Shown piece after piece: positions 1 through 64,000 of a stretch of DNA of 64,000 nt. The notes under the pieces were generated by a model. The model did no database searches and was not told the DNA's origin. It was given only the letters and a program-made list of their open reading frames with translations. A program made the translations under genes and the position numbers. The stretch is from Cordylochernes scorpioides. Lineage: Eukaryota; Arthropoda; Arachnida; Pseudoscorpiones; Chernetidae. Location of the stretch: contig CP092868.1 of the NCBI GenBank assembly GCA_030710605.1, positions 27,313,646-27,377,645 on the forward strand, written 5' to 3'. Positions within the stretch are counted from its first letter, which is position 1. The number at the start of each line of letters is the position of its first letter.

Positions 1-720
1 CTTAAATCCTGTTGGTTATATATTCTGGTAATCTTAAATCCCGTTGGTATCAAATTCTGTTAATCTTAAATCCTGTTGGTATTCAATTCTGTTAATCTTA
101 AATCCTGTTGGTATTAAATTCTGTTAATCTCAAATCCTGTTGGTCTTAAATTCTGTTAATCTTAATTCCTGTTGGTATTAAATTCTGTTAATCTTAAACC
201 CTATTGGTATTATAATCTGTTAATCTTAAATCCTGTTGGTATTAAATTCTGTTAATCTTAAATCCTGTTGGTCTTAAATTCTGTTAATCTTAAATCCTGT
301 TGGGCTTAAATTCTGTTAATCTTAAATTCTGTTGGTCGTAAATTCTGTTAATATTAAATCCTGTTGGTCTTAAATTATGTTAATCTTAAATCTTGTTGGT
401 ATTATATTCTGTTAATCTTAAATCCTGTTGGTATTTTATTCTGTTAATCTTAAATTCTGTTGGTCATAAATTCTGTTAATCTTAAATTCTGTTGGTCTTA
501 AATTCTGTTAATGTTATATCCTGTTGGTCTTAAATTCTGTTAATCTTAAATCCTGTTGGTATTAAATTCTGTTAATATTAATTCCTGTTAATCTTAAATC
601 CTTGTGTTAATCTCAAATCCTTGTTAATCTTAAATCCTATTGGTACTAAATCGCGTTAATCTTAAATTATGTTGGAGCATTACGTTAATCCTGTTTATCT
701 TAAATTTTGTTGGTTATAAA
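1..720. repeat. 32-bp minisatellite built of two 16-bp half units
   Basis: About 20 imperfect copies of a 32-bp unit whose halves read roughly CTTAAATCCTGTTGGT and ATTAAATTCTGTTAAT. The halves are themselves alike (TTAAAT.CTGTT), so this is a 16-bp monomer organised as a dimer. Units decay toward 600-720, where spacing slips. The window starts inside the array, so its left end is not seen. Small open frames here are by-products of the repeat. Confidence 0.93.
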
Positions 721-840
721 TATAATAAATTTTGTATAAAAATTTATACACCCCGCGGATCCTATGCATTCTATGAAAACTCAATAAATTTAACTTTTCA
801 CGATAACAAAACTACATATATATACATTACAGAAAATTAA

Positions 841-1394
841 ATATGTTATTGACAGATAAAAAATAATTTAAAAAACAAATATCCATTTTTTTCTCTCTCT
901 TAAATACATTTTAAAATGCTTTATATTCATAAGTAAAATCCAAATTGCGTGGTATTAAGTTTTCATGGGAAAAAATTATTTGAAAAGAGAAAAGTGTAGC
1001 CATGTGGGTATTTTAATTAAAACAACTGTTTCCTTCTTAAAAAAAAAACTTTTATTTAAAAATTTAAAATAGTGAATTTGTTAAGTTTTATCTCTAAATA
1101 GAAATACATTTGTAACGGTTGTTGTTTAAAATTATTTGTTTTCCAAATATAATGTGTCTAATTTAAAATATATATTTTTGGTGTAGAATTGAAATTCTAA
1201 AAATAATTTTGAAATATTATTTAAAAGGGCGTATCTGGATCTGTAAAGAAGAAAAAAACAAATTTTCCTCAAAATATTTCGAGAGATTACTCCCTCTTTA
1301 TCAATAATTGCACAGTAAAATTAATTTACAAATTCTTGTAGATCACATGAAAACAACTTTGTTATTGGTCAAAATACTTAATATATTGATTTAT
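841..1394. other. AT-rich spacer, no gene seen
   Basis: Very AT-rich DNA without a supported gene. Around 1220-1290 a short piece (GGGCGTATCTGGATCTG, followed by an A-rich tract and CTCAAAATATTTCGA) matches the foldback repeat at 56217-56343 and short pieces near 19150 and 33420, so it is a fragment of a dispersed repeat. Confidence 0.6.
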
Positions 1395-1730
1395 AAAAAA
1401 TAATAAGTGCATATCCTGACCAAAAGCACATGTGATTTTTAGATGGCAGAGCGCCATCTAGTGGAGCAAAAATAAACTAAACGTTTATTTAACTTGCTCC
1501 GTGATATTTGACCAACCCAGTTTATTGATAAATCAAGAAAAGCCATCCACGAACGCGTTTCGCGCTGTTGGCGTTCGTCAGCGTGGAGCAGGCTGTACCA
1601 CTAAGACCAAAAATATTTTTTGGTCCCAGAGGCTTCTTGAAAAACCAAAAAAATGGGTATTTAAGGCCAAACTTGCGTAAATACGCTAAGAACATGAGAA
1701 AACAATAGAAAAAATAAAAATATTGAAATA
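1395..1730 (-). mobile_element. Hammerhead-bearing non-autonomous element, subfamily A, copy 1
   Basis: Matches, in reverse orientation, the element at 8290-8612. One terminus carries GCATATCCTGACC, then GCACATGTG and a hairpin of the type GATGGCAGAGCGCCATC; the other side carries TTGGCC, GACCAAAAA and an A-rich end. A 40-nt hammerhead ribozyme (1547-1586) lies in the middle. No protein is encoded. I infer a non-autonomous retroelement (retrozyme-like or Penelope-derived) because type I hammerheads are known from those groups; the mobilising machinery is not visible here. Confidence 0.6.
1547..1586 (-). ncRNA. Type I hammerhead ribozyme, copy 1 (damaged stem II)
   Basis: On the minus strand: stem I CCACG/CGTGG (sixth pair T-A), core CTGACGA (position 7 may be any base), stem II ACGC-CAACA-GCGC, then GAAA, CGCG, and cleavage triplet GTT. 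The closing pair of stem II is A-C instead of G-C, which should weaken activity. Core and stem I are intact. Confidence 0.8.
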
Positions 1731-1938
1731 TTATTGATAAAATCAACCGTTTCTGTTGTATAGTGGTTATCACATTCGTATAACATGCCAAAGGTCACAG
1801 TTTCGAGCCCTGGCAGAAACATCTTTTTCGGATTTACTCAGATTAATAAATTAGCTTGATTGTCCTAATTAAGTTTTCCTGTATATAAATATCAAATTAC
1901 CTTTCCCCCCCAAGACCTGTTAACTGCCTCAAAGTTGC

Positions 1939-1960
1939 GGGGGGGGGGGGGGGGGGGGGG
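1939..1960. repeat. Poly-G tract, 22 bases
   Basis: A run of 22 G in otherwise AT-rich DNA. It could form a G-quadruplex, or its length could be inflated by sequencing error; compare the 26-G run inside the R2-like LINE at 53586-53611. Confidence 0.95.
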
Positions 1961-2089
1961 TGACCCTAGATGGGACAGTATGTCTGGAGTTCTGAACTCC
2001 TGGTAACTAAGACATGAATCCTGTGGTGTGTCGATTTAATAGTCCAGCGATGACCCAGAAAGTATTTCAAAGTTAGTGTTTTATTGGTA

Positions 2090-2415
2090 TTACTTATTAG
2101 CTATATTTTTAGAGGAAGACAAAAAGGACAACACCCTAGAATGTCTATTGGGTTCTCATTGACTTCCGCCGATCTGCCGCGCCACACAGCGGTGGCCATC
2201 CGTACTATTTTCAGGCCCCGCTTGTATGTTTGCCGTGTTCCGTCATCCCAGCAGACTGAAAGGAAGTCTCTCGGCTCCCACAATCCCACTATGTCCAGCT
2301 AACATACCTACCTACATCAGATGTCCCATCAACAGGCATCTAAATACTCCAATTAATTCTGATTCATATTCCCATTATGTGATTAGATTAATAAATAATA
2401 ATAACAATGCTTATT
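2090..2415 (+). mobile_element. Possible 5'-truncated retroposon ending in an AT-rich tail
   Basis: A relatively GC-rich block that ends in GATTAGATTAATAAATAATA followed by more A/T repeats, the kind of 3' end seen in non-LTR retroposons. Open frames exist on both strands but show no motif I recognise. Called from base composition and tail only. Confidence 0.3.
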
Positions 2416-2429
2416 ACTGGTATTTTTAC

Positions 2430-2785
2430 TGTAACTCCGCCTTTGCCAGTCCCAAGCCCGGATGAAAAAGGAGGAGGAGGAGCAGTAACAAGCTCACTAA
2501 AAAACCTGGGCTCAGCTGGCCCGGCTGATAGTACCCTGTAAGGGCTCCTAATCCAGGGATACAGGATGAGCAGCGTTTGTACTCCATGTTAGGAGCGGCT
2601 GCACATGGCATCTGTTCCTCATGTCAGAGGTGGCCATTTCTTTTGGAGCTAAGTCGGCCTGCCACTGAGTAGTGCTCCCAGTCTTAATGACAAAGGCAGA
2701 CACATTCTACTTCACCCAGTTATGATGGTTGTCGAAGCTTGATACCCTGATACGATTGAGTGGCGATAAGAAAGAAGAAGAAGAT
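2430..2785 (-). mobile_element. Dispersed repeat D (LINE-like), minus-strand copy
   Basis: The same sequence occurs in plus orientation at 11808-12180 and 28165-28560. Shared landmarks are TCCCAAGCCCGGATGAAAAA, a run of GGAGGAGG, and a pyrimidine-rich end (CTTCTTCTTTCTTATC on the other strand). It is richer in GC than its surroundings, as LINE parts are here. No complete reading frame is shared by all three copies, so I call it a retroelement fragment, not a gene. Confidence 0.6.
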
Positions 2786-2789
2786 TTTC

Positions 2790-2885
2790 ACTGTTATTCC
2801 TGCATGTATCCTACATTTCTACTGGGAGAATCTGTATAAGACTGAAAGGTCTTAATAAAACTTTGTGTTGTTATTGATAAAATCT
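2790..2885 (+). mobile_element. LINE 3' end with terminal stem-loop and AATAAA
   Basis: Ends in a short hairpin, AAGAC...GTCTT (2838-2853), directly followed by AATAAA and a TTGTTGTTATT tail. The same hairpin-plus-AATAAA layout closes the LINE tails at 41581, 12262 (minus), 17711 and 55664 (minus), so this is most likely a severely 5'-truncated copy. Confidence 0.55.
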
Positions 2886-3139
2886 TTTTTTTATGGATCT
2901 TCCCCGTGGGTCTCGAGAACCATGTCATCATCTCGTCTGCGAAGTTTGTGATTTACGTTTTTTTCGTCTGCCAAAAAATGTGTCGTGTCACTGAAGACCT
3001 GTTGACGATATTCCATCATACTTTGTATCGGTATCACCTTGTACATGATCCTCGCACATAGCTTTTATTGCATATCACGGTAAAATTTTCATATATATTT
3101 CATCCATAGATTTTTTCTAGTCCCTACCAACTTTACTGT

Positions 3140-3415
3140 TCTAAAAGCTTACGTCCATAGTTTGCTTGACTACCATTTCTAAGATTCCACTCTTCAGTGT
3201 AGCATATATAAGCAGAATGATCCAATACAGTATTAGAGCTCTGTATATACTGTTTTGGACGATTATGCTTATATATGCTCGATACATGTAATTCTGCTGT
3301 GCTAAAAGCTTATTTCAATAGTTTACTTGAATACCATTTCTGAGATTCCACCTTTCAGTGTAGCATATATAAGCAGAATGATCCAATACAGTATTAGAAC
3401 TCTAAGTAGGGGTAT
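3140..3415. mobile_element. Inverted MITE copies with GATCCAATACAGTATTAGA core
   Basis: The motif TATATAAGCAGAATGATCCA followed by ATACAGTATTAGAGCTCT appears here in direct and inverted copies and recurs at 16855-16960, 40780-40850, 44080-44190 and 61420-61490. It usually abuts the GGCGAAACC/CTGATGAGCC foldback family, as at 3415-3480 here. Confidence 0.6.
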
Positions 3416-3480
3416 GGTAGATTAAATTAGCGAAACCGCTGGTAGGGTTCATCACTTATGAACCAAGCCTTCCCAATATA
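3415..3480 (+). mobile_element. Fragment of the GGCGAAACC/CTGATGAGCC foldback MITE
   Basis: A degraded single arm: GATTAAATTAGCGAAACCGC, then AGGGTTCATCACTTATGAACC. Compare the complete palindromes at 13238-13560 and 51493-51790. Confidence 0.6.
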
Positions 3481-3529
3481 TTTCTAAATTGCAGTAGAGA
3501 CAGTAAATGTTTATAATACGATGCACTAG

Positions 3530-3645
3530 CGCGCCATCTGTTATCAAAATTCGAAACTATTTTAAACGCGTAAAATTTTAAAAAGAATCTTACGCGTTTA
3601 AAATAGTTTCGAATTTTGATAACAGTAAATGTTTGTTTTGTGCGA
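3530..3645. mobile_element. Small foldback MITE (ATCTGTTATCAAAATTCGAAAC arms)
   Basis: Near-perfect inverted repeat around about 3580. Each arm carries TATCAAAATTCGAAACTATT and an ACGCGT core. This is the outer-arm sequence of the larger foldbacks at 13238, 29600, 47028 and 51493, with the middle missing. Confidence 0.8.
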
Positions 3646-3980
3646 AAAGGAAACATTAATGCTTAAATGCTTTAATTTCTTAAATCCTGTTTGTAAGGGA
3701 GGGGGATCTGATCTGCTGACTGTTACCTCTAATGGCCAGGTGTCCCCAGGTTAACCAGCCAACGACACCATCATGGAGACCCTTTACACTGAATATCTTA
3801 ATGATACTGGGGAAGCCGACGCTTCCCACAAGAAAACCTTTCGCTCGGATCCGGAGGACCAAAAGAAGAACACTTTGTATATTAATTTTAGTCATTCTTT
3901 TAATAATGTGTTTTTTTTTGTATATCATTTGTTTTTTTAGAATCTTCTATGTTGAACTGTATTTTTTTTTTTGCTTATAC

Positions 3981-4364
3981 CTAGTACACGCGGCACAGGC
4001 CATGATAATCATGGTTAGTAGAAGTATTGGGTAAAGTTTTCAACTAGCAATAATCGCGCCTCGGAAGATTCTCATTGGCTACGATATCGCCTCTGCGCAA
4101 ATGGTGGGTAGAAGTAGGCGACTGCTTTTACTGTAAGTGCACCACATATCTACACATGTGAAAAGCATTTCGACTTTGCACTTATAAATGTGCCAGAGCC
4201 CCGTTTGGTTACTTGCACTCGCTGGTGGGATTGGAATTTTGCAAGAATCGGGGGCCATTGGAGCATTTTTTTAATCAGAAAAAAAGTGCCCAATGTGGGA
4301 ATCGAATTCGGGTCGTAGTGGTCGAAAACCAACGGTTTAAACCATCCTTCCACCGACCCTCACT
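3981..4364 (-). mobile_element. tRNA-derived SINE, full-length copy
   Basis: On the minus strand the head has a Pol III B-box-like CCCGAATTCGATTCCCACA inside a tRNA-like region (about 4285-4360). The body follows (GGCCCCCGATTCTTGC, then AACGGGGCTCTGGCACATTT) and ends with an AT-rich conserved tail (CCATGATTATCATGGCC, near 4000). Other copies lie at 10738, 20008, 27085, 34288, 41240 and 61870. No protein is encoded; LINE machinery is presumed to mobilise it. Confidence 0.8.
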
Positions 4365-4739
4365 GTATTTCTTTAAAGATTGTTCAATAAAATGTTTTAA
4401 ATCTATAGATATATATGAATATAGTGTTATATGTATGGGTAATTAGAGATCTTAAGACAACAAACACCTAAATGACCAAAAAACAAACAAACTTGAAGAA
4501 GATGGTGACATTTGTGACAAAACGGTCACAGGTCAGCTAGAAGAAAAAAACATCCATAAATGCCACCACGGATATTATTGATCAGTTCTGCCGGTCAGGT
4601 CATATTTACCCCATCCTTGCCTTAGCGGTTAGCTTTCGCGATAAACTACATATCTCCTTACAATCTACTACATATATATATATATACCAATAATATTACA
4701 ATATCATTATAACATTTATATAGATTCATTATAACCATA

Positions 4740-4899
4740 TACTGTCAAACTTAGATAATTCAAAGCCTAAAGAGACCAAAAATATTCGAATTATCTAAAA
4801 ATTCGAATAATAAAACGGAAATTATTTTTCATAGAAAATTATAGGGACCAAGATAAATATTCGAAATAAAAACGTTAAAATTGCCCAATTTCTACTGTA
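4740..4899. mobile_element. pogo-like MITE (ATTCGAATTATC family), decayed
   Basis: Right end TTCTACTGTA and left end TACTGTCAAACTTAGATAAT resemble Tc1/mariner-pogo termini (CAGTNRAACTT). The interior repeats AATATTCGAATTATCTAAAA. Same family as the better preserved copy at 55823-55998. Confidence 0.65.
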
Positions 4900-5279
4900 C
4901 AACATTAATTAATATCAAAAATCAACATAATATTTCTATATTACTATAAAAGATACATATATTACCAATAATATAGAATACAAGAAAATTTGAATGTGAA
5001 ATTTTAAAATACCACTTTTTTTTTAACGAGAAAAATATACAGTCATACAAAAATCTATTAGTATTAAAAACTATATTGTTTAAACGTAGTATAAACATTA
5101 AAAACCTGTTTAATACTAAAAATCAAGTTAAACTCATATTAAAAACGATAGCAAACGATCATAAAAACAACCTAAAAAAAGACAAATATAAATACCTATT
5201 TGAGAAATATATATAAAAATATAGATAAGAATAAAAATAGATATAAAAATTTCAAATAAAAATGAGAAATTGAAGGTAG

Positions 5280-5475
5280 AAATAACAATCAAACGACTTT
5301 TCTCGATAACGATGGTTTGGTGAATAACCAGCCAGACGAGAGTTCAATAAACAAGCTACTGCGCATCCAGGTGCGCAAGAGCTTAGAATGATGCTCCCTC
5401 TAGAGCCTCCAATGTCTTCTATGTGAGAGTTCCCTGACGGCCGCCATTGAGCCAATGGATTAGCTCCTGAAAGGT
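5280..5475. pseudogene. GC-rich island, possible decayed exon or retroelement piece
   Basis: This 200-bp island stands out in a 2-kb AT-rich tract. On the plus strand one frame reads about 27 codons from 5346 with TGA stops at CpG-decay-like positions, and the island ends at AAAG|GTAAGT, a good splice-donor sequence. The minus strand instead offers a CTTTCAG|G acceptor and 67 open codons. I recognise no family and cannot choose a strand. Confidence 0.25.
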
Positions 5476-5479
5476 AAGT

Positions 5480-6620
5480 TCTGGCAACAAGTCCTTCTAT
5501 ACATCAAAATTACATATTCGTCTTTAGTTACATATTTACCATTTTACATAAAATAATTCTATTCCTTAAAATCTTATGAAAGATTTGATTATTCTTTTTA
5601 TATTCTCTAAAGAATCCCTTTAAAAGAGATATTTTTATACTATCATAGAATTATATTTTTGGGTGTATAAAAAATGTTGTTTATATTTTTATTATATTGT
5701 TCGGTTTGTTTTTTAAATATATTTAGTTTTTTATATATTTGTGATTTTATTACTTTGTCCTTGACCTCATAAAAGTAAGAAGGTGACACTTTTTTAAATG
5801 TCACATTATTATTGTCATACAGGTGTGTCAATACAGTACTTTGATGTAAAGTTGTCCTCTTTGTCATTTAGTAAATCATTGGTCAATTTTTGTCATAGCA
5901 ACATCGTCTGCGGAAATATTATATATTTTTTATTTACAACGTTTTTCAGTTGGATGTGCGAAAACGAAAACAAATCTTTTTTATAAAATAGTTGTTTTTG
6001 TTAATATATTAAATTAATTATTAATTTTGAATAATAATTACGTTTTTTTAATTAGTAGAATGTCCCCTAATGAACTTGGGATTAGTTTGGTTGTTCAATT
6101 CGTCTGCGATATTTGTCGTTTGATTATGAAATTTTATTAAAGTGTGTTATAATATATTGTATATTATATATGGCTTATAAACGAGTAATTATATAATTTT
6201 ATATCATAGAATCATCAATAGAAATAATATAGAATTATCAAAATAAGACGTAATTCTTTTGATATATTTAAAACAACATATATAATCGTTTTTAAAACAT
6301 ATTAATATATTTAAAAGAAGTATTATGATAATAATAATTAATATTAAAGAGTATTTGTGTTATAATAAACAATTTATAATCACAAATTAGTATATTTTCA
6401 CCTATTTAAGAATAATTTTCATTTGTTTATCTATTAAAGACGTTAGTTTTCAATTTTAAATGCATCAAACGCGATATTTTTTAGTGTGAATTAACTTTTA
6501 ATTTTTATTATTTAAATCTTTATCAACGATTGTTTCTTTAATATCAGTTTCTTAATATTTTTCAATATGTAAATTAATTATAGATATATATTTACAATAT
6601 ATCTTTGTAAATTTGAATTT
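5480..6620. other. AT-rich spacer, no gene seen
   Basis: Long A/T-rich stretch with short runs and dyads (ATTATATAT, TTTAATTAG). No repeat family or reading frame that I can support. Confidence 0.6.
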
Positions 6621-6624
6621 CTTT

Positions 6625-6720
6625 CTACTTCTTTCCCACCGCAGATTTTCTGTATCTCGCAGTAGAATATGTATATACGACTAAAAGTCTTAATAAAGGA
6701 TAAATTATATTTTCGTTGTG
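6625..6720 (+). mobile_element. LINE 3' tail remnant with GACTaaaAGTC hairpin
   Basis: The hairpin at 6679-6689 is followed by TTAATAAAGG, as in the other LINE tails of the window. No coding part is left. Confidence 0.4.
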
Positions 6721-6744
6721 TAAATTAATTAGGTATATTATAAA

Positions 6745-6812
6745 ATAAATAAAGCTTCCAGGGCTGAGTTTCTTGTGCAAACCTTTTATTTTCAAGCTTT
6801 CGGACAAGTAAT
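6745..6812 (-). repeat. CGAAAGCTTGA repeat, copy 1
   Basis: Minus strand reads ACTTGTCCGAAAGCTTGAAA, then AGGTTTGCACAAGAAACTCA and CCCTGGAAGCTTTATT. Copies lie at 23655-23722, 26243-26312, 36961-37028 and 40563-40632; related cores occur in the foldbacks at 7681 and 50701. Confidence 0.7.
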
Positions 6813-7014
6813 TCGGTATACTTGTATGTTAAATAAAATGCATACGATGTTTTAGTTCAGTATAAATTACTATTTTTGACCAGATTCCTTCATACGCAAA
6901 CAAGTACTATCAGTGTATACCAAAATTTTGTTTAAATTCGATAGGAAATTTTACCAACTTTTAAATTTATATTTGATACCTTATATAAAGGTTCACAATT
7001 CATCCTTTCCTACT

Positions 7015-7150
7015 TCATCCCTAAGGTTAGAAAAAATCGTTATTTCTCTTTAAAATAAATTTCGAATTTTTGTTCAAAAGAAACACATGTGGGATAATTT
7101 TCAAATGTCGTTTTACAATCATGAGCAGCATTATATTGTATTATAAATAT
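7015..7150 (+). mobile_element. Single arm of the tRNA-like foldback MITE family
   Basis: Carries TACTTCATCCCTAAGGTTAG, then TTCAAAAGAAACACATG and AATGTCGTTTTACAATCATG, the outer arm seen on both sides of the tRNA-like centres at 15858 and 30200. The centre is absent here. Confidence 0.75.
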
Positions 7151-7194
7151 GTAAAATAATATATAAAAATAAAAAACAAAAAGGTCAGGTAATG

Positions 7195-7405
7195 ATACAT
7201 TGTTGGTATAGCCTGCTCCACGCTGACGAGCGCCAACAGCGCAAAACGCGTTCGTGGATTGCTTTTCTTGATATATCAAGAAATTGGGATGGCCAAATAT
7301 CAGAGAACAGGTTAAATCAATGTTTAGTTGATTTCTGTTTCACTAGATGGCGCTATGCCTTTAAAAAGCACATGTGATTTTGGTCAGGATATACCATTTT
7401 ATTTT
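7195..7405 (+). mobile_element. Hammerhead-bearing element, subfamily A, copy 2 (partial)
   Basis: Aligns with 8405-8612: GCCTGCTCCACG, ribozyme, CTTTTCTTGAT, GGCCAAATATCA, CTAGATGGCGCTATGCC, GCACATGTG and GGTCAGGATATACC. The half upstream of the ribozyme is missing. Confidence 0.65.
7218..7257 (+). ncRNA. Type I hammerhead ribozyme, copy 2 (G12 mutated)
   Basis: CCACG, CTGACGA, GCGC-CAACA-GCGC, AAAA, CGCG, TT, CGTGG. Stems I (with a sixth T-A pair) and II are perfect, but the conserved GAAA reads AAAA, so G12, a catalytic residue, is lost. Expected to be inactive. Confidence 0.82.
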
Positions 7406-7420
7406 TAATATATATATATA

Positions 7421-7586
7421 TACAGTAAAACCTCCACGAGAGGACATCTCTCTACAAAGGACAGTTTTCATTGTCAAAATTACCATTTTTGCTATGTAAC
7501 AACTCTCCGGTAAGAAGACATCTCTCCCTAAAGGACACTTTTGCTTTGCAACTAGGTTTTGTCCTTTACAGAGAGGTTATACTGTA
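7421..7586. mobile_element. pogo-like MITE, single-copy progenitor of the 74-bp satellite
   Basis: Bounded by TACAGTAAAACCTCC and, inverted, TACAGTATAACCTCTCTG, with TA at both ends as in Tc1/mariner-pogo elements. The interior (GGACAGTTTTCATTGTCAAA, AACTCTCCGGTAAGAAGACA) is the reverse complement of the unit repeated about 20 times at 21400-23010 and about 8 times at 35700-36310. No transposase. Confidence 0.88.
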
Positions 7587-7680
7587 TTAGAAACTAGTTT
7601 AAATTCTAGTGAACTCTAATGCCTTAATGAGAAAAATTCTCCCGTCAAAATAGATACCTAAACAATATATCATCCTAAAA

Positions 7681-8044
7681 CAAGAACATTAAGCCTCCAG
7701 GGAAAATTTTCTTTTAAAATTATTTTTTATTTTAAAATTTCTCAAGCTTTCGGAAAAGAAAACCCTTCTACGGGAGAAATATTTTACATCATTAAAACGC
7801 CAATAAAATATGGTTTGTAAATAAATAAAGTTATTTGGTTGTTTACATTTGTTTCATTTTCTGTAATGAAACAAATGTAAACAACAAAATCAATTTATTT
7901 AATTTCAAATCATATTTTATTGGCGTTTTAATAATGTAAAATATTTTCTCCCGTAGATGGGCTTTCTTTCCCGAAAGCTTGAGAGATTTTTAAATAAAAA
8001 ATAATTTTAAAAGAAACTTTTCCCTGTAGACTTATTGTTCTTGA
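7681..8044. mobile_element. Foldback MITE with GAAAGCTTGAG arms
   Basis: Inverted repeat of about 180-bp arms centred near 7862 (GTTTACATTTGTTTCATT against AATGAAACAAATGTAAAC). Arms carry CTCAAGCTTTCGG and CCAGGGAAAATTTTC, linking it to the CGAAAGCTTGA repeats. Confidence 0.9.
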
Positions 8045-8109
8045 TTTGATATTGATTCAAGGGATTGTTTTTATCGAATTGTGTGATATATATAATCTAT
8101 TGATATCAT

Positions 8110-8325
8110 TCCTACAATATAGTATATGAAAAAACAATAGAAAAAATAAAAGATAAGTGGGTCAGGTGTTGATATTAAAAATAAAGAAGGCATCTCCTGA
8201 CTACGACCACATGTGCTTTTTAGATGGCAGAGCGTCATCTAATGGACAGGAGATGCCTTCTTTATTTTTAATATCAACACCTGACCCACTTATCTTTTAT
8301 TTTTTCTATTGTTTTTTCATGTTTT
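8110..8325. mobile_element. Head-to-head palindrome of subfamily A termini, no ribozyme
   Basis: AGGCATCTCCTGACTACGAC and GCACATGTGC, hairpin and then the same terminal sequence inverted, ending in A-rich arms (GATAAGTGGGTCAGGTGTTG and its complement). This is two element termini joined head to head, directly upstream of the ribozyme-bearing copy 3. Confidence 0.8.
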
Positions 8326-8612
8326 AAGCGTCCTTACGCAAATTTGGCCTTAAATACCCATTTCTTGATTTCTCAAGAAGCCTCTGGGGCCAAAATCTTT
8401 TTGGTCGCAGTGGTTACAGCCTACTCCACGCTGACGAGCGCCAACAGCGCGAAATGCGTTCGTGGATGGCTTTTCTTGATTTATAAAGAAATTGGGTTGG
8501 CCAAATATCACGGAGCAAGCTAAATAAACGTTTAGTTTATTTTTGCTCCACTAGATGGCGCTCTGCCATCTAAAAAGCACATGTGCTCGTGGTCAGGAGA
8601 GAGAGAGAGAGA
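8290..8612 (+). mobile_element. Hammerhead-bearing element, subfamily A, copy 3
   Basis: Most complete subfamily A copy: A-rich end, TTGGCCTTAAATACCCATTT, GCCAAAATCTTTTTGGTC, ribozyme at 8426-8465, GGTTGGCCAAATATCAC, then terminal hairpin GATGGCGCTCTGCCATC and GCACATGTGC. Non-coding. It is followed by a GA-rich microsatellite (about 8596-8622). Confidence 0.68.
8426..8465 (+). ncRNA. Type I hammerhead ribozyme, copy 3 (core intact)
   Basis: CCACG, CTGACGA, GCGC-CAACA-GCGC, GAAA, TGCG, TT, CGTGG. Stem I extends to six pairs with T-A; stem II is four perfect pairs; all core residues of the CUGANGA/GAAA consensus are present. Stem III is minimal (A-U plus a U.G wobble), and the cleavage triplet is GUU. 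Hammerheads with such short stem III are known to work best as dimers. One of two copies here that could be active. Confidence 0.88.
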
Positions 8613-8869
8613 TAGAGATGCTTTCTTTATTTTTAATCTAGTATATGAATTTAGTGACAGGTATGCAACACTAGTTATAATAAATCCAGAAAGCTGTTAT
8701 AGACTAACGAGAGCTATAATTTGAAAATCATGGTATCTAGATGGGCGTTATGAAATTGATAAAACTGATGTTGTGTGATCTTTAATTGACTCGAATAAGC
8801 TTGCTCAGTGATGATCAACAAATAATGGATATTTAGAGAAAAATGCATCTACTGATGGTACAGCTGAAA

Positions 8870-9160
8870 GTTACTGATGGCTTGTACCATCTATCTTGGC
8901 AATATTTCCAGTTGGTCCCAAGGACCACGCCATCACCATCTCCTCAGCGGCGAAGTACACAATCTACGTATTCTTCGTAGATCACGAAATACGTGGTGTC
9001 GCTGGAGACCCGCTGGTGATTCTCCACCAAACTCTGCAGCGGTGGAAGAGACGCCATATTCATTGTACATAGTGTATATAATCCATATTATCTTTTTTTA
9101 AATAGTGCAGACTGTGTACTTTGCATGCATTGACAAGGTATCAATAAAATTATTTTAATT
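8870..9160 (+). pseudogene. Unidentified GC-rich fragment with AATAAA end
   Basis: GC-rich block with one frame (GVAGDPLVILHQTLQRWKRR around 8995-9055) followed by an AT-rich end with CAATAAAATTATTTT at about 9140. Looks like the 3' end of a retroelement or a decayed exon; no motif supports either. Confidence 0.3.
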
Positions 9161-9164
9161 GTCA

Positions 9165-9250
9165 ATTGTCTATCTTGGCAATGAAAACTGTCAATGGAAG
9201 AGAGGTGTCCTCTAGATAGAGGGTTCTCTCATGAAGGTTCTACGGTAAAA
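9165..9250 (+). mobile_element. Remnant right end of the pogo-like 74-bp MITE
   Basis: AATGAAAACTGTCAATGG, AGAGAGGTGTCCTCTAGATA and GGTTCTACGGTA match the satellite unit plus the right terminus, without the array. Confidence 0.6.
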
Positions 9251-9440
9251 TAGCCGAATTCATTATGATTTCAGAATCTTTGAAACCTATTCCTACTCAT
9301 GATGTACTTGATCGTTTAAGTCACTCCGTGATTGTCTATTTTGATACATTGCCAGATTCCCCCAGCTTGTATTGAAAGTATTAGTGCTTGTATTGAAAAC
9401 TTTGGCTCGAAGGTTATCCATATTAAAAGTAAATAAAATA

Positions 9441-10640
9441 TATACTCATAGACAAAAGGAAGTTATACCTATTAGAATGTATATCGGAATACAGACAATA
9501 ACTCTGAAAGATATTACAGTGACCTTTATTGAAGACACACGAGATAAACAAGTGTGAACAAAACTTAAGGAAGTTATACCTTTCAGCATTAATATCGGGA
9601 TTCAGACAATAACTCTGAAAGATATTACAGTGACCTTTATTGAAGACACACGAGATAACCAAGTGTGAACAAAACTTAAGGAAGTTGTACCTTTTATCAT
9701 GTATATCGGGATTCAGACAATAAATCTGAAATATATTACAGTGATCTTTATTGAAGATACACGAGATAACCAAGTGTGAACAAAACTTAAGGAAGTTGTA
9801 CCTTTTATCATGTATATCGGGATTCAGACAATAAATCTGAAATATATTACAATGACCTTTATTGAAGACACACGAGATAACCAAGTGTGAACAAAACTTA
9901 AGGAAGTTGTACCTTTTAGCATGTATATCGGGATTCAGACAATAACTCTGAAAGATATTACAATGACCTTTATTGAAGACACACGAGATAACCAAGTGTG
10001 AACAAAACTTAAGGAAGTTGTACCTTTTACCATGTATATCGGGATTCAGACAATAACTCTGAAAGATATTACAGTGATCTTTATTGAAGACACACGAGAT
10101 AACCAAGTGTGAACAAAACTTAAGGAAGTTGTACCTTTTAGCATGTATATCAGGATTCAGACAACAACTCTGAAAGATATTACAGTGACCTTTATTGAAG
10201 ACACAAAAGATAACCAAGTGTGAACAAAACTTAAGGAAATTGTACCTTTTAGCATGTATATAGGGATTCAGACAATAACTCTGAAAGATATTACAATGAC
10301 CTTTATTGAAGACACACGAGATAACCAAGTGCAACCAACACTTAAGGGAGTTGTACCTTTTAGCATGTATATCTGGATTCAGACAATAACTCTGAACTAA
10401 ATTACAATGACCTTTATCGAAGAAACACGAGATAACCAAGTGTGAACAAAAGTTAAGGAAGTTGTACCTTTTACCATGTATATCGGGATTCATACAATAA
10501 CTCTGAAAGATATTACAGTGACCTTTATTGAAGACATACTAGATAACCAAGTGTGAAGAATATTGTCTCTGTCTCCTTCAAAAAATAGACGACCAGCAAT
10601 ATCAAAGGCTTCCGCTTCCTTAAGTTTTGTCCAGTATATT
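9441..10640. repeat. 111-bp satellite inside a Tc1/mariner-like MITE, array 1
   Basis: About ten units of 111 bp (landmarks CTTAAGGAAGTTGTACC, ATGTATATCGGGATTCAGAC, AACTCTGAAAGATATTACAG, CCTTTATTGAAGACACACG). The array is closed by inverted termini: TATACTCATAGACAAAAGGA on the left and, inverted, ATATACTGGACAAAACTTAA on the right, so tandem growth took place inside a MITE. Because 111 is a multiple of 3, the minus strand stays open for 356 codons (9423-10493) as a 37-residue repeat. I do not regard that frame as a gene. Confidence 0.9.
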
Positions 10641-10737
10641 GTGTACAAAACATAAGTCGTTGTATACTCCTGTATAAGGGTTTGTGATACCTGAAAACTT
10701 GAGAGAACGTTTAAATTAAAAATTAATATCCCTAGTA

Positions 10738-10990
10738 AACGTGGTACAGGCCATGATAATCATAGTGGATAGAAGTTGGCGACTGCTTTTACTGTAAGTG
10801 CACCACATGTCCAAACATGTGAGAAGCAGTTCGAATTTGCACTTAAAAATGTACCAGAGCCCCGTTTGGTTACTTGCACTCGCTGGTGGGGTTGGAATTT
10901 TACAAGAATCGGGGGCCATTGGTGTATTTTTTTTAATTATAAAAAAGTGCCCAATGCGGGAGTCGAACCCGGGTTTAAATAAAGCAAGAA
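10738..10990 (-). mobile_element. tRNA-derived SINE (head truncated)
   Basis: Same SINE as 3981-4364: tail near 10745, body with GATTCTTGTAAAATTCCAAC, and a B-box-like CCCGGGTTCGACTCCCGCA near 10955-10975. The 5' end is cut off just beyond the B box. A paralogous copy is at 27085-27330. Confidence 0.82.
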
Positions 10991-11104
10991 ATTTGTCCTC
11001 GATGACAGTATGTTATTTAAGAATAACAATAAATTACATTAAAAACATTATTCGAATTTCTTCAAAGAATGGTTAGATATTTAACCAACAGTCTTATATT
11101 GTGC

Positions 11105-11560
11105 GACTGAAAGTGGCTGATGGCTTGAGCCATCTATCGGAATAAATATCACCTATTCTCGTTGATTTTTAATTATTCCAGAATTGGCCAAATACCCATT
11201 CTTGATTAATCAAGTAAAGCTAACCACGGACGCTTTTCGGGCTGTTGGCCCTCATCAGCGTGGTGCAAGCTGTACCTCAACGACCAAAAAAATTAGCATC
11301 CTGAAAAAATCATTAAACGCGTAGTTAAGGCCAGAATTACGTGAGACCGTGACACAATGTGAAAAAAATAGTACAAGTGTGATATTGTATTGGGATAAGG
11401 TGCATAAATTTAGAAAAAGGCATCTCCTTATCGTGCAACATCGTGCTTTCAGTTGCACGATAAGATGCCTTTTTCTAAATTTATGCACCTTATCCTAGTA
11501 CAATATCACATTTGTACTATCTTTTCAAAAATTATATTGGTTTTAAAACATAAACAAGTA
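11105..11560 (-). mobile_element. Hammerhead-bearing element, subfamily B, copy 1
   Basis: Terminus with GGCTTGAGCCATC and CGGAATAAATATCA, then TTGGCCAAATACC, ribozyme at 11224-11263, GACCAAAAA, TTAAGGCCAGAATTAC, and an end with GATATTGTATTGGGATAAGG and a head-to-head duplicate of GGCATCTCCTTATCGTGCAA. Shares its middle with subfamily A (TGTACAGC, TTGGCC, GACCAAAA, TTGATTAATCAAG) but differs at the outer parts. Non-coding. Confidence 0.68.
11224..11263 (-). ncRNA. Type I hammerhead ribozyme, copy 4 (core intact, GUC site)
   Basis: Minus strand: CCACG, CTGATGA, GGGC-CAACA-GCCC, GAAA, AGCG, TC, CGTGG. Stem I has six pairs (outer A-T where subfamily A has T-A); stem II is four perfect pairs with G-C at the second pair where subfamily A has C-G. 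The core is the textbook CUGAUGA/GAAA and the site is the preferred GUC. Stem III keeps only its A-U pair (A.G mismatch next). Best-preserved copy overall. Confidence 0.93.
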
Positions 11561-11807
11561 AAATACAGTTGGGAGAAATTGAAGAACTATCAAGAAGAAA
11601 GGAAAAGAAAAAACAGTTTTTCAATCGATTTTTAGCAGATGTGGCGAGATCAGTTTAGATGGATGGGTGGCCTGGAATCCTCCTTTCTGTAAACAGAAAT
11701 ATATCTTTTCTTCTTAAAATGCTTTTTCACCAGTAGTGGGGTATTTACCATTCTCTTTACCGCATCATTGTGTAGGGCAGTTTTACATTGTCGCAATGTC
11801 TTCTTTC

Positions 11808-12180
11808 TTATCTCCACTCAATCATATTAAGGTATCAAGTTTGTAAAGCTTGACAACCATCATGACTGGGTGAAGTAGAATGCATATGCCTTTGTCATAA
11901 AGACTGGGAGCACTACTCAGTAGCAGGCCGACTTAGCTCTAAAAGAAATGACCGCCTCTGACATGAGGAACAGACACCATGTGCAGCCACTCCTAACATG
12001 GGAGTACAAACGCTGCTCATCCTGTATCCCTGGATTAGGAGCCTTTACAGGGTACTATTAGCCGGGCCAGCTGAGTCCAGGTTTTTTAGTGAGCTTGTTA
12101 CTACTCCCCTCCTCCTTTTTCATCCGGGCTTGGGACCGGCAAAGGCGGAGTTGTGTCGGAGTGTCGCAATGTGATTCATA
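11808..12180 (+). mobile_element. Dispersed repeat D (LINE-like), copy 2
   Basis: Plus-strand counterpart of 2430-2785 with TTCTTTCTTATCTCCACTC, GGAGTACAAACGCTGCTCAT and TCATCCGGGCTTGGGACCGG. Paralog at 28165-28560. Confidence 0.6.
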
Positions 12181-12184
12181 TGTG

Positions 12185-12660
12185 TCACCAATAGAAAACT
12201 AGAGCTTCAACCCCCTTCTCATGATAGTTATATTTTATAACAAACAATAACACAGCTTTATTTAGACCACCGGTCTTATACAGATTCACCACAGAAGAAA
12301 GGAAGCATAGATGGAACTCCTGTATTCCAGGCAACGCAGCACCCAACAACAGCCTCCTGGTCCGACACATGTCCAATGGCCACACATTACTTAATGCATA
12401 ACGTCATGGTTAGCGAATCACTGAAAGTGTGGAATCAGCCGCGTTCTATTCTTCGCTTTCTTCATCCAAATGGACCACGACATTCGGCGATTCTATCAAT
12501 CTCCTCCGAACGGTGACTTCGGTCTTGTAGAATTTATATAAACCAAAAAGAAGACATTGATCAAACATCATTGCATTTATCCAGTTATAAATTTGTTGAC
12601 TATCGGATTGAAATAAGGATAAATCACCTAAGAGTTCCCCTCTTTGTTTCTCCAAGCAAC
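12185..12660 (-). pseudogene. 5'-truncated LINE: ORF2 C-terminus plus 3' UTR
   Basis: Minus strand: about 69 codons (12655 to 12446), ending YKTEVTVRRRLIESPNVVVH and an acidic DEESEE before the stop. A 3' UTR follows with the hairpin AGACCGGTGGTCT (about 12262-12280) and AATAAAGCTG. The same terminal peptide and UTR occur at 28570-29005 (minus), 41385-41610 and 62025-62250 (plus). Reverse transcriptase is missing, so the copy is dead. The clade cannot be named from this part. Confidence 0.72.
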
Positions 12661-12662
12661 AT

Positions 12663-12800
12663 CAAAAGAAATATTACCTCTCCCGTCAAAATAGATACAA
12701 AACTAGGTGTCATATATCGACCATATCTGTAAACTAGTTTAATCGGTTCAGTGACAAAGCCACAACACCAGCTTTGGAAAATTCAGAACGTCTACATGGA
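12663..12800. mobile_element. Arm of the CTCTCCCGTCAAAATAGA foldback MITE
   Basis: Terminus CCTCTCCCGTCAAAATAGA, then ACTAGGTGTCATATATCGAC and GGTTCAGTGACAAAGCCACA. Other copies: 18225-18345, 18600-18815, 29037-29160, 32470-32585, 32935-33065 and 33285-33400. Confidence 0.7.
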
Positions 12801-12961
12801 GACTATAGTTTCGGAAGAATAGCTCTCGTCAATCTAGGGCGGGATTTTAGGTTTAAGGCATACGATAAAAATATATCCATTGTATCTCTTCTCTGTGAAT
12901 AAATATAAATAGAGATACATTATAAACATTTTCTCTAAATACCTATTTAGACGAAAAATTT

Positions 12962-13190
12962 AGAAGAAAAAACAACTGTCCAGGTGTGGAACTAACACCT
13001 ACCCACATATTCTCATGCCCAGCAATGGCCGCAGCCTTGCAGAAAATTGACTTAGACCCAGAGCAGCAGCTTTACACACCCAAGATAATGGACATTACTG
13101 TGATAGAGATGTATGGAGACATCTTAGACTCTTCTTTGGACACGACAACAACAAAAGAAAAAATATATTCAGTCTGAAAGATATGTATTA
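12962..13190 (+). pseudogene. LINE C-terminal zinc-knuckle fragment (NNCPGVELTPTHIFSCP)
   Basis: Open frame reading NNCPGVELTPTHIFSCPAM and about 45 further residues to a stop at 13177, the C-x-H-x-C end typical of non-LTR ORF2 downstream of the RNase H region. The coding tail ends in a CAA-rich 3' end (GACACGACAACAACAAAAG). Only the C-terminus survives. Close copies: 29340-29545 (plus) and 16170-16437 (minus), the latter with more upstream sequence. Confidence 0.75.
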
Positions 13191-13237
13191 TAAACACTTT
13201 TTTTTATAATAACTTATTTTTATATGATAAAAAATTT

Positions 13238-13562
13238 GAAACTATTTTAGACGCGTAAGATTCTTTTTTAAAAATTGAACAATTTTTCTACTGCCCTTAC
13301 TGCAATTGAAAAAAAAAATTAATGGGAGGGCCTGGCTCATCAGTGGTGAACCCTCCCAGCGGTTTCGCCAGTTTAATCTCCATTAAATGCAATATAGCAG
13401 CGGTATGGTAGATTAAACTGGCAAAACCGCTGGGAGGGTTCACCACTAATGAGCCAGGCATTAATTTTTCCATTGCAGTAAGGGCAGTAGAAATTGTTTA
13501 ATTTTAAAATAGAATCTTACGCGTCTAAAATAGTTTCGAATTTTAATAACAGATGGCGCGCT
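13238..13562. mobile_element. Foldback MITE with GGCGAAACC / CTGATGAGCC arms
   Basis: Palindrome centred near 13385. Outer arms TTTTAGACGCGTAAGATTC, then CTGCCCTTACTGCAATTG, inner GGTTTCGCCAGTTTAATC and its inverse. Copy 2 counterpart at 29600-29945. See the finding on hammerhead-like words in this family. Confidence 0.88.
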
Positions 13563-13811
13563 AGTATATCATTAGAGAGTTCTTTTTAGATACTATTTAA
13601 ATAATAAACATTTTATTTTGACGTTGAAATTTATTCAGTGTGTGTAAAATATAGATCATTTTAGTTTTCTTTAAATACTATTCTTATGTTATTTCAATTT
13701 AAAATGCTATCTCCCCCTAGAGACACTTACGTTGTCATACATGTATGACATTTGTCTATACATATTGCCACGTGGGAAATTTACAGAGTCGCAAGATATA
13801 AACATTAAAAA

Positions 13812-14583
13812 AATGACCACTCTGTTAATAAAAAATAATGAAATTAAGAAATACTATGTTACATAAATAAAATTAATAAATACTATGTTACATAGCTTCT
13901 TCCCTATGGGAGCTGTGACCCACAGCTAGCAATTATTGTAGATACTGACGTGGATTTGACGTGCTTCTGCCAAGGATTCCATCGAAGTCTTGGAACTTTG
14001 TCCCTAGTACCTTTGCGTCCTTTTTCTTGCGGCGTGAAGAGCGGCTTTGTCGTCGTATCGTCTATAGGAACATCGTCATCTTCGAGGGAAGTCTTGGCTT
14101 TGGCACGGCGGTGGAATCCTGGAGTCAGTCTCCGAAAATGTAGATCACAGCACCCATGGCTTCAAGGTCTTCTCGGCGATCTTCAGTTTGTCTTCCCTAA
14201 CTTACCCAGCATCTCCACCAAAATGCCACGTGGGAAATTTACAGAGTCGCAAGATATAAACATTAAAAAATGACCACTCTGTTAATAAAAAATAATAAAA
14301 TTAAGAAATACTATGTTACAATATTGTCACAGTAATGAAGGTGACACGATGTCCCTATAGACGACGATACGACGACAAAGCCGCTCTTCACGCCGCAAGA
14401 AAAAGGACACAACGGTACTAGGGACAAAGTTCCAAGACTTCGATGGAATCCTTGGCAGAAGCACGTCAAATCCACGTCAGTATCTACAATAATTGCTAGC
14501 TGTGGGTCACAGCTCCCATAGGGAAGATGCTATGTAACATAGTATTTATTAATTTTATTATTTTTATTAACAGAGTGGTCATT
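13812..14583. mobile_element. Large foldback element whose arms contain coding-like sequence
   Basis: Arms 13812-14068 and 14352-14583 are inverted copies (ends AATGACCACTCTGTTAATA; inner TCTTGGAACTTTGTCCCTAG). On the minus strand one frame stays open from about 14160 to a stop near 13910, including FRRLTPGFHRRAKAKTSLED and RLRWNPWQKHVKSTSVSTII, and its second half is repeated in the opposite arm. The GC content is well above the surroundings. I do not recognise the protein; a captured gene or retroelement fragment is possible. Confidence 0.7.
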
Positions 14584-15037
14584 TTCATGTTTATATTTTG
14601 CTACTCTGTAAATTTCCCTCGTAGCTTATCTTATGTTTACCATTCATAGTTTGTGCTTGCCTGAAATAAATCGTTGTCTCCTCCTAAAGTTTTTCTCTTC
14701 CCTAATTTTCCACGTAGCAATATATATACAATAATTTTAGGACGTGAATAGAATAGTCATATAATGTTAACAATGAGAAAGAGAGAGAAAAAAACTAGAA
14801 AGAGAACTGTGTACAAAAGAAAGAAATGTCTGGCAATATGTACAATCAACATAATAAAATTATCAATTTCTTAAAAGATATATATTGCTATATAATTTAA
14901 AATATATCTACAAAAGGTATTGAATTTAATATACATTTCTTTACTGGAAATAAACATACTTGAATCTGTTACTATTAATTTATTTTCGATTCTGTAGTCT
15001 TTAAACTAGAATTTGAACACTAAACACTTATTTAAAT

Positions 15038-15345
15038 GTGAAAAAAATAGTACAAATGTGATATTGTACTGAGATAAGGTTCATAAACTAAGAAAAAAAG
15101 GCATCTCCTTATCGTGCAACTGAAAGTTGCTGATGGCTTGCGCCATCAATCGGAATAAATATCAACTAATATATATCAAAATCAACTTCTTTATTAATCA
15201 AGAATGGGAATTTGGCTTATTCTGGAATAATTAAAAAATCAACGAGAATAGTTGATATTTATTCCGATAGATGGCGCAAGCCATCAGCAACTTTCAGTTG
15301 CACGATAAGGAGATGCCTTTTTCTTAACTTATTCAAAGGTTAAAA
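15038..15345. mobile_element. Head-to-head palindrome of subfamily B termini, no ribozyme
   Basis: GGCATCTCCTTATCGTGCAA, AGTTGCTGATGGCTTGCGCC and CGGAATAAATATCAACTA appear on both sides in inverted order around about 15200. The ribozyme-containing middle of subfamily B is absent. Copy 2 counterpart at 31345-31640. Confidence 0.85.
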
Positions 15346-15719
15346 TATATTCAATGTAAAAAAATACATTTAAATGTTTTCTCTAAATACTATTTAGACT
15401 ATAAAACACTTCGAAAGTTTTCTTACCGTAAGAAAACAATAAAGCCGATCTAAAATCATCCCAAAAGATTTACAAACAAAGTAACAGGATATCGTCTGAA
15501 GTGAAAAGTTAGATAGAACTTCTTGAGCTTTCCAACAAAGAACTTGGTAACAATTAAGTGACATCTTTTATTTATCTGTTTATTTATTTATTTAGGGAGT
15601 TAGATTTAAAAGTTTCTTCTGCTTTTTTTTGTTCCCATCATGTCTCTATCCAATTTATTCTTTTTCTCACCATTCTAATATCTATTATAGACACGTATGA
15701 TTCTTTTATAAATTAAACA

Positions 15720-16045
15720 ATTTCTAGTTCCCGCATGTGTTTCATTTGAACGAAAAATCGAAATTTATTTTAAGGAGAAATAACGATTATTTCTAATCTT
15801 AAGGATGAAATATGAAAGGGTGAATTGTGAAGAGTAATAATAAACGGAAAAATAAAGTGTCCAGGGTTGGGAATCGAACCCACAGTGTTCCGCTTACCGG
15901 GCAGATGCTATGTCCACTAGGCTAACCTGGACATATTTTTCCGTTCGTAAATAATATATAAAGTAATTTATAATACATTTCGTTCAAAAGAAAAACATGC
16001 GGGATAATTTTCAAATGTCGTTTTACAATCATAAGCCGCATTGTT
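15720..16045. mobile_element. Foldback-family MITE carrying a tRNA-like centre
   Basis: Left arm with TTTCATTTGAACGAAAAATC and TAAGGATGAAATATGAAAGG, then AAACGGAAAAATAAA, the tRNA-like unit, TTTTTCCGTT and the start of the opposite arm (CGTTCAAAAGAAAAACATGC). The right arm has partly lost its inner part. The same organisation is seen at 30080-30480, 32025-32345 and 46505-46735. Confidence 0.8.
15858..15933 (-). pseudogene. tRNA-like sequence (76 nt)
   Basis: Minus strand: 7-bp acceptor TGTCCAG/CTGGACA, D-arm-like GCCTAGTGGACATAGC (only two pairs), a 5-bp anticodon arm TCTGC/GCGGA with loop CCGGTAA (triplet GGT at anticodon positions), and T-arm B box GGGTTCGATTCCC. There are two extra bases after the acceptor and C instead of U at position 33. 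I judge it a tRNA-derived element part, not a working tRNA gene. Confidence 0.7.
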
Positions 16046-16169
16046 GTTGTTATTGTTGTCGTGTCCAAAGAAGAGTCTCAGATGTCTCCATGCATCTCCA
16101 TCACAGCAGTCGCAATGTCCACTATCTTGGGTGTGTATACTGTATTGTTGTTGTTGTCGTGTCCAATGA

Positions 16170-16437
16170 AGAGCCTCAGATGTCTCCATGCATCTCCATC
16201 ACAGCAGCAGCAATGTCCACTATCTTGGGTGTGTAAAGCTGCTGCTCTGGGTCTATGTCAATTTTCTGCAAGGCTGCGGCCATTGCTGGACATGAGAATA
16301 TGTGAGTAGGTGTTAGTTCCACACCAGGACAGTTGTTGCATGTCCTATAGGTTTTTGTGCCATCTGGATGTATTATCATTCCTTTATAGTGTTTTGTTCT
16401 AAGTCTTGTTATAGTTTTTGTCAGTTTTCTCTCAGAG
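16170..16437 (-). pseudogene. LINE C-terminal fragment with zinc knuckle
   Basis: Minus strand frame from about 16437: SERKLTKTITRLRTKHYKGM, then TKTYRTCNNCPGVELTPTHI and FSCPAM, ending near 16176. This RLRTxHY...C-x2-C...TPxHIxxCP arrangement is the region after RNase H in Jockey/R1-like LINEs. The tail (16060-16170) holds a second, partial copy of its last 80 bp and a (CAA)n-type end. Confidence 0.78.
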
Positions 16438-16439
16438 TA

Positions 16440-17080
16440 AATTTATACTTCCCTTACTGTAATGACAAATTAATAGTAGTGCCTGGCGATAAATTGTTTA
16501 ATTTATAAAAGAATCATACGCTTCTATAATAGTTCGAAATTTTGATAACAGATGGAGCGCTAATTCATCATTCGAATATATCTGAATTAACAAAGCAGAA
16601 TTGTGAATATAAAGTTGATCTGTGATATATAAATAAAATAAATGACCAAGGCAATGTAAAATTTTATGTAATCTTTCAATAATAGTTGTCAATACATATA
16701 TAATAAAAGGATTTAAAAGCACGAATGTTTCTTTTATACATAATACAAACTTCTACTGCCCTTACTGCGATGAAAAAAAATATAATTGGGAGGGCTTGGC
16801 TCATCAGTGGTGAACTCTCCAAGCAGTTTCGCCAATTTAATCCACCAGACCGCTTCTCAGAGCTCTAATACTGTATTGGACGATTCTGCTTATATATGCA
16901 GCACTGAAGGATGGAATCTCAGAAATGGTTTTTGAGAAAACTATGGACATAAGCTTAATGAGCCAAGCCCTCCTAATATATTTTTTCATCGCAGTAAGGG
17001 CAGTAGAAGTTTGTATTATGTATAAAAGAAACATTTGTGCTTTTAAATCCTTTTATTTTATATGTATAGATGGCGCGTTA
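16440..17080. mobile_element. Composite of foldback MITE arms (GGCGAAACC family and GATCCAATACAG family)
   Basis: Contains GCAGTAAGGGCAGTAGAA and its inverse, GGTGAACTCTCCAAGCAGTT and the CCACCAGACCGCTTCTCAGA piece that also occurs at 44170-44230. The opposing arms are 16730-16850 and 16960-17070. Present in segmental copy 1 only. Confidence 0.7.
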
Positions 17081-17214
17081 TTAATTTGTGTTAATAGTTG
17101 TCAATACTAACTACAAGAAAGAGAGATTGAGATTGAAACTAGTTTATTACATAGTTATTATTATATTATATTATTATTATATAGTTATATATAGGGTTAT
17201 ACGGTGTATTGCCG

Positions 17215-17640
17215 GACTGATAATACTCTCGGTGCTCTTTACTGATGATCGCCCGAGAATATTTAAAACAGACGGTTGGACATGCGAAATTTGCGGGACA
17301 AGAATGGAGCCGGGGCTACATCACCATATACTCTCATGTATGGGGCTGAAAGACGAACGAGAAGTGCTCCTCAGTGAAATAGGTTATGAGGGACTCTCTT
17401 TGGAGCTCCTGTTGAATGAGGTGGTGAGAAACAGAGCTGGAGCGTTTGCGTTGTTCAAATTTTGGAAGACGGCTGAAGAGAAAAGAAAGCTATATACATA
17501 ATCTAATTGATGTAAATAATTATATGTAAATAATCTTTGTCAGGACTAGAATGACGAATCCTGTATGGGACTTTGATCACAGTAAAAGGCTTGTTGCTGC
17601 TGTTGTATATAGTCACAGTGTAGAAAATACTATACTATAC
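17215..17640 (+). pseudogene. LINE C-terminal fragment (CEICGTRMEPGLHHHILSC) with 3' UTR
   Basis: About 90 codons to a TAA near 17501, holding a C-x2-C-x7-HHH-x3-C knuckle, then a helical charged tail (FKFWKTAEEKRKLYT). The 3' UTR has GACGAATCCTGTATGGGAC and ends in a TTGCTGCTGTTGT-type tail near 17610. Clearly the end of a non-LTR ORF2, different from the NNCPGVE family. Upstream domains are absent. Confidence 0.75.
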
Positions 17641-17755
17641 CTACTACATATATCTCTGTATTCTTAGTTCTCTTCTCTTCAATTACTCTGTAAACTGGCG
17701 AATCCTTTATAGGACGAGAGGTCCTCAATAAAGGCTTTTGTTGTTGTTGTTATAT
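17640..17755 (+). mobile_element. LINE 3' end with AGGACgagagGTCCT hairpin and AATAAA
   Basis: A second 3' end directly after the previous one: GGCGAATCCTTTATAGGACG, hairpin at 17711-17725, TCAATAAAGGC and a TTGTTGTTGTTG tail. Its likeness to the preceding UTR suggests a related family inserted next to it. Confidence 0.55.
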
Positions 17756-17759
17756 ATAG

Positions 17760-18225
17760 GGTTAGAACAATTTTGAATAAATATAAATAAAGAAGAATAA
17801 ATAATGATGGATATATGAATAATATATTGATAAATATACATGTTATAAATAAAGATGAATGAGATTTTCTGTTGATTTTGGATCATGTTGAGGATTATGG
17901 TATGGAAATGCAGTCGTGGTTGAAATCTTTAAAGTATGATAATGAAAAATAGTTTTGATCAGTAATTTAATTGAGTTAAAGGAATATATAAAAAGACATA
18001 ATTTGATAAAAGTAATGCCTGGCTTAAGGCGAGTAGAATAAGGAAAACAAAATATTATTTACATAATGTACAAAAGTTTTGAGCCGGCCATTGGGATAAA
18101 ACAACGAGTTTTTATAGGGGAAGAGTGACCTCTGGCGGTCGATTTAGCAAAGTATTTGAATATATGAAATTATAATTTAAAATAAAATAATACTTTTATA
18201 TAACATACATATAGGTAGGCGTTCT
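17760..18225. other. AT-rich repeat shared with 47220-47650
   Basis: GAGATTTTCTGTTGATTTTG, GGAAATGCAGTCGTGGTT, ATAATTTGATAAAAGTA and GGGGAAGAGTGACCTCTGGC recur at 47305-47600 in the same order. It is a dispersed repeat of unknown class, with no coding frame. Confidence 0.65.
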
Positions 18226-18599
18226 GAAATTTCAAAAACTGGTGTTTTGGCTTTGTCACTGAATCGATTCCACTAGTTTGCAAAGACATTCGATAGATGA
18301 CACCTAGTTTTGTGTCTATTTTGACGGGAGAGATTTCTCTTAATTAAATATAACTATAATAGAAGGGCTATATAAGATTCTTATAGTTTTCTATTGGTGA
18401 CACATATGAATCACCTGTGTATTGCGACACTGCCCTACACAATGTCTTGTCATTGGTGACGTCCACCGCGGGAAAGACTCCGTCACCGATTTCTGTTCCA
18501 CTAGATGGCGCTCTGCCATCTAAAAATGCTCATGTCGACGGTCAGGAAATGCAAATTTTGTATTTACATATATATATAGATGGAAATTATGCTGGGAGG

Positions 18600-18815
18600 A
18601 TATTGATCTAAAGAGACAAAGGTCACCTCTCCCGTAAAAATAGAAGTTAAAACTAGACGTCATCTATTGACCATCGCCTCAAACTAGAAGCCTCGGGTCG
18701 GTGACAAAACTGATGTTGTGGCTTTGTCACCGACTCGAGGCCGTTAGTTTGAGGCGACGGTCAATAGATGGCGTCTGGTTTTGACGGGAGAGGCGACCTT
18801 TGTCTCTTTAGATCA
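18600..18815. mobile_element. Foldback MITE (CTCTCCCGT...ATAGA family)
   Basis: Palindrome: AAAGAGACAAAGGTCACC to GGCGACCTTTGTCTCTTT, with inner ATCTATTGACC/GGTCAATAGAT and CTCGGGTCGGTGACAAA near the centre at about 18715. Partner in copy 2: 32930-33090, with the right arm shortened. Confidence 0.88.
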
Positions 18816-19480
18816 ATATCCTCCCTGCAAAATTTCCATCTATATTTTAGCCATAGATTTGGCCCAGCCACTTTACCAGCTAAACACCTCTTTGGCAGAT
18901 TGTCAAGATTCTATTAAATCCCGTGTGGATCTCATAGAATAAAGTCCGCCCTAGACTGACGAATCATTAGCCCGTAACAATGGTCTTTAGGTGGACGCTT
19001 TTCAGTTTGCCGAAACTGGTGTTGTGGCTTTGTCACCGACCCGAGGCCGCTAGTTGTGGCGACGGTCAATAGATGGCGTCTGGTTTTGACGTCTATTTTG
19101 ACGGTAGAGGCGATCTTTGTCTCTTTACATATATCTATATATCAAAAAAAGGGGGAAAAACCTGGATCTATGAGAAATAAAAAACAATATTTTCTTTTAA
19201 ATTTAGAGTTCACTCTCTGTCAATTTATTGCTCAATAAATTTAGAAGTAATTTACATAGATCAATGTATCGTCTTTTGAATCAAACAAATATATATATGT
19301 CGTATCCGGCGTGGTCGAATGGAAGGGCGCGACCGTTGTGCATGTATGCATCGAAAAAGAACTTGTTCCACACTCGCGGTGGCGTGCCGTAGTATTCGCC
19401 CGCGCGCGCTGACTCCCACATTCATTTTGTACAGATTTATAGATGGATTAATTTGTATTTACATTTTAACATTCTAATTA
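18816..19480. other. Further MITE pieces and an unassigned GC-rich patch
   Basis: 18985-19130 repeats the right arm of the preceding MITE. 19300-19420 is a GC-rich patch (CGTATCCGGCGTGGTCGAAT, CGCCCGCGCGCGC) duplicated at 33578-33690. GTGGTCGAATGG resembles a Pol III A box, but I find no matching B box, so I leave it unassigned. Confidence 0.5.
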
Positions 19481-19789
19481 TGGTGAAAATAAATTATACA
19501 TATTGGGCATTAGGCAAATTATGACATATATCTTGTGGTAAACATAAATCTCAATATACCCTTTTTCTCTATTTTCCACAACATAGTATCCTAATAGAAA
19601 ACTTTTCAATTTTTACGAATCAAAGAAAAAGGGTAAAAAATAAGTTTTTCAGATGTTTTAAAAACTTCTGAATTGCTCGAACAAATGTTAATGACTCAAC
19701 TCTAACTGTTGTGATAGTTTTCTAAGTTTGATGTTCTTTTTACAAAGTAGAAGACATTTTAGAAAACAACTTTTTAAAAAGAACACTAC

Positions 19790-20005
19790 GCTGCGTTGAT
19801 ACACTTACCCCCTACTTGCCCAAAATGTAGCTTGGCACCTGCAGCTCCAGAACACATTTTGGCTTGCATTAGATGTACTAAACAGGACCTTTGGGAGAGG
19901 CTGCTGCTTATTATTAAACAGCTCGAGAAGCATGAACTCACGGAATTCGTGTAATCTTTACACAAGGGGATAAGAAACAACAACAACAAAACAGTCCTAG
20001 AATTA
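19790..20005 (+). pseudogene. LINE C-terminal zinc-knuckle fragment, source of the 49-bp satellite
   Basis: Plus strand frame: CPKCSLAPAAPEHILACIRC, then TKQDLWERLLLIIKQLEKHE and a stop near 19955, a C-x2-C-x8-H-x4-C ORF2 terminus. The short 3' UTR ends GGGGATAAGAAACAACAACA. Copy 2 counterpart at 34068-34265. Its GCATTAGATG...CAGGACCTTTGGGAGAGG stretch is the sequence amplified at 44505-45445. Confidence 0.78.
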
Positions 20006-20007
20006 TT

Positions 20008-20570
20008 CCTAGTACACGTAGTACAAGCCATGATAACCATGGTGGATAGAAGTTAGCGACTGCTTTACTGTAAGTGCACCACATATCTACACATGTGAAA
20101 ATCAGTTCGATTTTTGCACTTACAAATGTGCCAGAGACCCCGTTTGGTTACTTGCACTCGCTGGTGGGGTTTGTCGTATATTAATATTTTAATTATATAA
20201 TATAATATAATATATAATATATTAATATAATAATAATATTAAATCCACAGATTCTGTGATATATTGTATATATCATAACATATAATTTATTATCATATAA
20301 TTCGATTGTTAACTTGTAATTCTTAAGCTTGCATCTAATACGATGTAATATAATAAAAGCCATTTAAATAAATAAAGCCTAAAATATAGTTCTACTTTTA
20401 AATCAACCTAAATACACCACAGGGTTGGTTTTTTGCAAGAATCGGGGGCCATTGAAGTATTTCTTTCATTAGAAAAAAGTACCCAATGCGGGATTTGATA
20501 CCGATTCGTTGCTATCGTAAACCAACGGTTTAGACTGCCTTTCCATCAACCCCCACAGTCCTAAATAGAA
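20008..20570 (-). mobile_element. tRNA-derived SINE split by a 250-bp AT-rich insertion
   Basis: Tail and body at 20008-20175; body end and tRNA-like head at 20425-20570. The middle, about 20178-20425, is AT-rich (TATAATATAATATAATATAT) and absent from the SINE copies at 3981, 10738 and 27085. The counterpart at 34288-34830 has the same insertion, so it predates the segmental copying. Confidence 0.75.
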
Positions 20571-20834
20571 ATGGACATTGTTTTTTATTTAAGTCTGTCG
20601 AATAACGATTTTATCTTGAAAGTTAACATTTCTAATAAAAAAAGGAAAATTATGCTGAAATTCCCTATAATTTTAAACCCAGATATACGTATTTTTATTC
20701 AAAAAACTCTTTTGGCAAAGTTTTATTGATCACTTATATATTGATCTTAAGTCAATAGATATATTTATTGATATCGTGTTTTGTTCTTTCTCAATCTGTA
20801 TTTATATTGAATGGAAATTTCAATTATTTTTATT

Positions 20835-21065
20835 TACCAGTTGCAAATGAGACACGCTATATCCGATCTGGATAATTGCGCGTGAAACTATTTACAATAA
20901 TTATAGTAGAGTAGGTAACAGAATTATCAAAAAGAAAATAAACAATAAAGAAAAAGAAAATTAAATAAACATATCCATTAAACAAATAAGCAACATTATA
21001 AGCAGATAGAAGAAATCGCAAGGTAGTTATTTACAGTATGTTAAGCAATGATGGAAGTTGATTTA
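20835..21065 (-). mobile_element. LINE 3' end with GCGCAA...ATCC/GGAT terminal hairpin
   Basis: Minus strand ends in CGCGCAATTATCCAGATCGG, ATATAGCGTGTC and CTGGTAAATAAAA. Same end at 35090-35345, 42600-42835 and 63890-64000. The hairpin matches the 3' ends of the coding LINE remnants at 51185-51480 and 58800-59470, which supports calling it a LINE tail. Confidence 0.65.
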
Positions 21066-21378
21066 ATGAAGTTATCTGTAATAATTAGTATCGTGGAGAG
21101 AGAAAGTTGATCAAGTTGAGCTATTTACAATGAGTTTATTCTAAAGTAACTTGATTTCAATAAGGTATAAAATAATTGGTTTTTCTTTCAATCAGGGGTA
21201 CCTCTTTAAGGGTGTATATATATATATTGAAAACAACAACAAAAAAGGCATATTCTCAGCGTTTACATGATCATTTTTAGATGGCAGATAGGCATTTAGT
21301 GGAACAGAAAGTGAGGATCTGTTATTTATAAAGCTAATGTGAGTAGTTAGTATATCCCTTTTTTGTTTTTACAATCAG

Positions 21379-23036
21379 TACAGTAGAACTTCCCTGTAAA
21401 GAACACCTAATTGCAGAGCCAAAGTGTCCTTTGTAGAGAGGTGTCCTCTTACCGGAGAGTTGCTAAATTGTAAAAATGGCAATTTTGCAAATGAAAACTG
21501 TCCTTTAGGGAGAAGTGTCCTCTTACCGGAGAGTTACTAAATTGTAAAAATGGTAATTTTTTAAATGAAAACTGTCCTTTATGGAGAGGTGTCCTCTTAC
21601 CGGAGAGTTGCTAAATTGGAAAAATAGTAATTTTGCAAATGAAAACTGTCCTTTATGGAGAGGTGTCCTCTTACCGGAGAGTTACTAAATTGGAAAAATG
21701 GTAATTTTGCAAATTAAAACTATCCTTTGTGGAGAGGTGTCCTCTTACCGGAGAGTTACTAAATTGGAAAAAAATAGTATTTTTGCAAAAGAAAACTGTC
21801 TTTTATGGAGAGGTTTCCTCTTACCGGAGAGTTGCTAAATTGTATAAATGGTAATTTTGCAAATGAAAACTGTCCATTGTGAAGAGGTGTCCTCTTACCG
21901 GAGAGTTACTAAATTGTAAAAATAGTAATTTTGCAAATGAAAACTGTCCTTTGTGAAGAGGTGTCCTCTTACCGGAGAGTTACTAAATTGTAAAAATGAT
22001 AATTTTGCAAATGAAAACTGTCCTTTGTGAAGAGGTGTCCTCTTACCGGAGAGTTGCTAAATTGTAAAAATAGTAATTTTGCAAATGAAAACTGTCCTTT
22101 ATGGAGAGGTGTCCTCTTACCGGAGAATTGCTAAATTGGAAACATAGTAATTTTGTAAATGAAAACTGTCCTTTATGGAGAGGTGTCCTCTTACCGGAGA
22201 GTTACTAAATTGTAAAAATGGTAATTTTGCAAATTAAAACTATCCTTTGTGGAGAGGTGTCCTCTTACCGGAGTTACTAAATTGTAAAAATAGTATTTTT
22301 GCAAAAGAAAACTGTCTTTTATCGAGAGGTTTCCTCTTACCGGAGAGTTGCTAAATTGTATAAATGGTAATTTTGCAAATGAAAACTGTCCATTGTGAAG
22401 AGGTGTCCTCTTACCGGAGAGTTACTAAATTGTAAAAATAGTAATTTTGCAAATGAAAACTGTCCTTTGTGAAGAGGTGTCCTCTTACCGGAGAGTTACT
22501 AAATTGTAAAAATAATAATTTTGCAGATGAAAACTGTCCTTTGTGAAGAGGTGTCCTCTTACCGGAGAGGTGCTAAATTGTAAAAATAGTAATTTTGCAA
22601 ATGAAAACTGTCCTTTGTGAAGAGGTGTCCTCTTACCGGAGAGTTACTAAATTGTAAAAATAGTAATTTTGCAAATGAAAACTGTCCTTTGTGGAGAGGT
22701 GTCCTCTTACCGGAGAGTTGCTAAATTGTAAAAATGGTAATTTTGAAAAATAAAACTGTCTTTTGTGGAGAGGTGTCCTCTTACCGGAGAGTTACTAAAT
22801 TGTAAAAATAGCAATTTTGCAAATGAAAACTGTCTTTTGTGGAGAGGTGTCCTCTTACCGGAGAGTTGCTAAATTGTAAAAATGGTAATTTTGCAAATGA
22901 AAACTGTCCTTTATGGAAAGGTGTCCTCTTACCGGAGAGTTGCTAAATTGTAAAAATGGTAATTTTGCCAATGAAAACTATCCTTTGTGGAGAGGTGTCC
23001 GTTAGCGGGGTGTCCTCTAAAGGGAGGTTCTATTCC
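21379..23036. repeat. 74-bp satellite inside a pogo-like MITE, long version
   Basis: Left terminus TACAGTAGAACTTCCCTG; right terminus, inverted, AATAGAACCTCCCTTTAGAG. Between them about 20-21 units of 74 bp (AAAACTGTCCTTTGTGGAGA, GGTGTCCTCTTACCGGAGAG, TTGCTAAATTGTAAAAATGG). Several units are shared as blocks, pointing to unequal exchange. The counterpart at 35648-36345 has only about 8 units. Confidence 0.93.
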
Positions 23037-23081
23037 TGATCTTTTTATAATCATTATTTTTCGCACATCCACACAAACATA

Positions 23082-23098
23082 TACGCTTGTTCGGCGGT

Positions 23099-23138
<40 letters not shown>

Positions 23139-23183
23139 GGCCCCTGCGCAAGGATGACACGCAAAATCGTGAAGCGTTCCACA
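23082..23183 (+). pseudogene. U6: U6 snRNA retropseudogene, copy 1
   Basis: Near-perfect U6 spliceosomal RNA: ACATATACTAAAATTGGAAC, GATACAGAGAAGATTAGCAT (with the ACAGAGA box), and the 3' part to GCGTTCCACA. The 5' hairpin is altered (TACGCTTGTTCGGCGGTA). The run of T needed to stop RNA polymerase III is absent. The direct repeat CCACACAAACAT lies before and at the end of the copy, like a target-site duplication, so I call it a retroposed copy. Confidence 0.85.
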
Positions 23184-23405
23184 CAAACATGTATTAACAT
23201 ATGATAAAAGTAGAGTTAAAAATTATTTCCAATTTTTAGCGATAGATGGCGCTTATTTGAGATTATTTCAAACCCGTATTGACAAAATATGTAAATATAA
23301 TTAAATGAATAACAAGCTACATTAGGCAAACAACCGTCTGGTGTATAAACTAGGCTTAACTATTTGAACCAATCAATTTTCCCCAGTCGGATGTCATTAA
23401 TGATG

Positions 23406-23417
23406 CCCCCCCCCCCC
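23406..23417. repeat. Poly-C tract, 12 bases (8 in copy 2)
   Basis: ATGATGCCCC... run of 12 C; the paralogous site at 36721-36728 has 8. Shows length instability of G/C runs between the copies. Confidence 0.9.
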
Positions 23418-23654
23418 ATCTTCCAATTAATAACTATTCATTAATTATATCTTGCAAGGTTGTTTCTCTTGTTTAGAATGGATTTATTAAATGTTTATAA
23501 TGACTTTACAGGTATTGTATATCTTTACTGAGTTTTGTTATTTCCTTATCGAAAGATATTTCTCTTTTTTGAGAATCAATTTACCTTAAAATTGATTTTT
23601 TAATTGAACATGATTATTACTCTCTCTGATAGTAATATATCATATTATAAAATA

Positions 23655-23722
23655 AATGAAGCTTCCAGGGTTAAGTTTCTTTGCAACCTTTTATTTTCAA
23701 GCTTTCGGACTTGTCAGTCCTT
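23655..23722 (-). repeat. CGAAAGCTTGA repeat, copy 2
   Basis: Minus strand ACTGACAAGTCCGAAAGCTT, GAAAATAAAAGGTTGC, AACTTAACCCTGGAAGC. Counterpart at 36961-37028. Confidence 0.75.
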
Positions 23723-23869
23723 AGATAGTATTTAGATTGAAATCCGTTTATCATTCCAGTTTAAGGGCCCTTCCAATTCATCAGTTTAAACACCTTTCAT
23801 CTCATTCGAACGATTCAATAACTCCTCTAGGGAGATTGTTATGAAATCGAAGCCCTCCCTATACTGAAC

Positions 23870-24240
23870 TTCTTCTTTCTTATCTACACCCAATCACACT
23901 AAGGTATCAAGCTTGTAGAGCTTGTTGATGGTGTCTGCCGGGAAAGAGTAGAGCTCATCAATGGATGAGTCAATACAGTCAATAATGTGTTTTGGGGTTG
24001 CAGGCTGAGAACCCTATACTGATGAGGGCTATAGAACGAAACCAAAACATACAGGTTGACTTTTGTCTGATATTTTCTAAAACTGTTTTTTTTTTTGTTG
24101 CAAATATCTTATCACCATCATAACATTCTGTAATAGGGTGATAAACAAAAATTCATTGTTAATTCATTTTTTTAAGGGAGAGGTGCATCTTTAGGTAGAT
24201 GACTCTTATTTTTCTTCATATTTATGTTATACCTTCATCA
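23870..24240 (+). repeat. Dispersed repeat with CTGATGAG...CGAAAC half-hammerhead motif
   Basis: CTTTCTTATCTACACCCAAT resembles an end of repeat D. At 24019-24043 it reads CTGATGAGGGCTATAGAACG then AAACC, the central words of a hammerhead, but the stem between them has two mismatches and no stem I can be found. Counterpart at 37180-37550. Confidence 0.5.
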
Positions 24241-24272
24241 GAGGAATGAGATTCTAAATTCTAGCTTCTAAG

Positions 24273-25063
24273 TATACACTCATGAACAAAACTTAGGGAA
24301 GTTGTACCTTTTATCATGTTTATCGAGACAATAACTCTGAAAGATATTAGAGTGACCTTTATTGAAGACACACGAGATAATCAAGTGTGAACAAAACTTA
24401 AGGAAGTGGTACCTTTTACCATGTATAACGGGATTTAGACAATAACTCTGAAAGATATTACAGTGACCTTTATTGAAGACACACGAGATAACCAAGTATG
24501 AACATGACTTAAGGAAGTTGTACCTTTTAACATGTATAACGGGATTTAGACAATAACTCTGAAAGATATATTAGAGTGACCTTTATTGAAGATACACGAG
24601 ATAACCAAGTATGAACAAAACTTAAGGAAGTTGTACCTTTTAACATGTATAACGGGATTTAGACAATAACTCTGAAAGATATATTAGAGTGACCTTTATT
24701 GAAGATACACGAGATAACCAAGTATGAACAAAACTTAAGGAAGTTGTACCTTTTAACATGTATAACGGGATTTAGACAATAACTCTGAAAGATATTACAG
24801 TGACCTTTATTGAAGGCATACGAGATAACCAAGTGTGAACATGACTTAAGGAAGTTGTACCTTTTAGCATGTATATCGGGATTCAGATAATAACTCTGAA
24901 AGATATTACAGTGACCTTTATTGAAGACACACGAGATAACCAAGTGTGAACAAAACTTAAGGAAGTTGTACCTTTTAACATGTATAACGGGATTTAGACA
25001 ATAACTCTGAAAGATATTACAGTGACCTTTATTGAAAACACGAGGATAACCATGTGTGAACAA
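24273..25063. repeat. 111-bp satellite array 2
   Basis: Left terminus TATACACTCATGAACAAAAC of the Tc1-like MITE followed by about 7 units; the right terminus is missing and the array ends at AACAACCTCTGTCTCC. Many units have GATATATTAGAGTGACC, a private variant. The counterpart at 37574-39128 has about 14 units. Confidence 0.9.
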
Positions 25064-25589
25064 CCTCTGTCTCCTATAAAATTTCATATTACACAAAATA
25101 AACATGCGCATAAAATAGTTCAAATTCTTAAATACAGATGACATTTAAAAGCGCGAATGTTTCTTTTATACATAAAACGAAGTTTTTAAATCCTTTTATT
25201 TTATATGTATAGATGGCGCGTTATTGCTTTGTGTTAACAGATGACATTCATCTATCATGTAAAAAAATTCACTTATATTGTGTGTTAAATTATTGATAAA
25301 TATTTGTAACAATGATGTTTTCTGGCAATATGTTTCTACTTACATATATTATCGAATATATTATATCTACAGATCTTACTGCAATAATAAAATATGTTAT
25401 GAATGAGAGCATATCATTTCACTAAATTCTGTCGAGATATTATTTGATGATATATATGAAAATATACACATTGCCAAAAAGTTATCGTAAATATTTTATC
25501 GAAAGATAGCAACTATATTATAAATACTATACTATATTCTCTCTCTCTATAAATGTAATAAATCAATATTTGAAAATATACCGCATATG

Positions 25590-25870
25590 TTTTTTTTTTA
25601 CGAAAAATTGAAACTTATTTTAAGGAGAAATAACGACCATTTCCAACCTTAGGGATGAAGTATGAAAGGATGAATTGTGAAGAGTAATGATAAACGGAAC
25701 TGGACACTTCATAATTACTCTTCATAATTCATACTTTCATACTTCATCCCTAAGATTAGAAATAATCGTTATTTCTCCCCTTAAAATAAGGTTCGAATTT
25801 TCGTTCAAAAGAAACACATGCGGGATATTTTCAAATGTCGTTTTACAATCATAGGCCGCATTATATTGTA
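25590..25870. mobile_element. Foldback MITE of the tRNA-like family, centre collapsed
   Basis: Arms TGAAACTTATTTTAAGGAGA and ATTCGTTCAAAAG-type sequence in inverted order around AACGGAACTGGACACTTCAT (about 25695-25712). Only ACTGGACAC of the tRNA-like centre remains. Counterpart at 39915-40190. Confidence 0.8.
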
Positions 25871-26242
25871 TAAATAAATATATTTACACATTGCGCATTA
25901 GAAAACTGTAATAAACGCTAAAAAATATCTTTAAAAAAACTTCTCTTAGTTCTAAAATATATATAATTTTCCCATTTTTCAAACTTTGACCAACAAGAAA
26001 GTGGTAATATTAGTAATCGAAAAACTATGCAAATTTCTTAATAAAAGGCGAGCGGCCAGGTATTAGTGCCACCAAAATTGGGCCATATGGCCGGTTTAAT
26101 GTTACCTTAATTAAGTAAATTAGTTAAATGATAGAGATTAATTACATCTAACGTGGCAATTTACAGTCTTTGAAGGTTTCCATAAGAAGAAAACCTATTT
26201 AATTTGCATATACTAGATATATAATAATATTATAAAATAAAT

Positions 26243-26312
26243 AAAGCTTCCAGGGTTAGGTTTCTTGTACAACCTTTTATTTTCAAGCTTTCGGACTTGT
26301 CAGTCCTTCAAC
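26243..26312 (-). repeat. CGAAAGCTTGA repeat, copy 3
   Basis: Same layout as 23655-23722, with TTCTTGTACAACCTTTTATT on the plus strand; it lies just before gap 1. Counterpart at 40563-40632. Confidence 0.75.
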
Positions 26313-26345
26313 AGGAAAATTACGTTAATAAATTAATAATAAATA

Positions 26346-26445
26346 NNNNNNNNNNNNNNNNNNNNNNNNNNNNNNNNNNNNNNNNNNNNNNNNNNNNNNN
26401 NNNNNNNNNNNNNNNNNNNNNNNNNNNNNNNNNNNNNNNNNNNNN
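26346..26445. other. Assembly gap 1 (100 N)
   Basis: Exactly 100 N, the usual placeholder for a gap of unknown size. The base before it (26345) corresponds to 40666 in copy 2, and the base after gap 2 (61303) corresponds to 40667. Confidence 0.99.
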
Positions 26446-26986
26446 AAATATACACTCATAGACAAAAGGGAGTTATACCTATTAGCATGTATATCGGGAT
26501 TCAGACAATAACTCTGAAAGATATAACAGTGACCATTATTGAAGACACACTATATACAGTCATGGACAGGACTTAAGGAAGTTGTACCTTTTAGCATGTA
26601 TATCGGGGTTCAGACAATAACTCTGAAAGATATTACAGTAACCTTTATTGAAGACACATGAGATAACTAAGTGTGAACAAAACTTAAGGAAGTTGTACCT
26701 TTAACCATGTATACCGGGATTCAGACAATAACTATGAAAGATATTACAGTGACCTTTATTGAAGACGCACTATATACACTCATGGACAGGACTTAAGGAA
26801 GTTGTACCTTTTAGCATGCATATCAGGATTTAAACAATAACTCTGAAAGATATTACAATGAGCTTTATTGAAGATACACGTGATAACCCAGTGTGAACAA
26901 TATTGTCTCTGTCTCCTTCAAAAAAATAGACGACCGGCGATATCAAAGACTTCCACTTCCATAGGTTTTATCCATGAGTGTATATT
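26446..26986. repeat. 111-bp satellite array 3 with both MITE termini
   Basis: Left TATACACTCATAGACAAAAG and inverted right terminus TATACACTCATGGATAAAAC. About 4-5 units; some junctions contain the terminus itself (TATATACACTCATGGACAGG), showing that the monomer is terminus plus interior. It is cut at its left edge by gap 1. Confidence 0.88.
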
Positions 26987-27084
26987 GGTCACTTAACATA
27001 AGTCGTTTCATACTCCTGTATAAGGGTTTGTGATACCTGAAAGCTTGAGAGAACGTTAAAATTAAAAATTATTATCCTTAGTTA

Positions 27085-27330
27085 ACGTGGTACAGGCCAT
27101 GATAATCATAGTGGGTAGAAGTTGGCGACTGCTTTTACTGTAAGTGCACCACATGTCTAAACATGTGAGAAACAGTTCGAATTTACACTTACAAATGTAC
27201 CAGAGCCCCGTTTTGTTACTTGTACTCGCTGGTGGGATTGGAATTTTTCAAGAATCGGAGGACATTGGAGCATTTTTTTCAATTAGAAAAAAGTGCCCAA
27301 TGCGGGAATCGAACCCGGGTTTAAGTAAAA
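27085..27330 (-). mobile_element. tRNA-derived SINE (copy 2)
   Basis: Counterpart of 10738-10990, with B-box-like CCCGGGTTCGATTCCCGCA on the minus strand near 27300-27320. Confidence 0.82.
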
Positions 27331-27429
27331 CAAGAAACATGTCATCGATGACAGTGTGTTATTTAACAATAACAATAAATTACATTAACAACATTATTTA
27401 AAATTCTTCAAAGAAAATAATGGTTAGAT

Positions 27430-27900
27430 ATTTAACCAACAATCTTATATTGTGCAACTGAAAGTGGCTGATGGCTTGAGCCATCCATCAGAATAACTTT
27501 CAACTATTCTCGTTGATTTTTAATTATTCCAGAATTGGCCAAATACCCATTCTTGATTAATCAAGTAAAGCTAACCACGGACGCGTTTAGGGATGTTAGC
27601 CCTCATCAGCGTGATGCAAGCTGTACCTCAACGACCAAAAAATTGGTCATTAAGGCATCCTGAAAAATCATGAAACGGATAGTTAAGGCCAGAATTACGT
27701 GAGACCGCGACACAATGTGAAAAATTAGTACAAATGTGATATTGTACTGGGATAAGGTGCATAAATTTAGAAAAAGGCATCTCCTTATCTTGTAACATTG
27801 TGCTTTCAGTTGTACTATAAGGAGATGCCTTTTTCTAAATTTATTAACCTTATCCCAATACAATATCACATTTGTACTATTTTTTTTCAAAAATTATATT
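27430..27900 (-). mobile_element. Hammerhead-bearing element, subfamily B, copy 2
   Basis: Paralog of 11105-11560 with the same order: terminal hairpin, TTGGCCAAATACC, ribozyme at 27575-27614, TTAAGGCCAGAATTACG, and the head-to-head GGCATCTCCTTATC palindrome near 27775-27830. Confidence 0.68.
27575..27614 (-). ncRNA. Type I hammerhead ribozyme, copy 5 (inactivated)
   Basis: Minus strand: TCACG, CTGATGA, GGGC-TAACA-TCCC, TAAA, CGCG, TC, CGTGG. G12 is replaced by T, stem II lost its inner pair, and stem I has one mismatch. It keeps the C15.2-G16.2 pair of stem III that copy 4 lost, which helps define the ancestral sequence. Confidence 0.8.
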
Positions 27901-28164
27901 GGTTTTAAAACATAGACAAGTAAAATACAGTTGGGAGAAATTGAAGAACTATCTAGAAGAAGAAAAGAAAAAAAAAAACAGTTTTTCAATCGATTTCGAG
28001 CAGATGTGGCGAGATCAGTTTAGATGGATGGATGGCCTGGAATCCTCCTTTCTGTAAACAGAAATATCTATTTTCTTCTTAAAATGCTTTTACACCAGTG
28101 GTGGGTTATTTACCATTCTCTTTACTGCATCATTGTGTAGGGCAGTTTTACAGTGTCGCAATGT

Positions 28165-28560
28165 CTTCTTCTTTCTTATCTCCACTCAATCATATTAAGG
28201 TATCAAGTTTGTAAAGCTTGACAACCATCATGACTGAGTGAAGTAGAATGCATCTGCCTTTGTCATTAAGACTGTGAGCACTACTCAGTGGCAGGCCGAC
28301 TTAGCTCCAAAAGAAATGACCGCCTCTGACATGAGGAACAGACACCATGTGCAGCTGCTCCTAACATGGGAGTACAAGCGCTGCTCATTTTGTATCCCTG
28401 GATTAGAAGCCCTTACAGGGTACTATCAGCCAGGCCAGCTGAGCCCAGGTTTTTTAGTGAGCTTGTTACTGTCTCCCTCTCCTCCTTTTTCATCCGGGCT
28501 TGGGACCGGCAAAGGCGGAGTTGTGTCGGAGTGTCGCAATGTGATTCAATATGTGTCACC
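28165..28560 (+). mobile_element. Dispersed repeat D (LINE-like), copy 3
   Basis: Counterpart of 11808-12180. A 97-codon frame here (28274-28567) is broken in the other two copies, so it is not supported as a gene. Confidence 0.6.
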
Positions 28561-28569
28561 AATATAAAA

Positions 28570-29005
28570 CTAGAGCTTCAATCCCCTTCTCTCATGATAG
28601 TTATATTTTATAACAAACAGCTTTATTAAGACCACCGGTCTTATACAGATTCACTACAGGAAGAAAGGAATCATAGATGAAACTCCTATACTCCAGGCAG
28701 CGCAGAACCCAACAACAGCCTCCAGGTCCGACACATGTCCAGTGACCACACGTTCCTTAATGCATACATCAAGGTTAACGTATCACTGAAAGTGTGGAAT
28801 CAGCCACGTTCTAGTCTTCACTTTCCTCATCCAAATGGATCACGACATTCGACGATTCTATTAATCTCCTCCGAACGGTGACTGCGGTCTTGTAGAATTT
28901 ATATAAACCAAAGAGAAGACCTTGATTAAACGTCATTGCATTCATCTAGTTATATATTTGTTGACTATCGGATTGAGACAAGGATAAATCACCTAAGAGT
29001 CCCCC
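28570..29005 (-). pseudogene. 5'-truncated LINE: ORF2 C-terminus plus 3' UTR (copy 2)
   Basis: Counterpart of 12185-12660, with the same TVRRRLIESSNVVIH-type end, 3' hairpin AGACCGGTGGTCT and AATAAAGC. The coding part has separate changes from copy 1. Confidence 0.7.
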
Positions 29006-29036
29006 TCTTTGTTTCTCCAAGTAACATCAAAAGAAA

Positions 29037-29165
29037 GATTACCTCTCCCGTCAAAATAGATACAAAACTAGGTGTCATATATCGACCATATCTGTAAACT
29101 AGTTTAATCGGTTCAATGACAAAGCCACAACACCAGATTTGGAAAATTCAGAACGTTCACATGGA
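29037..29165. mobile_element. Arm of the CTCTCCCGTCAAAATAGA MITE (copy 2)
   Basis: Counterpart of 12663-12800. Confidence 0.7.
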
Positions 29166-29339
29166 GACTATAGTTTCGGAAGAATAGCTCTCGTCTGTCT
29201 AGAACGGGATTTTACGTTTTAGGCTTTTATACGATAAAAATATATCCATTGTATCTCTTCTCTGTAAATAAATAAAAATAGAGATACATTATAAAGATTT
29301 TCTCTAAATACCTATTTAGACGAAAAAATTTAGAAGAAA

Positions 29340-29550
29340 AAACAACTGTCCTGGTGTGGAACTAACACCTACTCACATATTCTCATGTCCAGCAATGGCC
29401 GCAGTCTTGTAGAAAATTGACATGGACCCAGAACAACAGCTTTACACACCCAAGATAGTGGATATTGCTGCTGCTGTGATGGAGATATATGGATACATCT
29501 GAGACTCTTCTTTGGACACGACAACAACAAAAGAAAAAATATATTCAGTC
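29340..29550 (+). pseudogene. LINE C-terminal zinc-knuckle fragment (copy 2)
   Basis: Counterpart of 12962-13190: NCPGVELTPTHIFSCPAM, then an in-frame TAG at the Q codon after the knuckle (GTCTTGTAGAAAATTG), and the same CAA-rich tail. The extra stop shows independent decay. Confidence 0.75.
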
Positions 29551-29599
29551 TGAAAGATATGTATTATAAACACTTTTTTATAATAACTTATTTTTATAC

Positions 29600-29945
29600 G
29601 ATAAAAATTTGAAACTATTTTAGACGCGTAAGATTATTTTTTTATAAATTAAACAATTTCTACTTCCCTTACTACAATTGAAAAAAAAAAATTAATGGGA
29701 GGGCCTGGTTCATCAGTGGTGAACTCTCCCAGCGGTTTCGCTAGTTTAATCTCCATTAAATACAATATAACAGCGGTATGGTAGATTAAACTGGCGAAAC
29801 CGCTGGGAGAGTTCACCACTGATGAGCCAGGTCCTCCCATTAATTTTTACATTGCAGTAAGGACAGTAGAAATTGTTTTATTTTAAAGAAGAAACATACG
29901 CTTCTAAAATAGTTTCGAATTTTCATAACAGATGGCGCGCTAGTG
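29600..29945. mobile_element. Foldback MITE with GGCGAAACC / CTGATGAGCC arms (copy 2)
   Basis: Counterpart of 13238-13562, palindrome centre near 29765. Inner arms GGAGAGTTCACCACTGATGA and its inverse. Confidence 0.88.
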
Positions 29946-30079
29946 CATCATAATATTCATTTTTAATGATATATCATTAGAGATTTATTTTTAGATATTA
30001 TTTAAATAATAAATATTTTATTTTGACGTTGAAATATATTCAGTGTATATAAACAATACTTAAAATTATACCGCATAAG

Positions 30080-30480
30080 TTTCTTTTCTATGAAAAATCA
30101 ATATTTATTTTAAAGAGAAATATTTACTATTTCTAACTTTTTTGAATGAAGTATGAGAGGGTGAAAATATGAAGAGTAATGGCGAACCGGAAAAATAAAA
30201 GTGTCCAGGGGCGGGAATCGAACCCACAACCTTCTGCCCACCGGGCAGGTGCCATGTCCACTAGGCACGGTGGGCAGAAGGTTGTGGGTTCGATTCCCGC
30301 CCCTGGACACTTTTATTTTTCCCGTTCGCCATTACTCTTCATATTTTCACCCTCTCATACTTCATTCAAAAATGTTAGAAATAGTATATATTTCTCTTTA
30401 AAATAAATATTGATTTTTCATAGAAAAGAAACTTATGCGGTATAATTTTAAGTATTGTTTATAATCACACGCCGTAGTCC
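30080..30480. mobile_element. Near-perfect foldback MITE with palindromic tRNA-like centre
   Basis: The whole 400 bp folds on itself: outer arms TTTCTTTTCTATGAAAAATC and inverse, AAATAAAAGTGTCCAGGGGC on both sides, and a centre at about 30255 with TGTCCACTAGGCACGGTGGG. Both arms carry a B box (GGGTTCGATTCCCGCC, one per strand). So two tRNA-like halves are fused head to head. Confidence 0.92.
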
Positions 30481-30639
30481 TTTATAATGTATTATATTCA
30501 GTGTATGTATATATATATATTATTATAGTTTTCTTTAAATACTATTTTATTTCAATTTAAAGCGATATGTTCACCTAGGGACACTTGCGCTGTCATACAT
30601 GTATGACATTTGTCTATACCTATTGTCACAGTAATGAAG

Positions 30640-30885
30640 GTGACACGATGTCCCTATAGACGATACGACGACAAAGCCGCTCTTCACGCCGCAAGAAAAA
30701 TGACGCAAAGGTACTAGGGACAAAGTTCCAAGACTTCGATGGAATCCTTCGCAGAAGCATGTCAGATCCACGTCAGTATCTACAATAATTGCTAGCTGTG
30801 GGTCACAGCTCCCATAGGGAAGAAGCTATGTAACAAAGTATTTATTAATTTTATTATTTTTATTAACAGAGTGGTCATTTTTATG
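30640..30885 (+). mobile_element. Single arm of the coding-like foldback (copy 2)
   Basis: Matches 14340-14583 of copy 1. The left arm present at 13812-14330 is missing, so copy 2 lost it or copy 1 gained it. Confidence 0.8.
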
Positions 30886-31344
30886 TTTATATTTTGCTAT
30901 TCTGTAAATTTCTTTCGTGGCTTATCTTTTGTTTACCTTTCATAGTTTGTCCTTGCCTGAAATAAATTGTTGTCTCCTCCTGAAGTTTTTGTCTTTCCTA
31001 ATTTTCCACGTGGCAATATTTATACAATAATTTTAGGCCGTGAATAGAATAGTCATATGATATTAACAATGTAAAAGAGAGTGGAAAAAACGAGAAAAAA
31101 GAACTGTTTACAAAAGAAAGAAGTGTCTGGCAATATGTACAATCAGCATAATATAAATTATCAGTTTCTTAAAAGATATTTGTGTTGCTATATAATTTAA
31201 AATATATCTACAAAAGGTATTGAATTTAATATACATTTCTTTACTGGAAATAAAAATACTTGGATCTATTACTATTAAATTATTTTCGATTCTGTAGTCT
31301 TTAAACTAGAATTTAAACACTAAACACTTATTTGAATGTAAAAA

Positions 31345-31640
31345 AATAGTACAAATGTGATATTGTACTGGGATAAGGTGCATAACTTAAGAAAAAAAGG
31401 CATCTCCTTATCGTTCAACTGAAAGTTGCTGATGGCTTGAGCCATCTATCGGAATAAATATCAACTGATATATTTCAATATAAATTTCTTTATTATTCAA
31501 GAATGGGTATTTGGCCAATTCAGGAATAATAAAAAAATCAACGAGAATAGTTGATATTTATTCCGATAGATGGCGCAAGCCATCAGGAACTTTCAGTTGC
31601 ACGATAAGGAGATGCCTTTTTCTTAACTTATTTGAATGTT
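31345..31640. mobile_element. Head-to-head palindrome of subfamily B termini (copy 2)
   Basis: Counterpart of 15038-15345, with GGCATCTCCTTATCG at both outer ends and no ribozyme. Confidence 0.85.
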
Positions 31641-32024
31641 AAAATATATTCAATGTAAAAAAATACATTTAAATGTTTTCTCTAAATACTATTTAGACTA
31701 TAAAACACTTTGAAAGTTTTCTTACCGTAAGAAAACAATAAAGCCGATCTAAAATCATCCCAAAAGATTTACAAACAAAGTAACAGGATATCGTCTGAAG
31801 TCAAAAGTTAGATAGAACTTCTTCCAACAAAGAACTTGGTAACAATTAAGTGACATCTTTTATTTATCTGTTTATTTATTTATTTAGAGACTTAGATTTA
31901 AAAGTTTCTTCTGCTTTTTTTTGTTCCCATCGTGTCTCTATCCAATTTATCCTTTTTCTCAATATTCTAATATCTATTATAGACACGTATGATTCTTTTA
32001 TAAATTAAACAATTTCTAGTTCCC

Positions 32025-32345
32025 GCATGTGTTTCTTTTTAATGAAAAATCAAAATTTATTTTAAAGAGATATAAGGATTATTTCTAACCTTAGGGATGA
32101 AGTATGAAAGGATGAATTGTGAAGAGTAATAATAAACGGAAAAATAAAGTGTCCAGGGTTGGAAATCGAACCAATAGTGTTCCGCTTACCGGTCAGATGC
32201 CATGTCCACTAGGCTTTTATTTTTCCGTTTATCATTACTCTTCACAATTCACCCTTTCATACCTCATCCAAAAGGTTAGAAATAATCGTCCTTGAAATAA
32301 ATTTTGAATTTTCGTTGAAAAGAAACCCATGCGGAATAGTATTTC
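32025..32345. mobile_element. Foldback-family MITE with truncated tRNA-like centre (copy 2)
   Basis: Counterpart of 15720-16045. The tRNA-like piece (32148-32214, minus) stops at CCACTAGGCT and lacks the 5' acceptor strand found at 15925-15933. Confidence 0.78.
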
Positions 32346-32454
32346 AAATGTCGTTTTACAATCACAAGCCTCATTATATTATATTGTATTGAATTGATAT
32401 GAATAAATAATAATAAATAATTATAGATATATGAATAATATTAGGTAAATATAC

Positions 32455-33415
32455 ATATAGGTTGGCGTTCTGAAATTTCATAAACTGGTGTTTTGGCTTT
32501 GTCACTGAATCGATTCCACAAGTTTGCAAAGACAGTCAATAGATGACACCTAGTTTTGTGTCTATTTTGACGGGAGAGATTTCTCTTAATTAAATATGAC
32601 TATAATAGAAAGGGCTATATAAGATTCTAATAGTTTTCTATTGGTGACACATATGAATCACCTGTGTATTGCGACACTGCCCTACACAATGTCTTGTCAT
32701 TGGTGACGCCCACCGCGGGAAAGACTCCGTCACCGATTTTTGTTCCACTAGATGGCGCTCTGGCATCTAAAATTGTTCATATGAACGGTTAGGATATGCA
32801 AATTTTGTATTTACATATATATATATTAAAATAAAGAAGGCATCTCTTGACCACGAGCACATGTGCTTTTTAGATGGCAGAGGGCCATCTAAATATATAT
32901 AGATGGAAATTATGCTGGGAGGATATTGATCTAAAGAGACAAAGGTCACCTCTCCCGTCAAAATAGACGTTAAAACTAGACGCCATCTATTGACCGTCGC
33001 CGCAAACTAGCGGTCTCGGGTCGGTGACAAAGCTGGTGTTGTGGCTTTGTCACCGACCCGAGGCACCCTTTGTCTCTTTAGATCAATATCCTCCCGGCAA
33101 AATTTCCATCTATATTTTAGCCATAGATTTGACCCAGTCACTCTGCCAGCTAAACACCTCTTTGGTAGATTGTCAAGATTCCATTAGATCCCGTGTGGAT
33201 CTCATGGAATAAACTCCGCCCTAGACTGACGAGGGCCTTTAGCCCGTAACAATGGTCTCTAGGTGGACGCTTCTCAGTTTGCCGAAGCTGGTGTTGTGGC
33301 TTTGTCACTGACCCGAGGCCGCTAGTTGTGGCGACGGTCAATAGATGGCGTCTAGTTTTAACGTCTATTTTGACGGTAGAGGCGACCTTTGTTTCTTTAG
33401 ATATATCTATATATT
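32455..33415. mobile_element. Cluster of CTCTCCCGT...ATAGA MITE arms and a subfamily A terminus
   Basis: Counterpart of 18210-19140, with palindrome 32930-33090. An extra piece at 32825-32895 (AAGAAGGCATCTCTTGACCA, GCACATGTGC, GATGGCAGAGGGCCATC) is a hammerhead-element terminus that copy 1 lacks here. Confidence 0.7.
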
Positions 33416-34067
33416 AAAAAAAGGGGACGTACCTGGATCTATGAGAGATAAAAAAACAATCTTTTCTTTTAAATTTAGAGTTCACTCTCTCTTTATCAAT
33501 TTATTGCTCAATAAATTTAGAAGTAATTTACATAGATCAATGTATCGTCTTTTGAATCAAACAAATATATATATGTCGTATCCGGCGTGGTCGAATGGAA
33601 GGGCGCAGCCATTGTACATGTATGCTTCGAAAAAGAACTTGTTCCACACTCGCGGTGGCGTGCCGTAGTATTCGCCCGCGCGCGCTGGCTCCCACATTTA
33701 TTTTGTACAGATTTATAGATGGATTATTTGTATTTACATTTTTACATACTAATTATGGCGAAAATAAATTATACATATTGGGCATTTAGGCAAATTATGA
33801 CATATATCTTTTGGTAAAAATAATTCTGAATATACCTTTTTTCTCTATTTCCATACAACTTAGTATCCTAATAGAAAACTTTTCAATTTTTACGAATCAA
33901 AGAAAAAAGGGGAAAAAAAGAAGTTTTTAGATGTTTTAAAAACTTTTGAATTGCTCGAAAAAATGTTAACGACTCAACTCTAGCTGTTATGATAGTTTTC
34001 TAAGTTTGATGTTCTTTTTATGAAGTAAAAGACATTTTAGAAAACAACTTTTTAAAAAGAACACTAC

Positions 34068-34265
34068 GCTGCGTTGATACACTTACCCCACACTTGCCCA
34101 AAATGTAGCTTGGCACCTGCAGCTCTAGAACACATTTTGGCTTGCATTAGATGCACTAAACAGGACCTTTGGGAGAGGCCTCTGCTCATTATTAAACAGC
34201 TCGAGGAGCATGAACTCATGGAATTCGTGTAATCTTTACACAAGGGGATAAAAAACAACAACAAA
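34068..34265 (+). pseudogene. LINE C-terminal zinc-knuckle fragment (copy 2)
   Basis: Counterpart of 19790-20005: PKCSLAPAALEHILACIRCT, KQDLWERPLLIIKQLEEHEL, stop, and GGGGATAAAAAACAACAACA. Confidence 0.78.
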
Positions 34266-34287
34266 ACAGTCCTAGATTTTTTTCTAA

Positions 34288-34830
34288 TTATCCCTAGTAC
34301 ACATAGTACAGGCCATGATAATCATGGTGGATAGAAGTTGGCGACTGCTTTATTGTAAGTGCACCACATGTCTACACATGTGAAAAGCAGTTCGATTTTT
34401 GCACTTAAAAATTAGCCAGAGACCCCGTTTGGTTACTTGCACTCGCTGGTGGGGTTTGTCGTATATTAATATTTTAATTATATAATATTATATATAATAT
34501 ATTAATATAATAATAACATTAAATCCACAGATTCTGTGATATATTGTATATATCATAACATATAATTTATCATCATGTAATTCGATTGTTGACTTGTAAT
34601 TCTTAAGCTTGCATCTAATACGGTGTAAATGAAAGCCATTTGAATAAATAAAGCCTAAAATATATTTCTACTTTTAAATCAACCTAAATGAACCACAGGG
34701 TTGGATTTTTGCAAGAATCGGGGGCCATTGGAGCATTCTTTTAATTAGAAAAAAGTTTCCAATGTGGGATTCGTTCCTGATTCGTTGCTATCGTAAACCA
34801 ACGGTTTAGACTGCCTTTCCAGCAACCCCC
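34288..34830 (-). mobile_element. tRNA-derived SINE split by AT-rich insertion (copy 2)
   Basis: Counterpart of 20008-20570, including the same AT-rich insertion (about 34455-34695). Confidence 0.75.
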
Positions 34831-35089
34831 ACAGACCTAGATAGAAATGGACATTGTTTTTTATTTAAGCCTGTCGAATAACGATTTTAACTTGAAAGTT
34901 AACATTTATAATAAAAATAGGAAAGTTATGCTGAAAATCCCTATAATTTTAAACCCAGAGATACCTTTTTTTATTCAGGAAACTCTTTTGGCAAAGTTTT
35001 ATTGATCATTTATATTGATCTTGAGTCAATAGATATATTTATTGATATCGTGGTTTGTCCTTTCTCCATCTGTATTTACATTGAATAGA

Positions 35090-35345
35090 AATATCAATTA
35101 TTTTTATATACCAGTTGCAAACAAGACACGCTATATCCGCTCTGGATAATTGCGCGTGAAACTATTTACAATAATTATAGTAGAGTAGGTAACAGAATTA
35201 TCAAAAAGAAAATAAACAATAAAGAAAAAGAAAATTAAATAAACATATCCATTAAACAAATAAGCAACATTATAAGCAGATAGAAGAAATCGCAAGGTAG
35301 TTATTTACAGTATGTTAAGCAATGATGGAAGTTGATTTAATGAAG
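35090..35345 (-). mobile_element. LINE 3' end with terminal hairpin (copy 2)
   Basis: Counterpart of 20835-21065. Minus strand GCGCAATTATCCAGAGCGGA then TATAGCGTGTC. Confidence 0.62.
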
Positions 35346-35647
35346 TTATCTGTAATAATTAGTATCGTGGAGAGAGAAAGTTGATCAAGTTGAGCTATTT
35401 ACAATGAGTTATATTCTAAAGTAACTTGATTTCAATAAGGTATAAAATAATTGGTTTCTATTTCAATCAAAGTTATTTCTTTAAGGGGGTATATATATAC
35501 ATTGAAATCAAAAAAGGCATATTATGAGCGCATACATGATCATTTTTATAGGCAGAGAGCCATTTAGTGGAACAGAAAGTGAGGCTCTGCTATTTAAAAA
35601 GCTCATGTGACCCGTTAGGATATCCTTTTTTTTTGTATTTAATATCA

Positions 35648-36345
35648 GTACAGTAGAAATACCTCCCTGTAAAGGACAACACCTAATTGCAGAGCCGAAG
35701 TGTCCTTTATAGAGAAGCGTCCTCTTACCGGAGAGTTGCTAAATTGTAAAAATGGCAATTTTGCAAATGAAAACTGTCCTTTGTGGAGAGGTGTTCTCTT
35801 ACCGGAGAGTTGCTAAATTGTAAAAATGGTAATTTTGCAAATGAAAACTGTCCTTTGTGGAGAGGTGTCCTTTTACCGGAGAGTTGCTAAATTGTATAAA
35901 TGGTAATTTTGCAAATGAAAACTGTCCTTTGTGGAGAGGTATTCTCTTACCGGAGAGTTGCTAAATTGTAAAAATGGTAATTTTGCAAATGAAAACTGTC
36001 CTTTGTGGAGAGGTGTTCTCTTACCGGAGAGTTACTAAATTGTAAAAATGGTAATTTTGCAAATGAAAACTGTCCTTTGTGGAGAGGTGTCCTCTTATCG
36101 GAGAGTTGCTAAATAGTAAAAATGGTAATTTTGCAAAAGAAACTGTCCTTTATGGAGAGGTATCTTCTTACAGGAGAGTGCTAAATTGTAAAAATGGTAA
36201 TTTGCAAATGAAAAATGTCCTTTATGGAGAGGTGTCCTCTTACCGGAGAGTTGCAAAATTGTAAAAATGGTAATTTTGCAAATTAAAACTATCCTTTGTA
36301 GAGAGGTGTCCGCTAGCGTGGGTGTCCTCTAAAGGGAGATTTTAT
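35648..36345. repeat. 74-bp satellite inside a pogo-like MITE, short version
   Basis: Same termini as 21379-23036 (TACAGTAGAAATACCTCCCT and, inverted, AATAAAATCTCCCTTTAGAG) with about 8 units. Flanks are closely similar, so the difference is pure array contraction or expansion. Confidence 0.92.
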
Positions 36346-36394
36346 TCCTGATCTTTTTTTATATTCCTTATTTTTCGCACATCCACGCAAACAT

Positions 36395-36412
36395 ATACGC
36401 TTGTTCGGCGGT

Positions 36413-36452
<40 letters not shown>

Positions 36453-36497
36453 GGCCTCTGCGCAAGGATGACACGCAAAATCGTGAAGCGTTCCACA
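36395..36497 (+). pseudogene. U6: U6 snRNA retropseudogene, copy 2
   Basis: Counterpart of 23082-23183 with one private C to T change (ATGGCCTCTGCGC). No T-run follows. The leading direct repeat has drifted to CCACGCAAACAT. Confidence 0.85.
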
Positions 36498-37179
36498 CAA
36501 ACATATATTAACATATGATAAAAGTAGAGTTAAAAATTATTTCCATTTTTTAGCGATAGATGGCGCTTATTTGAGATTATTTCAAAACCTGTATTTAGAA
36601 AATATGTAAATATAATTAAATGAATAACAAGCTACATTAGGCAAACAACCGGCTGGTGTATAAACTAGGCTTAACTATTTGAACCAATCAATTTTCCCCA
36701 GTCGGATGTCATTAATGATGCCCCCCCCATCTTCCAATTAATAACTATTCATTAATTATATCTTGTAAGGTTGTTTCTCTTGTTTAGAACGGATTTATTA
36801 AATGTTTATAATGACTTTACAGATATTGTATATCTTTATTGAGTCTTGTTATTTTCCTATCGAAAGATATTTCTCTTTTTGAGAATCAATTTAGCTTGAA
36901 ATTGATTTTTCAATTGAACATGATTATTAATGATAGTAATATATCATATTATAAAATATATGAAGCTTCCAGGGTTAAGTTTCTTTGCAACCTTTTATTT
37001 TCAAGCTTTCGGACTTGTCAGTCCTTAGATAGTATTTAGATTGAAATCCGTTTATCATTCCAGTTTAAGGGCCCTTCCAATTCATCAGTTTAAACACCTT
37101 TCATCTCATTCGAACGATTCAATAACTCCTCTAGGGAGATTGTTATGAAATCGAAGCCCTCCCTATACTGAACTTCTTC

Positions 37180-37550
37180 TTTCTTATCTACACCCAATCA
37201 CACTAAGGTATCAAGCTTGTAGAGCTTGTTGATGGTGTCTGCCGGGAAAGAGTAGAGCTCATCAATGGATGAGTCAATACAGTCAATAATGTGTTTTGGG
37301 GTTGCAAGCTGAGAACCCTATACTGATGAGGGCTATAGAACGAAACCATAGTATACAAGTTGACTTTTGTCTGATTTTGCCAAAACTAGTTTTTTGTTGT
37401 TGCAAATATCTTATCACCATCATAACATTCTGTAATAGGGTGATAAACAAAAATCCATTGTTAATTCATTTTTTTAAGGGAGAGGTGCATCTTTAGGTAG
37501 ATGACTATTATTTTTCTTCAAATTTCTGTTATACCTTCCTCAGAGGAATG
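37180..37550 (+). repeat. Dispersed repeat with half-hammerhead motif (copy 2)
   Basis: Counterpart of 23870-24240; CTGATGAGGGCTATAGAACG then AAACC at 37323-37347. Confidence 0.5.
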
Positions 37551-37573
37551 AGATTCTAAATTCTAGCTTCTAA

Positions 37574-39128
37574 GTATACACTCATGAACAAAACTTAGGG
37601 AAGTTGTACCTTTTATCATGTTTATCGAGACAATAACTCTGAAAGATATTACAGTGACCTTTATTGAAGACACACGAGATAACCAAGTGTGAACAAAACT
37701 TAAGGAAGTGGTACCTTTTAACATGTATAACGGGATTTAGACAATAACTCTGAAAGATATTACAGTGACCTTTAATGAAGACACGAGATAACCAAGTGTG
37801 AACAAAACTTAAGGAAGTTGTACCTTTTACCATGTATATCGGGATTCAGACAATAACTCTGAAAGATATTAGAGTGACCTTTATTGAAGATACACGAGAT
37901 AACCAAGTATGAACAAAACTTAAGGAAGTGGTACCTTTTACCATGTATATCGGGATTCAGACAATAACTCTGAAAGATATTACAGTGACCTTTATTGAAG
38001 ATACACGAGATAACCATGTATGAACAAAACTTAAGGAAGTTGTACCTTTTAACATGTATAACGGGATTTAGACAATAACTCTGAAAGATATTAGAGTGAC
38101 CTTTATTGAAGATACACGAGATAACCAAGTATGAACAAAACTTAAGGAAGTGGTACCTTTTACCATGTATATCGGGATTCAGACAATAACTCTGAAAGAT
38201 ATTACAGTGACCTTTAATGAAGACACGAGATAACCAAGTGTGAACAAAACTTAAGGAAGTTGTACCTTTTAACATGTATAACGGGATTTAGACAATAACT
38301 CTGAAAGATATTACAGTGACCTTTATTGAAGATACACGAGATAACCATGTATGAACAAAACTTAAGGAAGTTGTACCTTTTAACATGTATAACGGGATTT
38401 AGACAATAACTCTGAAAGATATTAGAGTGACCTTTATTGAAGATACACGAGATAACCAAGTATGAACAAAACTTAAGGAAGTTGTACCTTTTAACATGTA
38501 TAACGGGATTTAGACAATAACTCTGAAAGATATTAGAGTGACCTTTATTGAAGATACACGAGATAACCAAGTGTGAACAAAACTTAAGGAAGTGGTACCT
38601 TTTACCATGTATATCGGGATTCAGACAATAACTCTGAAAGATATTACAGTGACCTTTATTGAAGACACACGAGATAACCAAGTGTGAACAAAACTTAAGG
38701 AAGTTGTACCTTTTAACATGTATAACGGGATTTAGACAATAACTCTGAAAGATATTAGAGTGACCTTTATTGAAGATACACGAGATAACCAAGTATGAAC
38801 AAAACTTAAGGAAGTTGTACCTTTTAACATGTATAACGGGATTTAGACAATAACTCTGAAAGATATTAGAGTGACCTTTATTGAAGATACACGAGATAAC
38901 CAAGTGTGAACAAAACTTAAGGAAGTTGTACCTTTTAACATGTATAACGGGATTTAGACAATAACTCTGAAAGAATTTACAGTGACCTTTAATGAAGAGA
39001 CGAGATAACCAAGTGTGAACAAAACTTAAGGAAGTTGTACCTTTTAACATGTATATCGGGATTCAGGCAATAACTCTGAAAGATATTACAGTGACCTTTA
39101 ATGAAAACACGAGGATAACCATGTGTGA
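37574..39128. repeat. 111-bp satellite array 4 (about 14 units)
   Basis: Counterpart of 24273-25063 with about twice the units. Deletion-bearing units with AATGAAGACACGAG break the minus-strand 37-residue frame into several pieces (longest 278 codons, 38214-39050). Alternation of ATATCGGGATTCAGAC and ATAACGGGATTTAGAC units suggests block duplication. Confidence 0.92.
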
Positions 39129-39522
39129 ACAACCTCTGTCTCCTATAAAATTTCATATTACACAAAATAAACATGCGCATAAAATAGTTCAAATTCTTAA
39201 ATACAGATGACATTTAAAAGCGCGAATGTTTCTTTTATACATAAAACGAAGTTTTTAAATCCTTTTATTTTATATGTATAGATGGCGCGTTATTGCTTTG
39301 TGTTAACAGATGACATTCATCTATCATGTAAAAAAATTCACTTATATTGTGTGTTAAATTATTGATAAATATTTGTAACAATGATGTTTTCTGGCAATAT
39401 GTTTCTACTTACATATATTATCGAATATATTATATCTACAGATCTTACTGCAATAATAAAATTTGTTATGAATGAGAGCATATCATTTCACTAAATTCTG
39501 TCGAGATATTATTTGATGATAT

Positions 39523-39768
39523 TGTCAAGTAGCTCCATCCAGATGGGACACCTGTCAATCATCCCTGGACCCCGGTGGGGACCACAGGTGTGGGGGCTTC
39601 TGGGAAGCTGATCTGTAAATAAGGAAAACGGGACGGTGGCTAACGCCGTTCATTCAGGATTAGCTTTAACTGGGGGTAAGTTGTACAAAACTCTCTCTCC
39701 CTATAATTACCCCTTATAATAAATTAATTATCCCCAAACTTGCCCTTGCTTTATTTATCTCCGCGACA
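39523..39768. mobile_element. Solo-LTR-like insertion, 246 bp
   Basis: Begins TGTCAAGTAGCTCC and ends CTCCGCGACA, flanked by a 4-bp duplication ATAT (39519-39522 and 39769-39772). Copy 1 has the empty site at about 25450 (GATGATATATATGAAAAT). TG...CA ends, a 4-bp duplication, GC-rich first half and an AATAAA-containing second half fit a Ty3/gypsy-type solo LTR; no internal retroviral-like genes are present. Other insertions with short duplications cannot be excluded. Confidence 0.72.
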
Positions 39769-39914
39769 ATATATATGAAAATATACACATTGCCAAAAAG
39801 TTATCGTAAATATTTTATCGAAAGATAGCAACTATATTATAAATACTATACTATATTCTCTCTCTCTATAAATGTAATAAATCAATAATTGAAAATATAC
39901 CGCATATGTTTTTT

Positions 39915-40190
39915 TTTTACGAAAAATTGAAACTTATTTTAAGGAGAAATAACGACCATTTCCAACCTTAGGGATGAAGTATGAAAGGATGAATTGTGAA
40001 GAGTAATGATAAACGGAACTGGACACTTCATCATTACTCTTCATAATTCATACTTTCATACTTCATCCCTAAGATTAGAAATAATCGTTATTTCTCCCCT
40101 TAAAATAAGGTTCGAATTTTCGTTCAAAAGAAACACATGCGGGATATTTTCAAATGTCGTTTTACAATCATAGGCCGCATTATATTGTAT
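39915..40190. mobile_element. Foldback MITE of the tRNA-like family, centre collapsed (copy 2)
   Basis: Counterpart of 25590-25870. Confidence 0.8.
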
Positions 40191-41239
40191 AAATAAATAT
40201 ATTTACACATTGCGCATTAGAAAACTGTAATAAACGCTAAAAAATATCTTTAAAAAAACTTCTCTTAGTTCTAAAATATATATAATTTTCCCATTTTTCA
40301 AACTTTGACCAACAAGAAAGTGGTAATATTAGTAATGGAAAAACTATGCAAATTTCTTAATAAAAGGCGAGGGGCCAGGTATTAGTGCCACCAAAATTGG
40401 GCCATATGGCCGGTTTAATGTTACCTTAATTAAGTAAATTAGTTAAATGATAGAGATTAATTACATCTAACGTGGCAATTTACAGTCTTTGAAGGTTTCC
40501 ACAAGAAGAAAACCTATTTAATTTGTGCATATACTAGATATATAATAATATTATAAAATAAATAAAGCTTCCAGGGTTAAGTTTCTTGTACAACATTTTA
40601 TTTTCAAGCTTTCGGACTTGTCAGTCCTTCAACAGGAAAATTACGTTAATAAATTAATAATAAATACTATTTTTTTATATAAATTTGTCCATAATATAAA
40701 TGTATATGCCAAAAATATTTTTCTCTCCATTGAATATAAGCAAAATATTTTTAAAACTTAATTCTGTTGACGTTATGTGTATTCTCAGAGCTCTAATACT
40801 GTATTGGATTGTTCTGCCTTTATATGTTACACCGAAAGTGGAATGGTATTTAAGAAAATTAACATTCAGTATCAAATTAAAGTTCCAAAATATTGTGACA
40901 TAGAGTTAGACAGCTAGACTAGACATTCTATTTAGAATATGCAGGTAGTTCAGACAGTTTGATCAGACGCCACCAACATGTCATTCAGGGTCGTGAGATG
41001 AATTTAGCAGCGACCATTCCCTGGCTCCCTTTCGTTCCTCTATTCTAATCTTCTGTCTTAGAAACTGGAGATGTTAACGAATCCATTCAACAAATACTCA
41101 ACATATATCATCATTTTACAATTTTATCACCTATATACAATTAAGTTATTTAGCGTAACTTATAAATTGGTTGATTAATGCACAATATTAAAGGAAGAAA
41201 TAACAGAATTTTTTTTTATTTTTTCTAATAAACTTCATA

Positions 41240-41384
41240 CATATCTCGATAATCATGGTAGGTACTAGTTAGCGAATTATTTTACTACAAGTGTACCATA
41301 CTCATATTTAGAAAGCAGTTCGATTTTTTCACTTACAAATGTGTCAGAATTCCGTTTGTTTACTTTCACTCAATAGAATCGCCG
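41240..41384 (-). mobile_element. tRNA-derived SINE, 3' part, interrupted by a LINE insertion
   Basis: Tail and part of the body up to TTTACTTTCACTCA. The rest of the same SINE resumes at 42062 with TTTACTCGCACTCA, so the 14-16 bp shared sequence is a target-site duplication around the inserted block. Confidence 0.7.
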
Positions 41385-41625
41385 AATATCGTGGTCCATT
41401 TGGATAAGGAAAGCGAAGACTAGAACGCGGCTGATTCCACAATCGCCTTTTCAGTGATACGTTAACCTATGTACGGTGTGACCACTGGACATGTGTCGGA
41501 CCTGGAGGCTGTTGTTGGGTTCTGTGCTGTCTGGAGTATAGGAACTCTATCTATTCTTCTTTTCTGTGGGGAATCTATATAAGACCGGTGGTCTTAATAA
41601 ATCTGTGTATCAAATTACAAAACTA
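41385..41625 (+). pseudogene. 5'-truncated LINE: last codons, 3' UTR, terminal hairpin
   Basis: Starts in the C-terminus (IESPNVVVHLDKESED, then TAG), followed by a 3' UTR with GACCACTGGACATGTGTCGG and the hairpin AAGACCGGTGGTCTT (41581-41595) directly before AATAAATCTGTG. Same family as 12185-12660 and 28570-29005. Counterpart at 62025-62250. Confidence 0.72.
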
Positions 41626-41629
41626 CGAG

Positions 41630-41800
41630 TATTTTAGACGCGTAATATTCTTTTTTAAAATAAAACAATTGCTACTGCCCTTACTGCAATGGAAACATTA
41701 TAGGGAGGGCCTGGCTCATCAGTGGTGAACCCTCCCAGCGGTTTCGCCAGTTTAATCTACCATACCGCTGTTATATTGCATTTTTGGAACTTCCTTTTAT
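41630..41800 (+). mobile_element. Single arm of the GGCGAAACC foldback MITE
   Basis: AGACGCGTAATATTC, CTGCCCTTACTGCAATGG, then CTCATCAGTGGTGAACCCTC and GGTTTCGCCAGTTTAATC. The opposite arm is missing. Counterpart at 62260-62420. Confidence 0.75.
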
Positions 41801-41886
41801 AGTGATACTGATGCTAGATTCTTGGAATGGGTACTTTAGATGAACTATGGACATAAGCTTAGAGGACAGTAGAATTACATATAACA

Positions 41887-41979
41887 CTGATAGACAAAAC
41901 TTAAGGAAGTTGTACCTTATAGCATATATATATCGGGATTCAGAGGGTACAACTTCCTTAAGTTTTGTCTATCAGTGTA
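41887..41979. mobile_element. 93-bp foldback made of two Tc1-like MITE termini
   Basis: ACACTGATAGACAAAACTTA, AGGAAGTTGTACC and a short spacer, then the exact inverse ending CTATCAGTGT. The paralogous site at 62511 lacks it (ACATATAATTATAAAT), so the insertion is polymorphic between copies; a TA target fits the flanks. It is the minimal terminus-only form of the family that makes the 111-bp arrays. Confidence 0.85.
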
Positions 41980-42061
41980 ATTATGAATATATAATATGCT
42001 TCGAGCAATCGCTCTTCCGCAAATATCGATTTGTGTCTTTTATTCGTCTATTATAAATCTG

Positions 42062-42240
42062 TGTTTGATTGTGTGTGTTTACTCGCACTCATTGGTGGGG
42101 TTAAACTTTTGTAAGAATCATGGGACCATTGAATCAATTATTTCTTCACAAAAAGGGTGATCCATCTGAGATTCGATTCATAGTCGTAGCTATCAATAAT
42201 CAACAGTTTAAACCACTCTTATACCAAACTTCATGTTATA
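42062..42240 (-). mobile_element. tRNA-derived SINE, 5' part after the LINE insertion
   Basis: Body and head: plus strand TTGTAAGAATCATGGGACCA, then a decayed tRNA-like head (GAGATTCGATTCATAGTCG). Confidence 0.65.
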
Positions 42241-42529
42241 AAGACGTATATACAAGATAATTCTCAGTTTAGATATAATTTAAGAAAGAATTCTTGGAGA
42301 AAATTATGGGCGAAGACGTTAAAGATTAATTCTATAATTATTGGGAAGATGAGAAAGGTCAAAGGAGAACTCAGGAAACGCCCGAAGAATAACAAAAAAG
42401 ATGTGATTCGATATTAGTGACATATTGATTGGGTCATAATATCTTCACCATAGAACCTAACTTCATCAATATCCTACAGTTAGATTCTATTAAAACTCTT
42501 AAACTACTAATAAAAAAGACATATTTCCT

Positions 42530-42960
42530 GATCATGAAACTAAAAATTGCTGATGGCTTCCGCCATCTATCAGAACAAATATCAACTAATCATTTATTTT
42601 AATTTTTACATTTATTTATTACCAGTACAAGACACGCTATATCCGATCTGAATAATTGCGCGTGAAACTATTTACAAAAATTGTAGTAGAGTAGGTAACA
42701 GAATTATCAAAAATAAAATAAACAATTACGAGCATTGAATAAACATATACATTAAACAAATAAGCAACAACATAAGCATATAGAAGAAATCGCAAGGTAG
42801 TTATTTACAGTATGTTAAGCAATGATGGAAGTTTAATTATTGCATAATTGGCCAAATATCGTTTCATGATTAATCAAGAAAAGCTAACCACGTACGCGTG
42901 TCGGGCTGTTGGGTTTCTTCAGCGTGTTGCTATGGTACGTGGTCTTAAATATTGATTGTT
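42530..42960 (-). mobile_element. Hammerhead-bearing element, subfamily B, copy 3, split by a LINE tail
   Basis: Terminal hairpin GATGGCTTCCGCCATC near 42550-42570; then a LINE 3' end (42600-42835, minus, same as 20835-21065) interrupts it; the element resumes with ATTGGCCAAATATCG and the decayed ribozyme at 42888-42927. Its counterpart begins at 63830. Confidence 0.65.
42888..42927 (-). ncRNA. Type I hammerhead ribozyme, copy 6 (decayed)
   Basis: Minus strand: ACACG, CTGAAGA, AACC-CAACA-GCCC, GACA, CGCG, TA, CGTGG. Core GAAA reads GACA and stem II has lost pairs, so it should be inactive. The CAACA loop and spacing are unchanged. Confidence 0.7.
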
Positions 42961-43160
42961 TTCTAAGATGAGAGGCAATCCTTATAATGTTCCATAAATA
43001 CAATTTTGCATATGGTTGATTTCATACTTGTCTTCGTTGAATGCTACGAAATCTAATCTACCATGGTACGGATGATAATCATATAAAAGTTATGCCATGG
43101 TATAGCAGTTATACTTTGTATAAATTTGTCAAAGATATTATTAAGGGTTATTAACTAGAA

Positions 43161-43755
43161 ACACCCTCATAGACAGAACTTAAGGAAGTTGTACCTTTTA
43201 GTATGTATATCGGGATTCATACAATAACTCTGAAATATATTACAGTGACCTTTATTGAAGACACACGAGATAACCAGGTGTGAACAAAACTTAAGGAAGT
43301 TGTACCTTTTACCATGTATATCGGGATTCAGACTATAACTCTGAAAGATATTCAGTGACCTTTATTGAAGACATACGAGATAACCAATATACACCCATAG
43401 ACAAAACTTAAGGAAGTTGTACCTTTTACCATGTATATTGGGATTCAGACAATAACTCTGAAAGATATTACAGTGACCTTTATTGAAGACACATGAGATA
43501 ACCAATATACACCCATAGACAAAACTTAAGGAAGTTGTAAGTTTTACCATGTATATAGGGATTCAGACAATAACTCTGAAATATATTACAGTGACCTATA
43601 TTGAAGACACACGAGATAACTAATATACACTCATAGACAAAACTTAAGGAAGTTGTACCTTTTAGCATGTATATCAGATTCAGACAAAAACTCTGTAAGA
43701 TATTTGATACACAGTGACCTATATTGAAGACCCACGAGATAACCAAGTGTAAACA
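43161..43755. repeat. 111-bp family array 5, terminus-containing units
   Basis: About five units of about 115-120 bp in which each junction contains the MITE terminus (ATATACACCCATAGACAAAA). The first unit junction uses the other type (AACCAGGTGTGAACAAAAC). The two junction types in one array show that both monomer kinds come from one element. Confidence 0.88.
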
Positions 43756-44079
43756 AAAAGGCTTTTCTTTACGATAAAAAAAATGTATCGTATTTTGACC
43801 ATGAAGAAAGCCCTTTTTTTGGATTGAAATATTTGATGTCTGCGTTGGCTGCAGATTCTAAATATGGCTATCCTAGTTGTCTCTGTCTACACGATTGTTT
43901 GGAATTTTGGTCGAAATAAAGAAACGTATTGTTCTAGTTTCAATTATCGTTTTACATCACGAAATATTGTTTCTTATTGTAAAAGAGGCTGTATAAAATT
44001 GGCGTGAGAACAATCATTAAATATGAAAACAGTAGAAATTTCATACTAATAATAATAATAATATATGAATGTGATTCTA

Positions 44080-44340
44080 CTGTCCTATAAGCTTATGTCC
44101 ATAGTTTTCTTGAAAACCATTTCTGAGATTCCACCCTTCAGTGCTGCGTATATGGGCAGAATCGTCCAATACAGTATTGGAGCTCTGTGAAGCGGTCTGG
44201 TGGATTAAATTGGCGAAACTGATGGGAGGGTTCACCACTGATGAGCCAAGCCCTCCCAATATAATTTTTTCATCGCAGTAAGGGCAGTAGAAGTTTGTAT
44301 TATGTATAAAAGAAACATTCGTGCTTTTAAATCCTTTCAT
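44080..44340 (+). mobile_element. MITE composite (GATCCAATACAG piece plus GGCGAAACTG arm)
   Basis: TTCTGAGATTCCACCCTTCA, GAATCGTCCAATACAGTATT, then GATTAAATTGGCGAAACTGA and CACCACTGATGAGCCAAGCC. Same order as 16850-17010, reversed. Confidence 0.72.
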
Positions 44341-44389
44341 TTTATAAATAATAATAATAATTAGTAAACTTTTTAAAATGCTATTGTTG

Positions 44390-44505
44390 TTGTTTCTTAT
44401 CCCCTTGTGTAAATATTACACGAATTCCATAAGTTCATGCTCCTCGAGTTGTTTTATAATAAGCAGCGGCCTCTCCCAATGGTCCTGTTTAGTACATCTA
44501 ATGCA
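44390..44505 (-). pseudogene. LINE 3' end of the zinc-knuckle family (CIRCTK... type)
   Basis: Minus strand: GGACCATTGGGAGAGGCCGC, KQLEEHELMEFV-type end, stop, then GGGGATAAGAAACAACAACA. Directly continues into the inverted 49-bp array. Confidence 0.7.
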
Positions 44506-45445
44506 CTGAACAGGACCTTTGGGAGAGGTCCTGTTTTGGCTTGCATTAGATGCACTTAACAGGATCATTGGGAGAGGTCCTGTTTTGGCTTGCATTAGAT
44601 GCACTTAACAGGACCTTTGGGAGAGGTCCTATTTTGGCTTACATTAGATGCACTTAACAGGACCTTTGGGAGAGGTCCTATTTTGGCTTGCATTAGATGC
44701 ACTAAACAGGACCTTTGAGAGAGGTCCTGTTTTGGCTTACATTAGATGCACTTAACAGGACCTTTGGGAGAGGTCCTATTTTGGCTTGCATTAGATGCAC
44801 TAAACAGGACCTTTGAGAGAGGTCCTGTTTTGGCTTACATTAGATGCACTTAACAGGACCTTTGGGAGAGATCCTATTTTGGCTTGCATTAGATGCACTT
44901 AACAGGACCTTTGGGAGAGGTCCTGTTTTGGCTTGCATTAGATGCACTAAACAGGAGCTTTGGGAGAGGTCCTGTTTTGGCTTGCATTAGATGCACTAAA
45001 CAGGACCTTTGGAAGAGGTCCTGTTTTGGCTTACATTAGATGCACTAAACAGGACCTTTGAGAGAGGTCCTATTTTGGCTTGCATTAGATACACTAAACA
45101 GGACCTTTGGGAGAGGTCCTGTTTTGGCTTACATTAGATGCACTAAACAGGACCTTTGGGAGAGGTCCTGTTTTGGCTTGCATTAGATGCACTAAACAGG
45201 ACCTTTGGGAGAGATCCTATTTTGGCTTGCATTAGATACACTAAACAGGACCTTTGGGAGAGGTCCTGTTTTGGCTTACATTAGATGCACTAAACAGGAC
45301 CTTTGGGAGAGGTCCTGTTTTGGCTTACATTAGATGCACTAAACAGGACCTTTGGGAGAGGTCCTGTTTTGGCTTGCATTAGATGCACTAAACAGGACCT
45401 TTGTGAGAGGTTCTGTTTTGGCTTACATTAGATGCACTAAACAAG
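44505..45445 (+). repeat. 49-bp satellite derived from a LINE ORF2 C-terminus
   Basis: About 19 units of 49 bp (GGACCTTTGGGAGAGGTCCT, GTTTTGGCTTGCATTAGATG, CACTAAACA). The unit equals the sequence that encodes the last Cys of the knuckle and following residues in the LINE at 19880-19905. Each unit contains AGGACCTTTGGGAGAGGTCCT, an imperfect palindrome that could fold. Orientation is opposite to the adjoining LINE tail. Confidence 0.92.
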
Positions 45446-46500
45446 ATCTTTGGAAAAGATGATATTGATAATGATATTGGTTATCGTTTGCTATTAAATG
45501 ACGTCATAATAAAACGTGTTGACGATTGATTTAGAGATTTCTAAATTGACAGCAGGTATATTGATTTGTTGATGTTGAAATATTGTCTTTTGTAATACTT
45601 GTTGAGAATGGATGTTTTGTAATAGCGACAAACACTTAAAATTCTTTATATTTGCTTCTTTAAAGAAGTATCAGACCATTAAAATCATGATTGTTTAATG
45701 AAACGTCTCTGTTTGATATCATTTTAGAAATATCTTTGGGGAATATTGTGTTGTATTATATATAATAATAATAATCATTTAAAAAACCTTTTTAATTCGT
45801 TTATAAGAGTTTTAGGGTTAATCACTTTCAGATGGTTAAATAGATTATTAGAAAACCTAAACACTAAAAAAAGGAAACTTGTTTTCAAGGTAGACGAACA
45901 TCTTCGTTCGCGTAGTTTTATTTTTATATTAAAAAATCTAATTTATATATATTTTTCACTATATTTTTGAAACGTTTTCATTATGTTGAAAAAGGAAATT
46001 TTCGAAAGTCTTTTCTATACGCTATCAATACGCTAGGTTAAGTCAGTTATGTTTAGGTTCCATAAATCTCCATGATGGGGAAATGATGTCGTTGGTTAGC
46101 TATTAAAGACTACTAAAGACAGGACTTATATTCCAACCCTACCAAGATTGTAAATTTGATCCATGAATTTAGTCTCCATGACCTTGAATAATTATACAAT
46201 GGGATAATAACAATAATAAATATATTAGTTCAGATAAGTTATAAATTAGGTTAGTTTAGGTTGATTTAGAAATGGATCTATTTTGTTTACTGCGAATAGG
46301 CCTAATGCGGAATACTACATTTGCCTATAGTCCGATGAAAAGAATATTCAACCTTTTAGTTTGTGGAGGCCACACCACACCTAGCCTGAGTGAGTTGAGA
46401 GAATACCTTACCGAGCATGCGCGGAAGGTATATGGTATCCGGACCGAACGGTCGCTATTTTTCCCCCTTTCTTATGCTTTAATAAAAGTTGATTTAAAAC
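45446..46500. other. AT-rich spacer with a small GC-rich patch
   Basis: No supported gene. 46365-46480 is GC-richer (GGAGGCCACACCACACCTAG, CATGCGCGGAAGGTATATGG) inside a 99-codon frame (46272-46571) that has no recognisable motif and runs into the following MITE, so I do not call it. Confidence 0.5.
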
Positions 46501-46504
46501 TACA

Positions 46505-46735
46505 TTTGAAAATTATACCGCCTGTGTTTCTTTTAAACGAAAATTCTAAATTTATTTTTAAAGAGAAATAACGATTATTTCTAACCTTAGAGATGAAGTA
46601 TGAAAGAATGAATTATGAATAGTAATAATAAACGGAAAAATAAAAATATCCAGAGATGGGAATCGAACCCAACAGTGTTCTGCTTACCGGGCAGATGCTA
46701 TGTCCACTAGGCTACCTTGGACATTATATTATATT
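46505..46735. mobile_element. tRNA-like MITE, left arm and centre
   Basis: Arm AATTATACCGCCTGTGTTTC to AAACGGAAAAATAAA, then a tRNA-like centre at 46648-46724 (minus): TGTCCAAGGTAGCCTAGTGG, anticodon-arm TCTGC/GCAGA with GGT, B box GGGTTCGATTCCC. The right arm is absent. Confidence 0.75.
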
Positions 46736-46989
46736 ATAAAAGTTGATTTACTTTATAAAAATATTTTTATTTTTTATCAGCGACTTTCACAAGCAACACC
46801 AGCTCACAATTAGTAAGAGATAGCTGGACATGATATGTCCGCCATAATAAAAGCTGCTTCAAGCTAACCTAGCCATATCTCTATATAATTCGGTCAGAAA
46901 GACGGAAAACGAAAAGCCAATTTTTCTATTTGATATGGAGACATTCATAGGTAGTTTAACTTCTATATTTTCAAAATTTTGCCCTGAAC

Positions 46990-47215
46990 ATAGTAGATAA
47001 TTATGATACACTAGCGCGCCATCTGTTATCAAATTTCGAAACTATTATAGACGCGTATGATTCTTTTTTGAAAATAAACAATTTCTACTGTCCTTACTGC
47101 AATGGAAAATGCCCTCCCATTAATTTTTCCATTGCAGTAAGGACAGTAGAAATTGTTTATTTGTAAAAAAAGAATCATACGCGTCTATAATAGTTTCGAA
47201 TTTTAATAGTAGATA
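46990..47215. mobile_element. Foldback MITE (ACGCGTATGATTC arms)
   Basis: Palindrome centred near 47112: TTTCGAAACTATTATAGACG and inverse, CTACTGTCCTTACTGCAATG and inverse. Lacks the GGCGAAACC inner part. Confidence 0.9.
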
Positions 47216-47219
47216 ATTG

Positions 47220-47655
47220 TTTCTTTATTTGTGATCATAATTTCTAAATCTATATAAATCTATATCATATTCGAGGCATTATACATATAATATAAAAATG
47301 AGATTTCTGTTGATTTTTGAATATTAGAGGAATATGCTATGGTAATGCAGTCGTGGTTAAAATCTTGAAAGTATAATAAAAATATTGAAGATTAGAAATA
47401 GCTTTAATTGAGCTAAAGGAATATATAAAAAACATAATTTGATAAAAGTACTGCCTGACTTAAGGCGTAAGAATAAAAAAAATGAAAAACTTATTTACAT
47501 AATGTACAAAAGGTTTGAGCCGGCCATCGGGAAAAAACAACAATGAGTTTTTATAGGGGAAACGTGACCTCTGGCGGTCGATTTAACAGAGTATTTGAAT
47601 CTATGAAATATAATTTTAAATAAAATAATATTTTTATATAACATACATATATGGG
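47220..47655. other. AT-rich repeat shared with 17760-18225
   Basis: Same landmarks in the same order (CTGTTGATTTTTGAATATTAG-like start, GCAGTCGTGGTT, GTACAAAAGGTTTGAGCCGG, GTGACCTCTGGCGGTCGATT). Class unknown. Confidence 0.65.
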
Positions 47656-47659
47656 GTTT

Positions 47660-47880
47660 CGAGTTTGCAATTATTAAAAGTGCTTGTGTAGTGGAAATAA
47701 ATCTGATTCGATTTCCTAGAATTTCCAGATAGCAGGAGAATTGTCGGCATTCTTCACTCTGCTATCCCTACGTGCCCCCGGGCGACATCTCTGTGTGGAC
47801 TCCATCCCCAGTTTCTATAGACATAACGGGGACCTCAGTTGACACTACTGTCAGTTATAATAAGTCCATTATTTTTATTA
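47660..47880. other. GC-richer unassigned patch
   Basis: Includes TGCTATCCCTACGTGCCCCC and GGCGACATCTCTGTGTGGAC. No frame or repeat match that I can support. Confidence 0.4.
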
Positions 47881-49412
47881 CTTGTCCCAATTATACATTA
47901 TACAAGCCATGGTAATCATGGTAGGTAGTTAGCAATTGTATTTTACTGTATTTTGACTACATATCTATAAATAATTTTCGCTTATTACAAAGAAGTGTGG
48001 AACAAACCATGATAATCATTGAGGATAGTTAGTGAATCCCTTTTAACGTACGTTGTTTCACTTATCCCAATTATACGTTGTACTGACCATGATAATCATT
48101 GAGGATAGTTAGTGAATCCCTTTTAACGTACGTTGTTTCACTTATCCCAATTATACGTTGTACTGACCATGATAATCATTGAGGATAGTTAGTGAATGCC
48201 TTTTAATGTACGTTGTTTCACTTATCCCAATTATACGTTGTACTGACCATGATAATCATTGAGGATAGTTAGTGAATGCCTTTTAATGTACGTTGTTTCA
48301 CTTATCCCAATTATACGTTGTACTGACCATGATAATCATTGAGGATAGTTAGTGAATGCCTTTTAATGTACGTTGTTTCACTTATCCCAATTATACGTTG
48401 TACTGACCATGATAATCATTGAGGATAGTTAGTGAATGCCTTTTAATGTACGTTGTTTCACTTATCCCAATTATACGTTGTACTGACCATGATAATCATT
48501 GAGGATAGTTAGTGAATGCCTTTTAATGTACGTTGTTTCACTTATCCCAATTATACGTTGTACTGACCATGATAATCATTGAGGATAGTTAGTGAATGCC
48601 TTTTAATGTACGTTGTTTCACTTATCCCAATTATACGTTGTACTGACCATGATAATCATTGAGGATAGTTAGTTAATGCCTTTTAATGTAAGTTGTTTCA
48701 CCTATCCCAATTATTAGTTGTACTGACCATGATAATCATTGAGGATAGTTAGTGAATGCCTTTTAATGTACGTTGTTTCACTTATCCCAATTATACGTTG
48801 TACTGACCATGATAATCATTGAGGATAGTTAGTGAATGCATTTTAATGTAAGTTGTTTCACTTATCCCAATTATACGTTGTACTGACCATGATAATCATT
48901 GTGAGAAGTTAGTGACTGCCTTTTACTGTAAGTTAACTACATATCTATACATTATCTTTCACACTTGTCCCAAGTACGCCTGGTAAAGGCCATAATAATC
49001 ATGGTGGGTAATCAGTGACTATCTTTTAATGTAAGTGCACTACATGTTTTACATTATGTTTTTACTTACCACAATTACACGTGGTATTGCCCATGATAAT
49101 CATTGTGAGAAGTTAGTGACTGCCTTTTAATGTGAGTGTACTATATGTCTACACTTTTCACTTATCCCAATTATACGTGGTACAGGCCATGGTAATCATT
49201 GTAGGGAGTTAGTGACTGCCTTTTAATGAGAGTGTACTACATGTCTACACTTTTCACTTATCCCAATTATACGTGGTACAGGCCATGGTAATCATTGTGA
49301 GAAGTTAGTGACTGCCTTTTAATGAGAGTGTACTACATGTCTACACTTTTCACTTATCACAATTATACGTGGTACAGGCCATGGTAATCACTGTAGGGAA
49401 TTAGGGACTACA
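47880..49412. repeat. 80-bp satellite derived from the SINE tail
   Basis: The core at 47990-48900 has about 11 nearly identical 80-bp units (CTTATCCCAATTATACGTTG, TACTGACCATGATAATCATT, GAGGATAGTTAGTGAATGCC). Edges (47880-47990 and 48900-49412) hold older, longer units that also contain GTAAGTGCACTACATG, i.e. more of the SINE tail seen at 3981-4140. Homogeneous centre and divergent edges are what unequal crossing-over produces. Confidence 0.93.
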
Positions 49413-49607
49413 TTTTCGGCTCTTATTTCAACGTTATTTTATTCAATTTTATTACCTATATAATGAGGGAAAAATGTGTCATAATGTTTAAAGTAATGTG
49501 CCTATTTCTCAATATAACATTAATATCATTCAAAAACCACAATAGTTAAAATCATTTAATTTAGCATAACATATCTCAAAGATATTCTATATACAGTTAC
49601 GAGCGTC

Positions 49608-50017
49608 ATCATCTCTGTCACCGTTTCCTTTTTTTTTTTGGAATGGCGCTCTCCTATTGGTTGGCTACGATCACGTGGCTACGATGGCGCCGCCACTACG
49701 CGAGACACTTTGTTTTTGACTTTGCCCCCCCCCCCCCCACTCGCTCTTTGGTTTTTGTAACTATTGTGTTGGAGCGGGTCGCTCCTTAAATAAATGCATA
49801 TATTAGTATATAACTAAATGGAATCCTCTCTTTCTTTTTCCCAGTAAGAGACGCCTACGGAAGCCAACAGTACATAGACAGATAAAGCACATAGGCTATA
49901 GTTATTAACTAATATATGCATTTATTAAAGGCGCCAATTTATAATTGTAACAAATAGTATTTGAATCGAAACATTCAATCGGGTAAAACACGGGCGTTGC
50001 CCGGGTCATTCGGCTAG
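49608..50017 (+). mobile_element. Helitron 3' terminus, non-autonomous copy (5' end uncertain)
   Basis: The 3' end has a hairpin CGGGC-GTT-GCCCG (49991-50003), ten bases, then CTAG (50014-50017) followed by T, the classical Helitron signature. A TC-start candidate lies at about 49608 (ATCATCTCTGTCACCG). The interior has GC-rich promoter-like DNA, a 14-C run (49725-49738) and an inverted pair AAATGCATATATTAG / CTAATATATGCATTT. No Rep/helicase. Confidence 0.55.
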
Positions 50018-50059
50018 TATACGTATATCCAAAACTTCATATTATATATAAATATATTA

Positions 50060-50260
50060 AAAATAAAAAGGCATATCCTGACCAGGAGCACATGTGCTTT
50101 TTAGATGGCAGAGCACCATCTGGTGGAACAGAAATCAACTAAACATTGATTCAACCTGTTCGCTGATATTTAGCCAACCCCAATTTCTAGATTTATCCAT
50201 TTAAAAAGCACATGTGCTCCTGGTCAGGATATGCCTTTTTTATTTTTAATATCGACACCT
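50060..50260. mobile_element. Head-to-head palindrome of subfamily A termini, no ribozyme
   Basis: AAAAGGCATATCCTGACCAG, GAGCACATGTGC, terminal hairpin GATGGCAGAGCACCATC, then the same terminus inverted, ending GGTCAGGATATGCC. The ribozyme segment is deleted. Confidence 0.82.
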
Positions 50261-50337
50261 GACCTTTTATTATTATTTTTTTATTGTTTTTCACATATAA
50301 ATATATCTTTCAGTAAACCTAGAACGAATTATATAGA

Positions 50338-50577
50338 TACAGTGAACTCTCCTATAACGCGATTAATGTGTTCCGTGTTGTATGAAATCGCGTTATAGGA
50401 ATTCGCGTTGTACGAAATAAAACTTGTATAACGCGAATGTTGTTAGGGTAAATTGTTTTATTTTATAACGCGTTATACGAAAATTCGCGTTGTATAAATA
50501 AATTTGTCGCAATTTTTTTTTATCGCGTTGTACGAAATCGCGTTGTAAAAACTCGCGTTATAGGAAAGTCTACTGTA
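50338..50577. mobile_element. pogo-like MITE (TATAACGCG family)
   Basis: Starts TACAGTGAACTCTCCTATAA and ends, inverted, TACAGTAGACTTTCCTATAA. The interior is mostly repeated words ATAACGCG, TCGCGTTGTACGAAA. TA at both ends; no coding capacity. Confidence 0.88.
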
Positions 50578-50700
50578 TAGGTATTTGTTTTGACTTTGCT
50601 TAGACCTTTTGAAGATACTGATTCTAAGAAGATTTACCAAACATTATCTTTATTGATTTACAAGAGAGAACAAAATAAAACTTCTAACATAGTAAACAAA

Positions 50701-50904
50701 CTTGATAAAGAGAGAAAAATCAAAGATGAGGAGGATAAGTTTCTTTTATGAACAAACAATCAAGCTTTCGGGCACAAAGTCGCCCTTCTACAGGAATAAA
50801 AATATACAAAATCAAGATCCGTCTATTTGTGCCCGAAAGCTTGATCATTTGTTCATAAAAGAAACTTATCCTCCTCATCTTTGATTTTTCTCTCTTTATC
50901 AAGT
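50701..50904. mobile_element. Foldback MITE with GTGCCCGAAAGCTTGA arms
   Basis: Perfect-looking arms: CTTGATAAAGAGAGAAAAAT, GAGGAGGATAAGTTTCTTTT, CAAGCTTTCGGGCACAAA and inverse, centred near 50800. Its open frames on both strands mirror each other and are not genes. Confidence 0.92.
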
Positions 50905-51184
50905 TACTCCAGAGGATTTTAATTTATTTAATAGTAAACAAACATAAATCTATCTTCTAACGGTTAGCGCCTATTTTATTGTGATCTTACACATATACTC
51001 TGTGAGACCAATTAATTAATTAAACTTAAATATAATATACAACAGAGTATTTTCAAATAACGGTAAATTATATAAAATATATCTGTTTGTCTTCTGGTTA
51101 AAAATACAAACCAAATGGTAGTCCTTTCTAAATATTAAACAAAAATCAAATATTCCTTAAACAAAATTTTCAAAATATTCAACT

Positions 51185-51480
51185 CACTTGTGGTATTGAG
51201 GAACAAACCTCAAGACATCTACTGATCGAATGCCCAGCATTTCAAGATTATAGAATGAAGAATGAACTAGTTGTTTGTGAACTTAACGATTTGATTTCCG
51301 ATATAAAATCATATTTAAAGTTCAATTCATTTTGTAAATACATTCTAAACTTTCTACAAAATCTGGATCTCTAATGTTTTCATGCGTTGAATAATGTAAA
51401 TAACTTATGTAAATAAACTTTTCTCCTTGTTTGGCGCAAGTATCCCTTGCGGGATATAGCGCTTTGGAAATAAAATAATT
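51185..51480 (+). pseudogene. 5'-truncated LINE: ORF2 zinc-knuckle end plus hairpin 3' UTR
   Basis: Plus strand frame: CGIEEQTSRHLLIECPAFQD, then about 40 residues ending NFLQNLDL and a stop at about 51375. C-x8-HLLIECP is the signature after RNase H in Jockey/R1-type LINEs. The 3' UTR ends GGCGCAAGTATCCCTTGCGG, GATATAGCGC and AATAAAATAATTA. RT and endonuclease are absent. No initiator ATG survives. Confidence 0.8.
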
Positions 51481-51492
51481 ATGTTACGATGC

Positions 51493-51790
51493 ACTAGCGC
51501 GCCATCTGTTATCAAATTACAAAACTATTTTAGAGGCGTAATATTATTTTTAAAATAAAACAATTTCTACTGTCCTTACTGCGATGGAAAAATTAAAGGG
51601 AGGGCCTGGCTCATCAGTGGTGAACCCTCCCAGCGGTTTCGCTGGTAGATTAAACTGGCGAAACCGCTGGGAGGGTTCACCACTGATGAGCCAGGCCCTC
51701 CCTTTAATTTTTCCATCGCAGTAAGGACAGTAGAAATTGTTTTATTTTAAAAAGAATATTACGCCTCTAAAATAGTTTTGTAATTTAAAT
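51493..51790. mobile_element. Best-preserved foldback MITE of the GGCGAAACC / CTGATGAGCC family
   Basis: Palindrome centred near 51645 with arms of about 145 bp. From outside: TTACAAAACTATTTTAGAGG, CTACTGTCCTTACTGCGATG, GGGAGGGCCTGGCTCATCAG, GGTGAACCCTCCCAGCGG, TTTCGC, centre, and inverse. Only one outer arm has the GATGCACTAGCGCGCCATCT extension. Confidence 0.93.
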
Positions 51791-51794
51791 AAAA

Positions 51795-52735
51795 TAATTG
51801 GAAATAATTGGAAATTGTGTAAATAATTCTAAAATATAAAATATTAAATAATTATATTCCATTCTATATAAAATTTTAAAGACTCTAATCTAAACAATAA
51901 TCAAATTTTAAATATAAAAACTAATCAAAATACTCTTTTATATTCACTTGAAAGATTAAAGAATAAATTTTTAAAATCCAACTAACACACAAGAATTAAA
52001 TTAAAATTGCTTTAAAAAAAGGTTTAACAACAAAATTTTTATCTCTTTTAAAACGATAATTATTCTTTTTTTAAATGCGTAGAAAGAGAATGCAGAAGAT
52101 AATTTAAAACATACCAAACGAAATTAACTTAATATTTTTCCCGCCATAAATATGAAACAACTTCATAAACTTTACTCTTTTTTTATTGTTTAACTATTTT
52201 TTCGTACAGAATATTAAAAATATTATTATTAAAATAAAAAAAAAGTTTTATCTATTTTTATTAACATAAATATAAATTACATAATATATATTTTTTATGT
52301 GAATAAAATTTCGATTGTTTTTTTTTGTGCATTTGTAAATATTATAATTCCATTTTTATTATTAAAGTTCACTATTTTATTATAATAATTAATTTGTTTT
52401 AATATTATTTTGAGATTTAAATATATTTTGGGTCATTTTCATTCAAGAAAAAATTGTAAACAGTTGTAATTATATGTTTTCATAATATGTGTATAGTATT
52501 ATTAAATTTGGTTTTATGTTATTGTGTGCCATTATATATAAGAAAATAAATTCAAAATATATAGAGACAATCGTTAAAAATGATATAAAAATAAAAATAT
52601 TAAATAATATCTTAAATTATTATTTCTGATTTACAGATTTTCAAGCTGTAGTCACAGCTTTCATAGTAAAGGACTTTGTAGTAGAATATTTTATTTTTAA
52701 TCAATAGATTGTTAATTTGAATATTTTATATTACT
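51795..52735. other. AT-rich spacer, no gene seen
   Basis: Extremely AT-rich with no repeat I can place; (TTA)n just before 52750 abuts the truncated LINE. Confidence 0.6.
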
Positions 52736-52751
52736 CTGTTTATTATTATTA

Positions 52752-53639
52752 TTGTCTCTCTCTCACAAATACTTGCTTAAGATATTGGAAACATCAAGAG
52801 TTACAAAAGAAATTCAACAATTCGCAAAAATCGCCCTAGACAAATGGCAAGCACAGTTGTACTATGGCAAGCAGTGCCTCAAAACAGTTAAAATAGAAAG
52901 AGGAATATTTCAGGGAGATGGGCTATCACCTCTATTCTTCGTCATGTGCCTCGAGCCGATAACAAGGGAGCTCAACAAAGAAGACAGTCCCCAAGTGGAG
53001 ATGAGAGTGGGAGAGGAAAAAATTAAAATAAATCACATATTGCTTATAGACGACATAAAAATATTTTCCTATAGCGACAAGGATCTTGAGCTCTTAGCGA
53101 ACAATACAACTCAGCTTTTAAATAATATAGGCTTCAAAATCAACCCGACAAAAACAGCGACAAACTCCACAGAAATTCAGGAATTTGGGACACTGGCAGA
53201 AAAAGAAACATATAAATATTTAGGTGTTCTAGAGGATAACACCAGCGCAGTCGTCCCAGAAAATAAAGAGAGAATAAAAAGAGAAATCGTATCCAGAATG
53301 GAATCTTTAGCGGAAACCAAGCTGAACGCTAAAAACCTCTTCGCTGCTTTCAACGAATTTTCGCTCTCGCTCATAAACTACTACGTTGGAATCGTGGAGT
53401 TTAGTGAGCGAGAACTAGAAATGTTGGACCAAAAGGTGAGAACAACGCTGAGCAAATTCAAAATCCATCTTAAGCCAGCAAATAAAGAAAGATTATATCT
53501 TCAACGCGAAGAAATGGGAAGAGGATTGGTGAACTTGGTCCAAAAAAACGAAAGAATTCTGATAAGCCTCTACAAGTATATATTTGGGGGGGGGGGGGGG
53601 GGGGGGGGGGGAGACAACAAAAAGAAAGGAAGCCATTAA
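52752..53639 (+). pseudogene. R2-type LINE, fragment 1: C-terminal part of reverse transcriptase
   Basis: Product: the reverse transcriptase of a non-LTR retrotransposon, which copies element RNA at the nicked target. Counting from 52752, residues 51-60 hold the motif B GIFQGDGLSP, 95-105 motif C HILLIDDIKIF (the two catalytic Asp kept; the preceding residue is Ile instead of the usual Ala), 127-137 GFKINPTKT, and 155-160 motif E KYLGVL. Homology starts inside motif A, at LSHKYLLK, right after a (TTA)n tract, so fingers, motif A and the N-terminal DNA-binding region are lost by 5' truncation. There is no real ATG; the frame opens at TTG. The frame runs into a 26-G tract (53586-53611) and stops at 53639. 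Codon use is A-rich like its surroundings. Confidence 0.85.
53586..53611 (+). repeat. Poly-G tract, 26 bases, inside the LINE coding region
   Basis: Separates the two LINE frames by one base. Either a slippage expansion in a dead copy or a base-calling length error. Confidence 0.9.
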
Positions 53640-54525
53640 AGCGTGTGAACAGGGCGAAAACACAATGCTCACACACATCCAACTAATTATAGAAAACAAG
53701 TACAAAATTGAAGCCCAAAACATCACAATGAAAACTCTGAAAGAAAAACAGATTGAAAATCTAAGAGGAAATATTGGCCAGAAAATAATCCACAGAACAT
53801 TCTTTAAAAATGAAGACCAACCGCTATTGGACATGATAGAATCCTCACAGTGGCTCAAAACGGGAAACAACACACCACAAAATGAAGGGTTCTACATGTT
53901 CATACAAGATAGAAACGTGTTCCCGAAGGATAAGAACCTGAAATGCCCTCACTGTGAAAAGGTACAGAGGACGGTGGACCACCTTGCTACAAACTGTGGA
54001 AGATTGCTTCCTTATGACTACACTGAGAGGCATAATGAAGTGGTGAGATGCGTCCACTTCAACTTGGCTAGAAAATATAATTTCACAGAGAACAAGAAGA
54101 TAAAGCTCCACAAAATAACGACTAAGATTGAAAATCCATATGCCAAGATAATAACGGACCTGCCAATGATAAGCGATATCAATATCAGAGCTAACAAACC
54201 TGATATAATAGTATATGACAAAATAAAAAAAGACATAACAATAATAGAGATAGGCGTTACCTCCCAAGACAATATCCAAACTACGGAGCTGACAAAGAAA
54301 AGAAAATACCAGCTACTGGCGAGGGAAATGGCCCAAACTGAAAAAATGCCCGTAAAAGTAGTGCCGATAGTCTTAACATGGGATGGAATAGCAACCAAAT
54401 ATAACAAACAATACAGGAAGGAAATAAACATAAGAAAAGGGGACTTTGCATATATTCAATCCCTGGTGCTAAAAAAGACGATGGAAATTATCTCAACAGA
54501 AAAGAATAATAAACCTTACGATTAG
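53612..54525 (+). pseudogene. R2-type LINE, fragment 2: CCHC knuckle and restriction-like endonuclease
   Basis: The second frame (from 53584) continues the same protein. Residue numbers from 53584: 121-138 are the knuckle CPHCEKVQRTVDHLATNC (C-x2-C-x8-H-x4-C); 202-222 hold R-x3-PD-x14-E (IRANKPDIIVYDK ... IIEIGV), followed by a Lys/Arg-rich helix with TELTKKRKYQLL. This is the PD-(D/E)xK restriction-like endonuclease that nicks target DNA in the R2/R4/NeSL group. In R2 relatives the same domain order RT, knuckle, endonuclease is found in one protein, so the two fragments are one decayed gene. The frame closes at TAG 54523-54525. The target site (rDNA or other) is not visible, and the clade below R2-group is uncertain. 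Confidence 0.87.
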
Positions 54526-54831
54526 TTACAGAGAAATAAAGAAATGGAAGCCATGGATAGATTGTTGGAACGATGTAGGGAGCTGGCATGTGAAGACGAG
54601 GAAGGTGGAACACCGGACATGGAGCACAGGGATACGACGACCATAGAAGAGATCCAGGAGAGCGACCTAGAGCAGATAACAGGAGACCTGACAGACAAGA
54701 ATGGATCAAGGCCAGGGGACCATCTTATCGAGGAGCCACTAGGAGAGGCCATAGAAAGACTGCTGGAGAGCTGCAGGACATCAGGAGACCATAACGGCAA
54801 GGGCCACAGCACTGACCAGGAGTCAAGATAG
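54526..54831 (+). pseudogene. In-frame acidic extension downstream of the LINE stop
   Basis: After the TAG the same frame stays open for about 100 codons to a stop at 54831. It is acidic and contains an internal repeat: AMDRLLERCRELACEDEEGG (from 54550) and AIERLLESCRTSGDHNGKG (from about 54751). GC content remains coding-like. It may be a C-terminal tail cut off by a point stop, or a separate small frame. A 3' UTR with AATAAAAATATG follows (to about 54900). Confidence 0.5.
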
Positions 54832-54904
54832 CAAATGTAAATATCTTTGTTTACTTTTACTGTTGTCATTTATTGAAGTTGTAAATAAAAATATGTAAAT
54901 AGAC

Positions 54905-55635
54905 TGACCATTCGCTACACTTTTTAGAGAAAAACTTGTAACTTTTTTGAAAAGTAAATTTTTCTCTCTCTTATTTATTTGTAGGTAAATAATTTAGTTT
55001 TTTGATAAAAAAAATATATTGATTTGTGATCCTCATCTTTATCTTCATTCATATTTTTACATGGGAATATTTTTTATGAATAATAATGTAAAATTATTTT
55101 GAAGACAAAAATTGATGCACGTCCAGACACTCTCTAAATATTCTACTCAAGAATTCTGTATTTCGGGTTTCAGAACAAATCATCAAATTTTAACACATAT
55201 GTGTTGAATAAGCATTATTCATATAGCAATATTAATTTACTGTGTAAAAAAATGTAATTAGAAAATATATATTTTCACTATCTATCTCTATTTATCATTA
55301 TTTAGTCTTAATTATTCATATTTATCAATTTAATTTGTATTTAACCATATATATTTTTATATGAATGATACAATATAAAATTAATTTCAATCTCAATCTC
55401 TCTCTCTAATACGAGAAATATTTGTATATATATTTTGAAAATATGTATATAAATTGTTTGAAAATTTACACACAAATATCCACACAGAATACAACGTGTG
55501 TTTTGTTCTAAATATAAAAATACATAAATAAAATATAGACATATTAATGGTGAAATATTTTGAGAAATTAGAGAGAGAAGATTTTAATTTCAAAAAGTCA
55601 TCTTACTTTAACTGTAAATGAAATTTCGAAAATTA
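54905..55635. other. AT-rich spacer, no gene seen
   Basis: Mostly A/T with a short TCTCAATCTCTCTCTCT tract near 55390. No supported feature. Confidence 0.6.
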
Positions 55636-55639
55636 CAAC

Positions 55640-55822
55640 AATAACAACAACAAAAACCTTTATTAAGACACTATTGTCTTACAAGGGGATTCCCCTAAAG
55701 GTTAAATATGTACATGAGTGAGGAGGAAAAGTAATTTAGAAGGGAGGGGGAGAAATCAGCCGTTGTCTGTGGAGTTGAACACTTCTTCCCTCATTTTATC
55801 AATCGCCTTGAAAAATTTCAAA
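55640..55822 (-). pseudogene. 5'-truncated LINE: last codons and hairpin 3' end
   Basis: Minus strand: YLKFFKAIDKMREEVFNSTD then NG and TGA (about 55758), 3' UTR with GGGGAATCCCCTTGTAAGAC, hairpin AAGACaatagtGTCTT (55664-55681), AATAAAGG and a TTGTTGTTGTTATTG tail. Insertion of the pogo-like MITE at 55823 marks its upstream edge. Confidence 0.65.
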
Positions 55823-55998
55823 TACAGTCGAACTTGGATAATTCGAACCCCAAGGGACCATAAAAAAATTCGAATTATCCAAAAATTCGAATTAAAAACG
55901 GAAATTCTATTTATAGGAAATTCTAGGGACCAAGATAAATATTCGAATTAAAGAGGTTTTCGAATTAAAGAAGTTCGAATTATCCAAGTTCTACTGTA
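55823..55998. mobile_element. pogo-like MITE (ATTCGAATTATCC family)
   Basis: TACAGTCGAACTTGGATAAT at the left; inverted right end TACAGTAGAACTTGGATAAT. The interior repeats AATTCGAATTA words and AGGGACCA. TA at both ends. Intact relative of the copy at 4740-4899. Confidence 0.9.
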
Positions 55999-56216
55999 TT
56001 TATAAACAAATGTTTTATCCAGCAGGAGAGTAGTAAAAATTTTATATACATGTTGGTCATTATAAATTTTCGAAAATTATATAAATATAAAATATAAAGA
56101 ATAGAAATGAATCAATAAGGAAGTTTAAATTGAAATTAAAAATGATAAAATTTAACTTCAAAGTATTGTTAACCATTTAAATAATTCTATTTGAAAACTA
56201 TACAATTTTTTAATGA

Positions 56217-56343
56217 AAAAAGAGCATACCTGGATCTATGAAAGAAAAAAAAAAACTTTTTCTCAAAATATTTCGAAGAATTTCTCACTCTTTTTTGAAT
56301 TTGGAGAAAAATTTGTTTTTTCTTTTAAAGATCCAGATACGCC
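56217..56343. mobile_element. Small foldback with GGATCTATGAAAGAAAA arms
   Basis: GCATACCTGGATCTATGAAA against TTTAAAGATCCAGATACGCC in inverted order. Single arms occur near 1220-1290, 19150-19215 and 33420-33490. Confidence 0.7.
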
Positions 56344-56564
56344 CCTTTTTATATATAAATATATTCAATATATCTCCTTTTGGATCAAACAATATAATTT
56401 TTCTAAATTTTTGATAAAAATAGAAAATTATAAAGTTCTTACAATACGTTTCTTTTTTTCTTTGTGTTATTTATATTTTATAAGGACACCTAGGCCATAA
56501 GAGAAATAATTACTTTATTATTTAAAAAAATATTTATTAAATTATTATATTATATTATATTTTA

Positions 56565-56715
56565 AAACTTAATTCTGTTGACGTTATGTAACGCTGAGTT
56601 TGTTGTTGACACACATTAATATGTTATAATACCTTGATAAAGGTTGGCGTTCAGCTAACTGAAATATTGGTAAAATAAATTATATTTTGATCCAATATAT
56701 GCCTTTTTATTTAAA
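56565..56715 (+). repeat. Dispersed repeat with AGGTTGGCGTTCAG motif, plus copy
   Basis: CACACATTAATATGTTATAA, CCTTGATAAAGGTTGGCGTT, CAGCTAACTGAAATATTGG and CCAATATATGCCTTTTTATT. An inverted copy is at 60755-60890, and a further partial one at 60126-60190. Confidence 0.75.
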
Positions 56716-56719
56716 TTAT

Positions 56720-57785
56720 TATATTTATTATATATATTCATTAAATAAATAAACAAACCTTTTGGTAAGAAATTATATTATGTATTTTTACATTATTGTT
56801 ATTGTTTACTTGGTAGAGAAAGTAATATTAGAATATATAAATGTACAACAATAATAATAACCATTGTTGCATCTTGTGTCATTGTTATAGATTTATATCA
56901 GACGACTGTTGTCTCCCTCTCCTTTGTTGGGAGAAATCGACCAATAGGAAGCGAGAGAAGCCCTATCGACTTATGACGTCATTCTACTTACAATTGACAT
57001 TGTTGAATAGATTGAAAACTTCATTTCGGCGTAATTACATGTGATTTCTTGCTGAGATTTTCTCATATTCTTTGAATTATTTGTGCAACAAATTAAGTCT
57101 TTCTAGACATATTGACTTTGTTTTTTGTCTTTTGTATTTAAATATTAGGCTAAAAAACTTATATAAGTATACTATATATATATTTATACACTTTAATTAT
57201 ATGATAGAAGTAAATTAATTTTTAAGTTTTTTTTACAAGTTTTATATTTTTAAATCCTATTAAAAAATGTAAGATATAATTGACGTTTGCAGTATATTCC
57301 TAAAGTAATAAAAATCGATAATTTCAAATATATTTATAAATTTAGGATGTAAATATCTCCACAACATGCATAAGCATTCAAACGGTCATAAGTTAGAAAT
57401 GGATTATGTGTTTGTTTTTATTTAAATCTTTCGAAGATCTATTTTCGCTTTTAAAAGCTAGCACTACTAATAAAAAACAAACAAGAAAATATACCTTTTA
57501 CGAAAATATATCTTTAAAATCAAAACTCTAATTTGATTATCAAAAAATCTAAATAAAATTTAAAAAATTCGGGAAAAAATATATATTAAATAAAGTGAGT
57601 AATATATTTGTTAAAATTAAAATCTCTGGAATATAAATCAATGAAAGTTTAATCTGTTTATTCAATTTTGACCAATGCGGTACGTGTTATTGTATTGAAA
57701 TTTCTAAATGTGGTAGTAGGATTTGTTTATAAAGAGTATATGTTATTTATAATATCTCTTTTCCATAGAAATTTGTTTTTTGACC
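56720..57785. other. AT-rich spacer, no gene seen
   Basis: A small patch at 56900-57010 (CTCCCTCTCCTTTGTTGGGA, GCGAGAGAAGCCCTATCGAC) is less AT-rich but has no coding motif. Confidence 0.55.
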
Positions 57786-57790
57786 TTCAA

Positions 57791-58240
57791 TGTACACTCA
57801 TAGAGGAAACTTAAGGGAGTTGTACCTTTTAGCATGTATATCGGAATTGTGACAATAACTCTGAAAGATATTACAGTGTCCTTTATTGAAGAAACACTAT
57901 ATGCACTCATGGATAAAACTTAAGGAAGTTGTACCTTTTAGCGTGTATATCGGGATTGTGACAATAACTCTGAAAGATATTACAGTGACCTTTATTGAAG
58001 ACACACTATATAAACTCATGGACAAAACCTAAGGAATTTGTACCTTTTAGCATGTATATCGGGATTGTGACAATAACTCTGAAAGATATTACAGTGACCT
58101 TTATTGAAGACACTATATACACTCATGGACAAAACCTGAGGAAGTTGTACCTTTTAGCATGTATATCGGGATTATGACAATAACTCTGAAAGATACAGTG
58201 ACCTTTATTGAAGACACACGAGATAACCAAGTGCCAACAA
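57791..58240. repeat. 111-bp family array 6, terminus-containing units
   Basis: Four units, each starting with the MITE terminus (TACACTCATGGATAAAACTT, TATACACTCATGGACAAAAC). A private GGGATTGTGACAATAACTCT variant replaces GATTCAGAC. Confidence 0.88.
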
Positions 58241-58249
58241 AATTGCTTG

Positions 58250-58765
58250 TGTCTCTTAAATAAAACTATGGATACAGGCCAGGTAACCTCTATCTTCAAA
58301 AACTGAATTATTATAATTAAAACAAATATCTTTTACATTTTAAAATTCTTTCTCCTTTTAAGACTCCGTAGTGAATCTATGTATATAGGAAAATATGGCT
58401 TAAATATATATGTATTATGATTATAATGTTTTGTTATTGGAATGATATAGGATTGGAGGCGCAGTTGTGAAAAAGGAAAGATGGTTATTTACTTATCAAG
58501 TAATTTTTAATTTTCAATCACTTGAAAAGAATTACACATTAAATATTTTTCACAGTAATATAGAATTTATAAAATGAATTCTATATTCGTGAATTAAAAA
58601 ATAGGTAGGTTAACTTTACATATTTACAACTATATTCAAAGTATTCTAAATCTATGGTCATAAAATAAAAGAATAGTCAAAGATGAAATAAAATACATGT
58701 TTTCGAAAATATAAAGTATTTGCATCTAATATTATGTTATATATATATATATATATATATAGCAA
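58250..58765. other. AT-rich spacer with (TA)n
   Basis: No gene seen. A TATATATATATATATATATA microsatellite at 58739-58761 precedes the LINE. Confidence 0.6.
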
Positions 58766-58799
58766 AGACCTTGGGGCTAGCAGCCCCATAAATAAAATA

Positions 58800-59470
58800 T
58801 ATTTTCTCTATTTTATTTGACATATCGGACGCGATATCCCAGCTCGGGATACTTGCGCCTAAATACATTTTAGTAGATTATATACAATTCATTTTATACA
58901 ATTTAATAACCGGACTAAAAACATAATTAAAACTTAAACGATGGCACTCTAAAACAGAAGAGAAAATCCAAAATGGATTATTTTATCAACCTATATACAA
59001 CTCAATAACCGACTAAAAACACAATTAAAACTGAAACGATGGTTTTCTCAAACAGAAGAGAAAATCCAAAATAAATTATTTTAGCAACCTATATACAATT
59101 CAGTATATACAACACAATAACCGGTTAAAAACACACTTAAAACTGAAACTATGGTTTTCTTAAACAGAAGAGAAAATCCAAAATGAACTTACAAAAATTA
59201 TTGAATTTTACATAAGTGTCTTTGTTATATACAAATTCGCAAACCTCTTCGATGGGATAAAAATGATTACTTCTGTAGCTGTGGAATATCGGACATTCCA
59301 TCAATAAATGCATTGAGTCTTGGTTTTCTTTTCCACAGAAACAGCTAGGATCATCCGTTGCCCCGATTTTCGACAGAAATTCTCCAAAATTACCATGACC
59401 CGTGACGAACTGTGAGTTATAAAAATTCGGACGAAAATGTGTGTTTATATTTGTTTGTATTTGAATGAAA
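58800..59470 (-). pseudogene. 5'-truncated LINE: RNase H end, zinc knuckle, 3' UTR
   Basis: Minus strand frame from about 59425: NSQFVTGHGNFGEFLSKIGA, then CFCGKENQDSMHLLMECPIF and HSYRS, continuing to about 59190 with KFNNFCKFILDFL. The TGHGNFGxxL...C-x-C...HLLxECP pattern is the well-known end of Jockey/R1-type ORF2. A threefold imperfect repeat of about 100 bp (58930-59170, landmark AACAGAAGAGAAAATCCAAA on the plus strand) lies in the UTR. It ends with GGCGCAAGTATCCCGAGCTG and GGATATCGCG, the hairpin shared with 51185-51480. Confidence 0.8.
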
Positions 59471-59479
59471 GGCTTTCAT

Positions 59480-60120
59480 GATATAGAATTAGGATGGAAG
59501 GAATCAATCATATGTTAATACGTGGAATATGCAAAATAGTTCGAAATCAGGATAATTTGCATATTTCGTTTGGTACCCATTTTATGTAAAAAAATTATTC
59601 ATTAATTCTCAACTCTTCTCTTTAATCAATTCAAATAAATAAATACAATAAAGATGTTGTTTATTAAAATATAGATTTAAAAAAAGTAAATTTTATTCAC
59701 AATTTATTAAGATGTACAATTTTAATCTTTTGTCAATATATTAATTTGTCAAAATATTAATTTTTGGAATTGGAATATTTTAAAAATATTGCTACATGTT
59801 ATCCAGGCCAATTAAATTTATTTAATATCAGACGAAGCTCCTTGTTTCTTGGAATTAAATCAAGATATTTAAAAAAAGGTAAAAAAAATCAATAAATTAA
59901 TTATTCAGAAAGAGATTTGTTATATGTAAAATTAATTTTTCTTTATAATTAAAAATATATTTGACCCTTTTCATTTTCTTTATTTCAGTTTTAAGTATAT
60001 TTTGTTAATTATATTCAATGTGTAATTCATTTTTAAATATATATGTTTTATTTTACATTTTTAAATCTTTAATTTTAAAGGCCTATATTGGGGATCGAAA
60101 AATAATTATAGTAAAAAAAA
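59480..60120. other. AT-rich spacer, no gene seen
   Basis: No repeat family or frame supported. Confidence 0.55.
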
Positions 60121-60125
60121 AGTTT

Positions 60126-60890
60126 TTTTTAAATTCAATATATGCTTTTTATTTGAAGATCTATTTATGGATTGCTCTATTTTAAAAATATAAAGATATA
60201 TGAAATTCAAACTATTTTTAAACCATATGATTCTTTTTAAAAATAAATCAATTTTCTACTGGCCTCACTGCAATGATAAATAATAGAAAATTGATTTATT
60301 TTAAAAAGAATCATACCTGTCAGAAATATGAAAAAAATAGTACCAATGTGATATTGTACTGGGATAAGGTGCATAAATTATGAAAAAGACATATTCTTAT
60401 CGTGTATACTTATTGGCCAATTCTGGAATAATTATAAATCAACGAGAATAATTGATATTTATTCCGATAGATGGCGCAAGCCATCAACAAGTTTCAGTTG
60501 CACGATAAGGAGATGCCTTTTTCATAATGTCAGAAGTAGTTGAAAATTCTTATAGCAGATGGCGCTCTAATGCATCGTATATGCAAATATATATTAATTT
60601 AATAATATGATCATATTTAATATGATAATTTACATATTTACGACTGTAAGTTTACATATATTATTATTTGAGACATATAAATTTTATAAATAAAAATATT
60701 AAATTGGCTTTTGACACAATAATATTATTTTGAAAATAGAGCAATCCATAAATAAATCTTTAAATAAAAAGGCATATATTGGATCAAAATATCATTTATA
60801 TTACCAATATTTCAGTTGGCTGAACGCCAACTTTTATCAAGGTATTATAACATTTTAATGTGTGTCAACAACAAACTCAGCGCCACATAA
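60126..60890. mobile_element. Nested foldbacks and repeats
   Basis: Outer inverted pair 60126-60190 / 60722-60787 (ATTTATGGATTGCTCTATTT and inverse). Inside lies a small foldback at 60208-60325 (ATCATTC/ACTGCAATG family, TAAATCAATTTTCTACTGGC and inverse) and subfamily B termini at 60325-60535 with no ribozyme. 60755-60890 is the inverted partner of 56565-56715. Confidence 0.75.
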
Positions 60891-60899
60891 TATATATAT

Positions 60900-61202
60900 A
60901 TATAAAACACAATAATATATTCACGTCACAAATATTTTCACTTTAAAATTTACTAAAATTGAAATACATCATGAAAAAAAAATTGCATCAATATCTAAAA
61001 TATAAGATTTGATAAATTTGTCTAAATCATTATTTAGGCTGAAAGTTTATCATTTATGTGTGTAAAAATAAACAAATATATTATTATTAAACAAAATTAT
61101 TTATAGTAAATTAATAATAAAGTTTAAAACATTTTATATTACTTAAGCGCCATCTTAAATCATTTACCGAAATCTATTTTAAAGCATTTTATTAAATTTT
61201 GA
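60900..61202. other. AT-rich spacer up to gap 2
   Basis: (TA)n near 60890-60903, then AT-rich DNA. No gene seen. Confidence 0.6.
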
Positions 61203-61302
61203 NNNNNNNNNNNNNNNNNNNNNNNNNNNNNNNNNNNNNNNNNNNNNNNNNNNNNNNNNNNNNNNNNNNNNNNNNNNNNNNNNNNNNNNNNNNNNNNNNN
61301 NN
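61203..61302. other. Assembly gap 2 (100 N)
   Basis: Exactly 100 N. Sequence to its right aligns base for base with 40667 onward. Confidence 0.99.
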
Positions 61303-61869
61303 CTATTTTTATATATAAATTTGTCCATAATATAAATGTATATACCAAAAATATTTTTCTCTCCATTGAATATAAGCAAAATATTTTTAAAACTTAATTC
61401 TGTTGACGTTATGTGTATTCTCAGAGCTCTAATACTGTATTGGATTGTTCTGCCTTTATATGTTACACCGAAAGTGGAATGGTATTTAAGAAAATTAACA
61501 TTCAGTATCAAATTAAAGTTCCAAAAAATTGTGACATAGAGTTAGACAGCTAGACTAGACATTCTATTTAGAATCTGCAGATAGTTCAGACAGTTTGATC
61601 AGACGCAGCCAACATGTTATTCAGGGTCGTGAGATGAATTTAGCAGCGACCATTCCCTGGCTCTCTTTCGTTCCTCTATTCTAATCTTCTGTCTTAGAAA
61701 CTGGAGATGTTAACGAATCCACCCAACAAATACTCAACATATATCATCATTTTACAATTTTATCACCTATATACAATTAAGTGATTTAGAACAACTTATA
61801 AATTGGTTGAATAATGCAAATCATTAAAGGAAGAAATAACAGAAATGATATTTATTTTTTATAATAAAC

Positions 61870-62020
61870 TTCATACATATCTCGATAATCATGGTAGGTG
61901 CTAATTAGCGAATGTTTTTACTACAAGTGTACCATACTCACATTTAGAAAGAAGTTCGATTTTTTCCACTTATAAATGTGTCAGATTTCCGTTTGTTTAC
62001 TTTTCACTCAATAGAATCAC
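61870..62020 (-). mobile_element. tRNA-derived SINE, 3' part, interrupted (third copy)
   Basis: Counterpart of 41240-41384, ending TTTACTTTTCACTCA before the LINE insertion. The SINE resumes at about 62610 (TTTACTTGCACTCATTGG) and runs to about 62740. Confidence 0.68.
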
Positions 62021-62250
62021 CGAATGTCGTGGTCCATTTGGATGAGGAAAGCGAAGACTAGAACGCGACTGATTCCACACTTTCAGTGATACGCTAACCT
62101 ATGTACGGTGTGACCACTGGACATGTGTCGGACCTGAAGACTGTTGTTGGGTTCTGTACTGCCTGGAGTATAGGAGTTCTATCTTTTCTTCCTTTCTGTG
62201 GGGAATCTATATAAGACCGGTGGTCTCTTAATAAATCTGTGTATCAAATT
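62021..62250 (+). pseudogene. 5'-truncated LINE tail (third copy)
   Basis: Counterpart of 41385-41625: IESPNVVVHLDEESED-type end with one Ile/Thr-type change (ATAGAATCACCGAATGTC), UTR, and the hairpin AGACCGGTGGTCT followed by TCTTAATAAATC. Confidence 0.7.
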
Positions 62251-62259
62251 ACAAAACTA

Positions 62260-62420
62260 CGAGCATTTTAGACGCGTAATATTCTTTTTTGAAATAAAAC
62301 AATTTCTACTGCCCTTACTGCAATGGAAACATTATAGGGAGGGCCTTGCTCATCAGTGGTGAACCCTCCCAGCGGTTTCGCCAGTTTAATCTACCATACC
62401 GCTGTTATATTGCATTTTTG
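62260..62420 (+). mobile_element. Single arm of the GGCGAAACC foldback MITE (third copy)
   Basis: Counterpart of 41630-41800. Confidence 0.75.
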
Positions 62421-62609
62421 GAACTTCCTTTTATAGTGATACTGATGATTGACTTTTCGAATGGGTACTTTAGATGAACTATGGACATAAGCTTTGAGGA
62501 CAGTAGAATTACATATAATTATAAATATATAATATGCTTCGAGCAATCGCTCTTCCGCAAATATCGATTTGTGTCTTTTAATTCGTCTATTATAAATCTG
62601 TGTATGATT

Positions 62610-62740
62610 GTGTGTGTTTACTTGCACTCATTGGTGGGGTTAAAATTTTGTAAGAATCATGGGACCATCAAATCATTTATTTCTTCAGGAAAAATAATCA
62701 ACAGTTTAAACCACTCTTGCACCAAACTCCATGTTATAAA
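62610..62740 (-). mobile_element. tRNA-derived SINE, 5' part (third copy)
   Basis: Counterpart of 42062-42240 with part of the tRNA-like head deleted (CAGGAAAAATAATCAACAG junction near 62690). Confidence 0.62.
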
Positions 62741-63042
62741 GGTGTATATACAAGATAATTCTCGGGTTAGATAAAATTTATGAAAGAATTCTTGGAGAAA
62801 ATTATGGGCGAAGACGTTAAAGATTAATTCTATAATTATTGGGAAGATGAGAAAGGTCAAAGGGAAAATTCAGGAAACGCCCGAAGAATAAAAAAAAAAA
62901 GATGTGATTCGATATTAGTGACATATTGATTGGGTCATAATATCTTCACCATAGAACCTAACTTCATCAACATCCTAGACTTAGATTCTATTAAAACTCT
63001 TAAACTACTAATAAAAAAGACATTTTTCCTGATTGTGTAAAT

Positions 63043-63814
63043 CAGTGTCGGGCAACCTTTTTCGAGTTGCGGCGCACTAAGCTTAATTTCTTTTTTTCGC
63101 GGCGCACCTGTGGTTCTCACTATAAATTTCCTCGTAGGTAATTAAAATACAACAATAAATACTAGTAAAAATTTAAACATATATATCACATTTTATTAAT
63201 TTTCAATATTAAATTAACATAATCAATGCGAGCATTGCGATTGTTTTTGAGAGCATATCAAATCAATACGGGGATCTACTTGTGAAAGACAAACGCGCAT
63301 CTCCTCATCAATCATTTGAAGTCTTTCGCGCTTCTTAGACTTCATTTCTGTGAGTGTTGAAAAACCTTGCTCACACAGGTAGGAACTTCCAAATGGCAAC
63401 AATGGTTCGATGGCCACATTGTTTTCGCGGATTGTTTTTTTTTTTTAACTTATGATTTTAAATAGGTACGTACCTATTTGCATTTTTATTTTTTAATAAT
63501 GGCACGTGCCAGTTATGTACGTCAAGATTATGTACATACGTTATATGAAATATAAAATTATGCAAACTGTTATAATTATAATACCAAAATAAGTTTTATA
63601 TAAAATGAAATTCGCTTTTTTAAATTTCATTTTTTATATGAAAATATTTGAAAAAAAAAATATTAAAATTGAATAAAAATTAAAAAATATATTTTTTGAA
63701 ACATTATTTTTAAATTTAACCAAAAGTTCTAAATACCTACAAAAATGTTCGCGGCACACCTAGAATTCTTCGCGGCACACCAGTGTGCCACGGCACACCG
63801 GTTGCCTGACACTG
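63043..63814 (-). mobile_element. Non-autonomous hAT element, 772 bp, with 8-bp target duplication
   Basis: Ends CAGTGTCGGGCAACCTTTTT and, inverted, CAGTGTCAGGCAACCGGTGT. Flanked by GTGTAAAT at 63035-63042 and 63815-63822, the 8-bp duplication typical of hAT. The paralogous site at 42515-42545 is empty. It retains the last part of a transposase gene on the minus strand; the rest is deleted, so it depended on another copy for movement. Confidence 0.95.
63223..63417 (-). pseudogene. hAT transposase C-terminal dimerisation domain, fragment
   Basis: 64 codons to a TGA: LCEQGFSTLTEMKSKKRERL, then MRVCLSQVDPRIDLICSQKQ and SQCSH. This is the hATC dimerisation end of ZBED5/FAM200-like hAT transposases, which normally exceed 550 residues. 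The Zn-finger and catalytic core are gone; the frame start at 63417 is just the first ATG left. It ends at the natural C-terminus. Confidence 0.88.
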
Positions 63815-63829
63815 GTGTAAATAAAAGTT

Positions 63830-63885
63830 GCTGATGGCTTGCGCCATCTATCGGAATATAAATCAACTAATCGTTGATTTTAATT
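63830..63885 (-). mobile_element. Terminus of a subfamily B hammerhead element (interrupted)
   Basis: AGTTGCTGATGGCTTGCGCC then ATCTATCGGAATATAAATCA, counterpart of 42545-42595. The ribozyme part would lie beyond the window end. Confidence 0.65.
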
Positions 63886-63887
63886 AT

Positions 63888-64000
63888 TACATTTATTTAT
63901 TACCAGTTACAAACAAGACATGCTATATCCTATCTGGATAATTGCGCGTGAAACTATTTACAATAATTGTAGTAGAGTAGGTAACAGAATTATCAAAAAG
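63888..64000 (-). mobile_element. LINE 3' end with terminal hairpin, cut by window end
   Basis: Counterpart of 42600-42720. Minus strand GCGCAATTATCCAGATAGGA then TATAGCATGTC. Confidence 0.62.

Follow-up and report, generated by a model that had tools for sequence, protein, structure and literature searches.

The 64,000-nt window of Cordylochernes scorpioides DNA analysed here contains six 40-nt sequences that are assigned, from sequence, to type I hammerhead ribozymes (HHRs) of a highly abundant family of very small non-coding mobile elements, with catalysis as a prediction. These elements are best explained, at a probability of about 0.78, as hammerhead retrozymes, non-coding mobile units of 338 or 349 bp that are mobilised in trans by a Penelope-like element (PLE). 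The idea that PLEs mobilise retrozymes in trans is already in print; what is new here is the PLE signature of the insertions. The preliminary description of this DNA had left retrozymes and PLEs open as sources of the motif, and the evidence now points to units of the retrozyme kind whose insertion follows the PLE mode.

The positions and strands first given for the 40-mers were correct for all six (Table 1). So were the two exchanges described between subfamilies, at the second pair of stem II (C-G in copies 1–3, G-C in copies 4–5) and at the sixth pair of stem I (T-A in copies 1–3, A-T in copies 4–6), and copies 3 and 4 indeed keep the full core together with intact stems. The single layout attributed to all six holds for copies 3 and 4 and nearly for copy 1, but copies 2, 5 and 6 have core changes. 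Nor are all six separate members of the family, since copies 4 and 5 lie within a 2.6-kb segmental duplication of 90% identity and therefore represent one insertion. The CUGANGA...GAA core, the A-U pair of stem III, which we take to be A15.1-U16.1 in hammerhead numbering, and the NUH site are present in copies 3 and 4 and in the core of copy 1. A stringent descriptor (stem I ≥4/5, CTGANGA, stem II ≥3/4, exact GAAA, NTH), scanned over the window, recovered copies 1, 3 and 4 and no other match; the mean over 100 Markov-resampled windows was 0.02 matches. A chance origin was rejected. The window also contains RTE-like sequence and another LINE sequence.

Table 1 Hammerhead copies and element copies mapped in the window.
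Feature	Position	Strand	Remarks
HHR copy 1	1547..1586	-	Subfamily B; core intact; stem II first pair A-C
HHR copy 2	7218..7257	+	Subfamily B; AAAA replaces GAAA; HH9 19.3 bits
HHR copy 3	8426..8465	+	Subfamily B; core and stems intact; cleavage triplet GUU; HH9 24.4 bits
HHR copy 4	11224..11263	-	Subfamily A; core and stems intact; cleavage triplet GUC; HH9 22.1 bits
HHR copy 5	27575..27614	-	Subfamily A; segmental duplicate of copy 4; core broken (TAAA)
HHR copy 6	42888..42927	-	Subfamily A-like; degenerate core (GACA); stem II broken
Unit B with copy 1	1392..1719	-	q212 round to q190; 3' end at site 1
Unit B with copy 2	7207..7411	+	3' end at site 1 (q191); (TA)n beyond
Inverted 5'-truncated B copy	8126..8246	-	Pairs head-to-head with copy 3; 3' end q238 (site 2)
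Unit B with copy 3	8243..8600	+	Alignment ends at q170, where GA repeat starts
Unit A with copy 4	11097..11439	-	3' end q162, outside both usual sites
Head-to-head partner of copy 4's unit	11446..11527	+	3' end at site 2 (q230)
Head-to-head A fragment pair, no HHR	15035..15335		Ends q234 and q190; segmental duplicate at 31335-31631
Head-to-head insert with copy 5	27448..27885		Segmental duplicate of the copy 4 insert
Short B insertion in (TA)n tract	32823..32891	-	3' end q191; paralogous 18440-18600 without insertion (empty site, by eye)
Head-to-head B fragment pair	50054..50291		Ends q191 and q234
Head-to-head A fragment pair	60332..60528		Ends q228 and q183

The Rfam hammerhead models had been proposed as a check on copies 3 and 4, a miss by both being one of the two halves of the stated refutation, and both copies missed the curated cut-off (24.4 and 22.1 versus 52 bits). 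Overlapping clan hits, if any, aside, RF02275 (Hammerhead_HH9) was the sole hammerhead model reported for copies 2, 3 and 4 and for six units in loci L031 and L033. The match of copy 3 has an E value of 0.11 over the whole window and 0.0024 over 1.3 kb, and that of copy 4 an E value of 0.0012 with 121 bases searched; copy 2, at 19.3 bits, is likewise below the gathering score. The six L031/L033 units scored 20.5–26.5 bits, the L033 unit at 1495–1542 being only a partial match (20.5 bits), and the best HH9 score of the intact genomic copies was just 26.5 bits. The motif thus differs from HH9 in its scores of 19.3–26.5 bits against a gathering score of 52 and in a stem III of one pair. A genome search with RF00163 was uninformative, with 0 matches and equally silent control genomes. 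A search for arthropod hemocyanin likewise gave no match, its control also being silent.

Exact matches to a 35-place core pattern number 26,005 genome-wide, versus 0 with the pattern reversed as control, and a 40-place core pattern found no match in viral or prokaryote collections. In a sample of 60 copies picked by their match to most of the core, 92.8% of stem cells are paired and 75 cells are changed on both sides, compared with 27.2 in shuffles, none of 500 being as high. Change on both sides affects 7 of the 15 stem pairs in these copies (4 of 500 shuffles reach 7); without the sixth pair of stem I, 92.5% of cells are paired and 6 of 14 pairs are changed on both sides. Covariation is seen in the outer stem and in stems I and II; it is uninformative for stem III, whose single A-U pair is unchanged in 60 of 60 copies. 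The cleavage triplets of the 60 copies are GTT (29), GTC (24) and GTA (7).

The HHR is carried by units of 338 bp (A) and 349 bp (B), both also present in tandem arrays. The longest ATG open reading frame in a trimer spans 44 (A) or 48 (B) amino acids, hence the units are non-coding; their GC content is 41% and 40%, respectively, and the RNA of one A monomer folds with a z of -7.9. Stem I has an internal loop, with an outer 4-bp stem in addition, and stem III is capped by a mostly palindromic CGCG loop. Metazoan non-LTR retrozymes are described, in the parts of Cervera and de la Pena 2020 (PMC7229834) drawn on here, as tandem 150–450 bp units with a type I HHR and no LTRs. Features in common, from the same parts, are low GC, thousands of copies, target-site duplications (TSDs) of >4 bp when present and highly self-paired RNA, and the axolotl Amex1 motif likewise has a weak stem III and a palindromic tetraloop. 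The units found here are accordingly non-coding, tandem and within ~150–450 bp, with a type I HHR and a GC content below 45–50%, and they contain no RT plus GIY-YIG frame of the kind that marks an autonomous PLE.

The reference units were taken from L031 (A) and L033 (B), and the identity of these two loci to the reference, 99.6–100%, is partly by construction. The monomers of the L031 tandem array are almost identical to one another, and other copies reach up to 99.0% identity to the reference unit (L039). The preliminary description had inferred that the ribozymes are functional, or were until recently, and belong to a mobile family; copy number, covariation, the near-identical tandem monomers and the insertion hallmarks support this as far as sequence can. 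Broken cores in three of the six window copies and the low Rfam scores would suit a fossil family, with a genuine motif that has lost catalysis in every copy. This is quite unlikely, as the near identity of the array monomers, the 99.0% identity of the L039 copy and the compensatory changes argue against it.

The copies often lie head-to-head, with their 3' ends pointing outward into AT-rich DNA. In 63 loci selected by an intact core from approximately the first 10.6 Mb of one chromosome (7 loci overlapping others were left out), adjacent copies of the same family form 42 head-to-head pairs; tail-to-tail pairs number 4 within a family and 4 between families, tandem arrangements number 5, and 25 of the 63 loci have no head-to-head pair. 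Segments below 88% identity were excluded from the end counts. In the 98 of 147 kept, the 3' ends form two clusters ~50 nt apart (33 and 23 of 62 for A, 17 and 17 of 36 for B), whereas the 5' ends are spread. Two of the 42 head-to-head pairs had short flanks and were left out, and 7 of the remaining 40 have an end outside both sites and were not classed. One end at each site is found in 28 of the 33 pairs with both ends classed (p 3e-5) and the same site used twice in 5; one of the 28 is counted twice because L001 and L002 have common flanks, and removal of the duplicated locus leaves 27 of 32 (p 6e-5).

A common non-simple word of at least 6 bp flanks 12 of the 40 pairs, compared with a mean of 2.7 and a maximum of 7 in 200 re-pairings, and agrees with retrozyme TSDs of >4 bp when present; many targets are (TA)n and hence uninformative for TSDs. 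The 3' flanks have an AT content of 83% versus 66%, and (TA)4 is present in 30 of 89 versus 32 of 1260. Because inserts are often flanked by (TA)n left and right, these repeats are taken to be target sequence. Inverted copies arranged head-to-head, with only one of the two 3' ends tailed, are PLE-type features. The inverted arms, AT-rich targets and short target duplications might be ascribed to Foldback- or MITE-type DNA transposons, in which a transposase would mobilise the head-to-head pairs as long terminal inverted repeats. However, arm length and 5' junction vary between inserts, the 3' ends of the two arms are ~50 nt apart, single and tandem copies occur and the ribozyme covaries; this scarcely credible origin was rejected.

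Among the first 100 places of each element, head-to-head, tail-to-tail and same-strand neighbours within 1.5 kb number 20, 0 and 7 for B and 6, 0 and 10 for A; the 3'-end word used for A extends across site 1, and copies that end at this site escape it. The RTE-like control gives 1, 0 and 1 at both 1.5 and 6 kb. This single head-to-head pair per 100 places bears on a further explanation, in which the units are SINEs that depend for their mobility on an ordinary LINE, such as the RTE-like family, and carry the hammerhead incidentally. LINE sequences of both kinds do occur in the window, and twin priming can invert L1 copies. To our knowledge, however, twin priming is not expected to leave an insert with two outward 3' ends, and the listed 3' flanks are without a poly-A tail. 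Given the rarely paired control and these flanks, the LINE-driven origin was also rejected and is regarded as very improbable.

The layout is that of PLEs. In the parts of the two sources used here, PLEs have inverted pLTRs, one of which bears a tail (Arkhipova and colleagues 2013, PMC3846280), and two RT start sites, both strands being cut and extended (Frangieh 2024, PMC11167929). By these partial accounts, Penelope/Poseidon-type PLEs resemble the present inserts: their inverted copies lie head-to-head and may carry a tail at one end, the TSDs are short and the targets AT-rich, reverse transcription starts at two sites and the HHR is minimal. They differ in that the retrozyme unit has no RT or GIY-YIG frame, that its stem I has the internal loop and outer 4-bp stem, and that its tail is ~47–53 nt rather than 30–40 nt. 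The head-to-head layout of many of the inserts, in which 3' ends of two classes are paired, is not mentioned in the parts of PMC7229834 drawn on.

Coding PLEs of the same genome (family P1) show the same pattern in their inserts. P1 has 16 head-to-head, 0 tail-to-tail and 2 same-strand neighbours among its first 100 places (6 kb). The P1 inserts (e.g. L074, L102–L121) resemble those of the retrozyme in being head-to-head with a tail on exactly one end, in their 12-bp common flanking words, and in a hammerhead-like motif, recognised by eye, upstream of a 7-bp hairpin with site 1 in its U-rich loop; they differ in being coding, in sequence, in the hammerhead and in a tail of ~35 nt. Ten of the 16 pairs were fetched, and a tail on exactly one end was found in 7 of 7 readable independent pairs (by eye, L106/107 duplicates L108/109 and L114/115 duplicates L116/117; the left end of L112/113 is disrupted, and the script scores one tail there too). 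The longest common flanking word is 12 bp in 5 of these 7 pairs, a figure without a control. In the retrozyme units, site 1 is inside the loop of a 7-bp hairpin and site 2 is 3' of the hairpin. Such an RT-start hairpin is uncommon in shuffles of A (6 of 300), B (1 of 300) and P1 (14 of 300) but not of P2 (147 of 300). The P2 hammerhead differs from that of the retrozyme, as does the P1 motif, which the hammerhead descriptor missed.

With this insertion layout, and with minimal type I HHRs known in PLEs (PMC11167929, in part), the units might be remnants of the pseudo-LTRs of an autonomous PLE family with this sequence and not an independent non-autonomous element. This is considered unlikely. 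The bare unit occurs in tandem arrays with no coding sequence between hammerheads, the core matches number 26,005, and no PLE with a pLTR homologous to the retrozyme was found within 1.5 kb on each side of 30 GIY-YIG loci, examined among the 146 GIY-YIG matches listed (the first look gave 17,015 candidates, 150 of them scored). Retrozyme matches near the 30 loci are read as separate insertions. The missing homologous pLTR in these 30 loci also speaks against mobilisation by a PLE, as do the differing P1 and P2 hammerheads, the loci without a head-to-head pair and the pairs that depart from one end per site.

For a retrozyme mobilised in trans by a PLE, multimeric transcripts would be cleaved at the NUH site, probably as dimers because stem III is one A-U pair with a mostly palindromic CGCG loop, by analogy with hammerheads published from amphibians and PLEs. 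Circularisation of the monomers may follow, as published retrozymes suggest. In the part of PMC11167929 drawn on, hammerhead mutants of an Anolis PLE still insert in vitro, and cleavage may therefore not be needed. A Penelope-like RT/GIY-YIG endonuclease acting in trans would make a staggered cut through both strands of AT-rich DNA. Both target 3' ends would prime reverse transcription at two internal RNA sites ~50 nt apart, one per strand, and the two 5'-truncated cDNAs would be joined head-to-head. A broader proposal, which we somewhat favour, is that animal hammerhead retrozymes are Penelope-driven SINE-like parasites that mimic the RT-start module of PLEs, a hairpin with a U-rich loop plus a downstream second site. 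One PLE complex would use both RNA sites at once, one per cut strand, and the standard insertion would be a head-to-head cDNA pair with one short and one tailed end.

A 2020 review, in the part considered here, names PLEs and Terminons as 'likely candidates' for mobilising animal hammerhead retrozymes because they co-occur with them (PMC7761336). These candidate mobilisers now gain a mechanical fingerprint, in a genome that has 26,005 matches to the core and PLEs of its own as reference. The RT starts predicted for the PLE protein, 180–187 and 228–234 in A and 187–191 and 234–238 in B, make the question of the mobiliser directly testable, and the pairing of one site per strand constrains models of PLE integration.

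The six 40-nt hammerhead sequences of the preliminary description were all recovered as described. Copies 3 and 4 retain the complete core, as had been stated, and their stems I and II are also intact. In copy 1 the core is intact and one pair of stem II is broken; copies 2, 5 and 6 carry core changes. Residue roles were assigned by the hammerhead numbering. A descriptor scan of the window matched only copies 1, 3 and 4, with 0.02 matches expected per resampled window. Aligned with their flanks, the six copies share the hammerhead and ~25 bp 3′ of it. Copies 4 and 5 lie within one 2.6-kb duplication (90% identity), which leaves no more than five independent hammerhead-bearing insertions in the window. 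In single-sequence folding the minimum structure of the bare 40-mers is not a hammerhead; with the outer stem added, copies 3 and 4 give stem II and the outer stem (z of −1.7 and −1.9). Support from the Rfam covariance models, to which the preliminary description had looked, fell short: the hammerhead model HH9 (RF02275) was reported, but its scores lay under the HH9 cut-off.

The genome (2.62 Gb, 24 contigs) contains 26,005 exact matches to a 35-place core pattern and none to the reversed pattern. Covariation was scored in 60 distinct copies, including those of the window, under a structure comprising stem I (6 bp), an internal loop, the outer stem (4 bp), stem II (4 bp) and one pair of stem III. 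Under this hammerhead structure 92.8% of the cells are paired. Both-side changes affect 75 cells; the shuffles averaged 27.2, and none of the 500 reached 75. Since much of this contrast lies between one subfamily and another, the independent events are fewer than the changed cells. Seven of the 15 pairs show a both-side change, which 4 of 500 shuffles equalled. The outer stem occurs as AGCT/AGCT (17 copies), AGCC/GGCT (10), AGTC/GACT (4) and AGAC/GTCT (1), the remainder being rarer or broken. In 53 of the 60 copies the stem III loop reads CGCG, a palindrome, and resembles amphibian motifs that work best as dimers (PMC7229834).

Beyond the hammerheads, the window contains the features collected in the table.

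Features of the window, with strand and score where available
Feature	Position	Strand	Remark
Hammerhead copy 1	1547-1586	-	
Hammerhead copy 2	7218-7257	+	
Hammerhead copy 3	8426-8465	+	
Hammerhead copy 4	11224-11263	-	
Hammerhead copy 5	27575-27614	-	
Hammerhead copy 6	42888-42927	-	
Head-to-head insert	15035-15335		one end per site
Head-to-head insert	50054-50291		one end per site
Head-to-head insert	60332-60528		one end per site
Twister-P1 match	2428-2482	+	Rfam, under cut-off
Twister-P1 match	12103-12156	-	Rfam, under cut-off
Twister-P1 match	28473-28527	-	Rfam, under cut-off
U6 spliceosomal RNA copy	23081-23188		97.4 bits
U6 spliceosomal RNA copy	36395-36502		94.1 bits
U4-like copy	3991-4104		70.1 bits
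Duplicated segment, 111-bp satellite arrays	9345-16000		
Duplicated segment, 111-bp satellite arrays	24000-32000		
Duplicated segment, 111-bp satellite arrays	37500-40700		
Retrotransposon frame	52716-54525	+	RVT_1, E 1.3e-14

The Twister-P1 matches score 37.5–42.4 bits (cut-off 67.2) and lie at the 5′ end of elements ~350 bp long whose 3′ ends are GAA-rich. These elements are presumably RTE-like, and a review records that RTE retrotransposons can carry truncated twisters at their 5′ end (PMC7761336). A 27-mer from their 3′ part has 7,827 exact matches in the genome. The U6 copies lie near a repeat with equal ~13.3 kb spacing, and additional arrays have units of 74, 49, 80 and 32 bp. The retrotransposon frame is overlapped, at a run of 26 G, by a frame without Pfam match, part of which is reminiscent of a REL endonuclease.

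The hammerheads are carried by non-coding, retrozyme-like mobile units of two subfamilies, A and B, with lengths of 338 and 349 bp in tandem arrays and GC contents of 41% and 40%. The array that provided reference unit A (L031) lies within a (TA)n tract and contains five complete hammerheads in monomers nearly identical to one another; one A monomer gave a folding z of −7.9. Tandem non-coding units, low GC and strong folding are among the features described for animal non-LTR retrozymes (PMC7229834).

Insertion anatomy was analyzed in 63 loci sampled from the start of chromosome C1. Adjacent same-family segments formed 42 head-to-head pairs (3′ ends outward) and 4 tail-to-tail pairs; a further 4 tail-to-tail pairs joined different families, and 5 pairs were tandem, most tandems merging in the trimer query. 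At least one head-to-head insert occurs in 38 of the 63 loci. The 3′ ends fall into two groups ~50 nt apart, sites 1 and 2 (unit A, bins 176–191 in 33/62 and 216–239 in 23/62; unit B, bins 184–199 and 232–247, 17/36 each), whereas the 5′ ends of both units are spread. Head-to-head inserts with both ends classed pair site 1 with site 2 in 28 of 33 cases (p 3e-5), or 27 of 32 after dropping one of two loci sharing flanks (p 6e-5). In the window, the inserts carrying copies 3 and 4 end at site 2 on one side and at neither site on the other. The outside flanks are AT-rich, often (TA)n, and a non-simple shared flanking word of at least 6 bp accompanies 12 of 40 inserts (re-paired flanks, mean 2.7, maximum 7). 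Read by eye, 18440-18600 is the empty site for the insertion 32823-32891. At the first 100 genome places of each 3′-end word, head-to-head, tail-to-tail and same-strand neighbours number 20, 0 and 7 for unit B and 6, 0 and 10 for unit A, compared with 1, 0 and 1 for an RTE-like control element.

GIY-YIG matches are frequent, with 146 among the 150 candidates that were scored, and three kinds of Penelope-like element (PLE) were found. In two coding families, P1 and P2, the endonuclease lies towards the C terminus of the frame; the third (L101, whole, 6201 bp) has an N-terminal GIY-YIG, as in the elements named Naiad, and lies in a 2.9-kb head-to-head palindrome with arms 98.5% identical. Twelve relatives of L101 were present in the protein collection, some with PF26215, PF00078 or PF01541. 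P2 (L069, L076) carries a descriptor-positive hammerhead ~250 nt downstream of the stop codon and also occurs in head-to-head pairs. In P1 a hammerhead-like motif downstream of the frame was recognized by eye only. P1 neighbours within 6 kb are head-to-head in 16 cases, tail-to-tail in none and same-strand in 2. Ten of the 16 head-to-head places were read, giving seven independent, readable pairs; exactly one end bears a ~35-nt tail in 7/7, and the longest shared flanking word is 12 bp in 5/7, a figure without a control set. The one-end tail and head-to-head layout match published PLE features: inverted pseudo-LTRs are most commonly head-to-head, with an optional tail on one pseudo-LTR (PMC3846280), and the Anolis PLE, in purified form, cleaves the two target strands, extends each of them and starts at two adjacent sites, though insertion still occurs with hammerhead mutants (PMC11167929).

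Hammerhead retrozymes in animal genomes and hammerheads in PLEs are already known, and PLEs have been proposed, from co-occurrence, as movers of retrozymes (PMC7761336). In a search of mainly open-access literature, covering titles, the beginnings of abstracts and text passages, no report of the PLE insertion signature in retrozymes was found; one may exist in print.

In units A (GATAAGG/CCTTATC) and B (GGTCAGG/CCTGACC) a perfect 7-bp stem closes a loop that contains site 1, the two stems differing at two pairs, both compensated. Across 88 copies 94.9% of stem cells are paired, vs 84.9% (maximum 88.7%) with strands re-dealt. In P1 the family's own site 1 is flanked by a CTGGCCG/CGGCCAG stem, and the loop is U-rich and 29 nt long, as long as that of B. 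Resampling yielded an equally long stem in 6 (A), 1 (B) and 14 (P1) of 300 sequences; the 5-bp stem of P2 is not significant (147/300 as long). The pattern suggests, short of proof, a shared recognition element.
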